NCBI GenBank assembly: GCA_963920575.1 | Contig: OY986974.1 | Location: forward strand, 7,330,617-7,394,616 | Source of the DNA: Narthecium ossifragum | Taxonomy: Eukaryota > Streptophyta > Magnoliopsida > Dioscoreales > Nartheciaceae | Length of the DNA stretch: 64,000 nucleotides | Direction: 5' to 3' | Shown here: positions 1 through 64,000 of the stretch, piece by piece | How positions within the stretch are numbered: position 1 is the stretch's first letter | Layout: the number at the start of each line of letters is the position of its first letter | Position numbers and translations under genes: made by a program | Notes under the pieces: generated by a model | What the model was told of the DNA's origin: nothing | The model's input: only the letters and a program-made list of their open reading frames with translations | Database searches by the model: none

Positions 1-781
1 CCATTAGAGCTGAACATCCATCGATGTGAATCCTTCTCCGTAGCTGTCCGAACCACCAACCTCAATGCAAGCTCGACAAGCGAAGGGTGAAACATACATC
101 ATTGATGGCATCCACGTCCCACGCCCCTCCTTCTTCCATAAGATCCTCCAAACACCCATCTTCAAGCCAAATATATGAGAGATAAAGATATGGAAGCTTA
201 CATAAAGGAATATCAGTTATCCAACAATCCTTTAAAATATGTAGGTGACTCCCCACCGTCGGAGACCAACGGAAGCCAGAATGAAGTTCTTGAACCACTT
301 CCCATACATGGCACCATAATATAGAGAATCATTCAGATGGGTTTTCAGGACACCACCCATACCATCTATACTTGTCACCTACGATCCTAGCCCAAATAGA
401 GTTGCCTTTCAGAAGAAGATCTGATGCTCTACATATCCTCAGCATGCGCTGCCAGACGTCTAACTGGCAAAAACCCAAACCCCCTCTCTTTTGGTGCACA
501 AACCTTGTCCCAAGCTACCCGATTAGCACTGCTACCTCCCTTTTCAAACCAGAGGAAGTCACAATCTAAAGTCTCCGGGTTACGGAGTACTGAAGCTGGG
601 ACATGCGTTGTTGCAATCGTGTATCGGTGTAGCCTATAGAATCGATTTGATCAGAGTAAAAATTCCAGCTTCCGCAAATTTGATCACCTGCCAGCCCGCT
701 AGTCGTCTCTGTACCTTCTCCACCGCGCCATTAAAGTCAGCAGCTTTGAGTCTTCCACCTCCAATCGGCACTCCCAGGTAT
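1..781 (-). pseudogene. LINE (L1-type) ORF2, C-terminal part, decayed
   Basis: This is the downstream end, in minus-strand sense, of an L1-like reverse transcriptase gene that runs off the left edge. Around 660-780 the minus strand reads YLGVPIGGGRLKAADF followed by a helix ending GWQ, which is the block that follows the RT active site in plant LINEs. Around 62-298 it reads WSPTVGSHLHILKDCW, which resembles the linker before the zinc-binding zf-RVT region. Stops and frame changes separate these pieces, so it is not functional. It joins the RT part at 2068-3018; a solo LTR interrupts the codons for LKYLGVP. Confidence 0.75.
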
Positions 782-2062
782 TGATCACTCGTGAAACGGT
801 GTCGTTAAATCGTACGCAAAACGTAATTTAGAAATTGTAAGTCCTTATTCAAACACTAAAGTATATGGTAGAATAGCGATGAAGTCCTAAGTCGAACCAC
901 AGGGAATTTATCTGTAAAGATTGAAATCAATTCTCAAAACCTTAAATCTAAGCAAAAGAAGTAATGATATGTTTGAATTAACTAAAGCTATCTAAGAAAA
1001 GCAATTAAAAGTTGTTGTTAAACCAATGACAAAGATACCTAGGGATTATTACTCAATCCACCTTAATTTCACTTTCTGTATTCTTCAGTTATCCTCTTTC
1101 TCCTTCTCTAAACATTATGAACTCACTACATTTTAAGCTTGCATGAATCCCTCCTATTTTTCTTGTTATTGGTTGTTTTCGATTCTACAACTACCTTACT
1201 TTATTCTACTCCTAATGATCTTAGCACAACCTATCTCAATAGCAAATCATAAATCACATGAAAACCATCATATGAATCTCTATAATCAATCATAAAAATC
1301 ATGTAGGACTGAAAGCATGTCAAGGGAACTTGGTTCCTTCAACTCTATTAACAATAAAAGCCATATTCATAGGATCATATCTTGAGAAGATTACAAGATT
1401 AAATTAAAGAATACAAAAAATTAGCCTAAGGCTTCATAAGATCCCTAAGTTAAAAAAATAGCTACTCATCTGTGTAATTGAGGCCATAGATTGGATGAAG
1501 AATACCAACGATCCACGCCGCGGCTCAGCCGTCTTCATAAAGCCTAATTCTCTCTATTCTCTCTCTGATTATTCTCAATTTTTAGCAAGAAAACCTATTT
1601 TTATAGAGGTATACTTGACCAAAGCCATAGCACTTCAGCTAGGATTCAATTTCTAATCTTTCTAAAACTTGGACTTCCGCCCGACCGATCGATCGTCACT
1701 GTTCATCGATCGATCATCAGTATGACCGATTGATAGTCTAGATTGTTTTTTCTCAGCAAACTTCGTCTTCATAATTCTTGAACTTCTGTAAGGAATTTTG
1801 TGAAGCTTACAACATGAAAGTTGTTCATCTTAGTGTCTTCTAGCAGTATTTCAGAAATTTAGGGATTTTCTGGAGATTTTGATGAATTGTTTTCAAACTA
1901 ACAGCGAAACAACGTATTTTCAGTATAATAGTCTTTTTCTATATTTTCTATCTTAAATTTTCATTAAACCTGAAATCAATTAACAAACTATCGTATACAA
2001 GCACTCTCGGGCTAACAAAGGTAAATTAAGGAGTCAAATTATGAATATTTCATAACTTATAA
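782..2062 (-). mobile_element. Solo LTR, Athila-type Ty3/gypsy
   Basis: This 1281-bp LTR is inserted in the LINE. On the minus strand it starts TTATAAGTTATGAAATATTC and ends GAGTGATCA. It is flanked by GGTAT (777-781) and TGTAT (2063-2067), a 5-bp duplication with one change. The sequence is homologous to the LTRs at 3019-4445 and 16495-18050. No internal region remains, so unequal recombination between the two LTRs probably removed it. Confidence 0.85.
1602..1735 (-). promoter_or_regulatory. LTR promoter: TATA box and upstream paired palindromes
   Basis: The minus strand has a TATAAAAATA box near 1611-1602. About 75-130 bp upstream of it are two GATCGATC palindromes, at 1687 and 1708 (21 bp apart), and a decayed third copy about 20 bp further on. 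The same arrangement occurs in several other LTR families in the window. The promoter role is inferred from position. Confidence 0.55.
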
Positions 2063-2067
2063 TGTAT

Positions 2068-3018
2068 TTGAGGTAATCATGCGATTCAGCAATTCCCATA
2101 AGTCTGCAGATGGATAGTCGTTGATCATCTACCGGTGTCGATGGAGAAATGAATGGATGATTTATCCACATTGATCCCAAGACCTGCCATTTGCCGCATT
2201 AAACCCAGGGTGTTACAAATCTTTAGAGCCTCCTCCTCGCTAACCTTCATCACAAGAATACAACAATCTGTGAACAATAGGTGTGTGAAGGCAAACTCAT
2301 CGCACTGGAAACTCACCCCCACTAGGCCACTTGCAGAATTTTTGAGCCAAGAAGAAAAGGTTTCCTGCATAAGTAAGAAAAGAAAGGGTGAGATGGGGAT
2401 TCCTTGACAGATGCCCCGCTGCGCATCAAAATGGCCCGAAATCCTCCCATTCACAATCATGGCAAAGCGTGGAGTGCATACGCAAGACATGATCCAACCA
2501 ATCCAGGTAGCCGAAAAGCCCATCGTTTCCATCACCTTCTTCAGAAAAGACCACTTGACCGAGTCATAAGCCGATTTGATATCTACCTTAACCAAGATGA
2601 GAGCCTTTGTCTTCGGGGAGATCCACAATGAATGATAAAATTCTTGGGCTATAGGGATGCTATCGAAGATGCTCCTATCGGAGACAAATGCAGATTGCTC
2701 GGGACTAATTAAAGACTCAATGAGCTATTTCAACTGACCCCTCCAGATTGATGAAATAGTTTTGTAAGTCACATTGCATATGCTTAACGGCCTAAAATCC
2801 TTGACCCTGCGTGGATTGGAGCATTTTGGGACCAAAGACATAAAGGTTTCGTTTAGTTTCTCAGGAGACGGCCAGTTGCAAAGAACTTCTCACTAAGTTG
2901 GTAACATTTGGGCCTACCACATTCCAACACTTGATATAGAACTATACTTGAAAACCATCATGTCCTGGGCATCTATTTTTTCCCATGGACCTAATAGTAT
3001 CCCAAATTTCTTGTGTTG
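2068..3018 (-). pseudogene. LINE ORF2, reverse transcriptase domain, decayed
   Basis: The minus strand encodes the RT palm of the LINE that continues at 1-781 and 4446-5150. Recognisable blocks are VDIKSAYDSVKW (catalytic Asp region), GICQGIPISPFLFLL and LLFTDCCIL, which stands where LLFADDSLI is expected. The second-Asp motif is therefore lost (TDC instead of ADD). Beyond 2628 the N-terminal RT blocks are broken by many stops. The left side is interrupted by the solo LTR at 782-2062 and the right side by the one at 3019-4445. Family identity is clear; function is lost. Confidence 0.85.
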
Positions 3019-4445
3019 TGATGAGACATGAATTATACACAATTAAACCCTTTAAATTACATTTGTCAGGCTTAGAGTAGTTGTATTTGATATTTCAGGT
3101 TTAATCATGATTTGAGAAGAAATACAAGTTTTTTAGGTAAAAAGATGAATTTATGCATAAATACTGCTTCATCGTCTGTCAGGAGAATACTCACCAAAAA
3201 TTATGTATAATTCCAAAATATTCTGGAAATTTAGTAGGTGATAGAAGACTTCAAGAGCTACAGTTCCATGTTGGACACTTTGCAAGACTTCTCATGGATT
3301 GATACCAATTTTGAAGAAGATAAAAATATATAGCTGCTGGAAAACTGGTCCGTCGACGTTCAGAAGAATATTCGTAAAATATTCCAGATAAGTCCAAATA
3401 TTATGAAGTATTCGGAATATGACAGAGAACTTCCTAACCTACAACTTCCATGTTAGAAAAGGTTTCATATTCCGAACAGATTGGGTCCAGTTGTGCTCGG
3501 AATAAGACTGCCAGAATTAATTCAGGAAATCCGAGTTGTAATTGAAGTCGAACTCAACTCAAACTCTAATTTCGGGAGTTCTCTTATAAATTGGGTTATT
3601 CAATCCGAATTTTTCATCTTTTTGACTATCTTTGGAGAATGAAGGAGAAGATAGTGAGGATGCGGATGGTGACAACTTCTTATTCCAACCCGATAGCTTT
3701 CATCCATAAGATGAGTGGCTAACTTCTTGTATTTAGGAATCTCATGAAACCCTAGTATAGTTTTGTTCTTTCTTTAGTTTGATTCTTGTGAACTTCTCGA
3801 TTCATGATCTCATAAATATGGTTTTATTGTTAATAGAGTTGAAGGAACAGAGTTCCCTTAACGTACTTTCAGTCATGCATGATTTCTGTAATTGATTATA
3901 GAGATTTATGAGATGGTTTTCATGAAGTTATTGGTTTGCCTTTGAGATAAGCTATGCTACGCGAAGATAGGTTGTGCCAAGGTCATTAGGAGTAGTATAA
4001 TTTAAGATAATCGTAGGAACAAAGACAACCTATGCCAAGTAAAGATAGATTATGCCGTTGGGAACATTAACTTTATTTTAGGAATTCATGTGAGCTTATA
4101 GCCATATGATCTATAATGGTGAAAAAGGAAACAATATGATAACTAGAGAAGACTAATAATGAAACTTGGTCGGATTGAGTAATTCCTAAGTAACTACTCC
4201 ATTGATTCGAATAGATCAACATTTTATTTATTTTCTTTATTAGTTTAGATAACTCTATACTATATTTGATTCTTTTCCTTAGTTTTAGGGTTTCAAGAAT
4301 TGATTTCAGTTTTCAACTTTTTCCTTGTGGATCGACTCCCGACTTCACCGCTATTCTACCTAGTAGTGTAGTGATTGAATAAGGATTATAAATTTAATAT
4401 TTGATTGAGTTTGCAATGTTTTAACGACACGTTCGCAACACATCA
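3019..4445 (+). mobile_element. Solo LTR, Athila-type Ty3/gypsy, plus orientation
   Basis: The sequence starts TGATGAGACATGAATTATAC and ends near CGCAACACATCA. It matches, in opposite orientation, the LTRs at 782-2062 and 16495-18050, including the shared end block with ACGACA. A TATA box (CTTATAAATT) lies near 3590. The possible 5-bp duplication is poor (TGTTG against CATTG), so the end is accurate only to a few bases. It interrupts the LINE between its linker and RT domain. Confidence 0.75.
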
Positions 4446-5150
4446 CATTGTCACTTCTCTGATAAGAGAATCACGAGCCTCCTAATCGATGAAAGGTAGG
4501 GACAGCAAAGAAGGTAATACATTCCTCTCTACCCCCCCCCCCCCCCCCCCCCCCCCCCCTCTCATTAGAGTCCACCCATAATTGGGAAAAGTGTCTAACA
4601 AGTTCTCTTGCAATGTTTTCCTGAACCGTGAGCCTTCTCCCATTTTCAGATAAAATCTCTAAGACCATGGATATGTGAGCTTTAGAAGAGGCAAGACTAT
4701 GGTAGAGTTCCTATCACCCGATGTCAACCATTCTTTATGAACCCGCTGTTGCACAAACTTCTCTTGTTGTGTAAGAATTGCTGAGTATCTATTTTCTAGA
4801 CATCGAAGGTTGATTTCTTGTTACTCATTGAGAGTGCAATCGCCTTCTCTATTATTCCAAAAAACCAACAAATTTTCAGTATGTTTACCCATCTGAAAAA
4901 TATCCTCATTATTTCTTATGTTCCATAACTTGAGTGCTGCCTTGACTTCCAGCATCTTATCTTAGTATGCAAAATATACTATGTAGATTCATATCAAGAT
5001 TTGTTCCAAGCAGATTGTATCATATGTGGGAAAGTTGCGTCTTGGTGCCAAAACAAGATGAAACGCCGTCGGCCCCAGCAGTGTTTGCTGAAAGATGTTG
5101 TTACTGCTTCTTCCCTTTCATATATCATCCATCAAGTTGTCCCAGACAAT
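4446..5150 (-). pseudogene. LINE ORF2, linker between endonuclease and RT, decayed
   Basis: Minus-strand fragments read KEWLTSGDRNS, the conserved EWL-x-x-GDRN block before the RT domain, and further upstream KAALKLWNIRNNEDIF, a charged helix typical of this region. A 28-base C run at 4532-4559 interrupts the frame. Beyond about 5000 the similarity is weak: LVLAPRRNF may be the end of the endonuclease domain. The upstream limit is uncertain because the chromovirus begins at 5216. Confidence 0.6.
4532..4559. repeat. Mononucleotide C run (28)
   Basis: There are 28 consecutive C residues inside decayed LINE sequence. The length may be an assembly or sequencing artefact, or slippage expansion of a short C tract. 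Confidence 0.9.
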
Positions 5151-5215
5151 ATGGTCCTCAATTGGATATGCTAACTAGAATATGTTGTTTGCTATATATG
5201 TGTCATGCCATACAC

Positions 5216-5646
5216 TGATGAAGAAGGAAGCCTTGATTCCACCTCACACCCTTCTTGTAGTTGGCAGTGGAAGAACACGATGATGAAGATTAGTGGAGAA
5301 GAAGGAAATAGAGGAAATTGTAGTGAAGGAAGAAGAAAGAGGGAACTGGCGGATGGATAGATTAGAAGCTGAGTTCTCAATTAATGGTTGAGACACCCCT
5401 AAGAAGAAGAACTTTTGTATTAATCAAGCATAAGCATTAACAGAGATTATGAACCTACTTATACTCCCTACGTTCCATCACGCAAGCGCTTACCTAAAGT
5501 AGAGTCCCACTCTGCGACCACTACTGGACTCAAGACTCACATAAATTAGAGTTCTAGTTTAGCTAAGACTCATCTTCCTTTAATCTAACTACGAATATTT
5601 TGGGTTAGGCTTCCATGCGCGATCTTAATGCCTATTGGACTCATCA
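5216..5646 (-). repeat. 3' LTR of the chromovirus
   Basis: The sequence matches 12710-13146 along its whole length, with plus-strand ends TGATGAAG and GACTCATCA. It lies next to the polypurine tract, so in minus-strand sense it is the 3' LTR. Confidence 0.92.
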
Positions 5647-6066
5647 TTCTCCCCTCCTTGAGAAGGAACCTTGTCGTCAAGGTTCATATTTGGAAGTTGT
5701 TCCTGTAAAACGCTAATTGACTCCCAAGTTGCATCTGCGATTGGCATTAACCTCCATTTCACCAATGCTTCTGCCAAATATTTGGCGCCGTTTTTAACCC
5801 ATCTGTAGTCCAGCACCTCCTCAGGCTTCAGTAGAGGTGCACCTTCATCATCACATGGTGCCACTTCTTGTTCTACCGACGCTATAGTTCCCACCTTCTT
5901 TTTTAATAATGAAACATGGAATACCGGATGAATGCGAGCTGTTTCTGGTATGGCGAGTTTGTAAGCTACTGCTCCAATTTTTTCCATTACATGATACGGA
6001 CCAAAATACTTACCAGCCAATTTTTGGTGTGCCCACCTAAACATTGTATTCTGCCAATAAGGTCGG
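5625..6066 (-). pseudogene. Integrase C-terminus and chromodomain of the chromovirus
   Basis: The minus strand encodes RPYWQN, then FGPYHVMEKIGAVAYKL (the GPY/F module), HPVFHVSLLKKK, and a chromodomain containing YRWVKNGAKYLAEALVKWR and ATWES. In chromoviruses this domain binds methylated histone H3 and steers integration to heterochromatin. The open segment runs for about 140 residues to a stop at 5625. It is cut off from the integrase core by the family B solo LTR beginning at 6067; the residues before it are at 8344-8451 (WVFLKLD). Confidence 0.88.
5647..5661 (-). other. Polypurine tract of the chromovirus
   Basis: The minus strand reads AAGGAGGGGAGAA immediately before the LTR start TGATGAGTCC. 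This is the expected position and composition for plus-strand DNA priming. Confidence 0.75.
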
Positions 6067-8343
6067 TGTGAGGACCTGCCCCTCTACTCCAGTGGCTTGT
6101 TGTAGACCACAAGGGCAATTTGGTAAATTGTGCCTTGTTGGTTAGTTTCACACCCGCGTGGTGCACACACAGCTCCAATGTTTGATTTACGTGTTTGCTA
6201 GAACCCTAGGCGGGCTTGGGATCGAAAGATCCAAGCTCGGGCGCCAGAAGCCCGTTTTGGGGGCAGCTGGCGGCCCGCGTGCGATCGATCGCTCCTTGGA
6301 GCGATCGATCAGCCTTGTGTCGGTGGTCAGCGTGGCCGACGTGTTCAGATAAGGACGTAAACCGACTTAACCTGGCCTAGTCCGATCGATCGGTCCTGGA
6401 GCGATCGATCGGACTCGAGCCTATAAATAGCCCGCGACCTTCCCCTGTTTTTCCAGTTTTCTCCCGTCTTCTTCTTCCTCTCCGTTCTCCCTCCTCCAGC
6501 CACCATTTTGTGCGTTTCAAAGCTCGTTGGATCCGTGGCGACGTGAGGAAGATCCCTGGTGTGATTTGGAGCTTTGTTAGTGACTGGTTTGCGGGGAATC
6601 AGCCGAGGATTAGAGTTTCCGGTAGGTTTCTACCTACTGAGTTAGTTTAGGGGTTTTCTTTGGATCTAGTTGGTAGATCTTGTTGTTCTTTGTGTTGTTG
6701 GCTTCCTCTTGCTTAGTATAATTTCTGGTTTAAGTTCCATAAGCTTTGGTTGAGATTTTAGTAGGATTTAAGCATGTTTAATCTCAGATTTTCTGGTTTC
6801 TGCTGTTCTTGAAAAACAGCCGGTTTGCGGCGAGGTTTCCAACCAGTACGTGCATGTTCTTGGGTTGTGATGAACATAAGAGTGGTCGATCTTTGAATAT
6901 AATCTCAAACCCAACTGATTTCATAATTTTCTGATTTTTGTTAGATTTGTTATAAATTTCTTATTGGTGGGCTGCGTTGCAGCAAGCAATGATAAGTTAG
7001 TTTGATTAGCGGTTTTAATTAGTGTTTGCCCGTTAATATAGCCGTTGAATGTTTCTGGATTTTGGATATGTTGATCTTGGTATGTTGCTATACTGGTGGC
7101 TAAGTTAGATCTCGAATCCGACGCCGTTTGGACATCGGATCGACGGGGTCAATTAGCCCCTAAGTAGAGGATTTGTTGTGATTTAAATAATATTATATGT
7201 TCGAAACATATAATATTATATTTTACAATTCATTGAGGTTTTCGGGGTTGCTTCCCATTGCAGAAATCCGCGGTTGACGGTCGTGATACCATCGTAATGC
7301 CGGGACCCACTGCGGATCGGCTGACAGCAGTTGGTAGTACCGCTGCAGCGATCCGATTGGACTTGTATGCTATCCTTAACATACTGTTGCATGCTTATCT
7401 CTTATCTGTGTATGTTTATAGCATGCATTCTTGGTTGTGCATTAGTTGCATGGTTAGGGCGTGGGTGATCTGTGGGTCGCCGTCCCGAGGCTGGAAGCTC
7501 GGATTTAGCCCTAAGACCGGGGTTGGGTAGTTTGGACCCGGTTCGAATTGTGTTGTCCAGTCAAACTTGATGATAGGCTTAGATGACTGGTACACTTGTT
7601 GCTTGGTAATTATAGAAGTCATGTCGGCCTTGAGTCAGATGCTGAGGTGTAGCCGGTGTTCCACTGTGTTGACTCTGCAGTAGAGGAGTTGCCTACTCAG
7701 CGGTGCCATTTCCCGCATGCAGTGTCGTGTTCCTGCTTGTGAGTCAGCAGTGTTGTTTCCTGCTATTAAGTGTGACCTGACATGTGACCATCTTGGCTAG
7801 AAGACCATGATCGTGGGCCTCAGGGACACGCGGTGGGGTTATGGGACCCATGTATACACCCAGGTCTTACTTGAGGGCGACACTGTTGCGTTTCCCTCTT
7901 CCTTCTATGTGTTGTAGTGTAGATCCCTACTGAGCTTTATGCTCACTCCTACTCGGGCTGTGTTTTGCAGGTGCAGGCGTCAGTTCTTCTTTTATGACCC
8001 CTACCGGGCAGTGGGTTGGCGGTGCGGCGGCGCTAGGCGGAATCTGAGAGGTGGTGATCTTTTACATTTTTTCTACCCTATGTTAGATAGTCTCCTACGG
8101 GAGTAATGTTGTATTCGAATCTTCCCCTCTCCGAGGACTTGTATATTTTTATTCGCTTTTGGGTTTGTAATCTGTGGTTCGAGGTTTGATTATTTAATTG
8201 TTGTTTTAAATTGGGGGTGTTTGATGAATTGCTGGGGAGACCAATAGGTTAGAGGGAACCCTCGCCAATATTTTTTCACGGTTTGTTAGGTTTCTGTTCG
8301 CGTCGCCCGGCCCGGTTGGGCTTTCGTGGGTCGGGGCGCGACA
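6067..8343 (+). mobile_element. Solo LTR, family B (2.28 kb)
   Basis: It starts TGTGAGGACCTG and ends GGGGCGCGACA. It is inserted in the integrase GPY/F region of the chromovirus, between WVFLKLD and RPYWQN. The flanks GTCGG (6062-6066) and GTCGA (8344-8348) form a near-perfect 5-bp duplication. The whole sequence is homologous to 31873-34173 and partly to the family A LTRs. It contains no protein domain. Short open frames inside it are not genes. Confidence 0.9.
6283..6430 (+). promoter_or_regulatory. Family B LTR promoter with paired palindromes
   Basis: A TATA box (CCTATAAATAG) lies at 6420-6430. Two pairs of GATCGATC lie upstream: at 6283 and 6303 (20 bp apart), and at 6384 and 6403 (19 bp apart). 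The first pair is part of a longer inverted repeat centred on CTCCTTGGAG. A CT-rich stretch follows the TATA box, as is common in plant promoters. Confidence 0.65.
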
Positions 8344-9249
8344 GTCGAGTTTCAAGAAAACCCAATCGCCAATTTCAAATTGTACTTCTCGCCGTCGTAT
8401 ATCGACGAGTTGTTTGGTCATGCGGATTGAAGAATAGAGGTTGTGCTTCAACTATTTAAGGATTTCATGTCGGCCCAGTAGTTCCTTGTCAACCTCTTCT
8501 ACAGGGGAGCACCTGTTTATGTAGTTGGGAATAACAAGCGCGGCCTGACCATAGAAAGCTTCAAAAGGTGTCATTCCCGTCGATGAGTGATAGGAAGTAT
8601 TATACCAATACTCCACCCAACTCAAATATTGCACCCATCCCTTGGGGTTCTGGCTCACAAAGCACCTCAAGTACCACTCCAACCAACGGTTGACTAACTC
8701 CGTCTGGCCATCGGTTTGGGGATGGTATGCCGAACTCATCTTAAGATATGTTCCCTGCATTTTAAAGAACTCTTTCCAAACGTTGCTCATTAAGATGGGA
8801 TCACGATCACTTACAATAGCATTGGGTATCCTGTGAAGTCGGAGTACTTGATGAATAAACGCCCTGGCTACCTTCAATGCCGTGTACGGGTGAGCTATAG
8901 GTATAAAGTGCGCATACTTTGTGAGCCGATCGACAACGACCATAACCATATCCATCCCTGCTAAACGTGGCAAGCCCTCGACAAAATCCATTGAAACCTC
9001 TTCCAGACATCATTTGGAATCGGTAATGGTTGCATCAAACCGGCCGGCTTTCGTGAATCGCTCTGATTTTTCCAGACAAATGTCACAAGATGATACATAA
9101 ATCTTAACATCTTTCCTCATACCTTCCCAATAAAACACTTGAGTGAGCCTTTTAAGGGTGCGTAGGACTCCTGAATGCCCTCCGATAGGTGAGTCATGGA
9201 ACTCTTGTAGCAATTGTCGATTGAGCTTGAATTTTGGCAGAATCACCAC
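8344..9249 (-). pseudogene. Integrase (zinc finger and catalytic core) of the chromovirus
   Basis: The minus strand encodes the HHCC zinc-binding region (two His in HDSPIGGHSG, Cys pair in SSCDIC) followed by the catalytic core. The first Asp is in MDFVEGLP, the second in IVSDRDP and the Glu in DGQTELVNRW, so the DDE triad is visible. A TGA at about 9010, apparently from a one-base loss just before MDFVEGLP, separates zinc finger and core. The core is open over 8991-8452 and continues to WVFLKLD at 8350, where the solo LTR interrupts it. It is not functional as it stands. Confidence 0.9.
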
Positions 9250-9261
9250 TCGTCCTTGGAA

Positions 9262-9567
9262 TTATACCAACCCATCTCGCACCGTGATTGCTCCGAACGC
9301 CATCCCTACACTATTGGCTGCGTCGCTTCTGCTGTAACCCAATCCGGACTTGGTTCTGTCATGGACGAAGGTATCCTCGACAGCCCTTGACCCATCTAAA
9401 TGAGCCTCATGAACGTCTTTGTTTCGCGAGGAACTCTGCTCGGCTGATTTGATGTCAGCCAATGCCACCTCCCGTGCATCTTCGCTTCGTGAGGAACTCT
9501 GCTCGATTGAGTTGCTGTCCGCCAATGCTACTCTGCCTCCAACATCAAGCTCTCCACCCGAGCCCAA
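9262..9567 (-). other. Open insert with tandem duplication between RNase H and integrase
   Basis: A 101-residue open stretch lies where chromoviruses normally have only a short tether. It contains an imperfect duplication of about 63-66 bp (around 9418-9545), giving two versions of a motif like VALADxxSxEQSSSR. I recognise no domain. It may be a local duplication of tether sequence or a small insertion. The main protein signal continues on either side. Confidence 0.5.
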
Positions 9568-9627
9568 AGATCCGTTTCCTACGGTAGCACCTAGCCATCA
9601 TTGATGGATAGCACGTAGATAGGGATC

Positions 9628-10029
9628 CTATTTATTTGCCTCTTTTATTTGCTCCCAGATTGATGGAACCGGGTAGGATATGGCTTGAAGCTTTGGCTTT
9701 TCTATCTTCCTTGACAAGGCATCGGCTGTGACTACCAGTTGATCCATGAAATATTTTAAGTTTCGCTGGTCAGTTTGGATAATAAATTTCCGCCCAAGTA
9801 AATAAGGTCTCCAAACTCTCATGGCTGACCATGATCTTTTCATCGGAGCAATGGCTTTGCTAAGATAGGCCAATGGTCTCCCCTTTTGCATTAGTACTGC
9901 ACAAATGCCCTCCCCGGACCCATCCGTCTCCACGATAAATTCCTCTTCAAAGTTAGGTAGATCCAGGACTGGGGTAGTAGTCATACCATCTTCAATGCTA
10001 CAAACGGCTTCTCCGCCGTTGGACCCCAC
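9628..10029 (-). pseudogene. RNase H domain of the chromovirus, internally deleted
   Basis: The minus strand reads EFIVETDGSGEGICAVLMQ, then GRPLAYLSKA and WRPYLLGRKFIIQTDQRNL, then jumps to TADALSRK. Compared with other Ty3/gypsy RNase H domains, about 12 residues are missing before WRPYLLG and about 40 before ADALSRK. The catalytic Asp of ETDGS and the Asp of QTDQR are present. The deletions make it non-functional. Confidence 0.85.
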
Positions 10030-10165
10030 ACAAACTAGCCTTTCTTTAGAAGCGCCGTTAGTGGAGCTGCAATTTTGCCGTAATCTTTCACATATTTCCT
10101 ATAAAAGCCAGTAAGTCCCAGAAATCCTCGCAACTCCGTGGTGTTTCGGGGTGCTGGCCATCTCT

Positions 10166-11170
10166 TCATGGCATCAATTTTCTGAGGGTCGATCGACACT
10201 GACCCCCGCCTTGAGATATGATATGGCCCAAGTACTCAACCACGTGCTGGGCAAAGTTGCACTTTGAGGGTTTAATATAAAATTTGTTAGTACTTAGGAT
10301 GGTGAGGACTAACCTCAGATGCTCCAAGTGCACGTTCCACTCCTTGCTGTAGATCAAAATATCATCAAAGAACACTAAAATAAACAACCGCAGATAGGGC
10401 CTAAATAATGTGTTCATGGCTGCTTGAAAGGTTGATGGAGCATTGCACAATCCAAACGGCATGACAACATATTCATAATGGCCACTATGCATACAGAAAG
10501 CGGTTTTATGGATGTCCTCCTCTTGTACTTGGATTTGATGGTACCCGGCACGCAGATCCAGCTTAGTAAAATAGGTAGCCCCATGTAATTCACCGAACAT
10601 ATCATCAACTGTCAGTATAGGGAAGCGATCCTTTATTGCCACGTCGTTTAAGGCCCTATAATCCGTGTAAAGCCTCCAGGACCCATCCTTCTTTTTAACT
10701 AGGAGAACCGGCGATGAGAATAGACTAGTACTCAGACGTATTAAACCCGCTGCCAACATCTCTTTCACCTATCGCTGAATTTCATTTTTTTGATAATGAG
10801 CATACGGATAAGGTCGAACATTAACTGGCTACGCTCCCTCCTTCAAAGTAATGCGATGGGTAAATTCTTGAAGTCCTTGCGGTTCTGCTAATATATGACT
10901 GTACTCATTTAAAATCTATTAGACTTCCTCGTTAAGTGACTGTTTCTCTCCATCTCCTAAGACCTCCATGCGTAGTGCAAACAATTCTCCACCTACACGG
11001 AGTTCTCACTCTAGCGCTTTGGTCGGAGCATGTTGAGCGGCTTTTGATTTGATTGCAGCAATTGTATGAGTCTGGCCGCCCTCTTCAAACTGCATGTTCA
11101 TCCTCCTCCAATCACAAACAACCAGGCCTAATTTTTCCAACCAATCAATGCCCAACACCACATCCAATCC
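10166..11170 (-). pseudogene. Reverse transcriptase of the chromovirus
   Basis: The segment 10768-10166 is a nearly complete RT core: PVLLVKKKDGSWRL, DYRALN, FTKLDLRAGYHQI (first catalytic Asp), MPFGLCNAPSTFQ, and VFFDDILIYS (the YxDD box as FFDD, common in plant chromoviruses). Residues upstream to about 11170 belong to the protease-RT connection and contain several stops. The enzyme would copy element RNA into DNA in the virus-like particle. The core residues look intact but the surrounding frame is broken. Confidence 0.92.
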
Positions 11171-11578
11171 TTAGAGATCAACGGAATACAGATCTGCTTT
11201 AAACCCATACCCTTGGATTTCCATCCTAGTATCTTGATATTTCACTCTACACATTAATCTTTCACCATTAGCAACTCTAACTGCAAATTCTTCAACCGGT
11301 GTAACATCCAACCCCATTCTACTCGCAACTTCTTCATGTATGAAGTAATGCGTAGATCCACTGTCAATCAAGGCTGTCAGATTGTTCCGGCCAACTCGCA
11401 CCATAACGCGCATGATGTGAGGCCCAACACACCCCGATAGAGCATGTAAAGATATAGATGAACACCATTGATTCTCGCAGGTTGCTCCTTGCTCGTGTGG
11501 ATCCCTCTCATTATTCGGCGCAATATCGATCCCTTCCGATTCTTGTTCATAGCCGCCCTCCTCTTCAATCTCAATCAA
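11171..11578 (-). pseudogene. Retropepsin-like protease of the chromovirus
   Basis: The minus strand encodes LTALIDSGSTHYFI, where DSGS is the aspartic-protease active site, in a fold typical of chromovirus proteases (VRVGRNN before it, VANGERL after it). An acidic linker precedes it. The frame ends at a stop at 11171 within the region that should run on to RT. It would process Gag-Pol. Confidence 0.85.
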
Positions 11579-12689
11579 GAATGACTGAGACTTTTGGCAT
11601 CAATGACCCGGAGTAAACCATTCATCACAGTTGAAGCAAATACCCTTTTCTCTTCTTTTTTGCATCTCTTCCCATGTCAGTCATCGAATGTTCGCCGTTT
11701 GCTATCCCTGCGGAGGTCCCCGAGCATGATTTGGCACATTCATCATCAAGGTCCCTTGGCCTGCACGCCCCGCTAGCCCCACAGATGGTCCGCCCCTTCC
11801 GTAGGGTCGGTTGGTCTCGATCCTTGGCCTTCTATTCTGATGTCTTAACTTCTCATCGGCCAATCTCGCTAATTTGATGGCTTGACTAAGTGTAATCGGC
11901 CTGAGTAACCTCACTTCGTTTGAGATTTCTTCACGTAAGCCTCCTAGGAAGGCTCCCATTAATGCTGATTCCGGCCAGCCATCTACCTGATTGGCAAGAA
12001 CCTCGAAATCATCCATGTATTCCTCTAGAGACCCTTTTTTGCCAAATTCTACCCAATACTTCATCATAATTAATATATTTTGTAACTCCAAATCGTACCT
12101 TGAGTTCCCTTATGAAGACCTCCTAGGAAATAGGGGCTGCTGCTTCTCGGTATACCCGTTGCAGCCGTTGCCACCATTGGTTTGCAGCACCTCCAAGATG
12201 GTATGCAGCCCATTGAACACATGGGTCTGCCGGTGTACCCTGTATGTCGAAGAATTGCTCCGCACGGTTCATCCACACTGCCAAATCCTCCCCGGAAAAA
12301 GTTGGAAAATCAACTTTTAATTGCTGCTACACCTCAAATTCACTCTCTTCAAGGCCAACGAGACGTTGTTGTTCCAATTCAGGTCCAGATCTGCTAGGAG
12401 TACCTCCGCTGCCACCGCTCGAGCTACCGCCACCTCCAACTTTTCTACCACCTGATGAGGACGCCTCCCCTTTAAATCCGACTTCCAACTGGTTATTGAG
12501 TGATTTTAATTGGGCGACGACTTCCAATATTGCAATTTCATTATTATTGAGCTTCACTTCCATCACTCATTGCCGATCTTCATTATCATCACATCTCTTC
12601 AACAATTCTTCGACACCCGTATGAAGTTCGATGACGTCTTGTTCTAGCGAATCAATCCGTTCCTTATTTGCTTGCGCCATCATGCCAGG
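11579..12689 (-). pseudogene. Gag of the chromovirus, decayed
   Basis: Open pieces occur at 12566-12327 and 12091-11702. The second reads YWVEFGKKGSLEEYMDDFEV and AFLGGLREEI, the retrotransposon gag signature. Near 11594-11640 is the zinc knuckle CFNCDEWFTPGH, but a stop codon falls between its His and last Cys. The start codon should lie near 12675, just after the primer site. Frameshifts separate the pieces. Confidence 0.8.
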
Positions 12690-12707
12690 AACGTGGCTCT
12701 GGTACCA
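12690..12707 (-). other. Primer binding site, initiator Met tRNA
   Basis: The minus strand reads TGGTACCAGAGCCACGTT, two bases after the end of the 5' LTR. It matches the usual TGGTATCAGAGC primer site for plant initiator tRNA-Met with few changes. Confidence 0.9.
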
Positions 12708-12709
12708 AT

Positions 12710-13146
12710 TGATGAAGAAGGAAGCCTTGATTCCACCTCACACCCTTCTTGTAGTTGGCAGTGGAAGAACACGATGATGAAGATTAGTGGAGAAGAAGGA
12801 AACAGAGGAAATTGTAGTGAAGGAAGAAGAAAGAGGGAAGTGGCGGATGGATAGATTAGAAGTTGAGTTCTCAATTAATGGTGAGACACCCCCAAGATGA
12901 AGAACTTTTCTATTAATCAAGCATAAGCATTAACAGAGATTATGAACCTACTTATACTCCCTACGTTCCATAGTTGCGCACGCAGGCGCCTACCTAAAGC
13001 AGAGTCCTACTCTGGGACCACTACTAGACTCAAGACTCACATAAACTAGAGTTCTAGTTTAGCTAAGACACATCTTCATTTAATCTAACTATGAATATTT
13101 TGGATTAGGCTTTCGTGCGTGATCCGAACGTAAGTTGGACTCATCA
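12710..13146 (-). repeat. 5' LTR of the chromovirus
   Basis: The sequence matches 5216-5646, with the primer site on its inner side and the target duplication TACAC on its outer side. Confidence 0.92.
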
Positions 13147-13396
13147 TACACATGTGGTGGGTGGTCGATCTGCCACTGCTAGCCATTTTTATTTCAAAAA
13201 GACATTGTTCAGAGGGACCTGCATGCATTGCATATATATGAATCTTATCATCTTCCAACTCTGTATTCAATGGTATATATGTTTCCCAAGTCATACCCTC
13301 TGTATTATTTCCTTTTTTAGGCAGACAGTTGGTAATTAAGACAGGGAAGGTGGCAGTGACAGTGGGATTCGGGGATACGTACCCACGTTGTTGCAC
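13147..13396 (-). other. Exon-like open frame of unknown identity
   Basis: The minus strand is open for over 80 codons in chromovirus flank sequence. It reads protein-like, for example GMTWETYIPLNTELEDDKIH, with no low complexity. The 5' side has an AG acceptor-like site (TTAGATCAG) at about 13397-13400, and there is no ATG start, so an internal exon or captured gene fragment is more likely than a whole gene. The chromovirus insertion site lies at its downstream end. I cannot name the family. Confidence 0.35.
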
Positions 13397-14085
13397 TGAT
13401 CTAATTTCCTTTTCATGTTTTGAGTGGCCAAATTAGCCTTATCCGACCCAACAACCGCGTATGAATCCCTTGATTGCATGGTGCTTATATTTAAATCTCT
13501 GCTTTGACTTCCTCTCTTGAGATTAATTAGGGTTTTCTTCGTCAGTACTGTTGTTTTTTTTATATAGATATAAATATATTACCGGAAGGTTTGATTAATA
13601 TGAAGACAGAGTCAAGCAGAGGTTAGTGTAACCACGTGTCTACACTTTAATTATTCAGATGATTAATGCATGAGGAAGGGGACAATTGTTCTTAGTACTC
13701 CATTTGCTTTGTCAAGGTTATTTTCACTTGGAGCCATCCTAGATCATGACTACATTTAAGCTTGAATCATCGTAGTTCCCATATTAGAAGCCAGATATAA
13801 GTTAATTTAGCTAAGTCAGTTCCAAAACAATGTCTGCATTCAAAGTTTGATATTGGACTCGATTATGAATGAACTTCAGAGCTGTGCTTCTGTTGTTTGA
13901 AGACAATTGATACGCGTATCGTATCGTTATGATACTACAGCGAGAAGATATAGTTACCGATCGATGCATGTATATTTATCATCAGCTAATTAATTAGATT
14001 GATTCAATATCGTCTCACGTATAGGGGACTCATGATATTCCAGCTCGGATGTAAGTTAGGTCTTTGATATTATCAAAACCAAACA
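13397..14085. other. Unassigned flank sequence
   Basis: AT-rich sequence with no convincing coding frame, terminal repeat or RNA gene. It separates the exon-like frame from the truncated Athila-type element. Confidence 0.5.
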
Positions 14086-16046
14086 TTAGGTGGATGGACC
14101 ACCACCAGCATATCTAGTCTCCGGACAACGATGACGTCTAAGTCTCCATCGTGAGACTTGTGGGACCATCTCGTTATGCATGATACTTTCTAGATAGGGA
14201 TCCTTAAGGGCTGCAGGAAAAGGCACTTTTGGTGTGTATGTGCGTGGGTCAGGTTCATTTTCATCAACTGAATTTGGATTCACTTGATTAGGAGTATCAT
14301 CAGGTTGCTGTGGGGGCAGAGACCGATCGGTCGGACCAGTATCCGATCGATCGGAATAGTTCCGATCGGTCGGATCTGAGAGCGATCCGTCGCTCTGGGC
14401 AGTGTCAGGAAGTGTATCTACTTGCTTACCGTTCCTTAAGGTTACTACAGCTTGTGCACTTTCAAATTTCTGGTTATCAATGTGGTGTAGGGCCCTAAGA
14501 TTGGTCATAGGTTGACTCGGTAAGTGACCCTCCTCTCTCTTAGACATTGTGTTAGCCAGTTGCCCTAGTTGTGTCTCTATTTTGGATATAGATTGTGCAT
14601 GAGAATTAACATCGTTTCTTAGCAATAAATGATCATTCCTTAGCAGACTCATTTCATTCTTAAGCTCAGTTTTCATGCTTGTAAGTGCACTGATGATGGT
14701 GTTCAAAGCTGGGTCAGAGACTGCTTGTGGAAGCGGTTGAGGTGCAGTTTGTTGATATGGAGTAGAATACCCTGGGTTGGGAATTGCAGAAGGTCTAGGT
14801 AGGTACCGATTTGTGGGAGCACTAGAAGAACTACTCTGTCCTTGGAGAGTACTAGACTGTTGGGGTGGTCTCCAGCTAAAGTTGGGATGGTTTCGCCAAC
14901 CTGGATTATACGTATTTGAATACGGATTATTTTCAGGTTTAGTAAAACCATACGCCGCGTTTGCTTGCTCCTGAACAAATTCAGGAAACGATGGAGCTAG
15001 TGGACAATCGGTAATGTGATGTTCAAGACTAGAGCATAGTGCACATGTTTGAGGGTGATCTTGATATGATGGAGGTGCAGGTGATTGACTCACTTCCAGT
15101 TTATCAAACCTTTTGTTAAGGAGGGCTATTTGGGTGGTAATGGCTTCTAATCCAGAAAGTTCAAAGGTTCCCTTAGTTGTAGGCCAACTTCTAGGGGTTG
15201 TGTATTGTTGTTGGGAATCAATGGAAATTTGTTCATAAAGGTTCCAAAGCTCATCATCATCTTTATCTAAAGGAATAACCCACAACAAGCTTCAACCCTA
15301 GTTTTACATCTTTCATTAAGGCCTCTATAAAAGTTATGAGTTAATTCCCACTTATCAATATCATGATGAGGACATTTTCTCAAAAGGTCTTTAAATCTAT
15401 CCCATGCATCATGAAAAGACTCATCGTCATATTGAACAAAGGTAAGGATTTCAGTCTGAAATTTCTCAGTTTTAATCATGGGAAAAAGTTTCCTTAAAAA
15501 TGCCTCTTGAAGTTGGTCCCAAGTTGTGATTGAGCGTGGAGGTAAACACTGAAGCCAGTGTTTAGTTTTATCTTTCAAAGAGAAGGGGAAAAGTTTCAAC
15601 TTAAAGGCGTCATCATTAAAGTTTTCCATTTTCATTGTAGCAATGGTATCGATAAAATTGTGAATGTGCTCATATGGGTCCTCATTACTTAAACCATGAA
15701 AGTGTGGTAACATTTGAATCGTTTGGGGTCTAATCCCATAGTGTGAGGCTGTGATTGCAGGAGGATTAATGGAAGGAGTGTAAGTGTAGGCAGTGGGCAA
15801 GAAGTGATTTCTCAAAAGAACACGTTGTACCCCCCCATTGTTATTATTATTATTGCCCTCCCTTCCCATATTAGCATTAGGGTTGATGACATGTCCCTCA
15901 TGTTCAGCCATGGTGACAAAGGTCTCGTGAATAGATTGCAAGTTACTCAAAGATTGTTGACCTAAGGCTCTAGCTTTTCGGAGTGTGGTCTCTAGTTCAA
16001 GATCCAAAGGTTCCAGCGGGGTATTTAAGGATCGTCTACATTGCAT
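14086..16046 (-). pseudogene. Gag of an Athila-type Ty3/gypsy element, frameshifted and truncated
   Basis: Two overlapping open frames (16046-15267 and 15288-14086) together give a plant retrotransposon Gag of about 650 residues. The first has the capsid signature (LFPFSLKDKTKHWLQCL, TTWDQLQEAFLRKLFP, SFHDAWDRFKDLLRKCPHH). A frameshift at about 15270-15288 joins to the second, which carries a zinc knuckle (CALCSSLEHHITDC), a Pro/Gln-rich region and REEGHLPSQP. The homologous Gag at 48204-51053 continues into protease after PFPSAL. Here the frame diverges at the same point, which marks the deletion. Residues like SDRSD in the C-terminus come from palindromic DNA at 14325-14391. Confidence 0.88.
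14325..14391. repeat. Four spaced GATCGxTC palindromes inside gag
   Basis: GATCGGTC at 14325, GATCGATC at 14345, GATCGGTC at 14364 and GATCCGTC at 14384 are spaced 20, 19 and 20 bp. They lie in coding sequence and produce repeated DRS residues. The spacing matches the pairs in LTR promoters elsewhere in the window. Confidence 0.85.
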
Positions 16047-16170
16047 GCAAGATCACACACAAACAGAGAAAAAGAAAATAGAATATTCGGAGGAGAGGAC
16101 AAAACCCGGAAAACAACAATTGAAACGACAAAAATTTGAAGTAAAAAGACTTAGCTGACTGCGCAATTCC

Positions 16171-16283
16171 GATCGGTCGGTTTCCAGTCCGATCGGTCGC
16201 TCCAGGCCGCAAGCTCCTTCACTCGAAGTCCACTTCAAAGCAAATGGCGTAATCCGATCGATCGGATTCAAGTCCGACCGATC
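16171..16283. repeat. Paired palindromes in the leader of the Athila-type element
   Basis: GATCGGTC occurs at 16171 and 16191, and GATCGATC at 16256 with GACCGATC at 16276. Both pairs are spaced 20 bp. They lie between the primer site and the gag start. Confidence 0.85.
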
Positions 16284-16471
16284 GCTCCAGGTGTCTGCCG
16301 AGTTGTGTTTTTCTTCAAGAAAAATCCGTTCCAATGCTGCAAAAATTCCAGAAAATTGTCAGAAAATTTCTAAAAAGTGTAAAATAAAGAAAGGGAAAAA
16401 TAAGAAAGATAAAAACCTAATGAAGCAAAGAAAATGAGTTAAGAGAAAATCAATTGGTTAACCGTCGAAAA

Positions 16472-16489
16472 TCCCATGCAACAGCGCCA
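16472..16489 (-). other. Primer binding site, tRNA-Asp type, decayed
   Basis: The minus strand reads TGGCGCTGTTGCATGGGA five bases after the LTR end. It resembles TGGCGCCGTTGCCGGGGA, the complement of the plant tRNA-Asp 3' end, with three or four changes. Confidence 0.8.
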
Positions 16490-16494
16490 AAAAT

Positions 16495-18050
16495 TGATCG
16501 CTCGCAAACGTTGTCGTTAAAACGTTGCTAACCTCAATCAAATCTTAAATTCGTATCCTTGTTCAATCACTAATACTACTAAGTAGACTAGTGGTGAAAT
16601 CCGGAGTCAAACCACAGGGAATTACTAGGAAAACCAAAATCACTTCTCAAAACTCTTGATCTAAACCAAACACTCCAATGATAGACTGATCTAACTGAAA
16701 TTATCTAAGAAAGCAAAAGAAAATATTAAGGTTTTAATCAGATGGAAAAAGATGTCTTAGGAAATACACAATCCACCCTAGTTTCACCCTTAATCTTCCA
16801 TAGTTATCATCTCGATCACTTCTCTAAGTATTATGGATCGTATGGCTACAAGCTCACACGAATCCCTAAAAGAAGGTTTTATGTTTCCTACGGCATAACC
16901 TATCTTTGTTTGGCATAAATCATCTTTGGTCCTACCATTATCTTAAATTATTCTACTCCTAATGACCTTAGCATGACTTATCTTCACGTAGCATAGATTA
17001 TCTCAAAGGTAAATCACAAACCACATGCAAACTATCTCATGAATCCCTACACTCAAGTACAACCATCATGTAGCACTAATGATACGTCAACGAAACTCTG
17101 TTCCTTCAACTCTATAATCATTAAAATCATATTCATGAGATTATACTTAGAGAAGTTCACAAATATTCAATTAAGAAAGATCAAAAGTTACACTAGGGTT
17201 TCATGGTATTCCTAAGAACAAGAAAACTAGCCACTCATCTCTTGGAAATCAGCCATAGGTGTAGAAGATGAAGCCGTCGATCCCCGCGGAAAGATCACCG
17301 TCTTGAAAACCCTAACCTTCTCCTTCAAAAGTGCTCCAAAAGATGATAATTTTCGGATGGAACAACCCCCTTATGTATTAGAAACCCTCAACCCCGGAAT
17401 TAGGAGTTATATTTGGACTTAAACTCTAATTTCCCTAAATTCCGGGTCGTTGACGTCATCGGCGCGATCGATCGGACTTCCCAGTTTGACTGGGTTAATA
17501 GCTGCCACGTCATCAGCCTCCTTATTCTTCAATTTCTACTCAGAATTCTGCTTTGTAGTCAATTCTGAAGCTAATCTGTACAGAATCTGGGAAAGTCTTC
17601 AACAGGAAAGTTATAGATCTGGAAGTCTTCTGTCATCTCACAAAAATTTCATAATATTCTAATTTATATAGAATATTTGGAGAATATTCTCTTCAGCATC
17701 GACGGTGCAGCTTTCCAGCTTATGTATATTCATGTATTCTTCAATTCTGCTATCACACCATCAGGAATCTCGCAAAGTATCCAACATAAATATTGTAGAT
17801 CTTGAAGTCTTATATCATGTACTAAATTTCCAGAATATTTGGACTTATACAGAATATCTGCCGAATATTTTCCTGACAGGCAACGAAGCAGTCTTTATCA
17901 AATAAATTCATCTTCTTAGCCGAAACTCTTGTATTTCTTCTCAAAACCTATTTAAACCTGAAATCAACTAACAAACTATTAAATACAAACACTCTAGGCC
18001 TAACAAAGGTAAATTAAGGGGTTTAATTATGAATATTTAGGGACTCATCA
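16495..18050 (-). repeat. 5' LTR of the truncated Athila-type element
   Basis: This 1556-bp LTR starts on the minus strand with TGATGAGTCCCTAAATATTC and ends GCGAGCGATCA. It aligns with the solo LTRs at 782-2062 and 3019-4445. A single CGATCGATCGG palindrome lies near 17464. Confidence 0.9.
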
Positions 18051-18589
18051 CACCACCACCTACAACTAGCCCAACACCATGGCCAAACTACCAATGCTCC
18101 CACTCCGGCCTCCTCCTCCCCTCAACCTCCACCTCCCACCCTTTGCCAACTGCTCCATCCCCCCAGACTCCTCCTCCACTCTCTGAATCCTCAACGCCTT
18201 CAGCACCCACTTTCCTCTCCACCAAACCATCAACCCCGCCACCACCACCTCTTAATCCATGGTGGTCATCTCTTCTCACCCAGGACAAGTCCCATCTCCT
18301 CTACCTCTCCTCCTCTCCTCTCTCTGGCATGCGAGCCATTTCTGTCAATTACCCCAGATGCCCCAGACGACGTTTAGGGTTTGATACTAAAACACGCGGT
18401 TTCAAAATTACCTGAGGGTCTTCATCAGCGAATCAAATATTTGGAGGTATTGGATTGCCATATTATCAAAGCACATGGTACCAAAACGCAATTTTTTCAA
18501 CTAATAAAGTAGGTGAATATGGTTTGGTGAGCTGGCAATGTCAGATCGGGTTAACTGGCCTAGATTTAGGTCTAGTTTGATCCATAACG
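18051..18589 (+). other. Proline-rich open stretch and dispersed repeat, origin unknown
   Basis: From 18051 to 18415 one plus-strand frame is open, rich in Pro, Ser and Thr, and ends PLNPWWSSLLTQDKSHLLYL and a short basic tail. It could be a fragment of a host gene with a plastid-targeting-like N-terminus, or element sequence. There is no usable ATG at its head. The segment 18501-18580 is repeated at 53803-53869 (both begin CTAATAAAGTAGGTGA). No function can be given. Confidence 0.3.
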
Positions 18590-18881
18590 CTTGACACCCC
18601 TTGAAAAGGGGCCTTGTCCTAAAGGTGGAGATGGTTTGGTGAATCAACTACACCAATTGATGTCGAATTTTTAAAACTTGCACAAACCCTCCTGGATCGA
18701 AAATGGTTCGGTGTGAGTGCTTGGGATGATGGTAGCTGTCTAGAGGAAAAAGAAAGGTTGCGGTGATGGAGGATTGTAGCGAAGATGGCAGTGAGACTAT
18801 GCGAGGTGAAACTTGATGGCCCGATGTCCGATATGACCTTATGGCGAGGGAGGGAAGGATGGTAGCACTCAGGATGGGAGA

Positions 18882-21263
18882 TGTGACACCCCGACCCAGA
18901 AAACCCATCCAGGATGGGGTGTGAGGGTTCCTATCACTATTCACATCCAGCTGGCGCGATACATTTGCGAAAAAGAAGAGTTAATCTTAAACAATTTAAC
19001 TTTCAGAGATAAAGTTGTAATTCAATTCATAAATACATCAAGTTGTACTGTTTAAACATATGATACAATTTCTTATCAAACTCCTCCAAGGCAAAAATAT
19101 TGTATATATAATCCAAAAATCCTCGAAAGATGTTTAGAATATACAAAACTACCAAAAGTACAACAGTCGTCCTGCAGCAACCTCAAACGCCTCTGGAAGT
19201 AGTCGTGCCACCAAAAGGTCGCTCCCGCCGGCTCTAGTGAGGAAGAACTGGCGCCTGCATCTGCAAACGCAGCCCGGGTAGGAGTGAGCGATAAACTCAG
19301 TAGGGTTCTACTCTACGGCACACTGAAAGGAGGAAAACAACAACAGTGATGTCTCCCCGCTCAAGCCTAAGGAATGCCATGGGGTCCCACGACCCCTATC
19401 GACTCCCCAAGGGATCCTACTCTTCTCGACCGACCACGCTGGGAACATCAACCAAACATGCTGGGAGGAAAACAAAGAACCAGAACCAGTATGAACACCC
19501 TTTACCCAGCAGGAAACCACTGCCTAGAGACCATGTCAGAGACATCGACAACCATCCTTAGTACGTGGCCTTGGGAAGACACCACGACCTCTAAACCTCA
19601 AAGCAAAGATCATAGCCAACTATAACACATCCTCGATAACATAAGATTCCAATTATACAATCACGCCCTAATCTTTACTACCCATCCGCGGTTCTAAGGC
19701 TACATCCGAGCTACCCAAGAGCCTCGGATCGACGATTAAGCCATCACCCGCCTAACCTGATATGCCTCTACTGCATAGAGTGCATGAACCTATGCAAACA
19801 TGTATCCTAGATGTCTCTATATGCCACAACATCAATTATAGGTTCAACAGTTATACAATAGCCCTCGCATTCGCCGATAACGGGCTAAGGTTCCACAATA
19901 CCTCGTTAGCTAACACTCATAGTATTTAAACTACTATCCAACCAAGTATTTAAATGCGGGTAAAAACCGTAAATTCGTCAAAGAGGTTAAACTCCCGATC
20001 CAATTCCCAATCTCGGTAGAAATCCATTAAATATCCCGTGAAAACAATGTGTATGCTTCCTAACATGATTGGATATCTATCATGAATGAAAACCAATCAA
20101 AGAAAACCAGAAAACACTGCTCAGGGGCCCACGGTCGATGCGACGGTCGATCCGACGGTCGACCGTGGGGCCAAACGAGGGAAAAGCATAAGGGCCACGG
20201 TCAATCGGTACATCGACCGTGGGAGGCCCAAAACGAGACAGAGCCTGACGGTCGATCCGACAGTCGACCGTGAGGCGGAATGGAAAAAGGGAAGGAGCCC
20301 ACGGTCGATCGGAACATCGACCGTGGGAGGTCCAGAACGTGACAGAGCCTGACGGTCGATGCGACGGTCGACCGTTAGGCCAGAAAGAAGCGTATCAACG
20401 TTTGACGGTCGATCCGACGATCGACCGTCGAGCCTAATGCACAGTTCCTCTAAACAGTGTCGGATATCTAATTTCTTGGATTTGAATGATCAAATCTTGT
20501 TGGAAAATGATGAAACTTTACAAGCATGCGTAATAAATGATGGAGAAGCTATTAGTATGAAGAAAACACGATTTTGATGGTTAAATCTCAAATCTAGGTC
20601 TCAATGGCCGAAAACCGACAAAACGGCGATAATACGAGAATCGTCCAATAAAATACCGAAATCACACGGTAGGAATACTCGAAGCAAGTTATAATACTCA
20701 AGCATTAAGCTCCACAACATTCTACCAAGTACTCCTACATCGAAATCACAATAAACCTATCCTAGGAGAACGCGATTACAAGATCGAGGTAGAAACACCT
20801 ACTTGATCAGGTAGGGCAGCTCCTCCACGCGTACAACCAGTTTAACCGCCAAGATCCGCTCCTCGAAGACCGCGCCTCCAAGCCCTAGCTCAGCCGGTTG
20901 GAGAGAGGAAGAGAGAACGACAGGAGAAGAAAGGAGAAGCCAGGAAAGAGAGAGAAAAGAAGGGTTTAAATAGGAAGCTGAAATCGATCACAGCCGTCCG
21001 ATTCGATCTCTCCCGATCGAGCTCCGATCGAGCTCCGATTAGAACCAGTTTAAGGTTCTAATCAATCACATGCATCAATCAAAGGCAATGTGTGCAACGC
21101 AGATGTGAAACTGACCACCAAAGAGCATATTTACCATAATGCCCCTGGGTCAAAAACAATGATGCGATAAACCGATCGCATCCTAAGGCCAACCGAGCCA
21201 AACCACAAAACAAGACCCTCGACCTAACGTGGTAGGACCGGGTTGGAGGTACGGGTCCTCACA
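18882..21263 (-). mobile_element. Solo LTR, family C (2.38 kb)
   Basis: On the minus strand it starts TGTGAGGACCC and ends GGGTGTCACA. Perfect 5-bp duplications GGAGA flank it (18877-18881 and 21264-21268). Homology to family A LTRs is concentrated in the block around 19230-19320, which contains the reverse complement of ACCCGGGCTGCGTTTGCAG. The TATA box (CTATTTAAA on the minus strand) is near 20973. No coding domains are present. Confidence 0.93.
20131..20431. repeat. Array of GGTCGA/TCGACC palindromes in the family C LTR
   Basis: Repeated copies of GGTCGATCCGACGGTCGACC and close variants, such as GGTCGATCGGAACATCGACC, occur several times. Each is a roughly 20-bp palindromic unit whose TCGA cores are 12 bp apart. 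The array is about 0.55-0.85 kb downstream of the minus-strand TATA box, so it would be transcribed. Confidence 0.8.
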
Positions 21264-21986
21264 GGAGATCTGGTGGTCGACAACGACGTGTGAGGGGAAG
21301 ATGACTGATGGCTGCGACTTCAGTAGTGACATGGTAATTTGGGAGAACGGCGACGATGAAGCATGTTTGGCGAGGAGATCCGACGAAGAAGACCAGCTAG
21401 AGCCCTGCAAGGCGACGGCGTGGTTGGCGAGGAAGTCGGCGAGAGAAGAGAGGAAGGTGAGGTTTGGCTCTCAGGTGATAGGGAGCTTAGCAAAGAGGAG
21501 AATCGAGGATGGCGATGGAGCTTGGTCGGTAGCAGTGTGGTCGGAGAGGAGATCCGGCGAAGACGAAGGCCGGTCGGAGCTTGGTACAATGGTGGTTGCA
21601 AACATCAACGAGGCGGTGGCGTCTTGCGGCGACGTCAGGGATGAACCAGTGAAGATGGGTTTGTCTTGGCTTGAAGGAGAGGACGACGATGCTTGGGTTG
21701 GGAAGAGATTAATAGATGTTTAGTTAGGAACGGTTGGGATTGAAGAGAGGGGTTTGGTGGATGGTTGAGATTGAGGGATTGGGAGGGTTCTGAAGGTGAT
21801 GAGTAGGGTGTTGGGGTAATGAGAACGGACGATGTAGATGGGGTCATGAGTGGCTAGTGGGAGCTGGAACTAGCACAGTTAAGTTCTTGTCGAAACACAA
21901 TGATTTGTTCCATGAAGTCTATCGTGAGAGCATGTAGAGCATGCTCTAGAGCATCGAGGTGTGTTGTGTTGTGGGGATGACTGAAA

Positions 21987-21998
21987 CCTCTGATACCA
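21987..21998 (-). other. Primer binding site, Met tRNA type
   Basis: The minus strand reads TGGTATCAGAGG, matching the initiator tRNA-Met primer site except for the last base. It lies directly inside the partial LTR at 21999-22246. Confidence 0.75.
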
Positions 21999-22246
21999 AA
22001 TATTACGAGTCACATACTCATAAAAGGTCTCAGCCATGGATGAGTGGTTAAAGAGACGTCTGTGATAGGGCGATCTCAGCCTTGAAGAGCTCAGGAGAGA
22101 AACTCAGCCTAACAACATAAGTTGTGAGATTATTTTCTTGTCTATTTTATTCATTGAGCAAAGGCCTATAAATAGGCTTACAGTAGGACCTTTCTTCTAA
22201 TAGAGAATCTCTTATTCTGGCAACTACAATTCATAAAGGGAAAAAT

Positions 22247-23175
22247 TGTGAGGACCCGTTCCTGGAACCTGACTCGAGCGCGTAGGTCGGGGGCCGTGCC
22301 TTGTTGGTCTGTTTTCGCATCGAGCGTGATCGGTTGATCGCATTGTTGATTTTGGACCCCAATGGTAATTTGGTAAATTACTCATTGTCGGTCGGTTTCA
22401 CACCTGTGTAGTGCACACACGGCCCCATGAATGACGAATGTGCTTGCGAGAACCTTAGGCAAGCTTGGGATCAGAACATCCAAGCTCGGGTGCGAAAGCA
22501 TGTCATTAGGATAGCTTTCAGCCCAGGAGCGATCATTCGACCCTTGGGGCGACCGATCGGACTTGAGGGCATCGACACTGAGGTGTCTGTTTTTGAGACG
22601 AACCGACCTAGTCCGACCGATTGCCGCTTTGTGCGATCGATCAGACACGGCTGATTTAAGAACCCGCCAGCTCCTCTGTTTCTTCTCTCTTTCTTCTTCT
22701 CTCCGCCGCTGCTAGGGTTTCGTGAGGGAGGTTGTTCCAGTAGCTTGGAGGGGTCGGCAACAACTGGAGCAGCTGATCTAGGCCATCCTAGGTCAGCTTA
22801 ATCAAGGATTAAGAGAGAGATTAGCATATTGAGGTAGGGTTCTTAACCTAAACATTTATTTAGGTGTTCAAGGTTGATTGAAGCTTCGTTTTCTTGATTT
22901 CTTTGTACTAGATGATGCTTCTAGGGTTACTTGATAAGTGATTGAAGTTTGGTATGATTTGCTTTGGATTTAAGCCGGATTTATGCAAGATTTCTATCGG
23001 ATTTCTGTTTTAAATGAAACTGTTATGTTATAGCTTAAATACATCCTTGTATGTACATAATCTCAGATGATCTTCAACATGAAATTTGTAGATCTTTGAG
23101 TCTACAACATTATTGCCCGATGGACCAAATCAGGATTTTGGCTGATTTGAGTCATTATTGCCTGATTGACCAAAT
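22247..23175 (+). mobile_element. Truncated family A (Tekay/Del-like) LTR
   Basis: It begins TGTGAGGACCCG and aligns with the first part of the LTR at 35688. Palindrome pairs occur at 22531/22551 and 22615/22635 (both 20 bp apart), just upstream of the CT-rich start region. The right part of the LTR, including the conserved ACCCGGGCTGCG block, is missing. The sequence passes into integrase-like sequence near 23175. Confidence 0.75.
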
Positions 23176-23266
23176 CAGCACGTAACCTACCTTGGAAGAG
23201 TAAGGATAGCGTACAACAATTTGGCCGTTTCCAAGTCAGAGAAGTGATCAGATTGCATGGTGCTTA
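23176..23266 (+). pseudogene. Tekay-like integrase fragment
   Basis: The plus strand reads QFGRFQVREVIRLHGA, which matches the integrase-core block LAELYVREIVRLHG of Tekay/Del chromoviruses. It is only about 30 residues long and is cut by the minus-oriented LTR at 23267. Confidence 0.6.
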
Positions 23267-24415
23267 TGTCACACCTCGACCGAGAAAACTCATCCGGTCC
23301 GGGGCATGATGGTTCCAAATCTACTCAATCCATCTATGGCCCATTTATAATAAAATAATACATTTAAAATTTAACAATTGATCTAGGGCAAGATTGAAAT
23401 TTTTACTAATTCATTAAAGATCACAAACTATCGATTTATGCATAGATACCGAAGATCCTCAAAAAGAAAATTATACATTTAACATAATCCTCGAATGATA
23501 ACTATATACAAAAACTACCAAAAAGGTACAACAGTCCTCAGAAACCTCAAACACCTCTAGACGTCGACACGCCACAAGAGTCTGTCTGGCTGGTGCGACG
23601 GAAGAAGAGCTGACACTTGCACTTGCAAAACATAGCCCGGGTAAGAGTGAACGATAAGCTCAGCGGGATTCTATTTTACGTCACACTGAAAGGAAGGTAA
23701 CAGTAAAGTCTCAGGTTCCAACTCATTTCTAGGAGACAAACACACGTTACGAACTACGTCTACCCCAGGGCACACACTCTGATGACCTCCACCGTCAACA
23801 GTCATCCCTCTGAAACCAAGCGTTCCAGCGCTGAACAACAAGGCTAGGACACATGGAGATACATAACTTCCCCAACGAAAACTGAGAATGGAACCTAAGA
23901 CGACCTTTACACCTCAATTAGAATAATCACAGCCAACTAGACAGTATCCTCGATAACATTGATTATCATACAATTCAGTCATAGACCTTGCTAACCAGCC
24001 TCGGTCTTAAGGCTAGATCTAAGCGGCATGAGCCCTCGGATCGGCGATCAACCCATCGCTCGTGCCTAGGCTAGAATGCATCTAATGCAATCAAATCATA
24101 TGTATGTTCACACGCACGTAATATAGGATTCCAGACATGCAACAATATGTTAAAATAATATATAGAGCTAGGTGTAGCACAAAGCTCGCAAAGGGGTGAA
24201 CATAGCAAGGGTCTAGAATAAGTGGATAAATAGGCGCACAAGCCTACAAGTCTCCACAAGACTAAGCAACAAACTAGATTATCAATCAAGTAGATTTCGG
24301 CATTATGAAGACAAACACGGGCCCGTCAACAAAACTCTACAAGGGGATACAACCCCAACTAACCAAGCAATCTAGTAGTTGAATATTTTATTTTACAAAT
24401 CCCAAGGGGCGTGAC
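23267..24415 (-). mobile_element. Truncated family A LTR, minus orientation
   Basis: On the plus strand it starts TGTCACACCTCGACC, the reverse complement of a family A LTR end, and includes the conserved block as TAGCCCGGGTAAGAGTGA near 23632-23650. The LTR's own 5' part with TATA box is missing. The right edge near 24415 is approximate, placed where integrase codons resume. Confidence 0.75.
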
Positions 24416-24775
24416 CCCCTTGGTTCAAGGACATGCTAACCTTCAGATATATTGGCCCTTTGAAGATTCAAACCGCGTTGGAGAAGTCACTTGCAGATTT
24501 GTTTCACCTCATACCCGATAGCTGTGTTTCCTACCGTCATGTGTTCGAGCCGACGAGACACCGTCCAGATTCGTCGCACGTCATCAGTTTAGGTAGTATA
24601 GAGTTCGAGCCAGATAGATTGCATATAAATCAGCCACATCAAATGTGTTAGTCCTAATAGTTTTTTGATGATATTTTGATGATGCCAATATGTTCTTAAA
24701 TGTTAAAATATATATGTGATAAAATATATGTTGAAAACAAGCTTTAGCTTTCATATTTGAGCTATTGTTGATTTG

Positions 24776-25205
24776 ACGGTCGATGCATGGATGCATCCAT
24801 GGGACTAGCGAATGCATCCGAGGATCAACCGTGAAGACTGGCGAATGCATCCGTGGATCATCCGTGGGACTGGCAGATGCATCCGTGAATCATCCGAGGG
24901 ACTGGCGGATGCATTCGTGGATCATCCGTGGGACTGGCGGATGCATCTGTGGATCAACCGCGGAGGATAAAAGTCACGATGGTCGATGTCACGGTCGATG
25001 GGACGGTCGACCGCAGGACATGTAAAAAGCGACGATCGAACGAGGTATCGACCAAGAGAAGCGGTTTTCGCAACAGAGCCTGACGGATGATGTCACGGTC
25101 GATGCGACGGTCGACCGTGAAGCTTTATGGACGATGCGTGGATCGACCGTGGCTCAAGAAGAACATGGCGGACGATGTCACGGACGATGCGACGGTCAAC
25201 CGCCA
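24776..25205. repeat. Palindrome array upstream of the copia LTR TATA box
   Basis: Two repeat types lie side by side. From about 24780 to 24965 there are five tandem units of about 37 bp, each with the palindrome GGATGCATCC or a variant followed by GTGGATCATCCG. From 24970 to 25205 there are GGTCGA/TCGACC units as in the family C LTR. The array ends about 50 bp before the TATA box. Confidence 0.85.
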
Positions 25206-25636
25206 GCCCAGAAAAGAGCCGTTGGGAGGCTATTTGGTGGGCTTTGAAGCTCAGCTATAAAAGAGACGTTGCAGCAAACTTTCCAAGGACTTAGGGGTAG
25301 CTAAGGGATTATTGTATTAATATTCTAGCAAGTTTCTATCTCTTTATTAGTGAGCTAAACCTTTATAAAACTACTTCAAGTGTGAAGTAGACTTTGAGAG
25401 AAATATCCAAGAGAGAGCTTGGAGTGATTTGTAAGGTTCTCAAGCACCCGTAAGCTTGAGGGGGAGCTCCAGCAGTTGTTGGAGGATTTCTAAGGTTGTC
25501 AAACACCCGGAAGCTTGGTGGGAAAACTTGTAAGGGAGAATTACAAGTAGTAAAACCTCAAGGATGCCTTTGAGAGAGTGGACGTAGGCAAGGTTTGCCG
25601 AACCACTATTGTATTTAAGCAAAAGAGTCCAATTCA

Positions 25637-25656
25637 CCCCCCCCCCCCCCCCCCCC
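25637..25656. repeat. Mononucleotide C run (20)
   Basis: Twenty C residues lie near the 3' end of the copia solo LTR, where related LTRs have a short C tract. Confidence 0.9.
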
Positions 25657-25924
25657 TTGGACCTTCAAAATGTTCGACAAGAGGAATATGGTCTCGAGAA
25701 GTAAGATGATCCGTTGGTTCGAATCCTTCGAAGACACAGAGGTTTTTACCCCGAGATGTATCCCCTGTTTTATGTGGGCGTTGATGCCCTTTGTTGTGTG
25801 GTTACTCAGGTTATGAGTGTACTAACCTTCTTGTCTTGTGCAGGTGTGTTTGTTTTTGCTTTGTTGTTTCCGACCCGACCCTTACCGAATTTTGGAATGA
25901 AATTCCTTATTTTGGGTGACAGGT

Positions 25925-28900
25925 TGTGAGAACCCATACCTCCAACCCGGTTCGACCATGTAAGTCGGACATGTGGTTTCGATTGGTTTTGTATGCAAGG
26001 GGAAATTTGGTAAAATTACACTATGGCGGTCGGTTTCAGACCCGCGTAGTGCACATATGGAATTGATATATGTGATTGATTAGGACCTTAGAGGCGCTTC
26101 TGATCGGAAGATCGGAACTCGATTGGGAATGATTGAATCGGACGGCCGAGATAAATTCGTTTTCCTATAAATACCTCCCTAACCCTTCTCTCTCTCTTCT
26201 CTTTTTCTCTCTCTCTTTCTCTCTCCTATTGGCTGCCATTTCTGCGGATTTTGAGGAGAAAATCAGACTGATCGAAGCCGGGGGATTTGTAGATCGTCTA
26301 CTCATCTATAAATGTAGGTGATTCTACCTTAATCGTATGATTAGGTTTGCCTAGGATTGCTTTTCAGATATTTTAATATAGAAATACATGTTAGAATGTG
26401 TTGTTAGTTTGTATTCTAGTGTAATCGACATTGTAGGAGCACCTGGATGTTCCGGTTTTGCGTTTCATCGGTCGGTTTGGATCCTATCATCGTTTTATAG
26501 CTTTTGTCATTTTTTAGGCTGAAACTAGCCAGATTTTATATTTTGCTGTTGAAACCTTGATTTGTTGGTACCATTAGATTCCTCACCTTCAATTCTACCA
26601 CCCTATAAAGTTTCATCCATTTCTGACAAGTTTTTGTAAATCAAATCCAAGAAATTGGATTTTTAGCACTATTCATGCTGCCGACATATGAATGATCGAT
26701 CTTCTTGGGATAGAAAATCGATCTTTTAGTTGATAGTAAAGTGTGTTTTCTGTGGAAGATCGATCTTCACGGGACATGAAGATCGATCTCTTATCCTGGC
26801 AGAGGACTCTCATGAAGCAGATCGATCTTCATGGGACATGAAGATATCCCATGAAAATCGATCTCTTGTCTTGGCTGGGGTGATTCATGAAGAAGATCGA
26901 TCTTCATGGGACATGAAGATCGATTTCTTGTCCTTGCAGATAATATGTCTAAAGGAAGATGGATCTTCATTGGGCATGATGATCGATCTCTTATAGGCAG
27001 TTAATTAAAATTGATTCCGTTTTCAACGATTTTGATTTCTTTTCAACCCGGATTTCTTGTATGTTTTTCCCAATGACGAGGAATGGTTACTATGATCTTT
27101 TAATTGGGATTTTGATGGATTTAACTTCAAATTATGCCATGATTCATATTTTGGGATGATGTACCGAAATTTACTGATTTCATGTAGTTTTATATCAAGC
27201 ATGCTATATATTGTTTGTGGTTGTTTTGACAGTTTTCCTAACAAATTGTACAAAATCATTTAACGCTTTGTGGGTTAACCGAGGGAGGGATGACCCTCAG
27301 GAATCCTTAGTGTAAATGGGCCGAAAGTGTGTCCTTTACCGCTTTATGGTTAATTGGGAGAGTATTGCCTCCCAGGAATGTGTATATAAATGGGCCGAAG
27401 GTGCACCCTATTGTTTTGATTAACCTAGGAGAATGCTTAATGGTTGTATTGTTAAGTTGTTATATGTTGGATGACTGTAGAGCCTTAGCCTGTTGTGTGT
27501 CGGCGTTGCGTCGAGTGCTATTGTATAGCGACGTTTTAATGCCGATTTCTGTTTGAGAATCAGGTTTGATTCTTTTATCGTATTTTAGTCTAACTGTTTG
27601 ACTTTTAATTGCTGATGTGACATATAGTTAATTGTTGATGTGACATATAGTGACACTTAGGCTAAATGCTTGTATAAGTGCATGCATTGTATCATTAGAG
27701 GCATTCAAGGTTAGGCGTAGGCGATGGGTTGATCGCCGATCCAAGGGTTCGGGCAGCTCAGATCTAGCCGTAGGACTGAGGCTGGGTAGCAAGGTTTAGC
27801 GCGTAAATTACTGTGTTAGTCCCTCTATTATAAAGGTTGGTATTAGTTGGCCAATATTATATTATTTTCTAAGATTTAGGGGCCCAAGATGATCGATCCT
27901 TTATATGTTGATTTGTGTAATTGATCCGAATTTGATATTTTCGGTTTCTTTTCGACCCGAATTTCTCAGGTGGCTTTCCCGATGAAAGGTAAGGATTATT
28001 ATAATATTTTAATCGGGATTTTAACAGGTTTATCCTCGGATTACGTCATGATTTGTATTCCGGATCGGTTTATCGGTTTCTACCAGTTTTTAAGCAGTTT
28101 CCCGATAAAGCATGTTATACCTATATAAATATAGTTTGTGATTGTTTTATCGCTTAATAGGTAACCGGGGGAGGGACGACCCCCGAGAATGTTTAGTATA
28201 AATGGGCCGGAGGTGTGCCCTGCTTGCTTAGTATAGATTTACTGCTTTGATTAATAGCCCCGCTGATTGCCGGCGTGCGCCGGGGGCATAACCTGTTGTA
28301 CTGGTAGATTATATATATCTTGTCTGCGTGGTTGTTGGCTTTGTCGGGGTTGTATCCCCTTGTAGCAATTTCGGTTGACGGCTGCGGACGCCGTTGTAAT
28401 GCCAAAATTGGCTCTGTTGTTGTTGTTTGTCCATTGGCCAATTACCTGCGGGGTAACTGTGGAGCCTGAGTCTGTCAGGTGCCGGAGAACACTGAAGACT
28501 ATTGTATATCTGTGTTTATCGCTTTGCTCTAATCGTTGTATTGTTAGTATAGCTTACATGTATTTGAGACCCTTGCTATGCTCACCGCTTTGGCTAGCTA
28601 GAGGCTATGCCTAGCCCTGTATAATTGATGTCATCTTTTTGCATGCTTATATCTCTTTATCTGTGCCGGAGCATTGCATGCATCTTGTTTGCATTAGAGC
28701 ATAAGGCTAGGGTGCAGGTGAATAAGGTCTTCGCCGATCCGAGGCTCTCGGGTAGCTCTAGGACCGTGGATGGGTAGCAAGGACTAGGGCGTGATTGTTA
28801 TGCCAAATCTTTTTATTCTCGTGGATGGGTCTAGTTGGCTATCATATGCTGTTTGAGGTGTAGCGGTCGCCCAGAGTTCTCGTCTCATGCTCAGTATTCG

Positions 28901-29510
28901 TGTTAAGGGAAGTTACGTGCTGCCCTGGGTCCTGTCCCTTAGTTGTTCAGCGCTGGGCGCTTGGTGGTTGAGAGGGACGACTGTTGACAGTTGAGGTCAC
29001 AGAGCGCGTGCCCTGGGGTAGGCGATGGATGTAATGTGAGTTTCCCTTAGAGATGAGACAGAACCCGGGACTTTGTAGTTTCCCCTTCTTCCTGTGCGAC
29101 GTAGAGTAGAGTAGAACCATATTGAGCTTATTGCTCACTCCGACCCGGGCTGCGTTTGCAGGTGCAGGCGTCAGCTCATCCTCGGTGGTTCTAGTTGGAT
29201 CAGGTCTTAGCGGTGCATTGACTTCCGGAGGCGTTTGAGGTCTCAGAGGGACAAATGTATTTTGGCAGCTTTTGTGTAAAGTTATCTTTCACGGATGATG
29301 TATTTAACGTTTAATATATGAAATCATATTCCCTCTATTGATTGAGTTTTATTCCGCAATGTAATATTTAGTTTTACCTTTATGCCATTAAAATTCTTTA
29401 AGTTTAAATTATTTTCCGCTTTGTGTAATGTCGCGCCGTATCGGATGTAAATAGTGTAGGTTTCCCCTTATGCCCCAGTCCGGATGGGTTTTCTGGGTCG
29501 GGATGTGATA
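25925..29510 (+). mobile_element. Family A (Tekay/Del-like) LTR with internal duplication
   Basis: It starts TGTGAGAACCCATACC directly after the chromodomain end of a Tekay-like element, so it is that element's 3' LTR. It ends GGTCGGGATGTGATA at 29510. The TATA box (CCTATAAATAC) is at 26164-26174. At about 3.6 kb it is longer than its relatives because a segment occurs twice: about 27030-27860 and again about 27945-28860, both with a GGGAGGGA block and ATGGGCCG. The conserved ACCCGGGCTGCGTTTGCAG block is near 29143-29161. Its right flank is integrase sequence of another Tekay-like element. Confidence 0.8.
26694..26990. repeat. Hairpin-forming GATCGATCTTC repeats in the LTR leader
   Basis: Four inverted-repeat units occur, for example GATCGATCTTCATGGGACAT followed by GAAGATCGATC. 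TCGA cores within a unit are 22-23 bp apart. The array lies about 0.5-0.8 kb downstream of the TATA box and would fold into RNA stem-loops. Confidence 0.85.
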
Positions 29511-30120
29511 ATCCAGATCTTGGAGGACATGCTCAGAGCTTGTGTGTTAGATGCTGGAGGTACTTGGGAGCAATACATATGATTAGTTGAATTTTCCTAC
29601 AACAACAGCTACCAGTCTAGTCTTGCTCCTTTCGAAGCATTGTACGGCTGACGGTGTCGCTCACCAGTGTGCTGGATAGAGGTTGGTGAGGCATCCCTTA
29701 CTGGTCCAGACATCATCAGACAGTCGTCAGAGCGGCTGGCTCAGATCAGACAGAGACTCATGACAGCGCAGAGTAGGAGAAGGGCTATGTAGATCAGAGC
29801 CGATGACCTTTAGAGTTCACAGTTGGCGACAGAGTGTTGCTGAAGGTTTCTCTGCGCAGAGGATCAGTCAGATTTGGTAGCATGGGCAAGCTAGCATAGA
29901 GGTTCATGGGCCCTTTTGAGATCGTCAGACGTGTTGGAGAGGTTGCCTACTAGTTGGCTCTACCCCCACAAATGGCAGCACTGCACCCCACTTTCCACGT
30001 GTCGATGCTTAGGAAGTACGTTCCAGACCCGTCACGTGTGATCAGACACGACGACATCATAGTCGAGGAGGTTGCCACCTACATAGAGCAACCAGTGCAG
30101 ATAGTGGACAAGAGAAACTA
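29511..30120 (+). pseudogene. Tekay-like integrase, C-terminal half, decayed
   Basis: In shifting plus-strand frames the sequence reads IQILEDMLRACVLDAGGTWE, VEFSYNNSYQSS, PFEALYG and RCRSPVCWIEVGEASLTGPD, then TAQSRRRA, and finally HPTFHVSMLRKYVPDPSRVI and YIEQPVQIVDKRNY. This is the end of the integrase core and the GPY/F module of a Tekay/Del chromovirus. It contains stops and frameshifts. It is cut at both ends by LTRs (25925-29510 and 30121-35419) and continues at 35420. Confidence 0.9.
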
Positions 30121-31769
30121 TGCGAGGACCCGTTACTCCAATCTGGTCCGATCGCATTAGGTTGAAGGCCCGGCTTGGTTGGTTTTGGCCCGGTTGGCCT
30201 TGTTCAACGATCGCTTTGATTGTTGTAACTCCAATGGCATTTTGGTAATTTGCCCTTGTGGAGTTGGGTTTCACACCCGCGTGTGCACACATAGCCTTGG
30301 ATTGATGCATGTAGTTGATTAGATCTTTATAGGCGTTCCCAGTGCAAATATCGAAACTCGATCTAGAAAAATCGGGATAGACGGCCGAGATTAAATCTCA
30401 GCATTAGTATAAAACCCTCTCTCTTCTCTCTCTTCCTTTTCTTCTCTCTCATGCTGCGCGAGCTTTCCCCTTCTCCTTCCTTGCTCGCGACCCAGCCGGC
30501 TTCCCCACTCCATTGGAGCTCCTTCGCCACCGTCGCCGGCCGCCGCTCCTCCCCGAGCTCCCCCTCACCTCTCTCGAGTTCCCGAGCCTCCTCTGCCCTC
30601 AGATCCATCCCTCTCTCCTCCTTCTCTTTCTCCTGAGCTCACCGGAAGCCTTCTTCCTCGCCGATCGATGAGCTCCGACGGCCACCTCACATTGTTTCTT
30701 CGCCGCCACCAAGCTTCAGCACTCGGGACAGCGTCGGGAAGCCCAAATCTCCTCTTTCCTGAGCTCTGAAGTAGGGTTTCCTACCTGAATCATTGATTCA
30801 GTTCTAGGATAGGTCTCTAGTGTGATTTTGGGTTGTTTTCCTTCATTGTTTGAATGCAAATTCATGCTAGATTAGTTGCTAGTTTCGGATTCATAGATTT
30901 CGGATTTGATTGAGAGGGTTTTTAATCGAACTTTTGTGGATTTCTTCCTCCTACCTTGTTTCCCTGAACTTGGATTTCATCTAACCTAGGTCTAATCGTG
31001 TGTTGATGGGTTTTAATTGGAGTTTATCAAGCTGTTCTTCCCGGATTTTGTTTTCAGCTCCTGGATCTGTGCATCCAGCCAGCTTCTGCTCGAATCTGGT
31101 TCTATTCCGTGAGGAATCTCACAAAGCCTTCATCGTGAAGGTTGTAGATCTTCAGATCTACTTTCAATTACCGCTGATTTCATAATTTTCAGATTTTTCT
31201 ATGATTTATGATGAATTGTTCCCTGATCTGCGACGAAACTAAATCTTTGATAAAGTTTGGTTTTTTGGCCGAATTCTGGGTTTTATCTTGGTTTCTTTGC
31301 TTTGATCTCTTCGCAGTAGATTAATAAGAATGGTAGATAACATGTATGTTAATTCCAGTGGGATTTTGAGGGATTTGTGCATGCTAAGTTCTATGTCATG
31401 TTTTTGGAGGTTCTCTCCTTTTATGCAAAGTGATATATTTTTTGTGATGAATACTAGTATGGTAGTAGGCGGCTTTCAGATGCATTTTCTATGAATTTAA
31501 CCTGGATTTCTCGAGAGAATAGGCTTGGGTTTTCTATTTACGAAAATGCTATCTTAGATGAATTTCCTCAATTCCTCTTATCAATGTTATGTTAGCATTT
31601 CTTATCATATTATATATATGAGTATTCGTAATTCAGATCATGCTAGTATATTTAAATGCCAAGTCTTATGCTAATGGATTGGGTTTTACTTATTGTTATA
31701 CCACGTGTATTCCTTCGCCGGTTTCATGTACTTAGAAGCTTACTTTAAATTGTAGTATGTTATCTATAA

Positions 31770-31773
<4 letters not shown>

Positions 31774-31813
<40 letters not shown>
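31774..31813. repeat. (AT)n microsatellite
   Basis: About 20 TA dinucleotides inside the family A solo LTR. Confidence 0.95.
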
Positions 31814-31816
<3 letters not shown>

Positions 31817-31872
31817 CCCTATGTATAGCCCAGCCCTACGTGAGGCTTGTGGTTGAACCAAGGGAGTCTTGT

Positions 31873-34173
31873 TGTGAAGACCTGTCCCTCTACCCCTGTG
31901 GCTCGTTGTAGACCGCAAGGACAATTTGGTAAATTGTGCATTGTGGGTTTGTTTTACACCCGCGTGTGCACACACTGAGCTTTTTTGTGTTAGTGTTGAT
32001 TAGAAAGGTTAGGTAGACCTGGGATCGAAAGATCCGAGCTTAGGCTTGAGTTTTAGCCCAAGTCTAGCTTTCTGCACCTAAGGGATCGATCTTTCCTTTC
32101 TCGAAGATTCATCGTTTAATGCCAGAAAGTCAAGGCGCGATCGTCATGAAGTCGATCATTTATAGGTCGGTTCGTTTGTCTATAAAACGGATGTAACTTT
32201 CTTTCTTGAATCCCTTTTGAGCTCAGAGCTGCCGGATTTTGAAGAGATTTCGGACGATCCAAGGCCTTGCAGTTGGGATTGAAGCTGCTCTAGGCTAGGT
32301 AGGGATCCTTCCTATGTTTTTCTTTTCGGTTTTGTGAGCTTGAGTTGTTTGTGATCTTCTTTTGCTTAGATCTTGATGCATGTTTGTTAGTTTGCTGTAT
32401 TATTACTGATTTTGGACTCGTGGTCCTTCGTACTACCATATCCCAAGGTTTTGTGGGATTTGGTAGAGTTTTTCGACAGTATTTCTCGTCGGAGGTTCGC
32501 CGGAGAACCCAACAAGATCGATCTTTCTTGGAGAAAGATCGATCCTTCATTGTTGGTCATGCTGAGCCCGAGCATGATCGATCATCTGGTGAAGATCATC
32601 GATCTTTGTTCCAGGGTAGCATGGATGCCCTCGTCGTGAGGAGGATCGATCTTCATGGGACGAAGGATCGATATTCCTTGGCGCGACAAGGAGGGTGCCC
32701 TCTGTTGCGAGGATGATCGATCCTCCTGGGAGGAAGGATCGATCTTCTTTGGCTCGACAGGAAGGGGAGGCTCTCTATTACTTGGAAGATCGATCTTTTC
32801 TTAGGAAAAGATCAATCCTTTGGTAGCAGAGAGGAGTTTTCATTGGCTTTGCCCGCGAGGCTTTGTATGTAGAGATTTTCTTACAGCTTTATACATTGTA
32901 CATATCCTTAAGCATGCTAGCCCCATATTAGGGGTAGTGGTGAACCAGGAGAGTGATAACTCTTGGGATGTTTAGAATAAGTGGGCGAGTAGCCCTACTG
33001 CTTTCCATAGCCTTGCATGCTGGCGTTCGCCGAGGGCCTTTACCTGCGTGGTTTGTCTTCTGTTGTTTACGGGGCTGCTTCCCGATGCAGGTTGCTGGTG
33101 AACTGGCTGGCAGTTCGTGGTGTACCACTGCAGCAGTTCCAGACCCTAAATATATGTTCACCACCCCGGGCCGGCAGAGTGCCGAGCCCAGACCTTGTTA
33201 TGCTATCATCACATCCTGCTGCATGCTTAACTGGTTATATGTGTATGTTCATCGCATGCATCTCTGCTGTGCATTAGTTGCATGGTTAGGGCGTGAACAA
33301 TCTGTGGTCGCCGTCCCGAGGCTGGAAGCTCGGATTTAGCCCTAGGACCGGGGTCGGGTAGTTTAGACAAGGTTTGAATTGTGGTGTACAGTCAAATTCA
33401 ATGATAGGCCTAGATGACTGGTACACCTGTTGCTTGATGATTGTAGAGGTCGTATCGGCCTTGAGTCGGATTCTGTCGTGTAGCCGGTGTCCCACTGTGA
33501 TGACTCTTGAGTAGAGGGGTTGCCTACACATCGGTGCTATTTTTCGCCAGCAGTGCCGGTTCCCTGCTTGTGAGTCAGTAGTGTTGGTTCCTGCTTACTG
33601 AGTGTGACCCATCATGTGACCAGTTCTTCTGGAAGACCATGATCGTGGACCTCAGGGACACGTGGTGGGGTTATGGGACCTCTGTATACACCCAGGTCTT
33701 ACTTGAGGGCGACACTGTTGTGTTTTCCTCTTCATTCTGTGTGTCGTAGTGTAGTTTCCCTGCTGAGCTTAGTTGCTCACTCCTACCCGGGCTGCGTTTT
33801 GCAGGTGCAGGCGTTAGGTCCTCTTTGGTGGCCCCTACCGGGCAGTTGGTCGACGGTGCGGTGGCGCCAAGCGGAGTCTGAGAGGTGGGGATCTTTTATT
33901 GCTTTAAACCCTTGTTAGTTAGTCTCCTACGAAAGTGTTTATATGTTGTATTCGAATCTTCCCCTCTCCGACGATATGTATATTAAACACTAGGTTTTGT
34001 AAATCTGTGGTTTGAGGTTTGTAAAATTATAGTTTTTAATTTGAGGGTGTTTTAATGAATTGCTAGGGAGACCAATAGGTTAGAGGGAACCCTCGCCAAA
34101 TTTTTCCGCGTTTCAATAGGTTTCGGTTCGCGTCGCCCGGCCTGGTTGGGCTTTCGCGGGTCGAGGCGCGACA
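31873..34173 (+). mobile_element. Solo LTR, family B, second copy
   Basis: It starts TGTGAAGACCTG and ends GAGGCGCGACA, and aligns along its length with 6067-8343. It is inserted in the family A solo LTR. The flanks CTTGT and CATGC are a weak 5-bp match. The TATA box (TATAAAA) is at 32181-32187. The conserved ACCCGGGCTGCGTTTTGCAG block is near 33786-33805. Confidence 0.87.
32512..32822. repeat. Hairpin-forming GATCGATC repeats in the family B leader
   Basis: Five inverted pairs such as GATCGATCTTTCTTGGAGAA followed by AGATCGATC occur, with cores 21-22 bp apart. They lie about 0.33-0.64 kb downstream of the TATA box. The other family B copy (6067-8343) lacks this array and instead has pairs upstream of its TATA box. 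Confidence 0.85.
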
Positions 34174-35419
34174 CATGCCTCTTGGGATGTTTAGATAATT
34201 AAATGGGTCGAAGGTGTGCTTAGCTAATGTGTTTTGTAATTGTTGTGTGTTGGTTGGCCGGGGGTTGTATCCCCATTGTATCAATTACGGTTGACGGTTG
34301 TGGATGCCGTTGTAATGCCAGGTTTTGATCTATTGGGTGTTTGTTATAATTGCTTTGCTAGATAGATCTTTATTGCTTTGGACCCCTGCTATGTTTACCC
34401 TTTTGCTAGTTGTAAGCTATGCCTAGCCCTATATATTGATATATCATTCTGTTGCATGCTTATATCTATTTAATTGTGCTGGAGCATTGCATGCATCTTG
34501 TTTGGATTAGAGCATAAGGTTAGGGTTTGGGTGAATAGGGTCTTCGCGGATCCGAGGCTCTCGGGTAGCTCGGATCTAGCTCTAGGACCGGACCTAGGTA
34601 GCAAGGATTAGGGCATGATTGTTATGCTAAATCTTTGTATTCTCGAGGATGTGTCTAGTTAGCTACTATATGTTTTCTGAGGTGTAGAGGTCGCTCAGAG
34701 TTCTAGTCTCATGCTCAGTATCCGTGTTAAGGGAAGTTGCGTGTTGCCCTGGGTCCTACGTCCTGTTGTTTCAGCGCTGGAGCGCTTGGTTGTTGTGCGG
34801 GAGGGCTGTTGACAGAGGAGGTCATAGGCCGCGTGCCTTTGGGTAGACGGTGGACGTAACATGAGTTTCCCTTATAGATGAGACAGGACCCGAGATTTTG
34901 TAGTTTCCCTTCCTTTCTGTGCGACGTAGAATAGAGTAGAACCCTACTGAGCTTATTGCTCACTCCTACCCGGGCTGCGTTTGCGGGAGCAGACATCTGC
35001 TCTTCTTTCACAGTATCAGCCGGACAGGCTTTGGTGGCGCAGAGACTTCAGGAGGTGTTCGAGGATCCTGAGATGTTGGCAGCTTTAATAGTTACTTTTG
35101 TTATAGATTACTTTTGTTATAGATTACTTTTGAAAGATGTATTAAATATATAATATCTCTCTTCGTGGATTAGATGTTTTTTAATCTGTATTCGAGGAGT
35201 AAATTGTATAATTCAGATGTTTGTATAATCATATAATCTTGTTTACTCTGATGTTAATCTGGATTTGTTTTAGATAGTAGTTTATTAGAAATCTGCCCCT
35301 CTGATAGAATTGTTCAAATTAGTCGTGAAAGTTGTTATTTAAATACGCCAGAAATGATTGAATATGTTTAGGTCCCTCACGCCTCAGACCGGATGGGTTT
35401 TCTGGGTCAGGGTGTAACA

Positions 35420-35687
35420 GACCAGGTGCTAAGAGGCAAGACGATACCATTAGTGATGGTTTGTTGGGTACACCTAGTAGTCGAGGAGCTGACTTGGGAG
35501 CGAGAGGATCGCATGCATCGGGAGTACCCTGGGTTGTTCCTTCCAGCATGTAGAATTCCTGTTTTGGGCGTTGGTGTCCCTAGGTGTGGCTTGTAGCTTT
35601 GTTTGTGCAGGTAGGCCTAGAGTGTTTTTTCTTTCCATTCCCATTTTTATCGAATTTTGGCACAAAATTTTTTGAAGGATGATAGGT
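35420..35687 (+). pseudogene. Chromodomain end of the Tekay-like pol
   Basis: The plus strand reads DQVLRGKTIPLVMVCW, then VEELTWEREDRMHREYPGLF, the chromodomain of Tekay/Del elements. It continues the frame broken off at 30120 by the solo LTR. About 170 bp of non-coding sequence follow, ending GATAGG directly before the 3' LTR. The chromodomain is nearly intact here but isolated. Confidence 0.88.
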
Positions 35688-36344
35688 TGTGAGGACCCAT
35701 TTCTCTAACCTGACTCGACCGTGTAGGTCGGGGGCCGTGTCTGTTTCTGCATCGAGCATGAATGGTTGATAGCATTGTTGATTTTGGACCCCAAGGGCAA
35801 TTACGTAAATTACGCCTTGTTGGTCGGTTTCACACAAATCGTCCTGTCGATCGGTTCCACACACGACCCCATGAATGATGATTATGCTTCTTAGAACCTT
35901 AGGCGAGCTTGGGATCGGAAGATCCAAACTTGGGCGTGAAAGCTTGTCTTTAGGATAGCTTTCATCCCAGGAGCGATCGGTCGGCCCTTGGGGCGACCGA
36001 TTTGACTCGAGGGCATCACCGCTGAGGTGTATGTTTGGGCAACGAACCAACCTAGTTCGACCGATCGCAACTTTATGCGATCGATAGGACAGGGCAGGTA
36101 TAAGAACCCGCCAGCTCCGCTGTTTCTTCTCTTTTTCTTCTTCTCTCCCCCACTGCTAGGGTTTCGTGAGGGAGGTTGTTCCAGTAGCTTGGAGGGGTAG
36201 ATTTAGGCCATCTTAGGACAGATGAATCAATGATTAAGAGAGGAATTAGCGTACTGAGGTAGGATTCTTAACCTAAACCTTTATTTAGATGTTCTAGGTT
36301 GAACTGAACCTTTGTTTTCTTGATTTCTTCGTGCAAGATGATGT

Positions 36345-37307
36345 TGAAGGTCTAAGAGGGGGTTGGTCTTAGGTCTTATAAAAGAAAATCAATTATCGAA
36401 ACCTAGAGACGAGGAGTCTAATTAAACCATAAGCTTGTAAATAAATAGAGGATAAAATAAAGCAAGTAAATGAAGGATAAGAGATGAGAGTTAGACAGAT
36501 TGGACAAGATTTTACAGTGATTCGGCCAACCTTGCCTACGTCCACTTCACCCAAGGGTCCTCCTTAGGGTTCCACTACTTGTAAGACCTCTTATAAGATT
36601 TCCTCCAAGCTTCCGGGTTCTTGGCAGCCTTACAATCTCTTACATGACTTGAGTGTTGGGTACACTCCAAGTCACTTTTGGATATCTCTCAATGTCTACT
36701 TCATAACTTGAAGTAGTTTTCCAAAGGTTAAGAGGTTAAGCTCTTAAGAAGAAGACTAAAACTTGTTACAATGTTTACAAATAACCCCCTCAGTCTTGCT
36801 GCAAGTTTACTGCTTCGTCCTATTTATACTTGAACTCCAAGGCCCTCCAAATAGCCTTCCAACAGCTATTATATGCTTCTGCAACGGCTCTTTAACGACT
36901 AGTTTCTTAACTGGCGGTCGACCGTCGCATCGTCCGTGACTTTATCCGTCGTGTTCTTCTTCAGCCGCGGTCGATCCACGCATCGACCTACAAGCTTCAC
37001 GATGGACCGCCACATCGACCGTCACATCGTCTGTAAGCCTCTGTGAGGAGAAACACTTCCAGGGTCGATGGCTCATTCGACCGTCGCTTCATCACATAAG
37101 GTCATATAGGCCACGGTCGACCGGTCCATTGACCGTCGGCAAATGACCTCCGTGGTTGATTTGTGTATCAACCGCCACATCGACCGCTAGTATAAAAACA
37201 TATAAATATTGAACTTAATGATTTCCAAATTAAGGGATATAAAAATTAAACCAATGTTTTATCATCATGAATATATTGACATTATCAAAACAAGGTTATG
37301 ACTAACA
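36345..37307 (-). repeat. 3' LTR of the copia element
   Basis: This 963-bp LTR, in plus orientation, starts TGAAGGTCTAAGAGGG and ends GACTAACA. Its minus-strand TATA box (TATAAATA) is at 36828-36821. GGTCGA/TCGACC palindromes lie upstream of it at about 36914-37190. Confidence 0.93.
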
Positions 37308-37330
37308 ATCTCCCCCTTTTTGATGATGAC
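37308..37330 (-). other. Polypurine tract of the copia element
   Basis: The minus strand reads CATCAAAAAGGGGGAGAT directly before the LTR start TGTTAGTC, the standard copia arrangement. Confidence 0.85.
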
Positions 37331-38099
37331 AATATTTTTAATTGTGATGATAAAAGCTTGAAAGTTCCCCCTTAATTTATGCATCCATTTATCACAAGAA
37401 ATATGTTCTTAAGTGCAATCCATTGATGCATACAGGTCATATGTACATCTTTTTATAGAAACATGAAATAAGATATTTGAGCACGAATTATATTCTCATA
37501 AAATCTTCAGTAAATATAGATAGAAAATTCTTTAAACATCCAAAGGTTTCAACTATATATATAAAGTTTCAAAACTTCTAAAATAAAAAATTCACCAAAT
37601 AAGGTAAAGCTTAATTTTTCACATCACAATATTTCTCCCCCTTTGACATCATCAAAAAGTAAAGAGGGGGAAGAAGAATCACATAAAACCATCAAGAATA
37701 AAAAAAAATTCTTAAGAGAACCAAATAGAAGGTTTTAAAATCAACATTGAAGGTTTAAAATCTTCTCAAACAAGATACAAATTGAAGAATTGCAATTAAA
37801 AGTAATTTGAAGATGAAAAATTATCAATATAGACTTTCTTGAATCATTTGAAGTTAAATATGAAATAACTTTATAACATTGAATAACATGTTATAATGGA
37901 GGGATCATTTATCAATGAAAAAATAATGCATACGTCCATTACCTTTAGTAGCAAATTGTTATCCACCTTCAAATACCTTGAGCCTCCACTTGTCAATTTT
38001 ATTTTCTTTTTCTCTGAATGCAGTTAATCAGAGGATTGCAATTTCTTCTCCATCTTCTTTGGAGGTGGAGCTCAAGTCATTTTCTTCCTTGGCCTTCTT
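37331..38099 (-). other. Non-coding internal region of the copia element
   Basis: AT-rich sequence between gag and the polypurine tract with no pol motif. A second purine-rich tract (CTCCCCCTTTGACATCATC in plus orientation, near 37635) resembles the polypurine region. Confidence 0.6.
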
Positions 38100-39008
38100 C
38101 TTCTTCTTTAAAGATTTATTGAGCTTTGGACAATTGGACATGTAGTGTCCGGGCTTCCAACACTCAAAACAAGTAATTTTATTTAATTAAGAAGAGGAGT
38201 TTCCTTTTTCACCTTTGGGGTTTTTCTTTCCTTGATGCTTGATGATTCGTTGGATTCTTCTTGTGATCTTTTCTAACTCCTCATCATCATCTTCATTGCT
38301 TGAATCGGATGATTCCTTGTATGAGAACTTGAGAGCAATGGTCTTCTTTTTCTTCCATTCTTCCTCATTGCTCCTTTCCATGTTCATCTCATATGTCATG
38401 AGAGAACCCATGAGCTCGTCAAGGGACAGCTTGGTTAAATCTTTAGCTTATTCGATTGCTGTTACCTTGGAATCCCATGTCTTATGTAGACACTTAAGGA
38501 TCTTTCTCACCATCTCATCATTAGTATAGCTACCAAGAGAATCAAGAACATTAATAATATTGGTAAAGCGAGTAAACATTTCATTTATATTCTCATCATC
38601 CTTCATAGAAAATAACTCATAATCGTTAATAAGGATGTTAATCTTTGACTCCTTAACTCGCCTTGTTCCCTCATAGATAACTTCAAGTTTTTCCCATATT
38701 TTCTTAGCCGATTGACATGCTGAAGTTGTATTGAATTCATTTGGGCTAAGGGCACAAAATAGAAAGTTTTTAGCCTTGGCATTTACTTGAAGTTTCCTAA
38801 AATCAGTAGGGGTATATTCACTCTTAGCTTTTGGGACTTCTTTTCCCTCAATGATCTTTATAGGGATAGAATCTCTATCTTCTATTCTCATCCATGCATC
38901 ATAGTCCATGGATTCTATAAATATCACCATTTTAGTCTTCCAATAAGTATAGTTTGATCCATTAAAGTAGGATAGCCTATTGGTAGATTGTCTATCTTTG
39001 ATTTCCAT
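38100..39008 (-). pseudogene. Copia Gag with zinc knuckle, one in-frame stop
   Basis: The minus strand starts ATG at 39008 and is open to 38448, reading NGSNYTYWKTKM, KIWEKLEVIYEGTRRVKESK, INEMFTRFTNIIN and LKCLHKTWDSKVTAIE. These are the UBN2-type Gag blocks of copia elements. After one stop codon the same frame continues (LTKLSLDELMGSLMTYEMN) and then a Lys/Glu-rich region, with a second stop at about 38187. The zinc knuckle CFECWKPGHYMSNC lies at 38174-38133. Gag packages element RNA in the virus-like particle. Two stops suggest the copy is recently dead. Confidence 0.88.
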
Positions 39009-39058
39009 CTTGATTTAGGATTCTCTAAGGGTTGTTACACCACTAAAATAGAGACCTA

Positions 39059-39070
39059 GCTCTGATACCA
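39059..39070 (-). other. Primer binding site, initiator Met tRNA
   Basis: The minus strand reads TGGTATCAGAGC, a perfect match to the plant initiator tRNA-Met primer site, two bases after the LTR end. Confidence 0.95.
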
Positions 39071-40284
39071 GTTGAAAATCTAAGAGGGGGTTGGTCTTAG
39101 GCCTTATAAAAGAAAATCAATTATGGAAACCTAGAGAGGAGAAGTCTAATTAAACCGAATGCTTGTAAATGAATAGAGTATAAAATAAAGCAAGTAAATG
39201 AAGGATAAGAGATGAGAGTTAGAGAGATTGCACCAGATTTTATAGTGGTTCGGCCAACCTTGCCTACGTCCACTTCACCCAAGGGTTCTCCTTGGGTTTT
39301 CACTACTTATAAAATCTCTTACAATATTTCCTCCAAGCTTCCGGGTGCTTGGAAACCTTACGATCTCTCCCAACAACTGTTGGGTATACTCTAAGTCACT
39401 CTTGGATATCTCTCAATGTCTACTTCACAACTTAAAGTTGTTTTACAAAGGTTAAGCTCTCAAGAAGAAGACTAAAACTTGTTACAATGTTTACAAATAA
39501 TCCCCTCAGTCTTGGTGTTATTTTCTTTTTAAATCCACTTGTCTTTTGATTTGTCAATCGAGGGATACTTTTGTGTTTCTTTACAAAACAGGCCAAATCC
39601 ATAAATTCGGGACCAAATTACCCCTTGTCAACACTCTCTCATCATTTAATGCCATTTGACACAAGTATGAGAGAGAGAATGGAGAAATTCCTTACTTATG
39701 TGAGGAATTTCTTAATGCCATCTGTCAATTTTATTCTTGCATATGTGAGAAATTCTTATCAATTTCAAGGAATCCTTGCTTATTAGTTAGGAATCTTTAG
39801 TTATTATTATTAGTTATTACTTAAAAGATACTGTTCACCTGTAGAATAAAAAAGAGAGCGTCGAGGTTTCCTCTCTCCACCTACCTCTCTCTCTCCTCCT
39901 GCTTCTCACTCCATATGGTCTTCTCTCTCTCTCTCTCCTCTCTCCCCTCTCTTTCTCTCTCCCCGCAACCCCCCCAAACACTCTCTCCTCCTCTGTTTCT
40001 TCCTTCTCTGTTTCTCCCCCTCTCCCTTTCCCTCCTCCCTCTATTTCTCTCTCCTCCCTCTTCCTCCGGCACCTCACCCGGCGCCCCCGCCCCGCCTACA
40101 ATGACCCCCACGCCCCGCCGCCTCCGCCCCGCACCTCGCACCCCGCACCTCGCGCCTCGCTGCTTACAACGGGGAAGCACAGATGGCGAGCGTCGAAGAG
40201 TCGCGAGGCCTCCCTCGCCCCGTCCACCCGCTCCGTCGCCCCGGCCACCCTAGACGTCGCCTCGTCCCTCGCCCCGTCCACCCT

Positions 40285-40535
40285 CGACCTCGCCCGACCT
40301 CCAATGGATCTCTCTCTCCGACCTCGCCCGGCCTCCAATGGATCTCTCTCTCTCTCCGACCTCGCCCGACCTCCAATGGATCTCTCTCTCTCTCTCTCTG
40401 ACCTCGCCCAGCCTCGGCCTCCAATGGATCTCTCTCTCTCCGACCTCGCCCGGCCTCCAATGGATCTCTCTCTCTCTCCGACCTCGCCCGGCCTCCAATT
40501 GATCTCTCTCTCTCTCCGACCTCACCCGGCCTCCT
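40285..40535. repeat. Minisatellite of about 38-bp units in the Mutator-like element
   Basis: Seven units of 34-43 bp contain CCTCGCCCGGCCTCCAATGG and a (CT)n tract. They cause long open frames on both strands that are not genes. Confidence 0.88.
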
Positions 40536-40589
40536 CCCCTCCGGCTCCGGCTCCCCTCTTCTCTGGCTCCTCCTCTCCTCCGGGCGGTG

Positions 40590-40760
40590 GATCTGGAGGT
40601 TCTGGTCGCGGCGTAACTATAGCTCGCACAAGTACGTCCTCGCCGCCAGGAGCGTCCTCGGCGACTCCACTCCTCCTGACGACAGCATCCACGTCGGACC
40701 GCGACCCCGAGTTCTAGCCCCCATCGGAATCCGGCGCCGACCCTCTCAACTCCGCCGTCT
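40590..40760 (+). other. Possible captured gene fragment
   Basis: Between the minisatellite and the purine-rich tract lies a GC-rich stretch whose plus strand reads YSSHKYVLAARSVLGDS, resembling the HKxVLAARS segment of BTB/POZ domains. Mutator-like elements often carry such fragments. The match is short and the rest is not recognisable, so this is tentative. Confidence 0.3.
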
Positions 40761-41019
40761 TCCACCTTCCAGGTCCCATCCGAACTCGGATCCGAGACCC
40801 CGCTGGGTTGGCGGCGCATGGATCGCTGAGCGCGCGGGCCGCGCGCATGGGAACCCATGGGCGGCGCGCATGGGAGAGCGCGAATGGCATGGAGAAGAGC
40901 TGTATGCATGGCGACATGCATCAAGGAGCAGGGCTGCATGCATAGGAGAACATTTGGCGCCTCATGCGGGCGGTATGCACAACATGCATGGGTGCGCATG
41001 GAAGAACACGCAGGTGGAA

Positions 41020-41215
41020 GAGAGAGAGAGTTCGAAGAGAGAGAGAGAGAGAGAGAGAGGGAAGGAGGGGGCGGAAGAGAGAGTCCGAAGAGAGAGAATC
41101 CGAAGGGCGAAAGAGAGAGAGTCTGGAGAGAGAGAGAGAGCGAGGGAGGGTGGGCGGAAGAGAGAGAGAGTCCGAAGAGAGAGAGGGGCAGAAGAGAGAG
41201 AGAGAGAGAGAGTCG
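41020..41215. repeat. (GA)n-rich purine tract
   Basis: Nearly pure GA repeats with scattered GGC and TCC interruptions lie inside the Mutator-like element. A second such tract lies in the right inverted repeat at about 41800-42020. Confidence 0.9.
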
Positions 41216-43101
41216 ATTTGAATTCATTGTAATGAATCGTAAGTCAATTTGAAGTATTCCTTAGTTATTTGTAAGGAATCCTTCTAAATTTAAAGTATTC
41301 CTTAGTTATTTGAAATCTTAATGTGAGGAATCATAGTAAATTTGAAGTTTCAAAGCCAAGTGATGTAATGGCTATTAATTGGTGTGGACCCCAAGCTCCA
41401 CTAAAGTTAGCCTAGGTGTACGAGACCAACTCTTGTCTGATCCAATTAACTGGAAAAAAAAAGAAACAAGAGTTATTTTAAAGGAATATATGATAATATT
41501 TAAAGGAATACATGATAATATTTAAGTAATACATGGTACGGGCCCAAGCTCCACTATAGGAGGCTCTCAGCAGTACATTAATTGGTACGGGGCCCAAATA
41601 CTTTAAATTTATAATGATTTCTTATAAATAATTAAGGAATATTTCAAATTGATGGGATTCCTCTCTTCCAACCCTTTGTCTCTCTCTTCCCTGGCTCTCT
41701 CTCTCTTCGGACTCCCTCTCTCTTCCGCCCCCTCGCTCCCTCTCTCTTCGGACTCTCTCTCTCTTCGGGACGGGGGCGCCGGGCGAGGTGCCGGAGGAAG
41801 AGGGAGGAAAGAGAAATAGAGGGAGGAGAGAAAGGGAGAGGGGGGGAGGAAGAAAAGGAGAGGGGGAGAAACAGAGAAGGAAGAAACAAAGGAGGAGAGA
41901 GTGTGGGGGGGGGGAGAAAGAGAGGGGAGAGAGGAGAGAGAGAGAGAGGAGAGAGAGAAGACCATATGGAGAGAGAAGCATGTGGAGAGAGAGAGAGGAG
42001 AGAGAGAGGCAGGTGGAGAGAGGGAAGCTCGACACTCTCTTTTTTATTCTGCAGGTGAACAGTATCTCCTAAGTAATAACTAATAATTAATACCTAAAGA
42101 TTCCTAACTAATAACCAAGGATTCCTTGAAATTGATAAGAATTTCTCACATATGCAAGAATAAAATTGACAGATAGCATTAAGAAATTCCTCGCATAAGT
42201 AAGGAATTTTCTGATTTCTCTCTCTCATACTTGTGTCAGGTGGCATCAAATGATGAGAGAGTGTTGACAAGGGGCAATTTAGTCCCGAATTTATGGATTT
42301 ATCCTGTTTTGTAAAGAAACACAAAAGTGTCTCTTGATTGACAAATCAAAAGACAAGTGGATTTAAAAAGAAAATAACACCTCAGTCTTGCTGCAAGTTT
42401 ACTGCTTCTTCCTATTTATAATTGAGCTCCAAAGCCCTTCAAATAGTCTTCCGACGGCTATTTTTTGCTTCTATAACAGCTCTTTAACGGCTACTTTCCT
42501 GACTGGCGGTCGACCATCGCATATCGTTCGCCACATCATCCGTCGTGTTCTTCTTGAGCCACGGTCGATGCACGTATTGACCTTTAAGCTTCACGGTCGA
42601 CCATCATATCATCCGTCAGCCTCTGTGAAGAGAAATGCTATCCAGAGTCGATGCCTTGTTCGACCGTTGCTTCATCACATAAGATCACATAGGCCACGGT
42701 CAACCGGTTCATCGACCGTCGGCCTATAACCCATAAATGACCTCCGCGGTTGATTCGTGTATCAACCGTTGGACTCCATGGTCGATTCGTGCATCAACCG
42801 CCGCATCGACCGCGATTACAAAACATATAAATATTGAACTTAATGATTTCCAAATTAAGGGATATAAAAATTAAATCAATGCTTTATCATCATGAATATA
42901 TTGATATTATCAAAACAAGGTTATGACTAACATATGCTTCTAGGGTTGTTTGATAATTTATTGGAGCTTGGAATGATTTGATTTAGATTTAAGCCGGATT
43001 TATGCAAGATTTTCTCGGGTTTCTATCTGATTTCTGTTTGAAATGAAACCGTTATGTTCTAGCTTAATTCTAGCCTTGTAAAAAGTATGAAACCGTTATG
43101 A

Positions 43102-43413
43102 TTGGGATCGATCCATTAAGAATCCGGATCGATCCAACATTGGATAAAAAGTATGGCTTTCTGGAAAAGGGTCGGGATCGATCCGAATTACTTTGGGATC
43201 GATCCAAAATGTCCTTGGATCGATCCAAATTGTCCGGATCGATCCGAATTAAGCTGAATCTGTATAATTGATGTCTTTTGGCTCGAAATCAATGCAACTC
43301 TCTTCGTAAGCTCTTGTACCTGAAATCATATGAAAAGATATTAAAAATGCATTGCTTGAGAGCTAACAAAGCCCAGTTGAATGGGTGAATTATGTATATT
43401 TTGTGACTTATCA
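43102..43413 (-). repeat. Truncated 3' LTR
   Basis: This is nearly identical to 52617-52929 but ends where flank sequence begins at about 43101. Only the first fifth of the LTR remains. Confidence 0.93.
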
Positions 43414-43430
43414 CACCCCCCAACTTGAAC
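43414..43430 (-). other. Polypurine tract
   Basis: The minus strand reads CAAGTTGGGGGGTG directly before the LTR start TGATAAGTC. The preceding GCTCGAGGACTAGCAAAG is typical of this class of gypsy element. Confidence 0.88.
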
Positions 43431-43940
43431 TTTGCTAGTCCTCGAGCAAAGCAAAAAGACAAATAAAATCTAAGTAGCCACTTTCGTAGGACTCACGATT
43501 GCACTTAGCATGTGCAATAAGCCGTTAAACCCCTAGGTTTACCCTAGAGGACGAGTGTTGTCTCGTGAGGGTTTACAGTGATGATACCCACAAACATCCT
43601 ATTTACAATTGAAATGCTAAGAAACCATACATCAATTCATATGTGATTTAGATTTACTCCAATGTCAAATAATAGAATCATGTGCACAATGATACCCTTC
43701 ACATCACATAAGTATAAGAAATATGCTAATCAAGTTATGATTATCACCCTTCAAAAACTTTAAAGCACTTAATACAATTATAGTATAGTCAAGGAATCCA
43801 AATGTAAGATGTTACCGCACAAATATTTGGGATTTTCAAAATCAACCAAGTAAGGCCCAATCTGATTCAGTCATCTCAAGTATTCCACATGTTTGCTAAA
43901 ATATAACATGGTTGCTCTTTACACTTTTCTCAATTAGTGT

Positions 43941-44322
43941 GCGACCGTGCAATGTCATAATCCCTTAAGCTTTTTTTTAGGTCCTTGTAACGAGCTTTGG
44001 GTCAATGGCTCCCAAACCAATTGGCTTTAGGGCATTAGGTGATAAAGCATCCCTCGGACTTAATTGCTCAAACCCAAAATGCTACGAATTATAACTAGTC
44101 ATCACACATATTCTCTTTCTTTTTCTTTTATATTTTTTTTTCATTGGTATGTGACCGTGCAATGTCATAATCCCTTAAGCTCTCTTTTAGGTCCTTGTAA
44201 CGAGCTTTGGGTCAATGGCTCCCAAACCAATTGGCTTTAGGGCATTAGGTGATAAAGCACCCCTCAGACTTAATTGCTCGAACCTAGAAGGCTACGAATT
44301 ATAACTAGTCAACACACATATT
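43941..44322. repeat. Direct repeat in the 3' region, 210-bp period
   Basis: Copies at about 43941-44112 and 44151-44322 share GACCGTGCAATGTCATAATC through to ATTATAACTAGTCA with few differences. They are non-coding. Confidence 0.92.
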
Positions 44323-45436
44323 TTTTTTCATTCCTAGGCCGTTTGACGCAAACAATACACGTTGTTACGCAGATTGCCCGGTTACTAAGCTTTCGGATTT
44401 CCCTACACGAGCATTGCCATTTTTGATTAAGCAAAACATGCTTCCTACCTTCGACTTCTTAATCCTTCAAGGTACCAAACTCAATTTGACTAATCAACCC
44501 CTCATAAGTGTGTGAATATAAAATGATGATGAATTACTCAACCAACTTTAACATGTATCAAGCGGGTTAAAGTAGATGAATAATAATATCCAAATCATGA
44601 TTAGCAAATCCTTATAACTATGTGAAGTTTCGAATATATCATACCACAATCATCCATGAAGGGTACTAGAGTTGAATTTTTCACATAATCATTGATGCAA
44701 GTATTTCGCATTCGAAGTGTAAAATAAAAAAAATGTTAATCAATGGTTATCATGCGTGTAATGCATACCCCCAACTTAAATGGGATTGTCCTCAATCACG
44801 ATTGAAGGGTAAGGGAAAGAGATAACCTATATTGTTGTTTGAGAACCATATAAGACGTTCAACCTTGCAAGGCAGATTGCACATATGTGAAGCATAAGAT
44901 TTAATGAACAAAAGTAGAGAAATGAATGAAGTAAAAATTGAGGGTTGAGAATAGGATAAGATTGTAGAGGAGCAGTGGCTTGGTCCAATATCCTGAGAAC
45001 ATGAAGGAAATAGAATTGACATGAATAAAAATAGAAAAATTGGACAGCACCTCCTTTGTATTTTAGATGAGCTCCCTGCTTACATGTTTGACAAATATAA
45101 ACTCCTCTAAAGAAACTCACTAGGCATAACAAATGCAAAGCAATCCACCTTCAATCAAATACACATTTTACATTCTCCACATTCTTATAACCATACAACA
45201 CAAAGGATAGCCACAATCTTAAGAAATCACATTCACAAACATATGTAATTAACATGAGTCATTCATTCAACCATCTAAACATCCACACATCCATCATGTA
45301 TCACAAAAGAAACATCATATACAACCATGACACTAGGAACCAAAAATGTGGCATTATGCCTAAACATTAGTAGCCACCAAAATGTACAATCCAGTCATGT
45401 TGTTAGCTACACATAAAAGTTATACAATCAACACTC
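44323..45436 (-). other. Long 3' untranslated region of the Athila-type element
   Basis: AT-rich, non-coding sequence between the env-like gene and the polypurine tract. No coding frame is supported; short open frames on the minus strand have no protein-like character. Confidence 0.6.
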
Positions 45437-46759
45437 TCAACTCTCATCACTCGGTAGAACTGGTTGCACAACTGCGGGACTAGGAGTATCATCTACTGGA
45501 GGATCCTCCGGTAAAATGCTGAAATCCTCCGTCTGCGTGGAGGTCGAGACTGTGTTTGGTCCTGCTGGGCACATCTTTGCCAAATAAGCAAGTATTTTTC
45601 GGAGCTCTTGGTGTGTCTCCTGCTGGAAATAATGTAAATCCGTCTTAACAGCACTCAAGGAATGATCAACCTCCTCTAATCTCGCGTTCATTGCGAGGCG
45701 AAGATCCTCTAATTCAGAGGTCGACTCATCCTTCGAAGGGGGTGGTGGATCCTGTGGAGCAGGCACAACTGCTAAAGGTGGAGGAGGATCAACTAGTGGA
45801 ACAGCTGGTGGAACAGGCTGCCTACTAGCTAGGATGGAGGCAATCTCCTGTTTGGCTTTGGCCATTTTAGAAATGACCTTGCTCCAAGTATTTTGGCCAA
45901 AGAAGGAGGAGGATGGAGCTTCCATAGTAGGCTCATCAGCAGGAAACCAAGGTTGACGCACAAGGAAATCAGAGATGCGGCAAGGGTGTGGAAATGGCTT
46001 TGTCTTATTCTTGTTATCAGCATTTTTATGAAAATAATCCATGTCATTGAGAATTAGGGATGGAAAAGGAATGGAAACATTCTGAAGGAGACACCACAAA
46101 ACCCATAACCAATCACCTATGCGGTGTTGAGGGTGAGCCGTCTGAAAAACATTCTGACGTAGAACATCATCGATGAACCACAATTGTTCATCTAGTTCGC
46201 GTCGAAAAATCTCGCCAGTGTAAGCTCGTACTAGAACGATTTCAGAGGCATCCCATTTTCGAACGGTGGCATCATAACGGGTAGCAGGGGATGCTATAGG
46301 GATATCTAAAATGTTACTGATGGTTTTAGCTATGAAAACTACATGATGACCCAAAATTTGAGATGTAAACCCTCAGCAATTCTTATCCTTAGCTGACTGT
46401 GGTGGAATAATTTCCAGATTTTGATAGAAAAGCCGGATTAACCTAGGATAAATGATTCTACTTGGTGAGCAAAGCCCTAAAGCTCGGTGTTGCTCCAAAA
46501 AATGAATCGAAGCTACTGATTGTGCATGATTGCGGAAGAACGGAATGTCAAATTGGAACTCAAATTCAAAACCACGGTTTTTCCAAAGTTCAAGAACAAT
46601 ATCACCCGTGGTTTCCGACGCTGACGGTCGACTGCGCTTGCTTGGTGATTGAGGAGGTGGTGCAGAAGAACCAGACGCTCCTGCCGAGGAAGAAGCACCC
46701 AGAGCACCCCTTTTCTTCTCCGGCGTCTTCTTGGCTGCAAGCTTCTTCTTTGGCCTCAT
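45437..46759 (-). pseudogene. Env-like second gene of the Athila-type element
   Basis: An ATG at 46759 opens a frame with a Lys-rich start (MRPKKKLAAKKTPEKKRG), a Ser/Pro linker, and then IVLELWKNRGFEFEF, SRIIYPRLIRLFYQNLEI and, after one stop near 46370, GRELDEQLW-like and HRIGDWLWVLW blocks. This matches the plant-specific domain found after pol in Athila-type elements (putative plant transposon protein). The C-terminus is Pro-rich with a coiled-coil-like segment (LEDLRLAMNARLEEV). One stop splits an otherwise open frame of about 440 codons. No transmembrane segment is obvious, so a true envelope role is unproven. Confidence 0.7.
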
Positions 46760-46935
46760 GGAAGCTAGGATGACGGGTGGATGTGTGGTGGAGAATCACT
46801 GGTAGCTAGGACCGTCGGTAATCGCCGGAGATGTGAGAGATGAGAAGAGAGACGGGAGAGCGTCGGAGGAGGAAATGGGCGAGAAATGCCCTAACTAACG
46901 CACCAAAGCCTTTAAGTGTGTTTTTAGTGGAGTTT
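46760..46935 (-). promoter_or_regulatory. Putative internal promoter and 5' leader of the env-like gene
   Basis: Between the palindrome array and the ATG at 46759 the minus strand has CACTTAAAGGC near 46918-46908 as a possible TATA-like element. It is followed by a pyrimidine-rich stretch (CTCTCCCGTCTCTCTTCTCA) like the Y patch of plant core promoters. The layout array, AT-rich box, CT-rich leader copies that of the element's own LTR (array 52414-52762, TATA 52350). This is inference from layout; no transcript evidence is available. Confidence 0.4.
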
Positions 46936-47347
46936 GGATCGATCCAATAAGGACTTGGATCGATCCCAAACACGTGTCATGATCGCAGATGGTAACTTGA
47001 CTGACGTGGCAAGGATCTGGATCGATCCCAATTAGACAAGGATCGATCCACACGGTGACAGAATGACCCTTTTTTGAGGTCATGTTGGATCGATCCAAAC
47101 AAGGGTTTGTATCGATCCGAACACACGGTTCCGGATCGATCCAGGACAATTTGGATCGATCCAAATTGTCCCACCAAGAATTGTGCTTACTGAAAGATAA
47201 ATGTGGATCGATCCAAATTAAATGTGGATCGATCCAACCAGTGACAGAACGTATGTCCTGGAAGACCGTTTTGGATCGATCCATTAAGGATTTGGATCGA
47301 TCCAACATGTGTTTGTGGATCGATCCCAAGTAAATATGGATCGATCC
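46936..47347. repeat. Seven pairs of GGATCGATCC palindromes
   Basis: Pair starts are 46936/46957, 47019/47040, 47087/47109, 47133/47153, 47205/47226, 47273/47294 and 47317/47338, so within-pair spacing is 20-22 bp. Pairs begin 44-83 bp apart. A few members carry one changed base. The array lies upstream of the env-like gene and outside the LTRs. Confidence 0.95.
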
Positions 47348-47710
47348 ACCCAGGAGCGCGAATTTTAAAGCACCCTAAAAATTGTCTAAAAATACAAGAT
47401 TTCACTCCAAAATGAATTTTACTTCTATTTCACCCCACTTCTCAATCATCCATGAATAATAATCACAATTATAGCTCACACATGCATTAACTCAAGATCA
47501 AACATATATCCAATTTCTACTCGAACAACAATGAAATTTACAGAATTAAAACCACTACAAAACAAGAAAAACAAGAACAAACAATCAAGCATACAAAGAA
47601 AAATGAACTATGCATGCATTCAATCAAACATATAACAACAAGCAATCATGCAAGTAATAAAGGTTGGGTTGCCTCCCAACAAGCGATACGTTTAACGTCT
47701 TTAGCTAGAC
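47348..47710 (-). other. Pol-to-env junction region
   Basis: Mostly non-coding. Near 47667-47700 the minus strand reads GACGTTAAACGTATCGCTTG then TTGGGAGGCAACCC, the sequence that normally follows the integrase end in Athila-type elements. It marks where pol would have ended. Confidence 0.55.
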
Positions 47711-48238
47711 TCAATACAAGCTTTTGAGTATATAAGATGCTCTATCTAATTGATAGACGCATTTACCAAGCCTTGATAAAAGCCATTTCCGGATGGCTTT
47801 ACTCACGTGCCAATGATCATATAAAATATTTATCAAAACAAACCATTGTAACATTTTTCCACTGTTGGCACGAGATAAGTTAAAATCTCGATCAAGGGAA
47901 ATATTTGGTCCAAAGAGTTTATGCAATATCAAAGAAAATGGCTTGAGATCCAAAATTGGAGTTGACATCGTAGTGTGCAATGTTTGAATGGCAATTGTAG
48001 TGGATGAGAACTCCCATGGACGTCTCCACCATGGGATCACACCAATATTGTCTAAATTATTTTGCTCCTCGAAAACGGGTAAAATCTCATCCAATCCTTT
48101 ACAAGCATCCAAGGCCGGTAAAATATCAAAACGCATCTCACAATCATCATAACCCCCATGCAAGGCATCAAAAATCGACATACTATTTTCACACAATATT
48201 TCATCAAGATTCGGAGTATTGTCCTGAAAGACTTCCAT
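47711..48238 (-). pseudogene. Frame continuation of gag-protease and residual pol end
   Basis: This 175-residue frame overlaps the end of the 949-residue gag-protease frame and continues its acidic tail after a one-base shift (NLDEILCENSMSIFDALHGG). Its C-terminal part (HKLFGPNISLDRDF onwards) ends just before the integrase-end-like block. No RT or integrase motif is present, so the whole enzymatic part of pol has been lost between these segments. Confidence 0.6.
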
Positions 48239-51053
48239 ACACCGGTAAATTCATATTGTCTTCGTAAAAGGCTTCATAAACTGGCAAATCAATATAGCAT
48301 AAATCCTTATCAATGCTAGCCATGTCCTCATGAAAAGTTTGATAAACCGGTAACGCAATATCACATGCATCATCATCAAAGTTAGGCATCACTTCATAAA
48401 ATGCCTCATAAACCGACAAAGCAATATCACATGCATCACTCCCACACTTATCAACCTCATCAATCTTATCAATCATGAAACAATCATTGTCATCAAATGG
48501 AAACTTAGAAGTATGGAATATATTCAATCGCATTTCCATATTACCAAAAGTAACGGTCATCACTCCATTCCTACAATTGATCAAAGCGTTAGCGGTGGCT
48601 AGGAATGGTCGACCTAAAATGATTGGCACATTCTTTTTAAGTTTCATTTCGGGTTCCATGTCAAGAACGACAAAATCTACCGGGAAAACGGCTTGCTCCA
48701 CCTTAACCAAAACATCTTCAACTATACCCCTAGGTTTTTTAATTGACCTATCGGCAAGTTGAAGTTGCATCCCCGTTGGTTGAAGTTCTCCAATTCCATA
48801 TTCACAATATAGAGAATAGGGTAAAAGATTTACACTTGCTTCTAAATCAAGTAAGGCATTTTCAATCAACTTATCCCCTATAATGCATGAAATTGTTGGT
48901 GTTCCGGGATCTTTGAGTTTAGGAGGAGTATCGAACTTAAGAATTGAACTTACTTGTTCGGTTAATAGAATTTTCTTTGACACATGAGACCGAGTTTGAC
49001 GTTTATGTGTACAAAGCTCTTTAAGAAATTTAGCGTATGATGGTATTTGTTTAATAGCATCAATTAGAGGAAGATTAATTTGAACTCTCTTAAAGATTTC
49101 CATCATGTCTTCTAGCTTTTGACTCTTGAAAGGAGGTGATGAAGGATTAATTAGAGCCGATGGAAATGGCGCTCTTAGAATATAAGTTCTAGGTGGCTCA
49201 TTCACTAATGGTGTTGAATCAATAGGATTAGATGATGACGGTTTACAAGATGTGTGAGAATCGTGAATAATATGTGGAGATGCATGGTCATGTTTATCTT
49301 CTACATCTTTAGGCATATCAACATTTGGATAAGTCCTACCACTTCGAAGAGAGGTTACCGCTCGAACCTCTTCATGTGTAGGCTCAACAAAATGTTGTCC
49401 TTTAGGATTCATGACCGGTTGACTTGGGAGTTGACCCTCCTCTCTCCTTGCTAAAGCATTAGCAATTTGACCCATTTGCATTTCAAGTTTAGAAATAGAT
49501 TGAGAGTGAGAATGCAACAGTTGGGTACTTGATTCGAATGAATCCAATGCTTTAAGGAGCTTTTCTTCAATAGATGTGTCACGTTTTGGTGCTTGTGTAG
49601 CTTGTGGAGGAGGAGCTTGATATGTAGGTGGTTGTGCTTGATAAGGGGGTTGAGGTTGATACGATGTTTGTGCATAATTTGGTGCATGAGGTGGAGGATA
49701 TGGTGGATGTGTTACATGATGTGGAGGATATGGTTGGGGTGGTTGTGGGTGATAAGGAACTTGAGGTTGATGAGTGGGTTGAGGTTGAGATATTGGAGGA
49801 AAAGGTGGCCTTTGAGGATAGTTTGAGTTTTGAGTTGGTAGAGGTCTAGGGTTATATGATGAAATTGGTTGTCCGGGATTTTGCCATGAAGAGTTAGGAT
49901 TATAGTTGGGTTTGGATTGTCCATAGATGGCATTTACATGCTCTTGTACAAGTTCGGGGTATTGACATGCTAAATGACAATTAGTCACATCATGGCCCGG
50001 TGTTGAACAAAGAAAGCATAATTCACCCGATGATGGGGGAGTGTAATTTGTCGAAAAAGGTAAAGGAGTTTGGGAATAATCCGATGAAGGGGTAGATGTA
50101 AAATAGTTTGATGAAGGAGTAACATTAGGAACTTGATTCAAAGAATAAGCAAGGACTTGATCAAACTTCCTATTCAATGCATCAATTTGTTGAGCTACTC
50201 TTGTGACATCGGATAATTCTAGGACTCCCTTAGGACTAGATTGATCCTTAGTATTATTTTCTATGGTATTCCTAGATGAGAATACATGGTTTTGTGAGTT
50301 TATGGCAAGTTTGCCAAATAAAACCCATGAATCCTCATAAGGATTGGTCATAAATACCCCACCACAAGCCGTGTCAACATCTTGTTGGTGACGTAATTTA
50401 AGACCATTATAGAAATAATCTACGAGGGACCATTTTGGAATTTGGTGATGAGGGCACTTTCTTAGAAGTTCCTTGAACCTATCCCAAGCCTCATGAAATG
50501 GTTCGTCATCTAATTGACGAAATGTGGCTATTTGAGTTCTCATGGCATGGGTTTTGGCTATAGGATAAAATTTTTCTAAGAAAACACTTTGCAATTGATC
50601 CCAAGTAGTAATGGTTTGAGGTTCTAAGGCTCCAAGCCAATATTTGGCTTTGCCTTTCAAAGTGAATGGAAACAATTTTAATTTCATAGCATCTTCGGGT
50701 AAATTGGGAATTTTAACCGTAGAACTTTTCTCAAAAAATTCTTCAAGATGAGTGTAAGGGTCTTCATTAAGTAAACCATGAAAATTTGGAAGATATTGAA
50801 GAAATTGGGGTTTAAACTCATAATGGGCAGCATGTATAATTGGTTGTTGTATGCCCGACATAGGAGCAAAATTAGAAGGAACATAATAGTCCTTCATACT
50901 CCTACGATCCCCATTAATGGGGTCTTGGTTGACACTATCCCCGTTAGGATGATGTTCGTTTTCCATAGCTATAGGCTTTTTAACACGAAAAGATGTTCTA
51001 GAATCTAGGTATGCTTGTAAAGTAATATCTAATTCCGAATCACTCTCTTTCAT
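48204..51053 (-). CDS. Gag-protease polyprotein of the Athila-type element
   Basis: An open frame of 949 codons starts with ATG at 51053, about 220 bases after the primer site. Order: capsid region (about residues 70-230: LFPFTLKGKAKYWLGAL, TTWDQLQSVFLEKFYP, WDRFKELLRKCPHH), zinc knuckle CFLCSTPGHDVTNC (about 345-360), a Pro/Gln/Tyr-rich linker, REEGQLPSQP, then a protease-like domain (ENALLDLEASVNLLPYSLY, VPIILGRPFLATA). The usual active-site triplet D-x-G is D-L-E here, so the protease is probably inactive. The C-terminus has three acidic repeats like DACDIALPVYEAFYED. It lacks the pol extension. The frame is intact, but activity is doubtful because of the protease change. Confidence 0.9.
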   Translation of the reverse strand: MKESDSELDITLQAYLDSRTSFRVKKPIAMENEHHPNGDSVNQDPINGDRRSMKDYYVPSNFAPMSGIQQPIIHAAHYEFKPQFLQYLPNFHGLLNEDPYTHLEEFFEKSSTVKIPNLPEDAMKLKLFPFTLKGKAKYWLGALEPQTITTWDQLQSVFLEKFYPIAKTHAMRTQIATFRQLDDEPFHEAWDRFKELLRKCPHHQIPKWSLVDYFYNGLKLRHQQDVDTACGGVFMTNPYEDSWVLFGKLAINSQNHVFSSRNTIENNTKDQSSPKGVLELSDVTRVAQQIDALNRKFDQVLAYSLNQVPNVTPSSNYFTSTPSSDYSQTPLPFSTNYTPPSSGELCFLCSTPGHDVTNCHLACQYPELVQEHVNAIYGQSKPNYNPNSSWQNPGQPISSYNPRPLPTQNSNYPQRPPFPPISQPQPTHQPQVPYHPQPPQPYPPHHVTHPPYPPPHAPNYAQTSYQPQPPYQAQPPTYQAPPPQATQAPKRDTSIEEKLLKALDSFESSTQLLHSHSQSISKLEMQMGQIANALARREEGQLPSQPVMNPKGQHFVEPTHEEVRAVTSLRSGRTYPNVDMPKDVEDKHDHASPHIIHDSHTSCKPSSSNPIDSTPLVNEPPRTYILRAPFPSALINPSSPPFKSQKLEDMMEIFKRVQINLPLIDAIKQIPSYAKFLKELCTHKRQTRSHVSKKILLTEQVSSILKFDTPPKLKDPGTPTISCIIGDKLIENALLDLEASVNLLPYSLYCEYGIGELQPTGMQLQLADRSIKKPRGIVEDVLVKVEQAVFPVDFVVLDMEPEMKLKKNVPIILGRPFLATANALINCRNGVMTVTFGNMEMRLNIFHTSKFPFDDNDCFMIDKIDEVDKCGSDACDIALSVYEAFYEVMPNFDDDACDIALPVYQTFHEDMASIDKDLCYIDLPVYEAFYEDNMNLPVYGSLSGQYSES

Positions 51054-51273
51054 TCACAAAAGACAACACAAAATTAGAGATACTATACAGTGGGCTGGTC
51101 CAAGAAGTCTTTGGTCTTGATCCGTAGATGATTTGCTTCGCCGCTCGAAAGTTTCACCTACCAATGCAAAGAAATAGCTATGTAAGAAAAATTCTTTTTG
51201 TTATTTTATAATATGAAAAATCAAAACAAACTAATTGTAAAGAGTTATATCAATTGAGTAGTTCAACTAATCT

Positions 51274-51294
51274 AATTCCCCGGCAACGGCGTCA
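51274..51294 (-). other. Primer binding site, tRNA-Asp
   Basis: The minus strand reads TGACGCCGTTGCCGGGGAAT, matching the complement of the plant tRNA-Asp 3' end (TGGCGCCGTTGCCGGGGA) with one change. It lies four bases after the LTR end. Confidence 0.92.
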
Positions 51295-51298
51295 TTTT

Positions 51299-52929
51299 TG
51301 ACTCACCTTGAAATATGTCATTAAGTATATCAACGGCGGACAAAACAATTAACCGGACTAATAGCTAACTACAACATAGCTAGTGGAAGCACGGGTCGAA
51401 TCCTCAAGGAATTAGATGGTCGAATTAATAGACGTGATATAATCTCTATAATAGTTGAAATTAATATGGTTGGTTCACTTAGTTTTCTAACGAAAGTATT
51501 CTAGAAGACTAAAGAGGAAATTTATCAAGGAAGAATTCCTAAGGAATTTCAATCCGAATTAGGGTCTAAGTATTATCTCTATGAATCAAGATGCATGATA
51601 CTCAAGAGATCGTCTAAAATGGATATCGACGAGCGTAGGATTAGTATCGCTCGCCGCTAATGAGATGTCGGGTTAGGATCATCTCATCGCGTGCATAACA
51701 AGGTGAAGATCCATGATCGAGGTCCTAATTCGATCATAGCTCAATGATCGCCGGACTAAGGTCATACCGTTGGCAAAGAATCAAGGTTTTGTATGGATAA
51801 AATCTTGGATTGAGATGGTTTTAATATCTCAATCCAATCCCTCGTCTAAGTCACGAATGTTGGATAGGATAGCTTTGGGTTGGGGTGGTTCTAGCACCTC
51901 AAGGATTCATCCCTAGAATTGGTCATGGTTCTAGCATAGCCTCTTCTTTGAGGAATTAAATCAAACATCTAGTAAGCATCATCTTATTCTCAAGCATTTC
52001 CATGTAAAACAAGGGATTCAACCATTCAATAAAGGAATTCATTGAAGAAATATAGAATTACATGAAAATTCATACAAAAACCATCTCTCAAGAGTCATTA
52101 CATCAAGAATCAAAAGAGAAATCTAAGAGAAAGCTCTAAGACATCATGAAATTCCCAAGGAGGAGGGATTTAGCTACTCATCTTAGGTAGGATATCCATG
52201 GAAGAGGAGGCTTTACCCATCTTCTCCATCAAAATCCAACCCTTGAAGCACTCAATCTGTCTCTAACACTAAGGGGGAAGAAGGCTGGAGAAAGGAGGGA
52301 AAAAGAGTGAAGAAAAGATCCTAAAATTAGAGCCAAAACCCCTATTTATAGACCCCAAGTCGTGGATCCTCGGATTAGATCCGAGCCGTCCATTTTTAAC
52401 CGTCAACGATCTTGGATCGATCCGAAGTAGGCTTGGATCGAGCCAAGATGAGCAAAAGATCATAGCTTTCTGGGAAGGAAATATGGATCGATCCCATTTA
52501 AATGTGGATCGATCCAATTTGTACCCAAGAATAAGTGCTCTTGGGAAAAGAAATATGGATCGATCCCATGACGGTTTGGATCGATCCATTTTGTACCAAG
52601 CTCTCTAGGAAAAGATATTGGGATCGATCCATTAAGAATTCGGATCGATCCAACATTGAATAAAAAGTATGGCTTTCTGGAAAAGGGTCGGGATCGATCC
52701 GAATTACTTTGGGATCGATCCAAAATGTCCTTGGATCGATCCAAATTGTTCGGATCGATCCGAATTAAGCTGAATCTGTATAATTGATGTCTTTTGGGTC
52801 GAAATCAATGCAACTCTCTTCGTAAGCTCTTGTACCTGAAACCATATGAAAAGATATTAAAAATGCATTGCTTGAGAGCTAACAAAGCCCAGTTGAATGG
52901 GTGAATTATGTATATTTTGTGACTTATCA
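51299..52929 (-). repeat. 5' LTR of the Athila-type element
   Basis: This 1631-bp LTR starts on the minus strand with TGATAAGTCACAAAATATAC and ends AAGGTGAGTCA. It is distantly related to the other Athila-type LTRs in the window. Confidence 0.92.
52343..52762 (-). promoter_or_regulatory. LTR promoter with six pairs of GGATCGATCC
   Basis: The TATA box (TATAAATAG) is at about 52351-52343 on the minus strand. Upstream pairs start at 52414/52435, 52485/52506, 52557/52578, 52621/52642, 52691/52712 and 52733/52752. Spacing is 21 bp in all but the last (19). One site (52435) has a single changed base. A CT-rich leader follows the TATA box. Confidence 0.75.
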
Positions 52930-53724
52930 ATTGTATCATGTTGGAATCTCTGTATTCTCAAGGTTGATGTTTAGTTGACAATAATTACTCTGATTGAGGT
53001 GTAAAGGTCGCCCTAAGTTTCCAGTCTTAGTCTCAGTTTTAGTATTATGGGAAGTTACGTACCACAATGTGTCATACGCCCTATTGTTTCAGTGCTAGAG
53101 AACTTGGTTGTAGAGAGCGGCGACTGTTGACAGTGGATGTCACGAAGAGCATACCCTAGGGTAAGCGGTGGACGTAACGTGAGTTTCCCCTACAGATGAG
53201 ATGAAGCATGGGAATTTGTAGTTCCCTTTCCTTTCAATGTGACATAAAATAAAACCCTACTGAGCTTTGTTGCTCACTCCTACCCGGGCTACGTGTGCAG
53301 GTGCAAGCACCAGCTCTTTTACTGTAGCTCTAGCGGAACAGACCTTTGGCGGTGCGTCGACTTCGGGAGATTCTTAAGGATCCTCAAGGCCCAATTGCAC
53401 TTTTACAAACTTTTTTGTTGTACAGTTATAATTTTAGAATTACATTAAATGTATAATTTCTCTTTTTCAAGATTTTTGTTATAAACATGTGGTTGATGTT
53501 TACTTTGTATAACTTTGATGTTAAATTTATTGAATCATATTTCCTTTGATGTTTAAATTAGATTTGAAATTGTTAGTAGATTGTTAAAGTTACAGTTTTG
53601 CTATCGGAAGTCGAATTGTTCAAATTAACTTTGAAATTTGTAATGTATCACGCCAGATTAGAAGTGAACAGGTTTACGTCCTTCACGCTCTGCTCTAGAT
53701 GGGTTTTTGGATCAGAGTGTGAAA

Positions 53725-54330
53725 AAAAAATAATTCAAATTTAAACCATTAATCAAATAAAGTAAGAAACTAATATAGCAAATGACCTAATAAAGCAATA
53801 AACTAATAAAGTAGGTGAGCATGGTTTGGTGAGCTGGTCATCGGCTGGCCTAGATTCAGGTCTAGTCTAACACCATGATGGAAGAGGTCGAGTTAAGTTC
53901 CGGGTGCAGGAGGCATCCTAAAACTGCCATATAGCTTTGGCCGTGTTTTAGGAATATGCGTGTGGCTTTGAGCATGTGTCCGGGAGAAGATATAGATTTG
54001 TGAGATTTGCTACTTAAAAGGAGTAGTTGATGCCATGTATTGCTTTTATGCTATTCTAATATCAAGAAGAAGGGGGTTTTCAGTCATTAATTGAAGTTTT
54101 TTGGGGTATCCTATGTCATGAAGAGAGGAGAATCTATTTCTAAGATGATCTCCTGATATCAATATGTTTATCAATATAATCGCAACAGAATTGGAGGGGG
54201 GGGGGGGGGGGGGGATGATATATGAATATAATTGCCAAACAGTTCATGCACTCGCAAATAAACTTATTACACACTACACAATATATGGATAATTCAAGCA
54301 AAGATCCTCATCAACAGTTCATACAAAACT
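53725..54330. other. Intergenic sequence downstream of the extensin gene
   Basis: No coding frame is supported. It contains a dispersed repeat (53803-53869, also at 18501-18580) and a 19-base G run (54196-54214). It separates the last family A LTR from the extensin poly(A) region. Confidence 0.6.
54196..54214. repeat. Mononucleotide G run (19)
   Basis: Nineteen consecutive G residues about 140 bp beyond the extensin poly(A) signal. Confidence 0.9.
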
Positions 54331-54351
54331 GTTGTATTAATACAATCGGTC

Positions 54352-54357
54352 TTTATT
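54352..54357 (-). terminator. Poly(A) signal of the extensin gene
   Basis: The minus strand reads AATAAA about 290 bases after the stop codon, or about 185 once the predicted UTR intron is removed. The RNA end is expected near 54330. Confidence 0.5.
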
Positions 54358-54499
54358 TCTCTTCTTTCTTGAACATCCATTGCAGACTTTGCTCTTATTG
54401 AAAGGAACCAAGCTATATATGCAAGCCCAGTAAAAGATCAAACTTTCGACTAAGGATTTGATTAACTGCTTTAATATCTTAACCACCACTCGGATTTGG

Positions 54500-54604
54500 C
54501 TGCAAGACAAACAAAAGATCATGTAACTAGTGAGTTGTTGCATGAACAATAAACCTTCTTACAATAGCGATATAGTATCGGAAACTGCACTCAAATCTAC
54601 TTAC
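54500..54604 (-). other. Predicted intron in the extensin 3' UTR
   Basis: The minus strand has a donor CTT/GTAAGT at 54604 and an acceptor TTTGTTTGTCTTGCAG ending at 54500, giving a 105-bp AT-rich intron beginning 42 bases after the stop codon. Both sites fit plant consensus well. A 3' UTR intron is known in at least one cereal hydroxyproline-rich glycoprotein gene. RNA evidence is lacking here. Confidence 0.6.
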
Positions 54605-54646
54605 AAGCATAAAACAATCCTCCCCTTTTGCTTAGGAGTTGGAACT

Positions 54647-56314
54647 TCAGTAGATGGAAGGAGGTGGTGGGGACGTGTAGTAGTAGGGAGGAGGTGGGGA
54701 TGGAGATGGTGGTGGTGGTGAATTATAGTGGTAGGGAGGGGGTAGGGAATGGGAGGGTGGTGGAGGTGACTTGTAAAGGTATGGAGGTGGTGGCGATGGG
54801 GATGGTGGTGGGGGAGATTTGTAGAAGTAAGGAGGCGGGGGTGAGGGTGAGGGAGGAGGTGGTGACTTGTATACGTATGAAGGAGGGGGTGATGATGGTG
54901 GAGGTGGTGGTGACTTATAGACGTAAGGAGGTGGAGGTGGGGACTTGTGGACATAAGGAGGTGGAGGCGAGGGAGATGGAGGTGGGGGGGACTTGTAGAC
55001 ATATGGAGGTGGAGGAGAGGGTGAAGGAGGAGGTGGTGACTTATAGATATATGGCGGGGTTGGAGATGGTGATGAAGGTGGAGGTGACTTATAGACATAG
55101 GGTGGTGGAGGTGAGGGAGATGGAGGAGGTGGGGACTTGTAGACGTATGGTGGGGGAGGTGAGGGAGAAGGAGGAGGTGGAGATTTATAAACATATGGAG
55201 GGGGCGGTGATCGTAATAGAGATGGCGGTGACTTATAGGCGTAAGGAGGTGGAGGTGAAGGTGAGGGTGGAGGTGGGGACTTGTAGACATAAGAAGGTGG
55301 AGGCGAGGGAGAAGGAGGGGGTGGGGACTTATAGACATATGGAGGGGGTGGAGATGGCGATGGAGGTGGAGGTGACTTGTAGACATAGGGTGGTGGAGGT
55401 GATGGTGAGGGAGGGGGTGGAGATGGCGATGGAGGTGGAGGCGACTTGTAGACATAGGGTGGTGGAGGTGAAGGCGAGGGAGGTGATGGTGACTTATAAA
55501 CATATGGAGGGGGTGGAGATGACGATGGAGGTGGAGGTGACTTGTAGACATAGGGTGGTAGAGGTGAAGGCGTGGGAGGAGGTGGTGACTTGTAGATATA
55601 TGGCGACGGAGGTGAGGGAGAAGGAGGAGGTGGAGATTTATAAACATATGGAGGTGGCGGTGATGGTGATGGAGGTGGCGGTGACTTATAGACGTACGGA
55701 GGTGGAGGGGAAGGTGAAGGCGGAGGTGGGGACTTGTGGGCATAAGGAGGCAGAGGCGAGGGAGACGGAGGTGGAGGAGAGGGTGAAGGAGGAGGTGGTG
55801 ACTTGTGAACATATGGAGGGGGTGGAGATGGTGATGGAGGTGGAGGTGACTTGTAAACATAAGGTGGTGGAGGTGAAGGCGAGGGAGGAGGTGGTGACTT
55901 GTAGACATATGGCGGTGGGGGTGAGAGAGATGGAGGAGGTGGAGATTTATGAATATATGGAGGGGGAGGTGATAGTGATGGAGGTGGCGGTGGTTTATAG
56001 ACGTAAGGAGGAGGATGTGAAGGTGAGGGTGGTGGTGGGGACTTGTAAACATAAAGAGGTGGAGGTGAGGGAGAAGGAGGTGGTGGCGGTGACTTATAAT
56101 AATAGAAAGGTGGCGAAGAAGGTAGCGATGGAGGTGGCGATTTGTAGCTGTATGGTGGAGGCGGCGAAGCTGACGGTGGAGGAGGTGATTTGTAAATATA
56201 TGGTGAAGATGGGGCTTTGTATACGTACAAGTCATCGGCGTCCACCACCATGACGGCGATCAAACACACCGCCACAGCCAGGACCAGGGTGCGGCCACCC
56301 ATTGCCCCAACCAT
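54647..56314 (-). CDS. Extensin (hydroxyproline-rich cell-wall glycoprotein)
   Basis: This is a structural protein of the plant cell wall, secreted, hydroxylated on Pro, arabinosylated, and cross-linked through Tyr. I take the ATG at 56314 (good context: A at -3, G at +4). A second ATG at 56302 would give [20 protein letters not shown]. Both give a signal peptide with cleavage expected near VDA/DD. The mature part consists of some 25 repeats of about 16 residues, [16 protein letters not shown], combining Ser-Pro4 glycomodules with YVYK or YIYK cross-link motifs; some have HK or YSYK variants. The protein is 555 residues and ends TSPPPPSIY then TGA. The frame is intact, with TATA box, poly(A) signal and a likely 3' UTR intron. 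The exact extensin class cannot be set from sequence alone. Confidence 0.96.
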
Positions 56315-56440
56315 GATTGGCCTGCTCAAGATCCGGAAATCAGCCAATGCACAGGTCTCTCTTAACCCAGCTAAACCTCAAAAGACATACAGGAGTGATC
56401 ACTACATGAGTTGCATGGTTGAGGGCAGGCTATGAACCCC

Positions 56441-56448
56441 TTTATATA
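56441..56448 (-). promoter_or_regulatory. TATA box of the extensin gene
   Basis: The minus strand reads TATATAAA here, about 130 bases before the chosen ATG, placing the RNA start near 56410. The leader would then contain one short upstream frame (ATG near 56385, five codons) ahead of the main ATG. Confidence 0.75.
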
Positions 56449-56746
56449 GGCATCTCATCAATCATTGATCCACTCATGAGTCATGCCTAACTTTTCAAAT
56501 GTGCAAATGCAAGCTGTACGAGATTGACAGAGGTGCACTATATTTTCCAAGGCTCATTGATGGGTTCCCATTATCTGATTAGCATGCAGGGTTCTTTCTT
56601 AAGTTCGAACGTGTGCAGATATCTTTGTAGATCATGAATACAGTTGGCAAGAGTTGGTGGTGAAGGGGAGACTAGAAGGAAGGACGTGCCTTCCTGTCTT
56701 CTTCTTTTTGTTATCCAATTCTATGATTCTTCCTTTCCTTGGTTTC

Positions 56747-57123
56747 TTTTTTTTTTTTTTTTTTTTTTTTTTGATTATTTGAGCCCAAGGGCTAAGAAAA
56801 GCAATAAAGGAAATACAAGAGAGCTAACAAACTACCTACGAAAGGCTAGAAATGTCCACAGGCGGTAGAGAACCTGAATCCTTAGCCCAGAAAAATGAAC
56901 TAGAAAGATTCTTATCTCTTCTGGCTACTGAGTCAACAAACACCCAGCAACCTGAATCCTTCATTGCCAAGAGCCCGGTCTAGACGCTTCAAAATTCTCG
57001 CATCTCCCAGCTGTTGATTACACCAGGTAAAAGTTTGGCCAACAAAGCCAAGGTCCTGAACTTTCTCCCTTAGCATGAATTCATAAAGTCTATAACCCCT
57101 CTAGAGAACAAGAATGGTGAACC
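56747..57123 (-). mobile_element. Short LINE fragment upstream of the extensin gene
   Basis: A 26-base T run (56747-56772), the poly(A) tail of a minus-strand insert, leads into about 350 bp. A 16-bp target duplication TCCTTTCCTTGGTTTC flanks the insert at 56731-56746 and 57124-57139. The minus strand reads VQDLGFVGQTFTWCNQQLGD and RILKRLDRALGN, the conserved C-terminal part of the L1 endonuclease domain, followed by a stop and a tail without RT. It is therefore both 5'-truncated and internally deleted. The final bases before the tail resemble those of the LINE at 58743. Confidence 0.9.
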
Positions 57124-57139
57124 TCCTTTCCTTGGTTTC

Positions 57140-58727
57140 AGTAAGTATATAATATGGTCCGTTTCCTTTGCTCGGCTTAGTTTTCTTTGTTCTTAGGGGG
57201 GTGTCGGTGAGCACGTTAGCATGGTCTACTACCCGCCAGAAATATTGGAAATAGAAGATTACTGTTTGGTTTGTGCATAATGGGTACGTAGTTATGCGTG
57301 TATAAACTCTTTTATACACCTAAACACCATTTTTATAACCTTGTAAAAAGTTATGCACAAGTAACTTTTATCTTACGCCTATTCACACCTTTTCTATCCA
57401 CAAACCAAATACGATCCCACCCAAATTAATATTGTTTCACTAGCTATAGGGCTCGATTTTTATAGCATCGAAAGCTTCTAAAAAATAACGCTAAATTTGA
57501 CACCATGTGCATGCTGCAATTTAATTATTTGATTATATTGATCTCCAAATATGTGAAACTACCACATTAATGGTGTATATCTTAGTTCTCCTTAAACATG
57601 TGAGAACGTGATCCTCCACTCTAATAATCGCCTCCCACATATGAAAATTATATAAACTATCAAATTGATGCTTAATTGGCTACAATGTCTTAGACTCGAC
57701 CAACAAGAACCAATCAACGCGTGGTTGGTATTAGTTTGGTGTGAGTTTAGTTGAGAACATTGTGATTGCAAAGTATATATTAGTTAAGCTTTTTGGCTCC
57801 GAAGGATGCAACACAAGAACTTTCTAATAAGTCACGCATCCAGGTACAATTCTCGTCCAAACATGATTAGTTTTGGAGTTTTTATGAGATCCGGTTCTGA
57901 TACTGACCGGTCACAAGCCCTTAAAAAAATAAACTAAAAACTATAATGAAATAAAAACTCGATCGGCCAGACAAGCAAAAGCATCTCCAATATTTGTATC
58001 AAGCAGAGGTCATAAGAGACCAAGGCAAGCCCAGCGGGATTGTCGGACGCTAATCGAGTCAAAGATGCTGTCCGACAGATTCAGCTCGCTATCTGTACAT
58101 TTTGACGTGTACTCCATCTAGCCGGCTTCCACGTTCGACAGCGACTTTGGCTACCAAAAGTTAGGTGAGTCCCACGGGGATCAAGCTTAACGTTTTAAAA
58201 TATTTCGCCCTTTGAGAGATTTCCATGCATAAAATATCAAAGGTCATACGTGTATATATGTAGGCATATAGTTCCATGCATTTCTAAGTTTAGGTGACAT
58301 ATATTGCAGTGTGGATGTCTTTAACTTTCATGTGAAAATAAATATACTCAGTTTTAGTGCTGAAGATTGACTTTGACATGCATAATTGTATGTACCAACT
58401 TTGAGAGGCATCTCAGACTCAAGCTGGAAATCTGGGTGCATTGCCAGGTAAGGTGTATCAATCAATCACTGAATCAATTCCTACTATATTCCCACAGGAG
58501 ACCCATGATTGATTAATCCTCTAACGAACTTATCTTGACTCCTGAGCAATAAAACAATGGAAGATGCGTAAATTTTTCCACACGGAAATTAAGTGACGTT
58601 ATAGTGATGGGCACTACTAGTATGGATAACAGCTACCATTAGATCAAGCAACACAGATAGAGACTCAAAATTAGCCTGGTTATTTTTTTAAAATAATATT
58701 ATTTTAATAAAATATTACTAATATATA
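57140..58727. other. Intergenic AT-rich region
   Basis: No coding sequence is supported. It includes a possible MITE at 57263-57410 and A/T-rich sequence before the LINE tail. Confidence 0.6.
57263..57410. mobile_element. Possible small inverted-repeat element (MITE)
   Basis: The left end TGTTTGGTTTGTGCATA pairs with the right end TATCCACAAACCAAATA as an imperfect inverted repeat of about 15 bp over 148 bp. ATTTGGTTTGTG-type ends are frequent in plant hAT-like MITEs. No clear target duplication is seen. Confidence 0.4.
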
Positions 58728-61630
58728 TTTTTTTTTTTTTTTGAAGAGTTGAGCACAAGGCTAGGTTACAGACTACAAATTGCCCAGTAGGGCATCTGGT
58801 CCATCCTCAATGGACCAAACAAACTCTTTCCTAGAGATGCGACAAAAACGAGCGACCTGATCTGCTCTAATATTGTAAGACCTTGGAATATGGAGGAATA
58901 GTACCGAATCAAAACCCAAGACTAGGAGCCAGATCTGCTTAGCTAGCCCCTCAACCTCTTTAGGCCACAGTCAAGATCCGTTTAGGATCTGAACTGTCGC
59001 CAATGAATCCGATTCCACCACAAGTCTAGATAGCCCCCTTGCACGAGCCTCCCTTAGCGCAGTAGCCACACCCTCCATCTCACCTTCAAGAGGGGAATAT
59101 GCAACGACTGGTAGTCCCACCATCCACGCAAGTGCATCAGAATCTCCTAGGCCAATCACCCCAATTCCAGCTAAGCCAGAGAACCTGTCAAAAGAGGCAT
59201 CAGTCTGTAGTACATGCAAACCAGTCCTCCCTCGTGCTGGCCTTTCCTCCTTGGACTTACGTTCCAGGAACTCCATTGCTTGCCTCCGAACCTTACAAGC
59301 CACAGCTTCAGCCGTACCTCCATTGCCATTAAACACAAGCTCATTTCGGTCCTTCCAAACCAGCCAAGCTCCATAGCACAGTAAGGACTTCGTCGTCTTG
59401 CATTCATCTCGAGAAGAAGAGGCCAAAATGAGTTGTAATAGGCTATCAGGATCCCATCCTAGAAGAGGCAAGCCTTCCCTGGCAAAGGCAATCTGCGCCA
59501 CCCTTCGCGCAAAGGGGCAACCAAAGAGTGCATGAGCTATCGTCTCTGGCTCTCCCTTGCATCTTGGGCAGTCCAGATCCGCGGTGAGATGAAGTCTCCA
59601 TAGATGGCTGTAGACCGCAATCCTGCCTCTAAGGACCTTCCAGAAGAACTGCTTCAACCGAGGGCCTATTGGCAACCTCCAGACGGCAGACCAGGGACCA
59701 TCTTCTTTGAACCTCAGCGGAAAATGTTCATGGAGTAACATCAAGTAGGCTGAGGCCGAGGTAACACAGCCGGAGCCGTTGAACTCCCACCTTGATTTGT
59801 CCGAGCCTCTTCTAACTGGGATTGCGAGGATGTTATCCACAAGCGTCGGGTGAAAAGACTCCAGCAGTCTTGATCTATTCCATACCTGGTCCTCCTGGAA
59901 GCCATCGACAAGCAGCCGGGCTGGTATTGAGTCAACAGCAATGAAGGTGGGCCATCTGGAGAAGGAGACATCACCACACCAGGCATCATGGAGAACGTTG
60001 ATTCTGCTCTGGGTGCCAACCGACCAGCTAATGCATTTCCTCACATTCGCCGCTGCAGAGCATATGTGACACCAGTGCAACGACACCGTCCGACAACCTG
60101 TGAGGAGAGGAAGGGGGCCGGACCAATGATACTTAGCCTTTGCGAATTCTTTCCAGACACTAGTGCTATCATCAAGGAAGGAGGCCACCCTCTTCATCTT
60201 TAAGGCCTTCTGCCATATATTGAAGTCTCTCACCCCTAGACCTCCGAACTCTTTGGGCATGCAGACATCCCTCCACGCGACGTTGGAAACCCCTGACCGA
60301 CGTCCACCCCATAAGAAGTCGCGGCAAATCCTTTCCATCCTTGCAATGACACCAACAGGAAGATGTGTAGTGGACATGACAAATGCAGGGATGGCCTGTA
60401 AGACAGATTTGAGGAGCAACTTCCCCTGCCAGGAAACTATCCTATTGACCATCTTATCAAGCAACTCCGACACATCTGCCATTGTAACCCAACCAACGCA
60501 TAGGGGTGCACCAAGATAGGACCAAGAACCCGTAGCCTCCATGAGTCCAAGAATGTGGCATATCGTACTCCTGCGCTCCGGAGGGGTGCTCGGCGAAAAA
60601 CGAATGCTCGACTTGGCCACATTCATCTCAAGTCCTGATAATTCCTTGAAAGAGATCAAAAGCTGCTTGAGTCTCCTAGCTTCTGAGCAAGTCGCCGTCG
60701 ACACCACCAGACAGTTGTCTGCATACAGTAGATGAGAGAGAGAGAAGCTGGGGTCATAAATCGCAAACCTTGAAGGCCGGAGGAAGGATCCTTGAGCAAT
60801 CTGGACAGCACCTCCTGTGCAACTAGGAACAGGTACGGCGATAGGGGATCCCCTTGCCGGATGCCACGGGTAGAGGTCAGCCGGCCATGTAGCCCACCGT
60901 TGAGAATGAAGGAGAAACGAGGGGCCACCACACATGCCATGGTCCATTCAATCCACCTAGCAGGAAAATTCATGGCCACCAGAACCGCCCTAAGGAAATC
61001 CCAGTTCACACTGTCAAAAGCGGCGCGAAGGTCCACCTTAAGTACCATTAAGCATCTGGTCTTCGGAGCGACGTGCATGGAATGAAGGACCTCCTTGGCA
61101 GTGTCAATATTATCATGGATGCACCTATCCGAGAGGAATGCCGACTGCTCGATGCCAATGAGATCGTCCAGGACAGGTTTCATTCTGTTGGCAAGAATAG
61201 AGGTGATAACCTTGTATCCCACATTGCACAGGCTAATTGGCCTGAAGTCCTTCACCCTCTTTGGAAATTTGCATTTTGGAATGAAAGAGATGAAGGTATC
61301 ATTCCAGCTAGGGGGGAGGCGAGCAGAGTGGAAGAATTTACGGATCAGCTCCAAGAAGTCTTGCCCCACAACCTCCCAGCATGCAAGGTAGAATTCGATA
61401 GGCATGCCATCTGGACCTGGTACCCTGTTCCGACCCATATTCTTCAGCACCTCCAAGACCTCTACCTCTGTGACCTCAGCCAGCAGTGACTCAAAAGAGT
61501 CCACATCAACCATCGGTAATGTGGGCAGCTCAAGTTCAGGGTGGGCATGAGAATCTTGCGACCAGAGCTTGGCATAATGGTCCACAAAGACATCTCCCAT
61601 TATAGCTGGATCAGTGACGCCCACACCATT
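58728..61630 (-). mobile_element. L1-type LINE, 3' part with poly(A) tail
   Basis: The T run 58728-58742 is the poly(A) tail of this minus-strand LINE. ORF2 ends with TAG at 58775-58773. The element continues at 63809-64000 and beyond the window edge. It is interrupted by the family D solo LTR. It is better preserved than the LINE at the left end of the window. Confidence 0.92.
58773..61630 (-). pseudogene. LINE ORF2: reverse transcriptase, zinc-binding region and RNase H
   Basis: The first frame (61630-60750) carries the RT blocks RVPGPDGMPIEFY, FISFIPKCKFPKRVKDFRPI, LKVDLRAAFDSVNWDFL (first Asp) and GIRQGDPLSPYLF. A one-base frameshift near 60760-60790 leads to the second frame, with SHLLYADNCLVV: the catalytic YADD box is YADN. 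Then follow YLGAPLCVGW, WGGRRSGVSNVAW, the zinc-binding CPRCKGEPETIAHALFGCPF, and an RNase H domain (QTDASFD, GEMEGVATALREA, VVESDS). An in-frame TGA at 58970-58968 interrupts RNase H; the same frame resumes through IPRSYNIRADQVARF, containing the last catalytic Asp. The copy cannot encode an active enzyme. Confidence 0.93.
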
Positions 61631-63808
61631 TGTCACGCCCCGCCCCAATTAATTATAAAATATCCCAAAGATTTATTTAAAATTTTGGCATGACCCTTGG
61701 GCACGGGGACGTGAGATCACTATTACAATTTCAGCATTTCAATCACTAATAAAACATAAAAATATAACATTTAATCACACTATTTCTCTTTACAATCATT
61801 CACCACATCTAGGAGCACATACGCCCACATCAATTCAAATAATATACATGATAATTCAGTCTGAAATTTATAATACAAAATTCTTTCATTTCCAACATGT
61901 ACATGCTTTATCAAACATAAGAAAATAGACATAATGATAAAGTGACTCCTCATCCTGAGACAGGACCTCCATAGCCTGCACTGGTCTCTGGCCTACCCAT
62001 AGGTCCTCCTGCACAAAAACCAAAACCTAACACGAATGAGCTCTAAAGCCCAGTAGGAGTCACCAACTAAGACACTGGTGTACACCCACCTATCCTAGTA
62101 TACTGCCCAAGTATGGTCTGGCTAGTATGGGAAAGTCTTACACGCACAGTCGCCGCGTCCGGCCGTCAATGCTCGCCCATACCCCTATAGACTCTATACC
62201 CAGCCCCAGTATACTAGTATAGGCAACACATCCTCAAACAGATCACATCCTCAAGCCATATCCTCAAATCAGATATTTAATCAGATCAAAGTCCTCATAT
62301 CAGCTCTTTAATCAAATCAAATCCTCTAATCAGGTCTTTAATCAGATCAAGTCATCACTTAATCCCTAGACTCCCTAGACTCTGACCAGTCTAGCTACAG
62401 GACCTGACTAGACCCAATCATAATCCCAATCCTATCATGTATGCACAAGACAAGAACATAGCAATAAAGCCAATAACAATCATCATATAATCATACAATA
62501 CAAAGAAACATCACAGCATAGCATCGCACATACACACAAGATTAAATAACACATACAAACATATATCAAGGCATCACCACAATCATATAGCATACAAGCA
62601 CATCACTCCTAGGAGGTAACTCCTACCTCAAAAAGCAATTAAAAGGCGATTGACGTGAAATCCCTAAGCCTTGGGGTCCACGTCTCGCTCCGACCTCTGA
62701 CCACCGCTCAAACGATCGCCTAAAACACAATAATCGATATTACAATCCATTAGAGCCATAAATAAATTAGTACTACTAGCATTAGATCGATCACGAAAAG
62801 CCGATCAAAGCGGCACGAAAAAATGACATAAACGGGCGTCAGAGGCTTAGCAGCACGTTAGCAAACAGCTAACAGGGCGTTGTTGCGTGCACAAGGCACT
62901 GACCAATGCACCAAGCAGACGCAGCGCACAGCGCCCAGCGCCCAGCGCATAGCGCACAGCCTTCCTCCCCAAGGATCATCGGAACTCACGCCGGAGCTCC
63001 GTCGGATCTCCAAACAGGGTGCTCAAGCACCGAGGAGAAGTACCAGGGGAGAAGAAGGGAAGCCATCGCTGTCCCTAGCAAGGTTCCCAAAGAGGTCGGC
63101 AGCCATGACTAGAGAAGGGCCGGCCGGAATCCTCACCGGAATCCATGGCCGGGAGAGGAAACAGGGCTGCCAACTTGGGAAAGAAAAACCCCAGGGACAG
63201 GGGACGGCGTCGGGGTTCACCTCCACCCTTTCCCGACGCTGCAGTCGCCGGGAAGAGGAGTGGCGTCAACTCCGACGTCGTCTCTGGCGACCCATCGCCG
63301 GAGAAACCCACACAAGACCCAAACCCGCCGGAAAACCCACCAACAAACTCGGAATTGAAGGAGAAAAGAGCTGGATGCTTACCTCAACCAAATAGGAGAA
63401 GAAATCCAGCGGAGACCCACTGGATTTTCACTCTACAGCGAGCTCCACCTTCTTCCTCCCTTCCTTCTTCCTTCTCCGGCGCCGATCTCTCTTCCTCGCC
63501 ACCGATTTCGCCCTCTTTAGCTCCGGCGCCGCGATCTCCTCCTCCACCCTCTCGATCTCTCCAGCTCCCTCTTCTCTCTCTCCCGATCTTTCTAGATCTC
63601 TCTCTCGATTTCTCCTGATCTCCCTCTCTCTCGATCTCACTCCCTCTCTCACTCGGGTTGGCAGCCAAAGAAAGGAGAAAGAGGAGCCTGGATTCTTCTA
63701 GAAAGGGGGGGGGGGTATTTTGCAGAAAACACCCCGCAAAACGAGAAACTACACCAAAGCCCTCCAAATTTACATAAAAACCCGAAATTATACACTAAGG
63801 CCCTTACA
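61631..63808 (-). mobile_element. Solo LTR, family D (2.18 kb)
   Basis: On the minus strand it starts TGTAAGGGCC and ends GGGGCGGGGCGTGACA. Perfect duplications CCATT flank it (61626-61630 and 63809-63813). It lies between KVKEVIGAN and GVTDPAIMGD of the LINE. The region 63420-63660 is CT/GA-rich and would be the transcribed leader. A short GCGCACAGCGCCCAGCGCCC repeat is near 62925-62960. No palindrome-pair array was found. Open frames inside it are not supported as genes. Confidence 0.92.
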
Positions 63809-64000
63809 CCATTAGCTCCAATGACTTCTTTGACCTTGGATCTACATGATCTCCCGGCAACAAGACGATGGAAGTAGGCTGAGTTCCTATCCCCTGCCTG
63901 AAGCCAGACCTTCCTCACACGTTGTGCTGCTTTGGCCTCCTGCTTACTCATATTGTCCTCCCATTGGTCTTCGAGCACCCTGAGTAATTCTTCCTCAGCG
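63809..64000 (-). pseudogene. LINE ORF2, segment before the RT domain
   Basis: The minus strand is open and reads EELLRVLEDQWEDN, KVWLQAGDRNSAYFHRLV and KVKEVIGAN, which joins in frame across the solo LTR to the RT part at 61630. The WLQxGDRN block matches the one in the left-hand LINE at about 4700. It continues off the right edge of the window. Confidence 0.9.

Follow-up and report, generated by a model that had tools for sequence, protein, structure and literature searches.

The locus raises the question of why LTR retrotransposons of several families carry rows of short TCGA-centred palindromes, and what reads them. The window analysed here is the whole stretch of 64 kb of Narthecium ossifragum DNA. 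The rows look like binding arrays for a regulatory protein rather than a product of chance. Judged from the sequence, they are probably (about 0.6) LTR-promoter operators for a dimeric DNA-binding factor that would drive, or less likely repress, transcription.

Palindrome arrays and the elements that carry them

TCGA-centred palindromes of at least 8 bp number 82 in the window, against 13.6 in shuffles, and those of at least 10 bp number 52 (3.6 in shuffles). An earlier note had placed such palindromes in Athila-type LTRs and in two families, A and B, where they were located, several of the family A sites being imperfect. The proposed pair spacing close to two helical turns was also borne out: pairs lie 20–23 bp apart, 15 of them at exactly 21 bp (none in each of 50 shuffles), and TCGA–TCGA distances in the window are enriched far above shuffled controls. 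Some of the 21-bp pairs are mutual copies, because the truncated 3′ LTR of one element, Ath3, repeats part of its 5′ LTR. In the genome (379 Mb), the query GATCGATC N9-16 GATCGATC, which spans centre distances of 17–24 bp only, matched 77,781 places and the reversed control 18. The 57 distinct pairs among the matches listed have centre distances of 22 bp (31 pairs), 21 bp (10), 23 bp (8), 20 bp (6) and 19 bp (2). Repeat units of ~72 bp are present in many arrays.

The carriers (Table 1) had been described as unalignable families. They are mainly two LTR groups, an Athila-type group and a group with ~2.3-kb LTRs, each alignable within itself; CGGTCGACCG-bearing Ty1/copia LTRs form a third kind. 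Families A and B align at 68% over 375 bp, across the palindromes; the Athila-type and 2.3-kb groups gave no alignment beyond the arrays. The exclusion of shared descent in the earlier note is not supported: position and core are inherited within each group, and A and B are relatives. Arrays that it had overlooked lie at 46940–47342, 43109–43240, 26697–26984, 32519–32813, 14326–14367 and 16174–16279, and further ones of the CGGTCGACCG type near 20.1, 25.0, 36.9 and 42.5 kb. The strand of the 2.3-kb group was taken from the TATA box of family B, and the copies examined in this group have no long ORF of their own.

Table 1. Palindrome arrays and associated features in the window
Feature	Position	Strand	Remarks
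AthL1 (older Athila-type LTR), palindrome pair in U3	1685..1714	-	nearest site 86 bp from TATA
Family B LTR-like unit TGTGAGGACC...GCGCGACA, ~2.3 kb	6067..8344	+	strand from its TATA box
Family B, two palindrome pairs	6281..6411	+	16 bp upstream of TATA at 6422
Three palindromes CCGATCGRTCGG within ORF after gag	14320..14371	-	
Two palindrome pairs between LTR AthL2 and its gag ORF	16170..16283	-	
AthL2 (Athila-type LTR), single palindrome CGATCGATCG	17464..17474	-	
X20 array, ACGGTCGAYC.. type	20131..20432	-	TCGA centres 12 bp apart
Family A copy 1, two imperfect pairs	22526..22642	+	weak TATA-like TTTAAG 17 bp from nearest exact site
Y26 array, GAAGATCGATCTTC type	26693..26988	+	pairs 22-23 bp
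W32, array in 2.3-kb-group LTR, half-site CTTCC type	32515..32817	+	pairs 21-22 bp
Family A copy 2, two imperfect pairs	35974..36086	+	
CGGTCGACCG array in Ty1/copia LTR	36914..37181	-	gag PF14223; relatives near 42506-42811, 24980-25220
Ath3 truncated 3′ LTR	43101..43413	-	six exact GGATCGATCC sites; 98% identical to 52617-52929
Ath3 polypurine-tract-like CAAGTTGGGGGGTG	43414..43427	-	before 3′ LTR
Ath3 ORF2, second piece	45437..46372	-	PF20167-like, E 4.8e-07, 30.3 bits, below curated cut-off 45
Ath3 ORF2, first piece	46373..46795	-	ATG at 46759; no Pfam match
Ath3 second array	46935..47347	-	14 sites GGATCGATCC (13 exact), directly before ORF2
Ath3 gag ORF, 949 aa	48204..51053	-	PF03732
Ath3 primer-binding-site-like TGACGCCGTTGCCGGGGA	51277..51294	-	
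Ath3 5′ LTR, 1.63 kb	51299..52929	-	starts TGATAAGTCAC at 52929
Ath3 TATA box TATAAATA	52343..52350	-	nearest exact GATCGATC centre 69 bp away
Ath3 U3 array	52413..52760	-	12 sites GGATCGATCC (11 exact), mostly 21-bp pairs

In Ath3, the youngest Athila-type element of the window, 24 of the 26 distinct sites keep an exact 10-bp core, while the flanks diverge. Pairwise identity by column is 0.92–1.00 in the core and 0.26–0.65 in every other column. No two-mismatch intermediates of GGATCGATCC were found in its arrays, no exact copies of GGATCGATCC elsewhere in the window and no covariation in the flanks. A fixed core with free flanks supports a sequence-specific site.

Palindromes could instead act as RNA hairpins or DNA cruciforms that lead to small RNAs and silencing, as proposed for the palindromes of maize Sireviruses. 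This reading was at first favoured by the match of facing arms to their own partners (W32 and Y26, 35/45 versus 25.0 by chance, p = 0.0008; A/B, 22/30 versus 18.3, p = 0.02; pairs hand-picked in both cases). It is now rated as quite unlikely, weakened by permutation of partners within 17 arrays, which left a slight excess (188/300 versus 176.8, p = 0.024), and by the lack of a bias of G-U over A-C mismatches (10 versus 15 in Ath3 sites; 31 versus 41 in genome pairs among the matches listed). Relative to dinucleotide shuffles, both Ath3 arrays fold far more stably (z = −11.6 and −13.1), but against spacer shuffles the values are only −2.1 and −2.3, and partner match is absent (35/70 versus 36.7). 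W32, Y26, X20 and A2 do fold more stably than spacer shuffles in which the TCGA cores are retained (z = −5.3, −5.8, −5.8 and −4.3, respectively). Also counting against hairpins, the antisense strand folds about as well as the sense strand.

TATA register and half-site classes

The earlier note had placed the sites upstream of the TATA box. This holds for most U3s examined, and for the Athila-type sites once they are read on the minus strand, on which the Athila-type elements of the window lie; other arrays occupy the leader/gag region, the region before ORF2 and positions ~600 bp inside the 2.3-kb LTRs. In 13 of the 17 Athila-type U3s examined (Ath3 and 12 others), 67–70 bp separate the nearest site from a TATA box, and this includes 7/7 Athila-type arrays that had been fetched before the TATA box was looked at; for several genome arrays the strand was itself assigned via the TATA box. 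Four U3s are out of register: the distance is 86 bp in AthL1 and 47 bp in AthL2, whose box is weak; AthL4 lacks an exact site; and G37 has a weak box at 70 bp and a stronger one at 132 bp. L046 and L050 also contain other TATA-like words. In the 2.3-kb group the distance is 16, 17 or 28 bp, or no TATA box was found.

Neutral turnover, in which (GATC)2 words already present in ancestral LTRs were multiplied by tandem duplication and by replication errors that correct palindromes, would draw on the ~72-bp tandem units and on the relatedness of the U3s (38/55 pairs give a match). We regard it as very unlikely: the Ath3 core is fixed while spacers of equal length average 43% identity, the register persists among U3s that align at ~59–83%, and the CG of the core is intact in 26/26 Ath3 sites, although these sites had been found by that core.

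Around the core, the outer half-site varies between arrays and is uniform within an array. The two arrays of one element agree in class in all three elements compared (Ath3, L041 and L047); for Ath3, the half-site similarity between the pre-ORF2 and U3 arrays is 0.65 (median over all pairs, 0.25). Related LTRs can nevertheless differ: L046 and G1 share 78% identity over 198 bp beside the array, yet their half-site similarity is 0.04. Such whole-array behaviour would suit an element-encoded protein that reads the array of its own family, for example an anti-silencer like VANC, with protein and half-site co-evolving; excerpts of one paper describe VANC motif arrays as family-specific and evolving by tandem repeats (PMC5735166). 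Against this unlikely reading, classes recur across both LTR groups (half-site similarity L046–Y26 0.71, L046–W32 0.65, G20–L047 0.59), the 2.3-kb-group copies examined lack a long ORF of their own, and a homolog search with the ORF2 piece returned nothing at E ≤ 0.001. Moreover, the element at C1:89–98 kb has, among the matches listed, no exact pair between its two LTR arrays and so apparently no such array before an ORF2.

The GATCGATC core and the half-site classes common to both groups fit the earlier proposal of a common factor reached through exchange or convergence. One factor with a single specificity fits poorly, because the classes differ between arrays.

Candidate factor and mode of action

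Under the operator reading, each site comprises a side-by-side pair of GATC half-sites (GATC|GATC), extended outwards by ~1–4 bp typical of the array, and would bind one dimeric protein. Two dimers on the same helix face would act jointly to drive (less likely repress) transcription, and the arrays that precede ORF2 or lie within the 2.3-kb LTRs may play the same role for other start sites. The factor might be of host origin, from a protein family in which outer specificity varies from paralog to paralog.

Plant GATA zinc-finger proteins, as GATC readers, are the leading candidate, a doubtful one to be taken as a lead only. According to the accessible part of one study, they bind GATC motifs conserved in vascular plants and raise expression in a dose-dependent manner, more copies giving more expression; the motif acts downstream of the TSS and its effect upstream is minimal (PMC11525189). 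This counts against the operator reading, because most arrays here sit upstream of the TSS, mostly also of the TATA box. The motif YVGATCBR matches 18/25 and 23/29 GATCs in the Ath3 arrays, 22/23 in G1 and most in G28, but misses several half-site classes (0/24 in G20, 0/18 in W32, 1/16 in Y26). A single GATA specificity does not suit these three arrays.

More tentatively, the arrays may form a promoter code: LTR groups without alignment beyond the arrays would share one operator design (tandem GATC, two-turn pairs, a fixed Athila TATA register) with exchangeable half-site classes that switch array-wide between related elements, because several trans-factors of one protein family, host or element, would act in favour of the elements or against them in an arms race.

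Comparison with known arrays and significance

In open-access literature, no report of such arrays in Athila-type elements was found, nor a match for ATCGATC in work on DAP-seq. A viral sequence collection held two contigs with a pair of the 10-mer and no relative of gag. Ath3 and 12 more Athila-type U3s carry many palindromes upstream of TATA, and in Ath3 an array directly precedes ORF2, a putative env-like gene. Ath3 is not a Ty1/copia Sirevirus: its gag is PF03732 and its primer-binding site is one that we take to be Athila-type. As a string, GATCGATC also occurs as a ligation junction in a paper that mentions LTR and retrotransposon (PMC5288721).

The closest known kind is the repeated motifs (RM) of Sireviruses, from which the arrays differ in their host elements. 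As far as the available portion of the 2010 paper goes, RMs too are short palindromes that are specific to a family and occur in many copies, ahead of TATA within the LTR and once more in front of the env gene; the copia arrays here use the same word as the Vitis RM, CGGTCGACCG, and the Tnd-1 RM ACAATCGATTGT is also TCGA-centred (PMC2829016). The same portion reports a CGG-CCG signature in 12/13 published RMs, calls RMs absent from classic Ty1/copia elements and describes neither a 20–23 bp pair spacing nor a fixed TATA distance (PMC2829016). Here the signature is confined to the copia arrays, the main GATCGATC arrays lacking it in most classes, and the carriers are Athila-type elements and another LTR group. 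The VANC targets of VANDAL elements, in the excerpts cited above, are also dense, family-specific short motifs in non-coding regions with tandem-repeat turnover, and the arrays here are family-specific in non-coding regions too, by half-site class; VANDALs, however, are DNA transposons, their YAGTATTAY motif is arrayed in one orientation and its reader is a known element protein (PMC5735166).

The arrays give abundant LTR elements of plants a promoter architecture that can be counted. They also offer a direct route to the protein behind Sirevirus-type palindromes, whose reader was left open in that portion of the 2010 paper (PMC2829016). If half-sites switch array-wide between related elements while core, spacing and TATA register stay constant, the co-evolution of element promoters and their regulators would become testable.

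Core sequence, abundance and spacing

Each site is a TCGA-centred palindrome made of two GATC half-sites, and sites lie in rows (arrays). In Ath3, the youngest Athila-type element of the window, 26 distinct sites were compared (12 in U3 and 14 before ORF2), of which 24 carry GGATCGATCC exactly. The core is fixed, with pairwise identities of 0.92–1.00 in its columns and 0.26–0.65 in every other column. No two-mismatch intermediates of GGATCGATCC were found within the Ath3 arrays, no exact copy in the remainder of the window and no flank covariation among the Ath3 sites. At the sequence level, the fixed core and the lack of intermediates and flank covariation point to a protein site.

The window (C12:7330617–7394616), in which many nested repeats are present, is plant DNA, as two matches to plant snoR71 show. 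It contains 82 TCGA-centred palindromes of at least 8 bp (13.6 in shuffles) and 52 of at least 10 bp (3.6 in shuffles). The pairing described in the earlier note held against the shuffled control: 15 pairs are exactly 21 bp apart, some of the window's pairs being copies of one another, and none occurred in any of 50 shuffles. The spacing given in the note was 19–21 bp; most pairs measured 20–23 bp, and many arrays have a repeat unit of ~72 bp (22 plus about 50). Across the genome (379.4 Mb, 150 contigs), GATCGATC N9–16 GATCGATC occurs 77,781 times, compared with 18 for the reversed control. Among the palindromic 8-mers of twenty 10-kb stretches, GATCGATC ranked first (n = 35, A/T-only words excluded), and pairs at 18–24 bp numbered 11 for the TCGA core and at most two for any other core. 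GATCGATC was found in ten of 30 sampled stretches (250 kb together).

Elements carrying the arrays

The label 'Athila-type' is based on coding sequence for Ath3 and the LTR AthL2, and elsewhere on chains of alignment. Three older Athila-type LTRs of the window align mutually at 62–69%; Ath3 aligns to two of them over only ~140 bp. Ath3 runs from a 1.63-kb 5′ LTR to a truncated 3′ LTR; between them are a PBS-like word, the gag ORF and an ORF2 split into two pieces, whose PF20167-like match is below the cut-off. One of its ORFs resembles a pol remnant by eye; a Pfam search of it gave no family above threshold. At 14320–14371, outside Ath3, CCGATCGATCGG-type palindromes lie within an open reading frame adjoining gag, and the palindromes are therefore not restricted to promoters.

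The second carrier group has ~2.3-kb LTRs beginning TGTGAGGACC (A, B, W32, X20 and Y26 in the window; genome loci L035, L041 and L047–L049), with alignable members at 62–81% identity. A and B, previously described as families that could not be aligned, both belong here, and their alignment spans the palindromes. The third carrier is a Ty1/copia LTR with CGGTCGACCG arrays, in which TCGA centres are frequently 12 bp apart; X20 of the second group also carries CGGTCGACCG, and there is 61% identity where its array aligns with the copia one. A study of Sirevirus repeated motifs in Ty1/copia elements (PMC2829016) describes the same design, with CGGTCGACCG as the Vitis motif and further copies ahead of env. 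Searches of open-access papers brought up no report of Athila-type U3s whose GATCGATC arrays show pair spacing and a TATA register.

Features of the window
Feature	Position	Strand	Basis or remark
Athila-type LTRs/element (Ath3 last)	799–2060, 16493–18056, 43101–52929	−	Coding sequence (Ath3, AthL2) or alignment
Athila-type LTR without exact site	3013–4445	+	Sequence alignment
CCGATCGATCGG-type palindromes	14320–14371		
snoR71 matches	15358–15463, 50440–50546	+	54.3 and 41 bits (gathering 40); both antisense inside Athila-type gag ORFs; may reflect a chance likeness of gag, not a snoRNA
32-bp-unit tandem repeat	24788–24960		GGATGCATCC/GGATCATCC palindromes, other centre; adjoins CGGTCGACCG array
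Ty1/copia LTRs with CGGTCGACCG	36343–37307; 39071–39517 with 42372–42932		gag PF14223
AAAATCAACGG- and GATCTAATCCGAG-like words	51340–52340 region		
576-aa ORF	54647–56377	−	Extensin_2 repeats, dense 48-bp tandem repeats; probably host extensin-like gene
LINE-type non-LTR element	58971–61648	−	Reverse transcriptase, zf-RVT and RNase-H-like domains

Register with the TATA box

In most Athila-type U3s examined, the sites stand in register with the TATA box. Measured from the TATA start, the distance to the closest GATCGATC centre is 69 bp in Ath3 and 68, 68, 69, 67 and 69 bp at genome loci G1, G18, G20, G28 and G30 (L001, L018, L020, L028 and L030). Ten more arrays were chosen from the genome-wide list of GATCGATC pairs with their TATA boxes unseen; the first five gave 68, 70, 70, 68 and 69 bp, and the second five gave 70 and 70 bp in two, with three out of register. 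These three align to the 2.3-kb group and the other seven to Athila-type U3s. Of all Athila-type U3s examined, 13 of 17 thus have 67–70 bp, in a sample that includes close kin (G28–G30 80%, L043–Ath3 77%, G18–L045 81%) and several U3s with strand assigned from the TATA box itself. The exceptions are AthL4, which lacks an exact site, AthL1 (86 bp), AthL2 (47 bp, the box being weak) and G37 (70 bp to a weak box or 132 bp to a stronger one). Extra TATA-like words occur in L046 and L050, one in L050 being strong. Distances in the 2.3-kb group were 16 (B), 17 (A1, weak box) and 28 bp (L047).

Between the last site and the TATA box, AAAATCAACGG- and GATCTAATCCGAG-like words are common to several U3s (L001, L018, L020, L028 and L030 in the genome) and are a candidate second promoter element.

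Half-site classes and possible readers

Outward of ATC/GAT, the half-site varies from array to array. The classes, which are short and were defined after the data were seen, are array-wide, and in all three elements compared both arrays had the same class.

Half-site classes of arrays in the window and at genome loci (G, L)
Class	Arrays
CCAAA	Ath3 U3, Ath3 ORF2, L043, L044, L051
CGGAC	G1, G28, G30
CAT	L042, L045
CTTC	L046, Y26, W32, L048
CCT	G20, L047
CCC or CTC	L041, L050
CGCTC	B
Mixed	G18, L049

L046 matches G1 at 78% over 198 bp adjoining the array, with a half-site similarity of 0.04 (median 0.25), and L050 matches G1 at 77% over 182 bp with a different half-site; related LTRs can thus carry different half-sites. 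A VANC-like reader encoded by the element would account better for this switching, but worse for the recurrence of classes in the Athila-type and 2.3-kb groups alike.

Extensions covary strongly between arrays (141/228 versus 70.2, z 9.9) and slightly within them (188/300 versus 176.8, p 0.024), so the symmetry belongs mainly to the array level. Support is mixed for the palindromes acting as hairpins, which would suit the strong folding energies of the arrays and the partner matching in W32/Y26, but not the little partner matching inside most arrays or the absence of strand and G–U bias.

Plant GATA factors read GATC, with an effect downstream of the TSS (PMC11525189); the GATA-factor consensus matches some half-site classes only. 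For a protein site, a dimeric factor would sit on the tandem GATC, and paired dimers on one helix face would act on the promoter.
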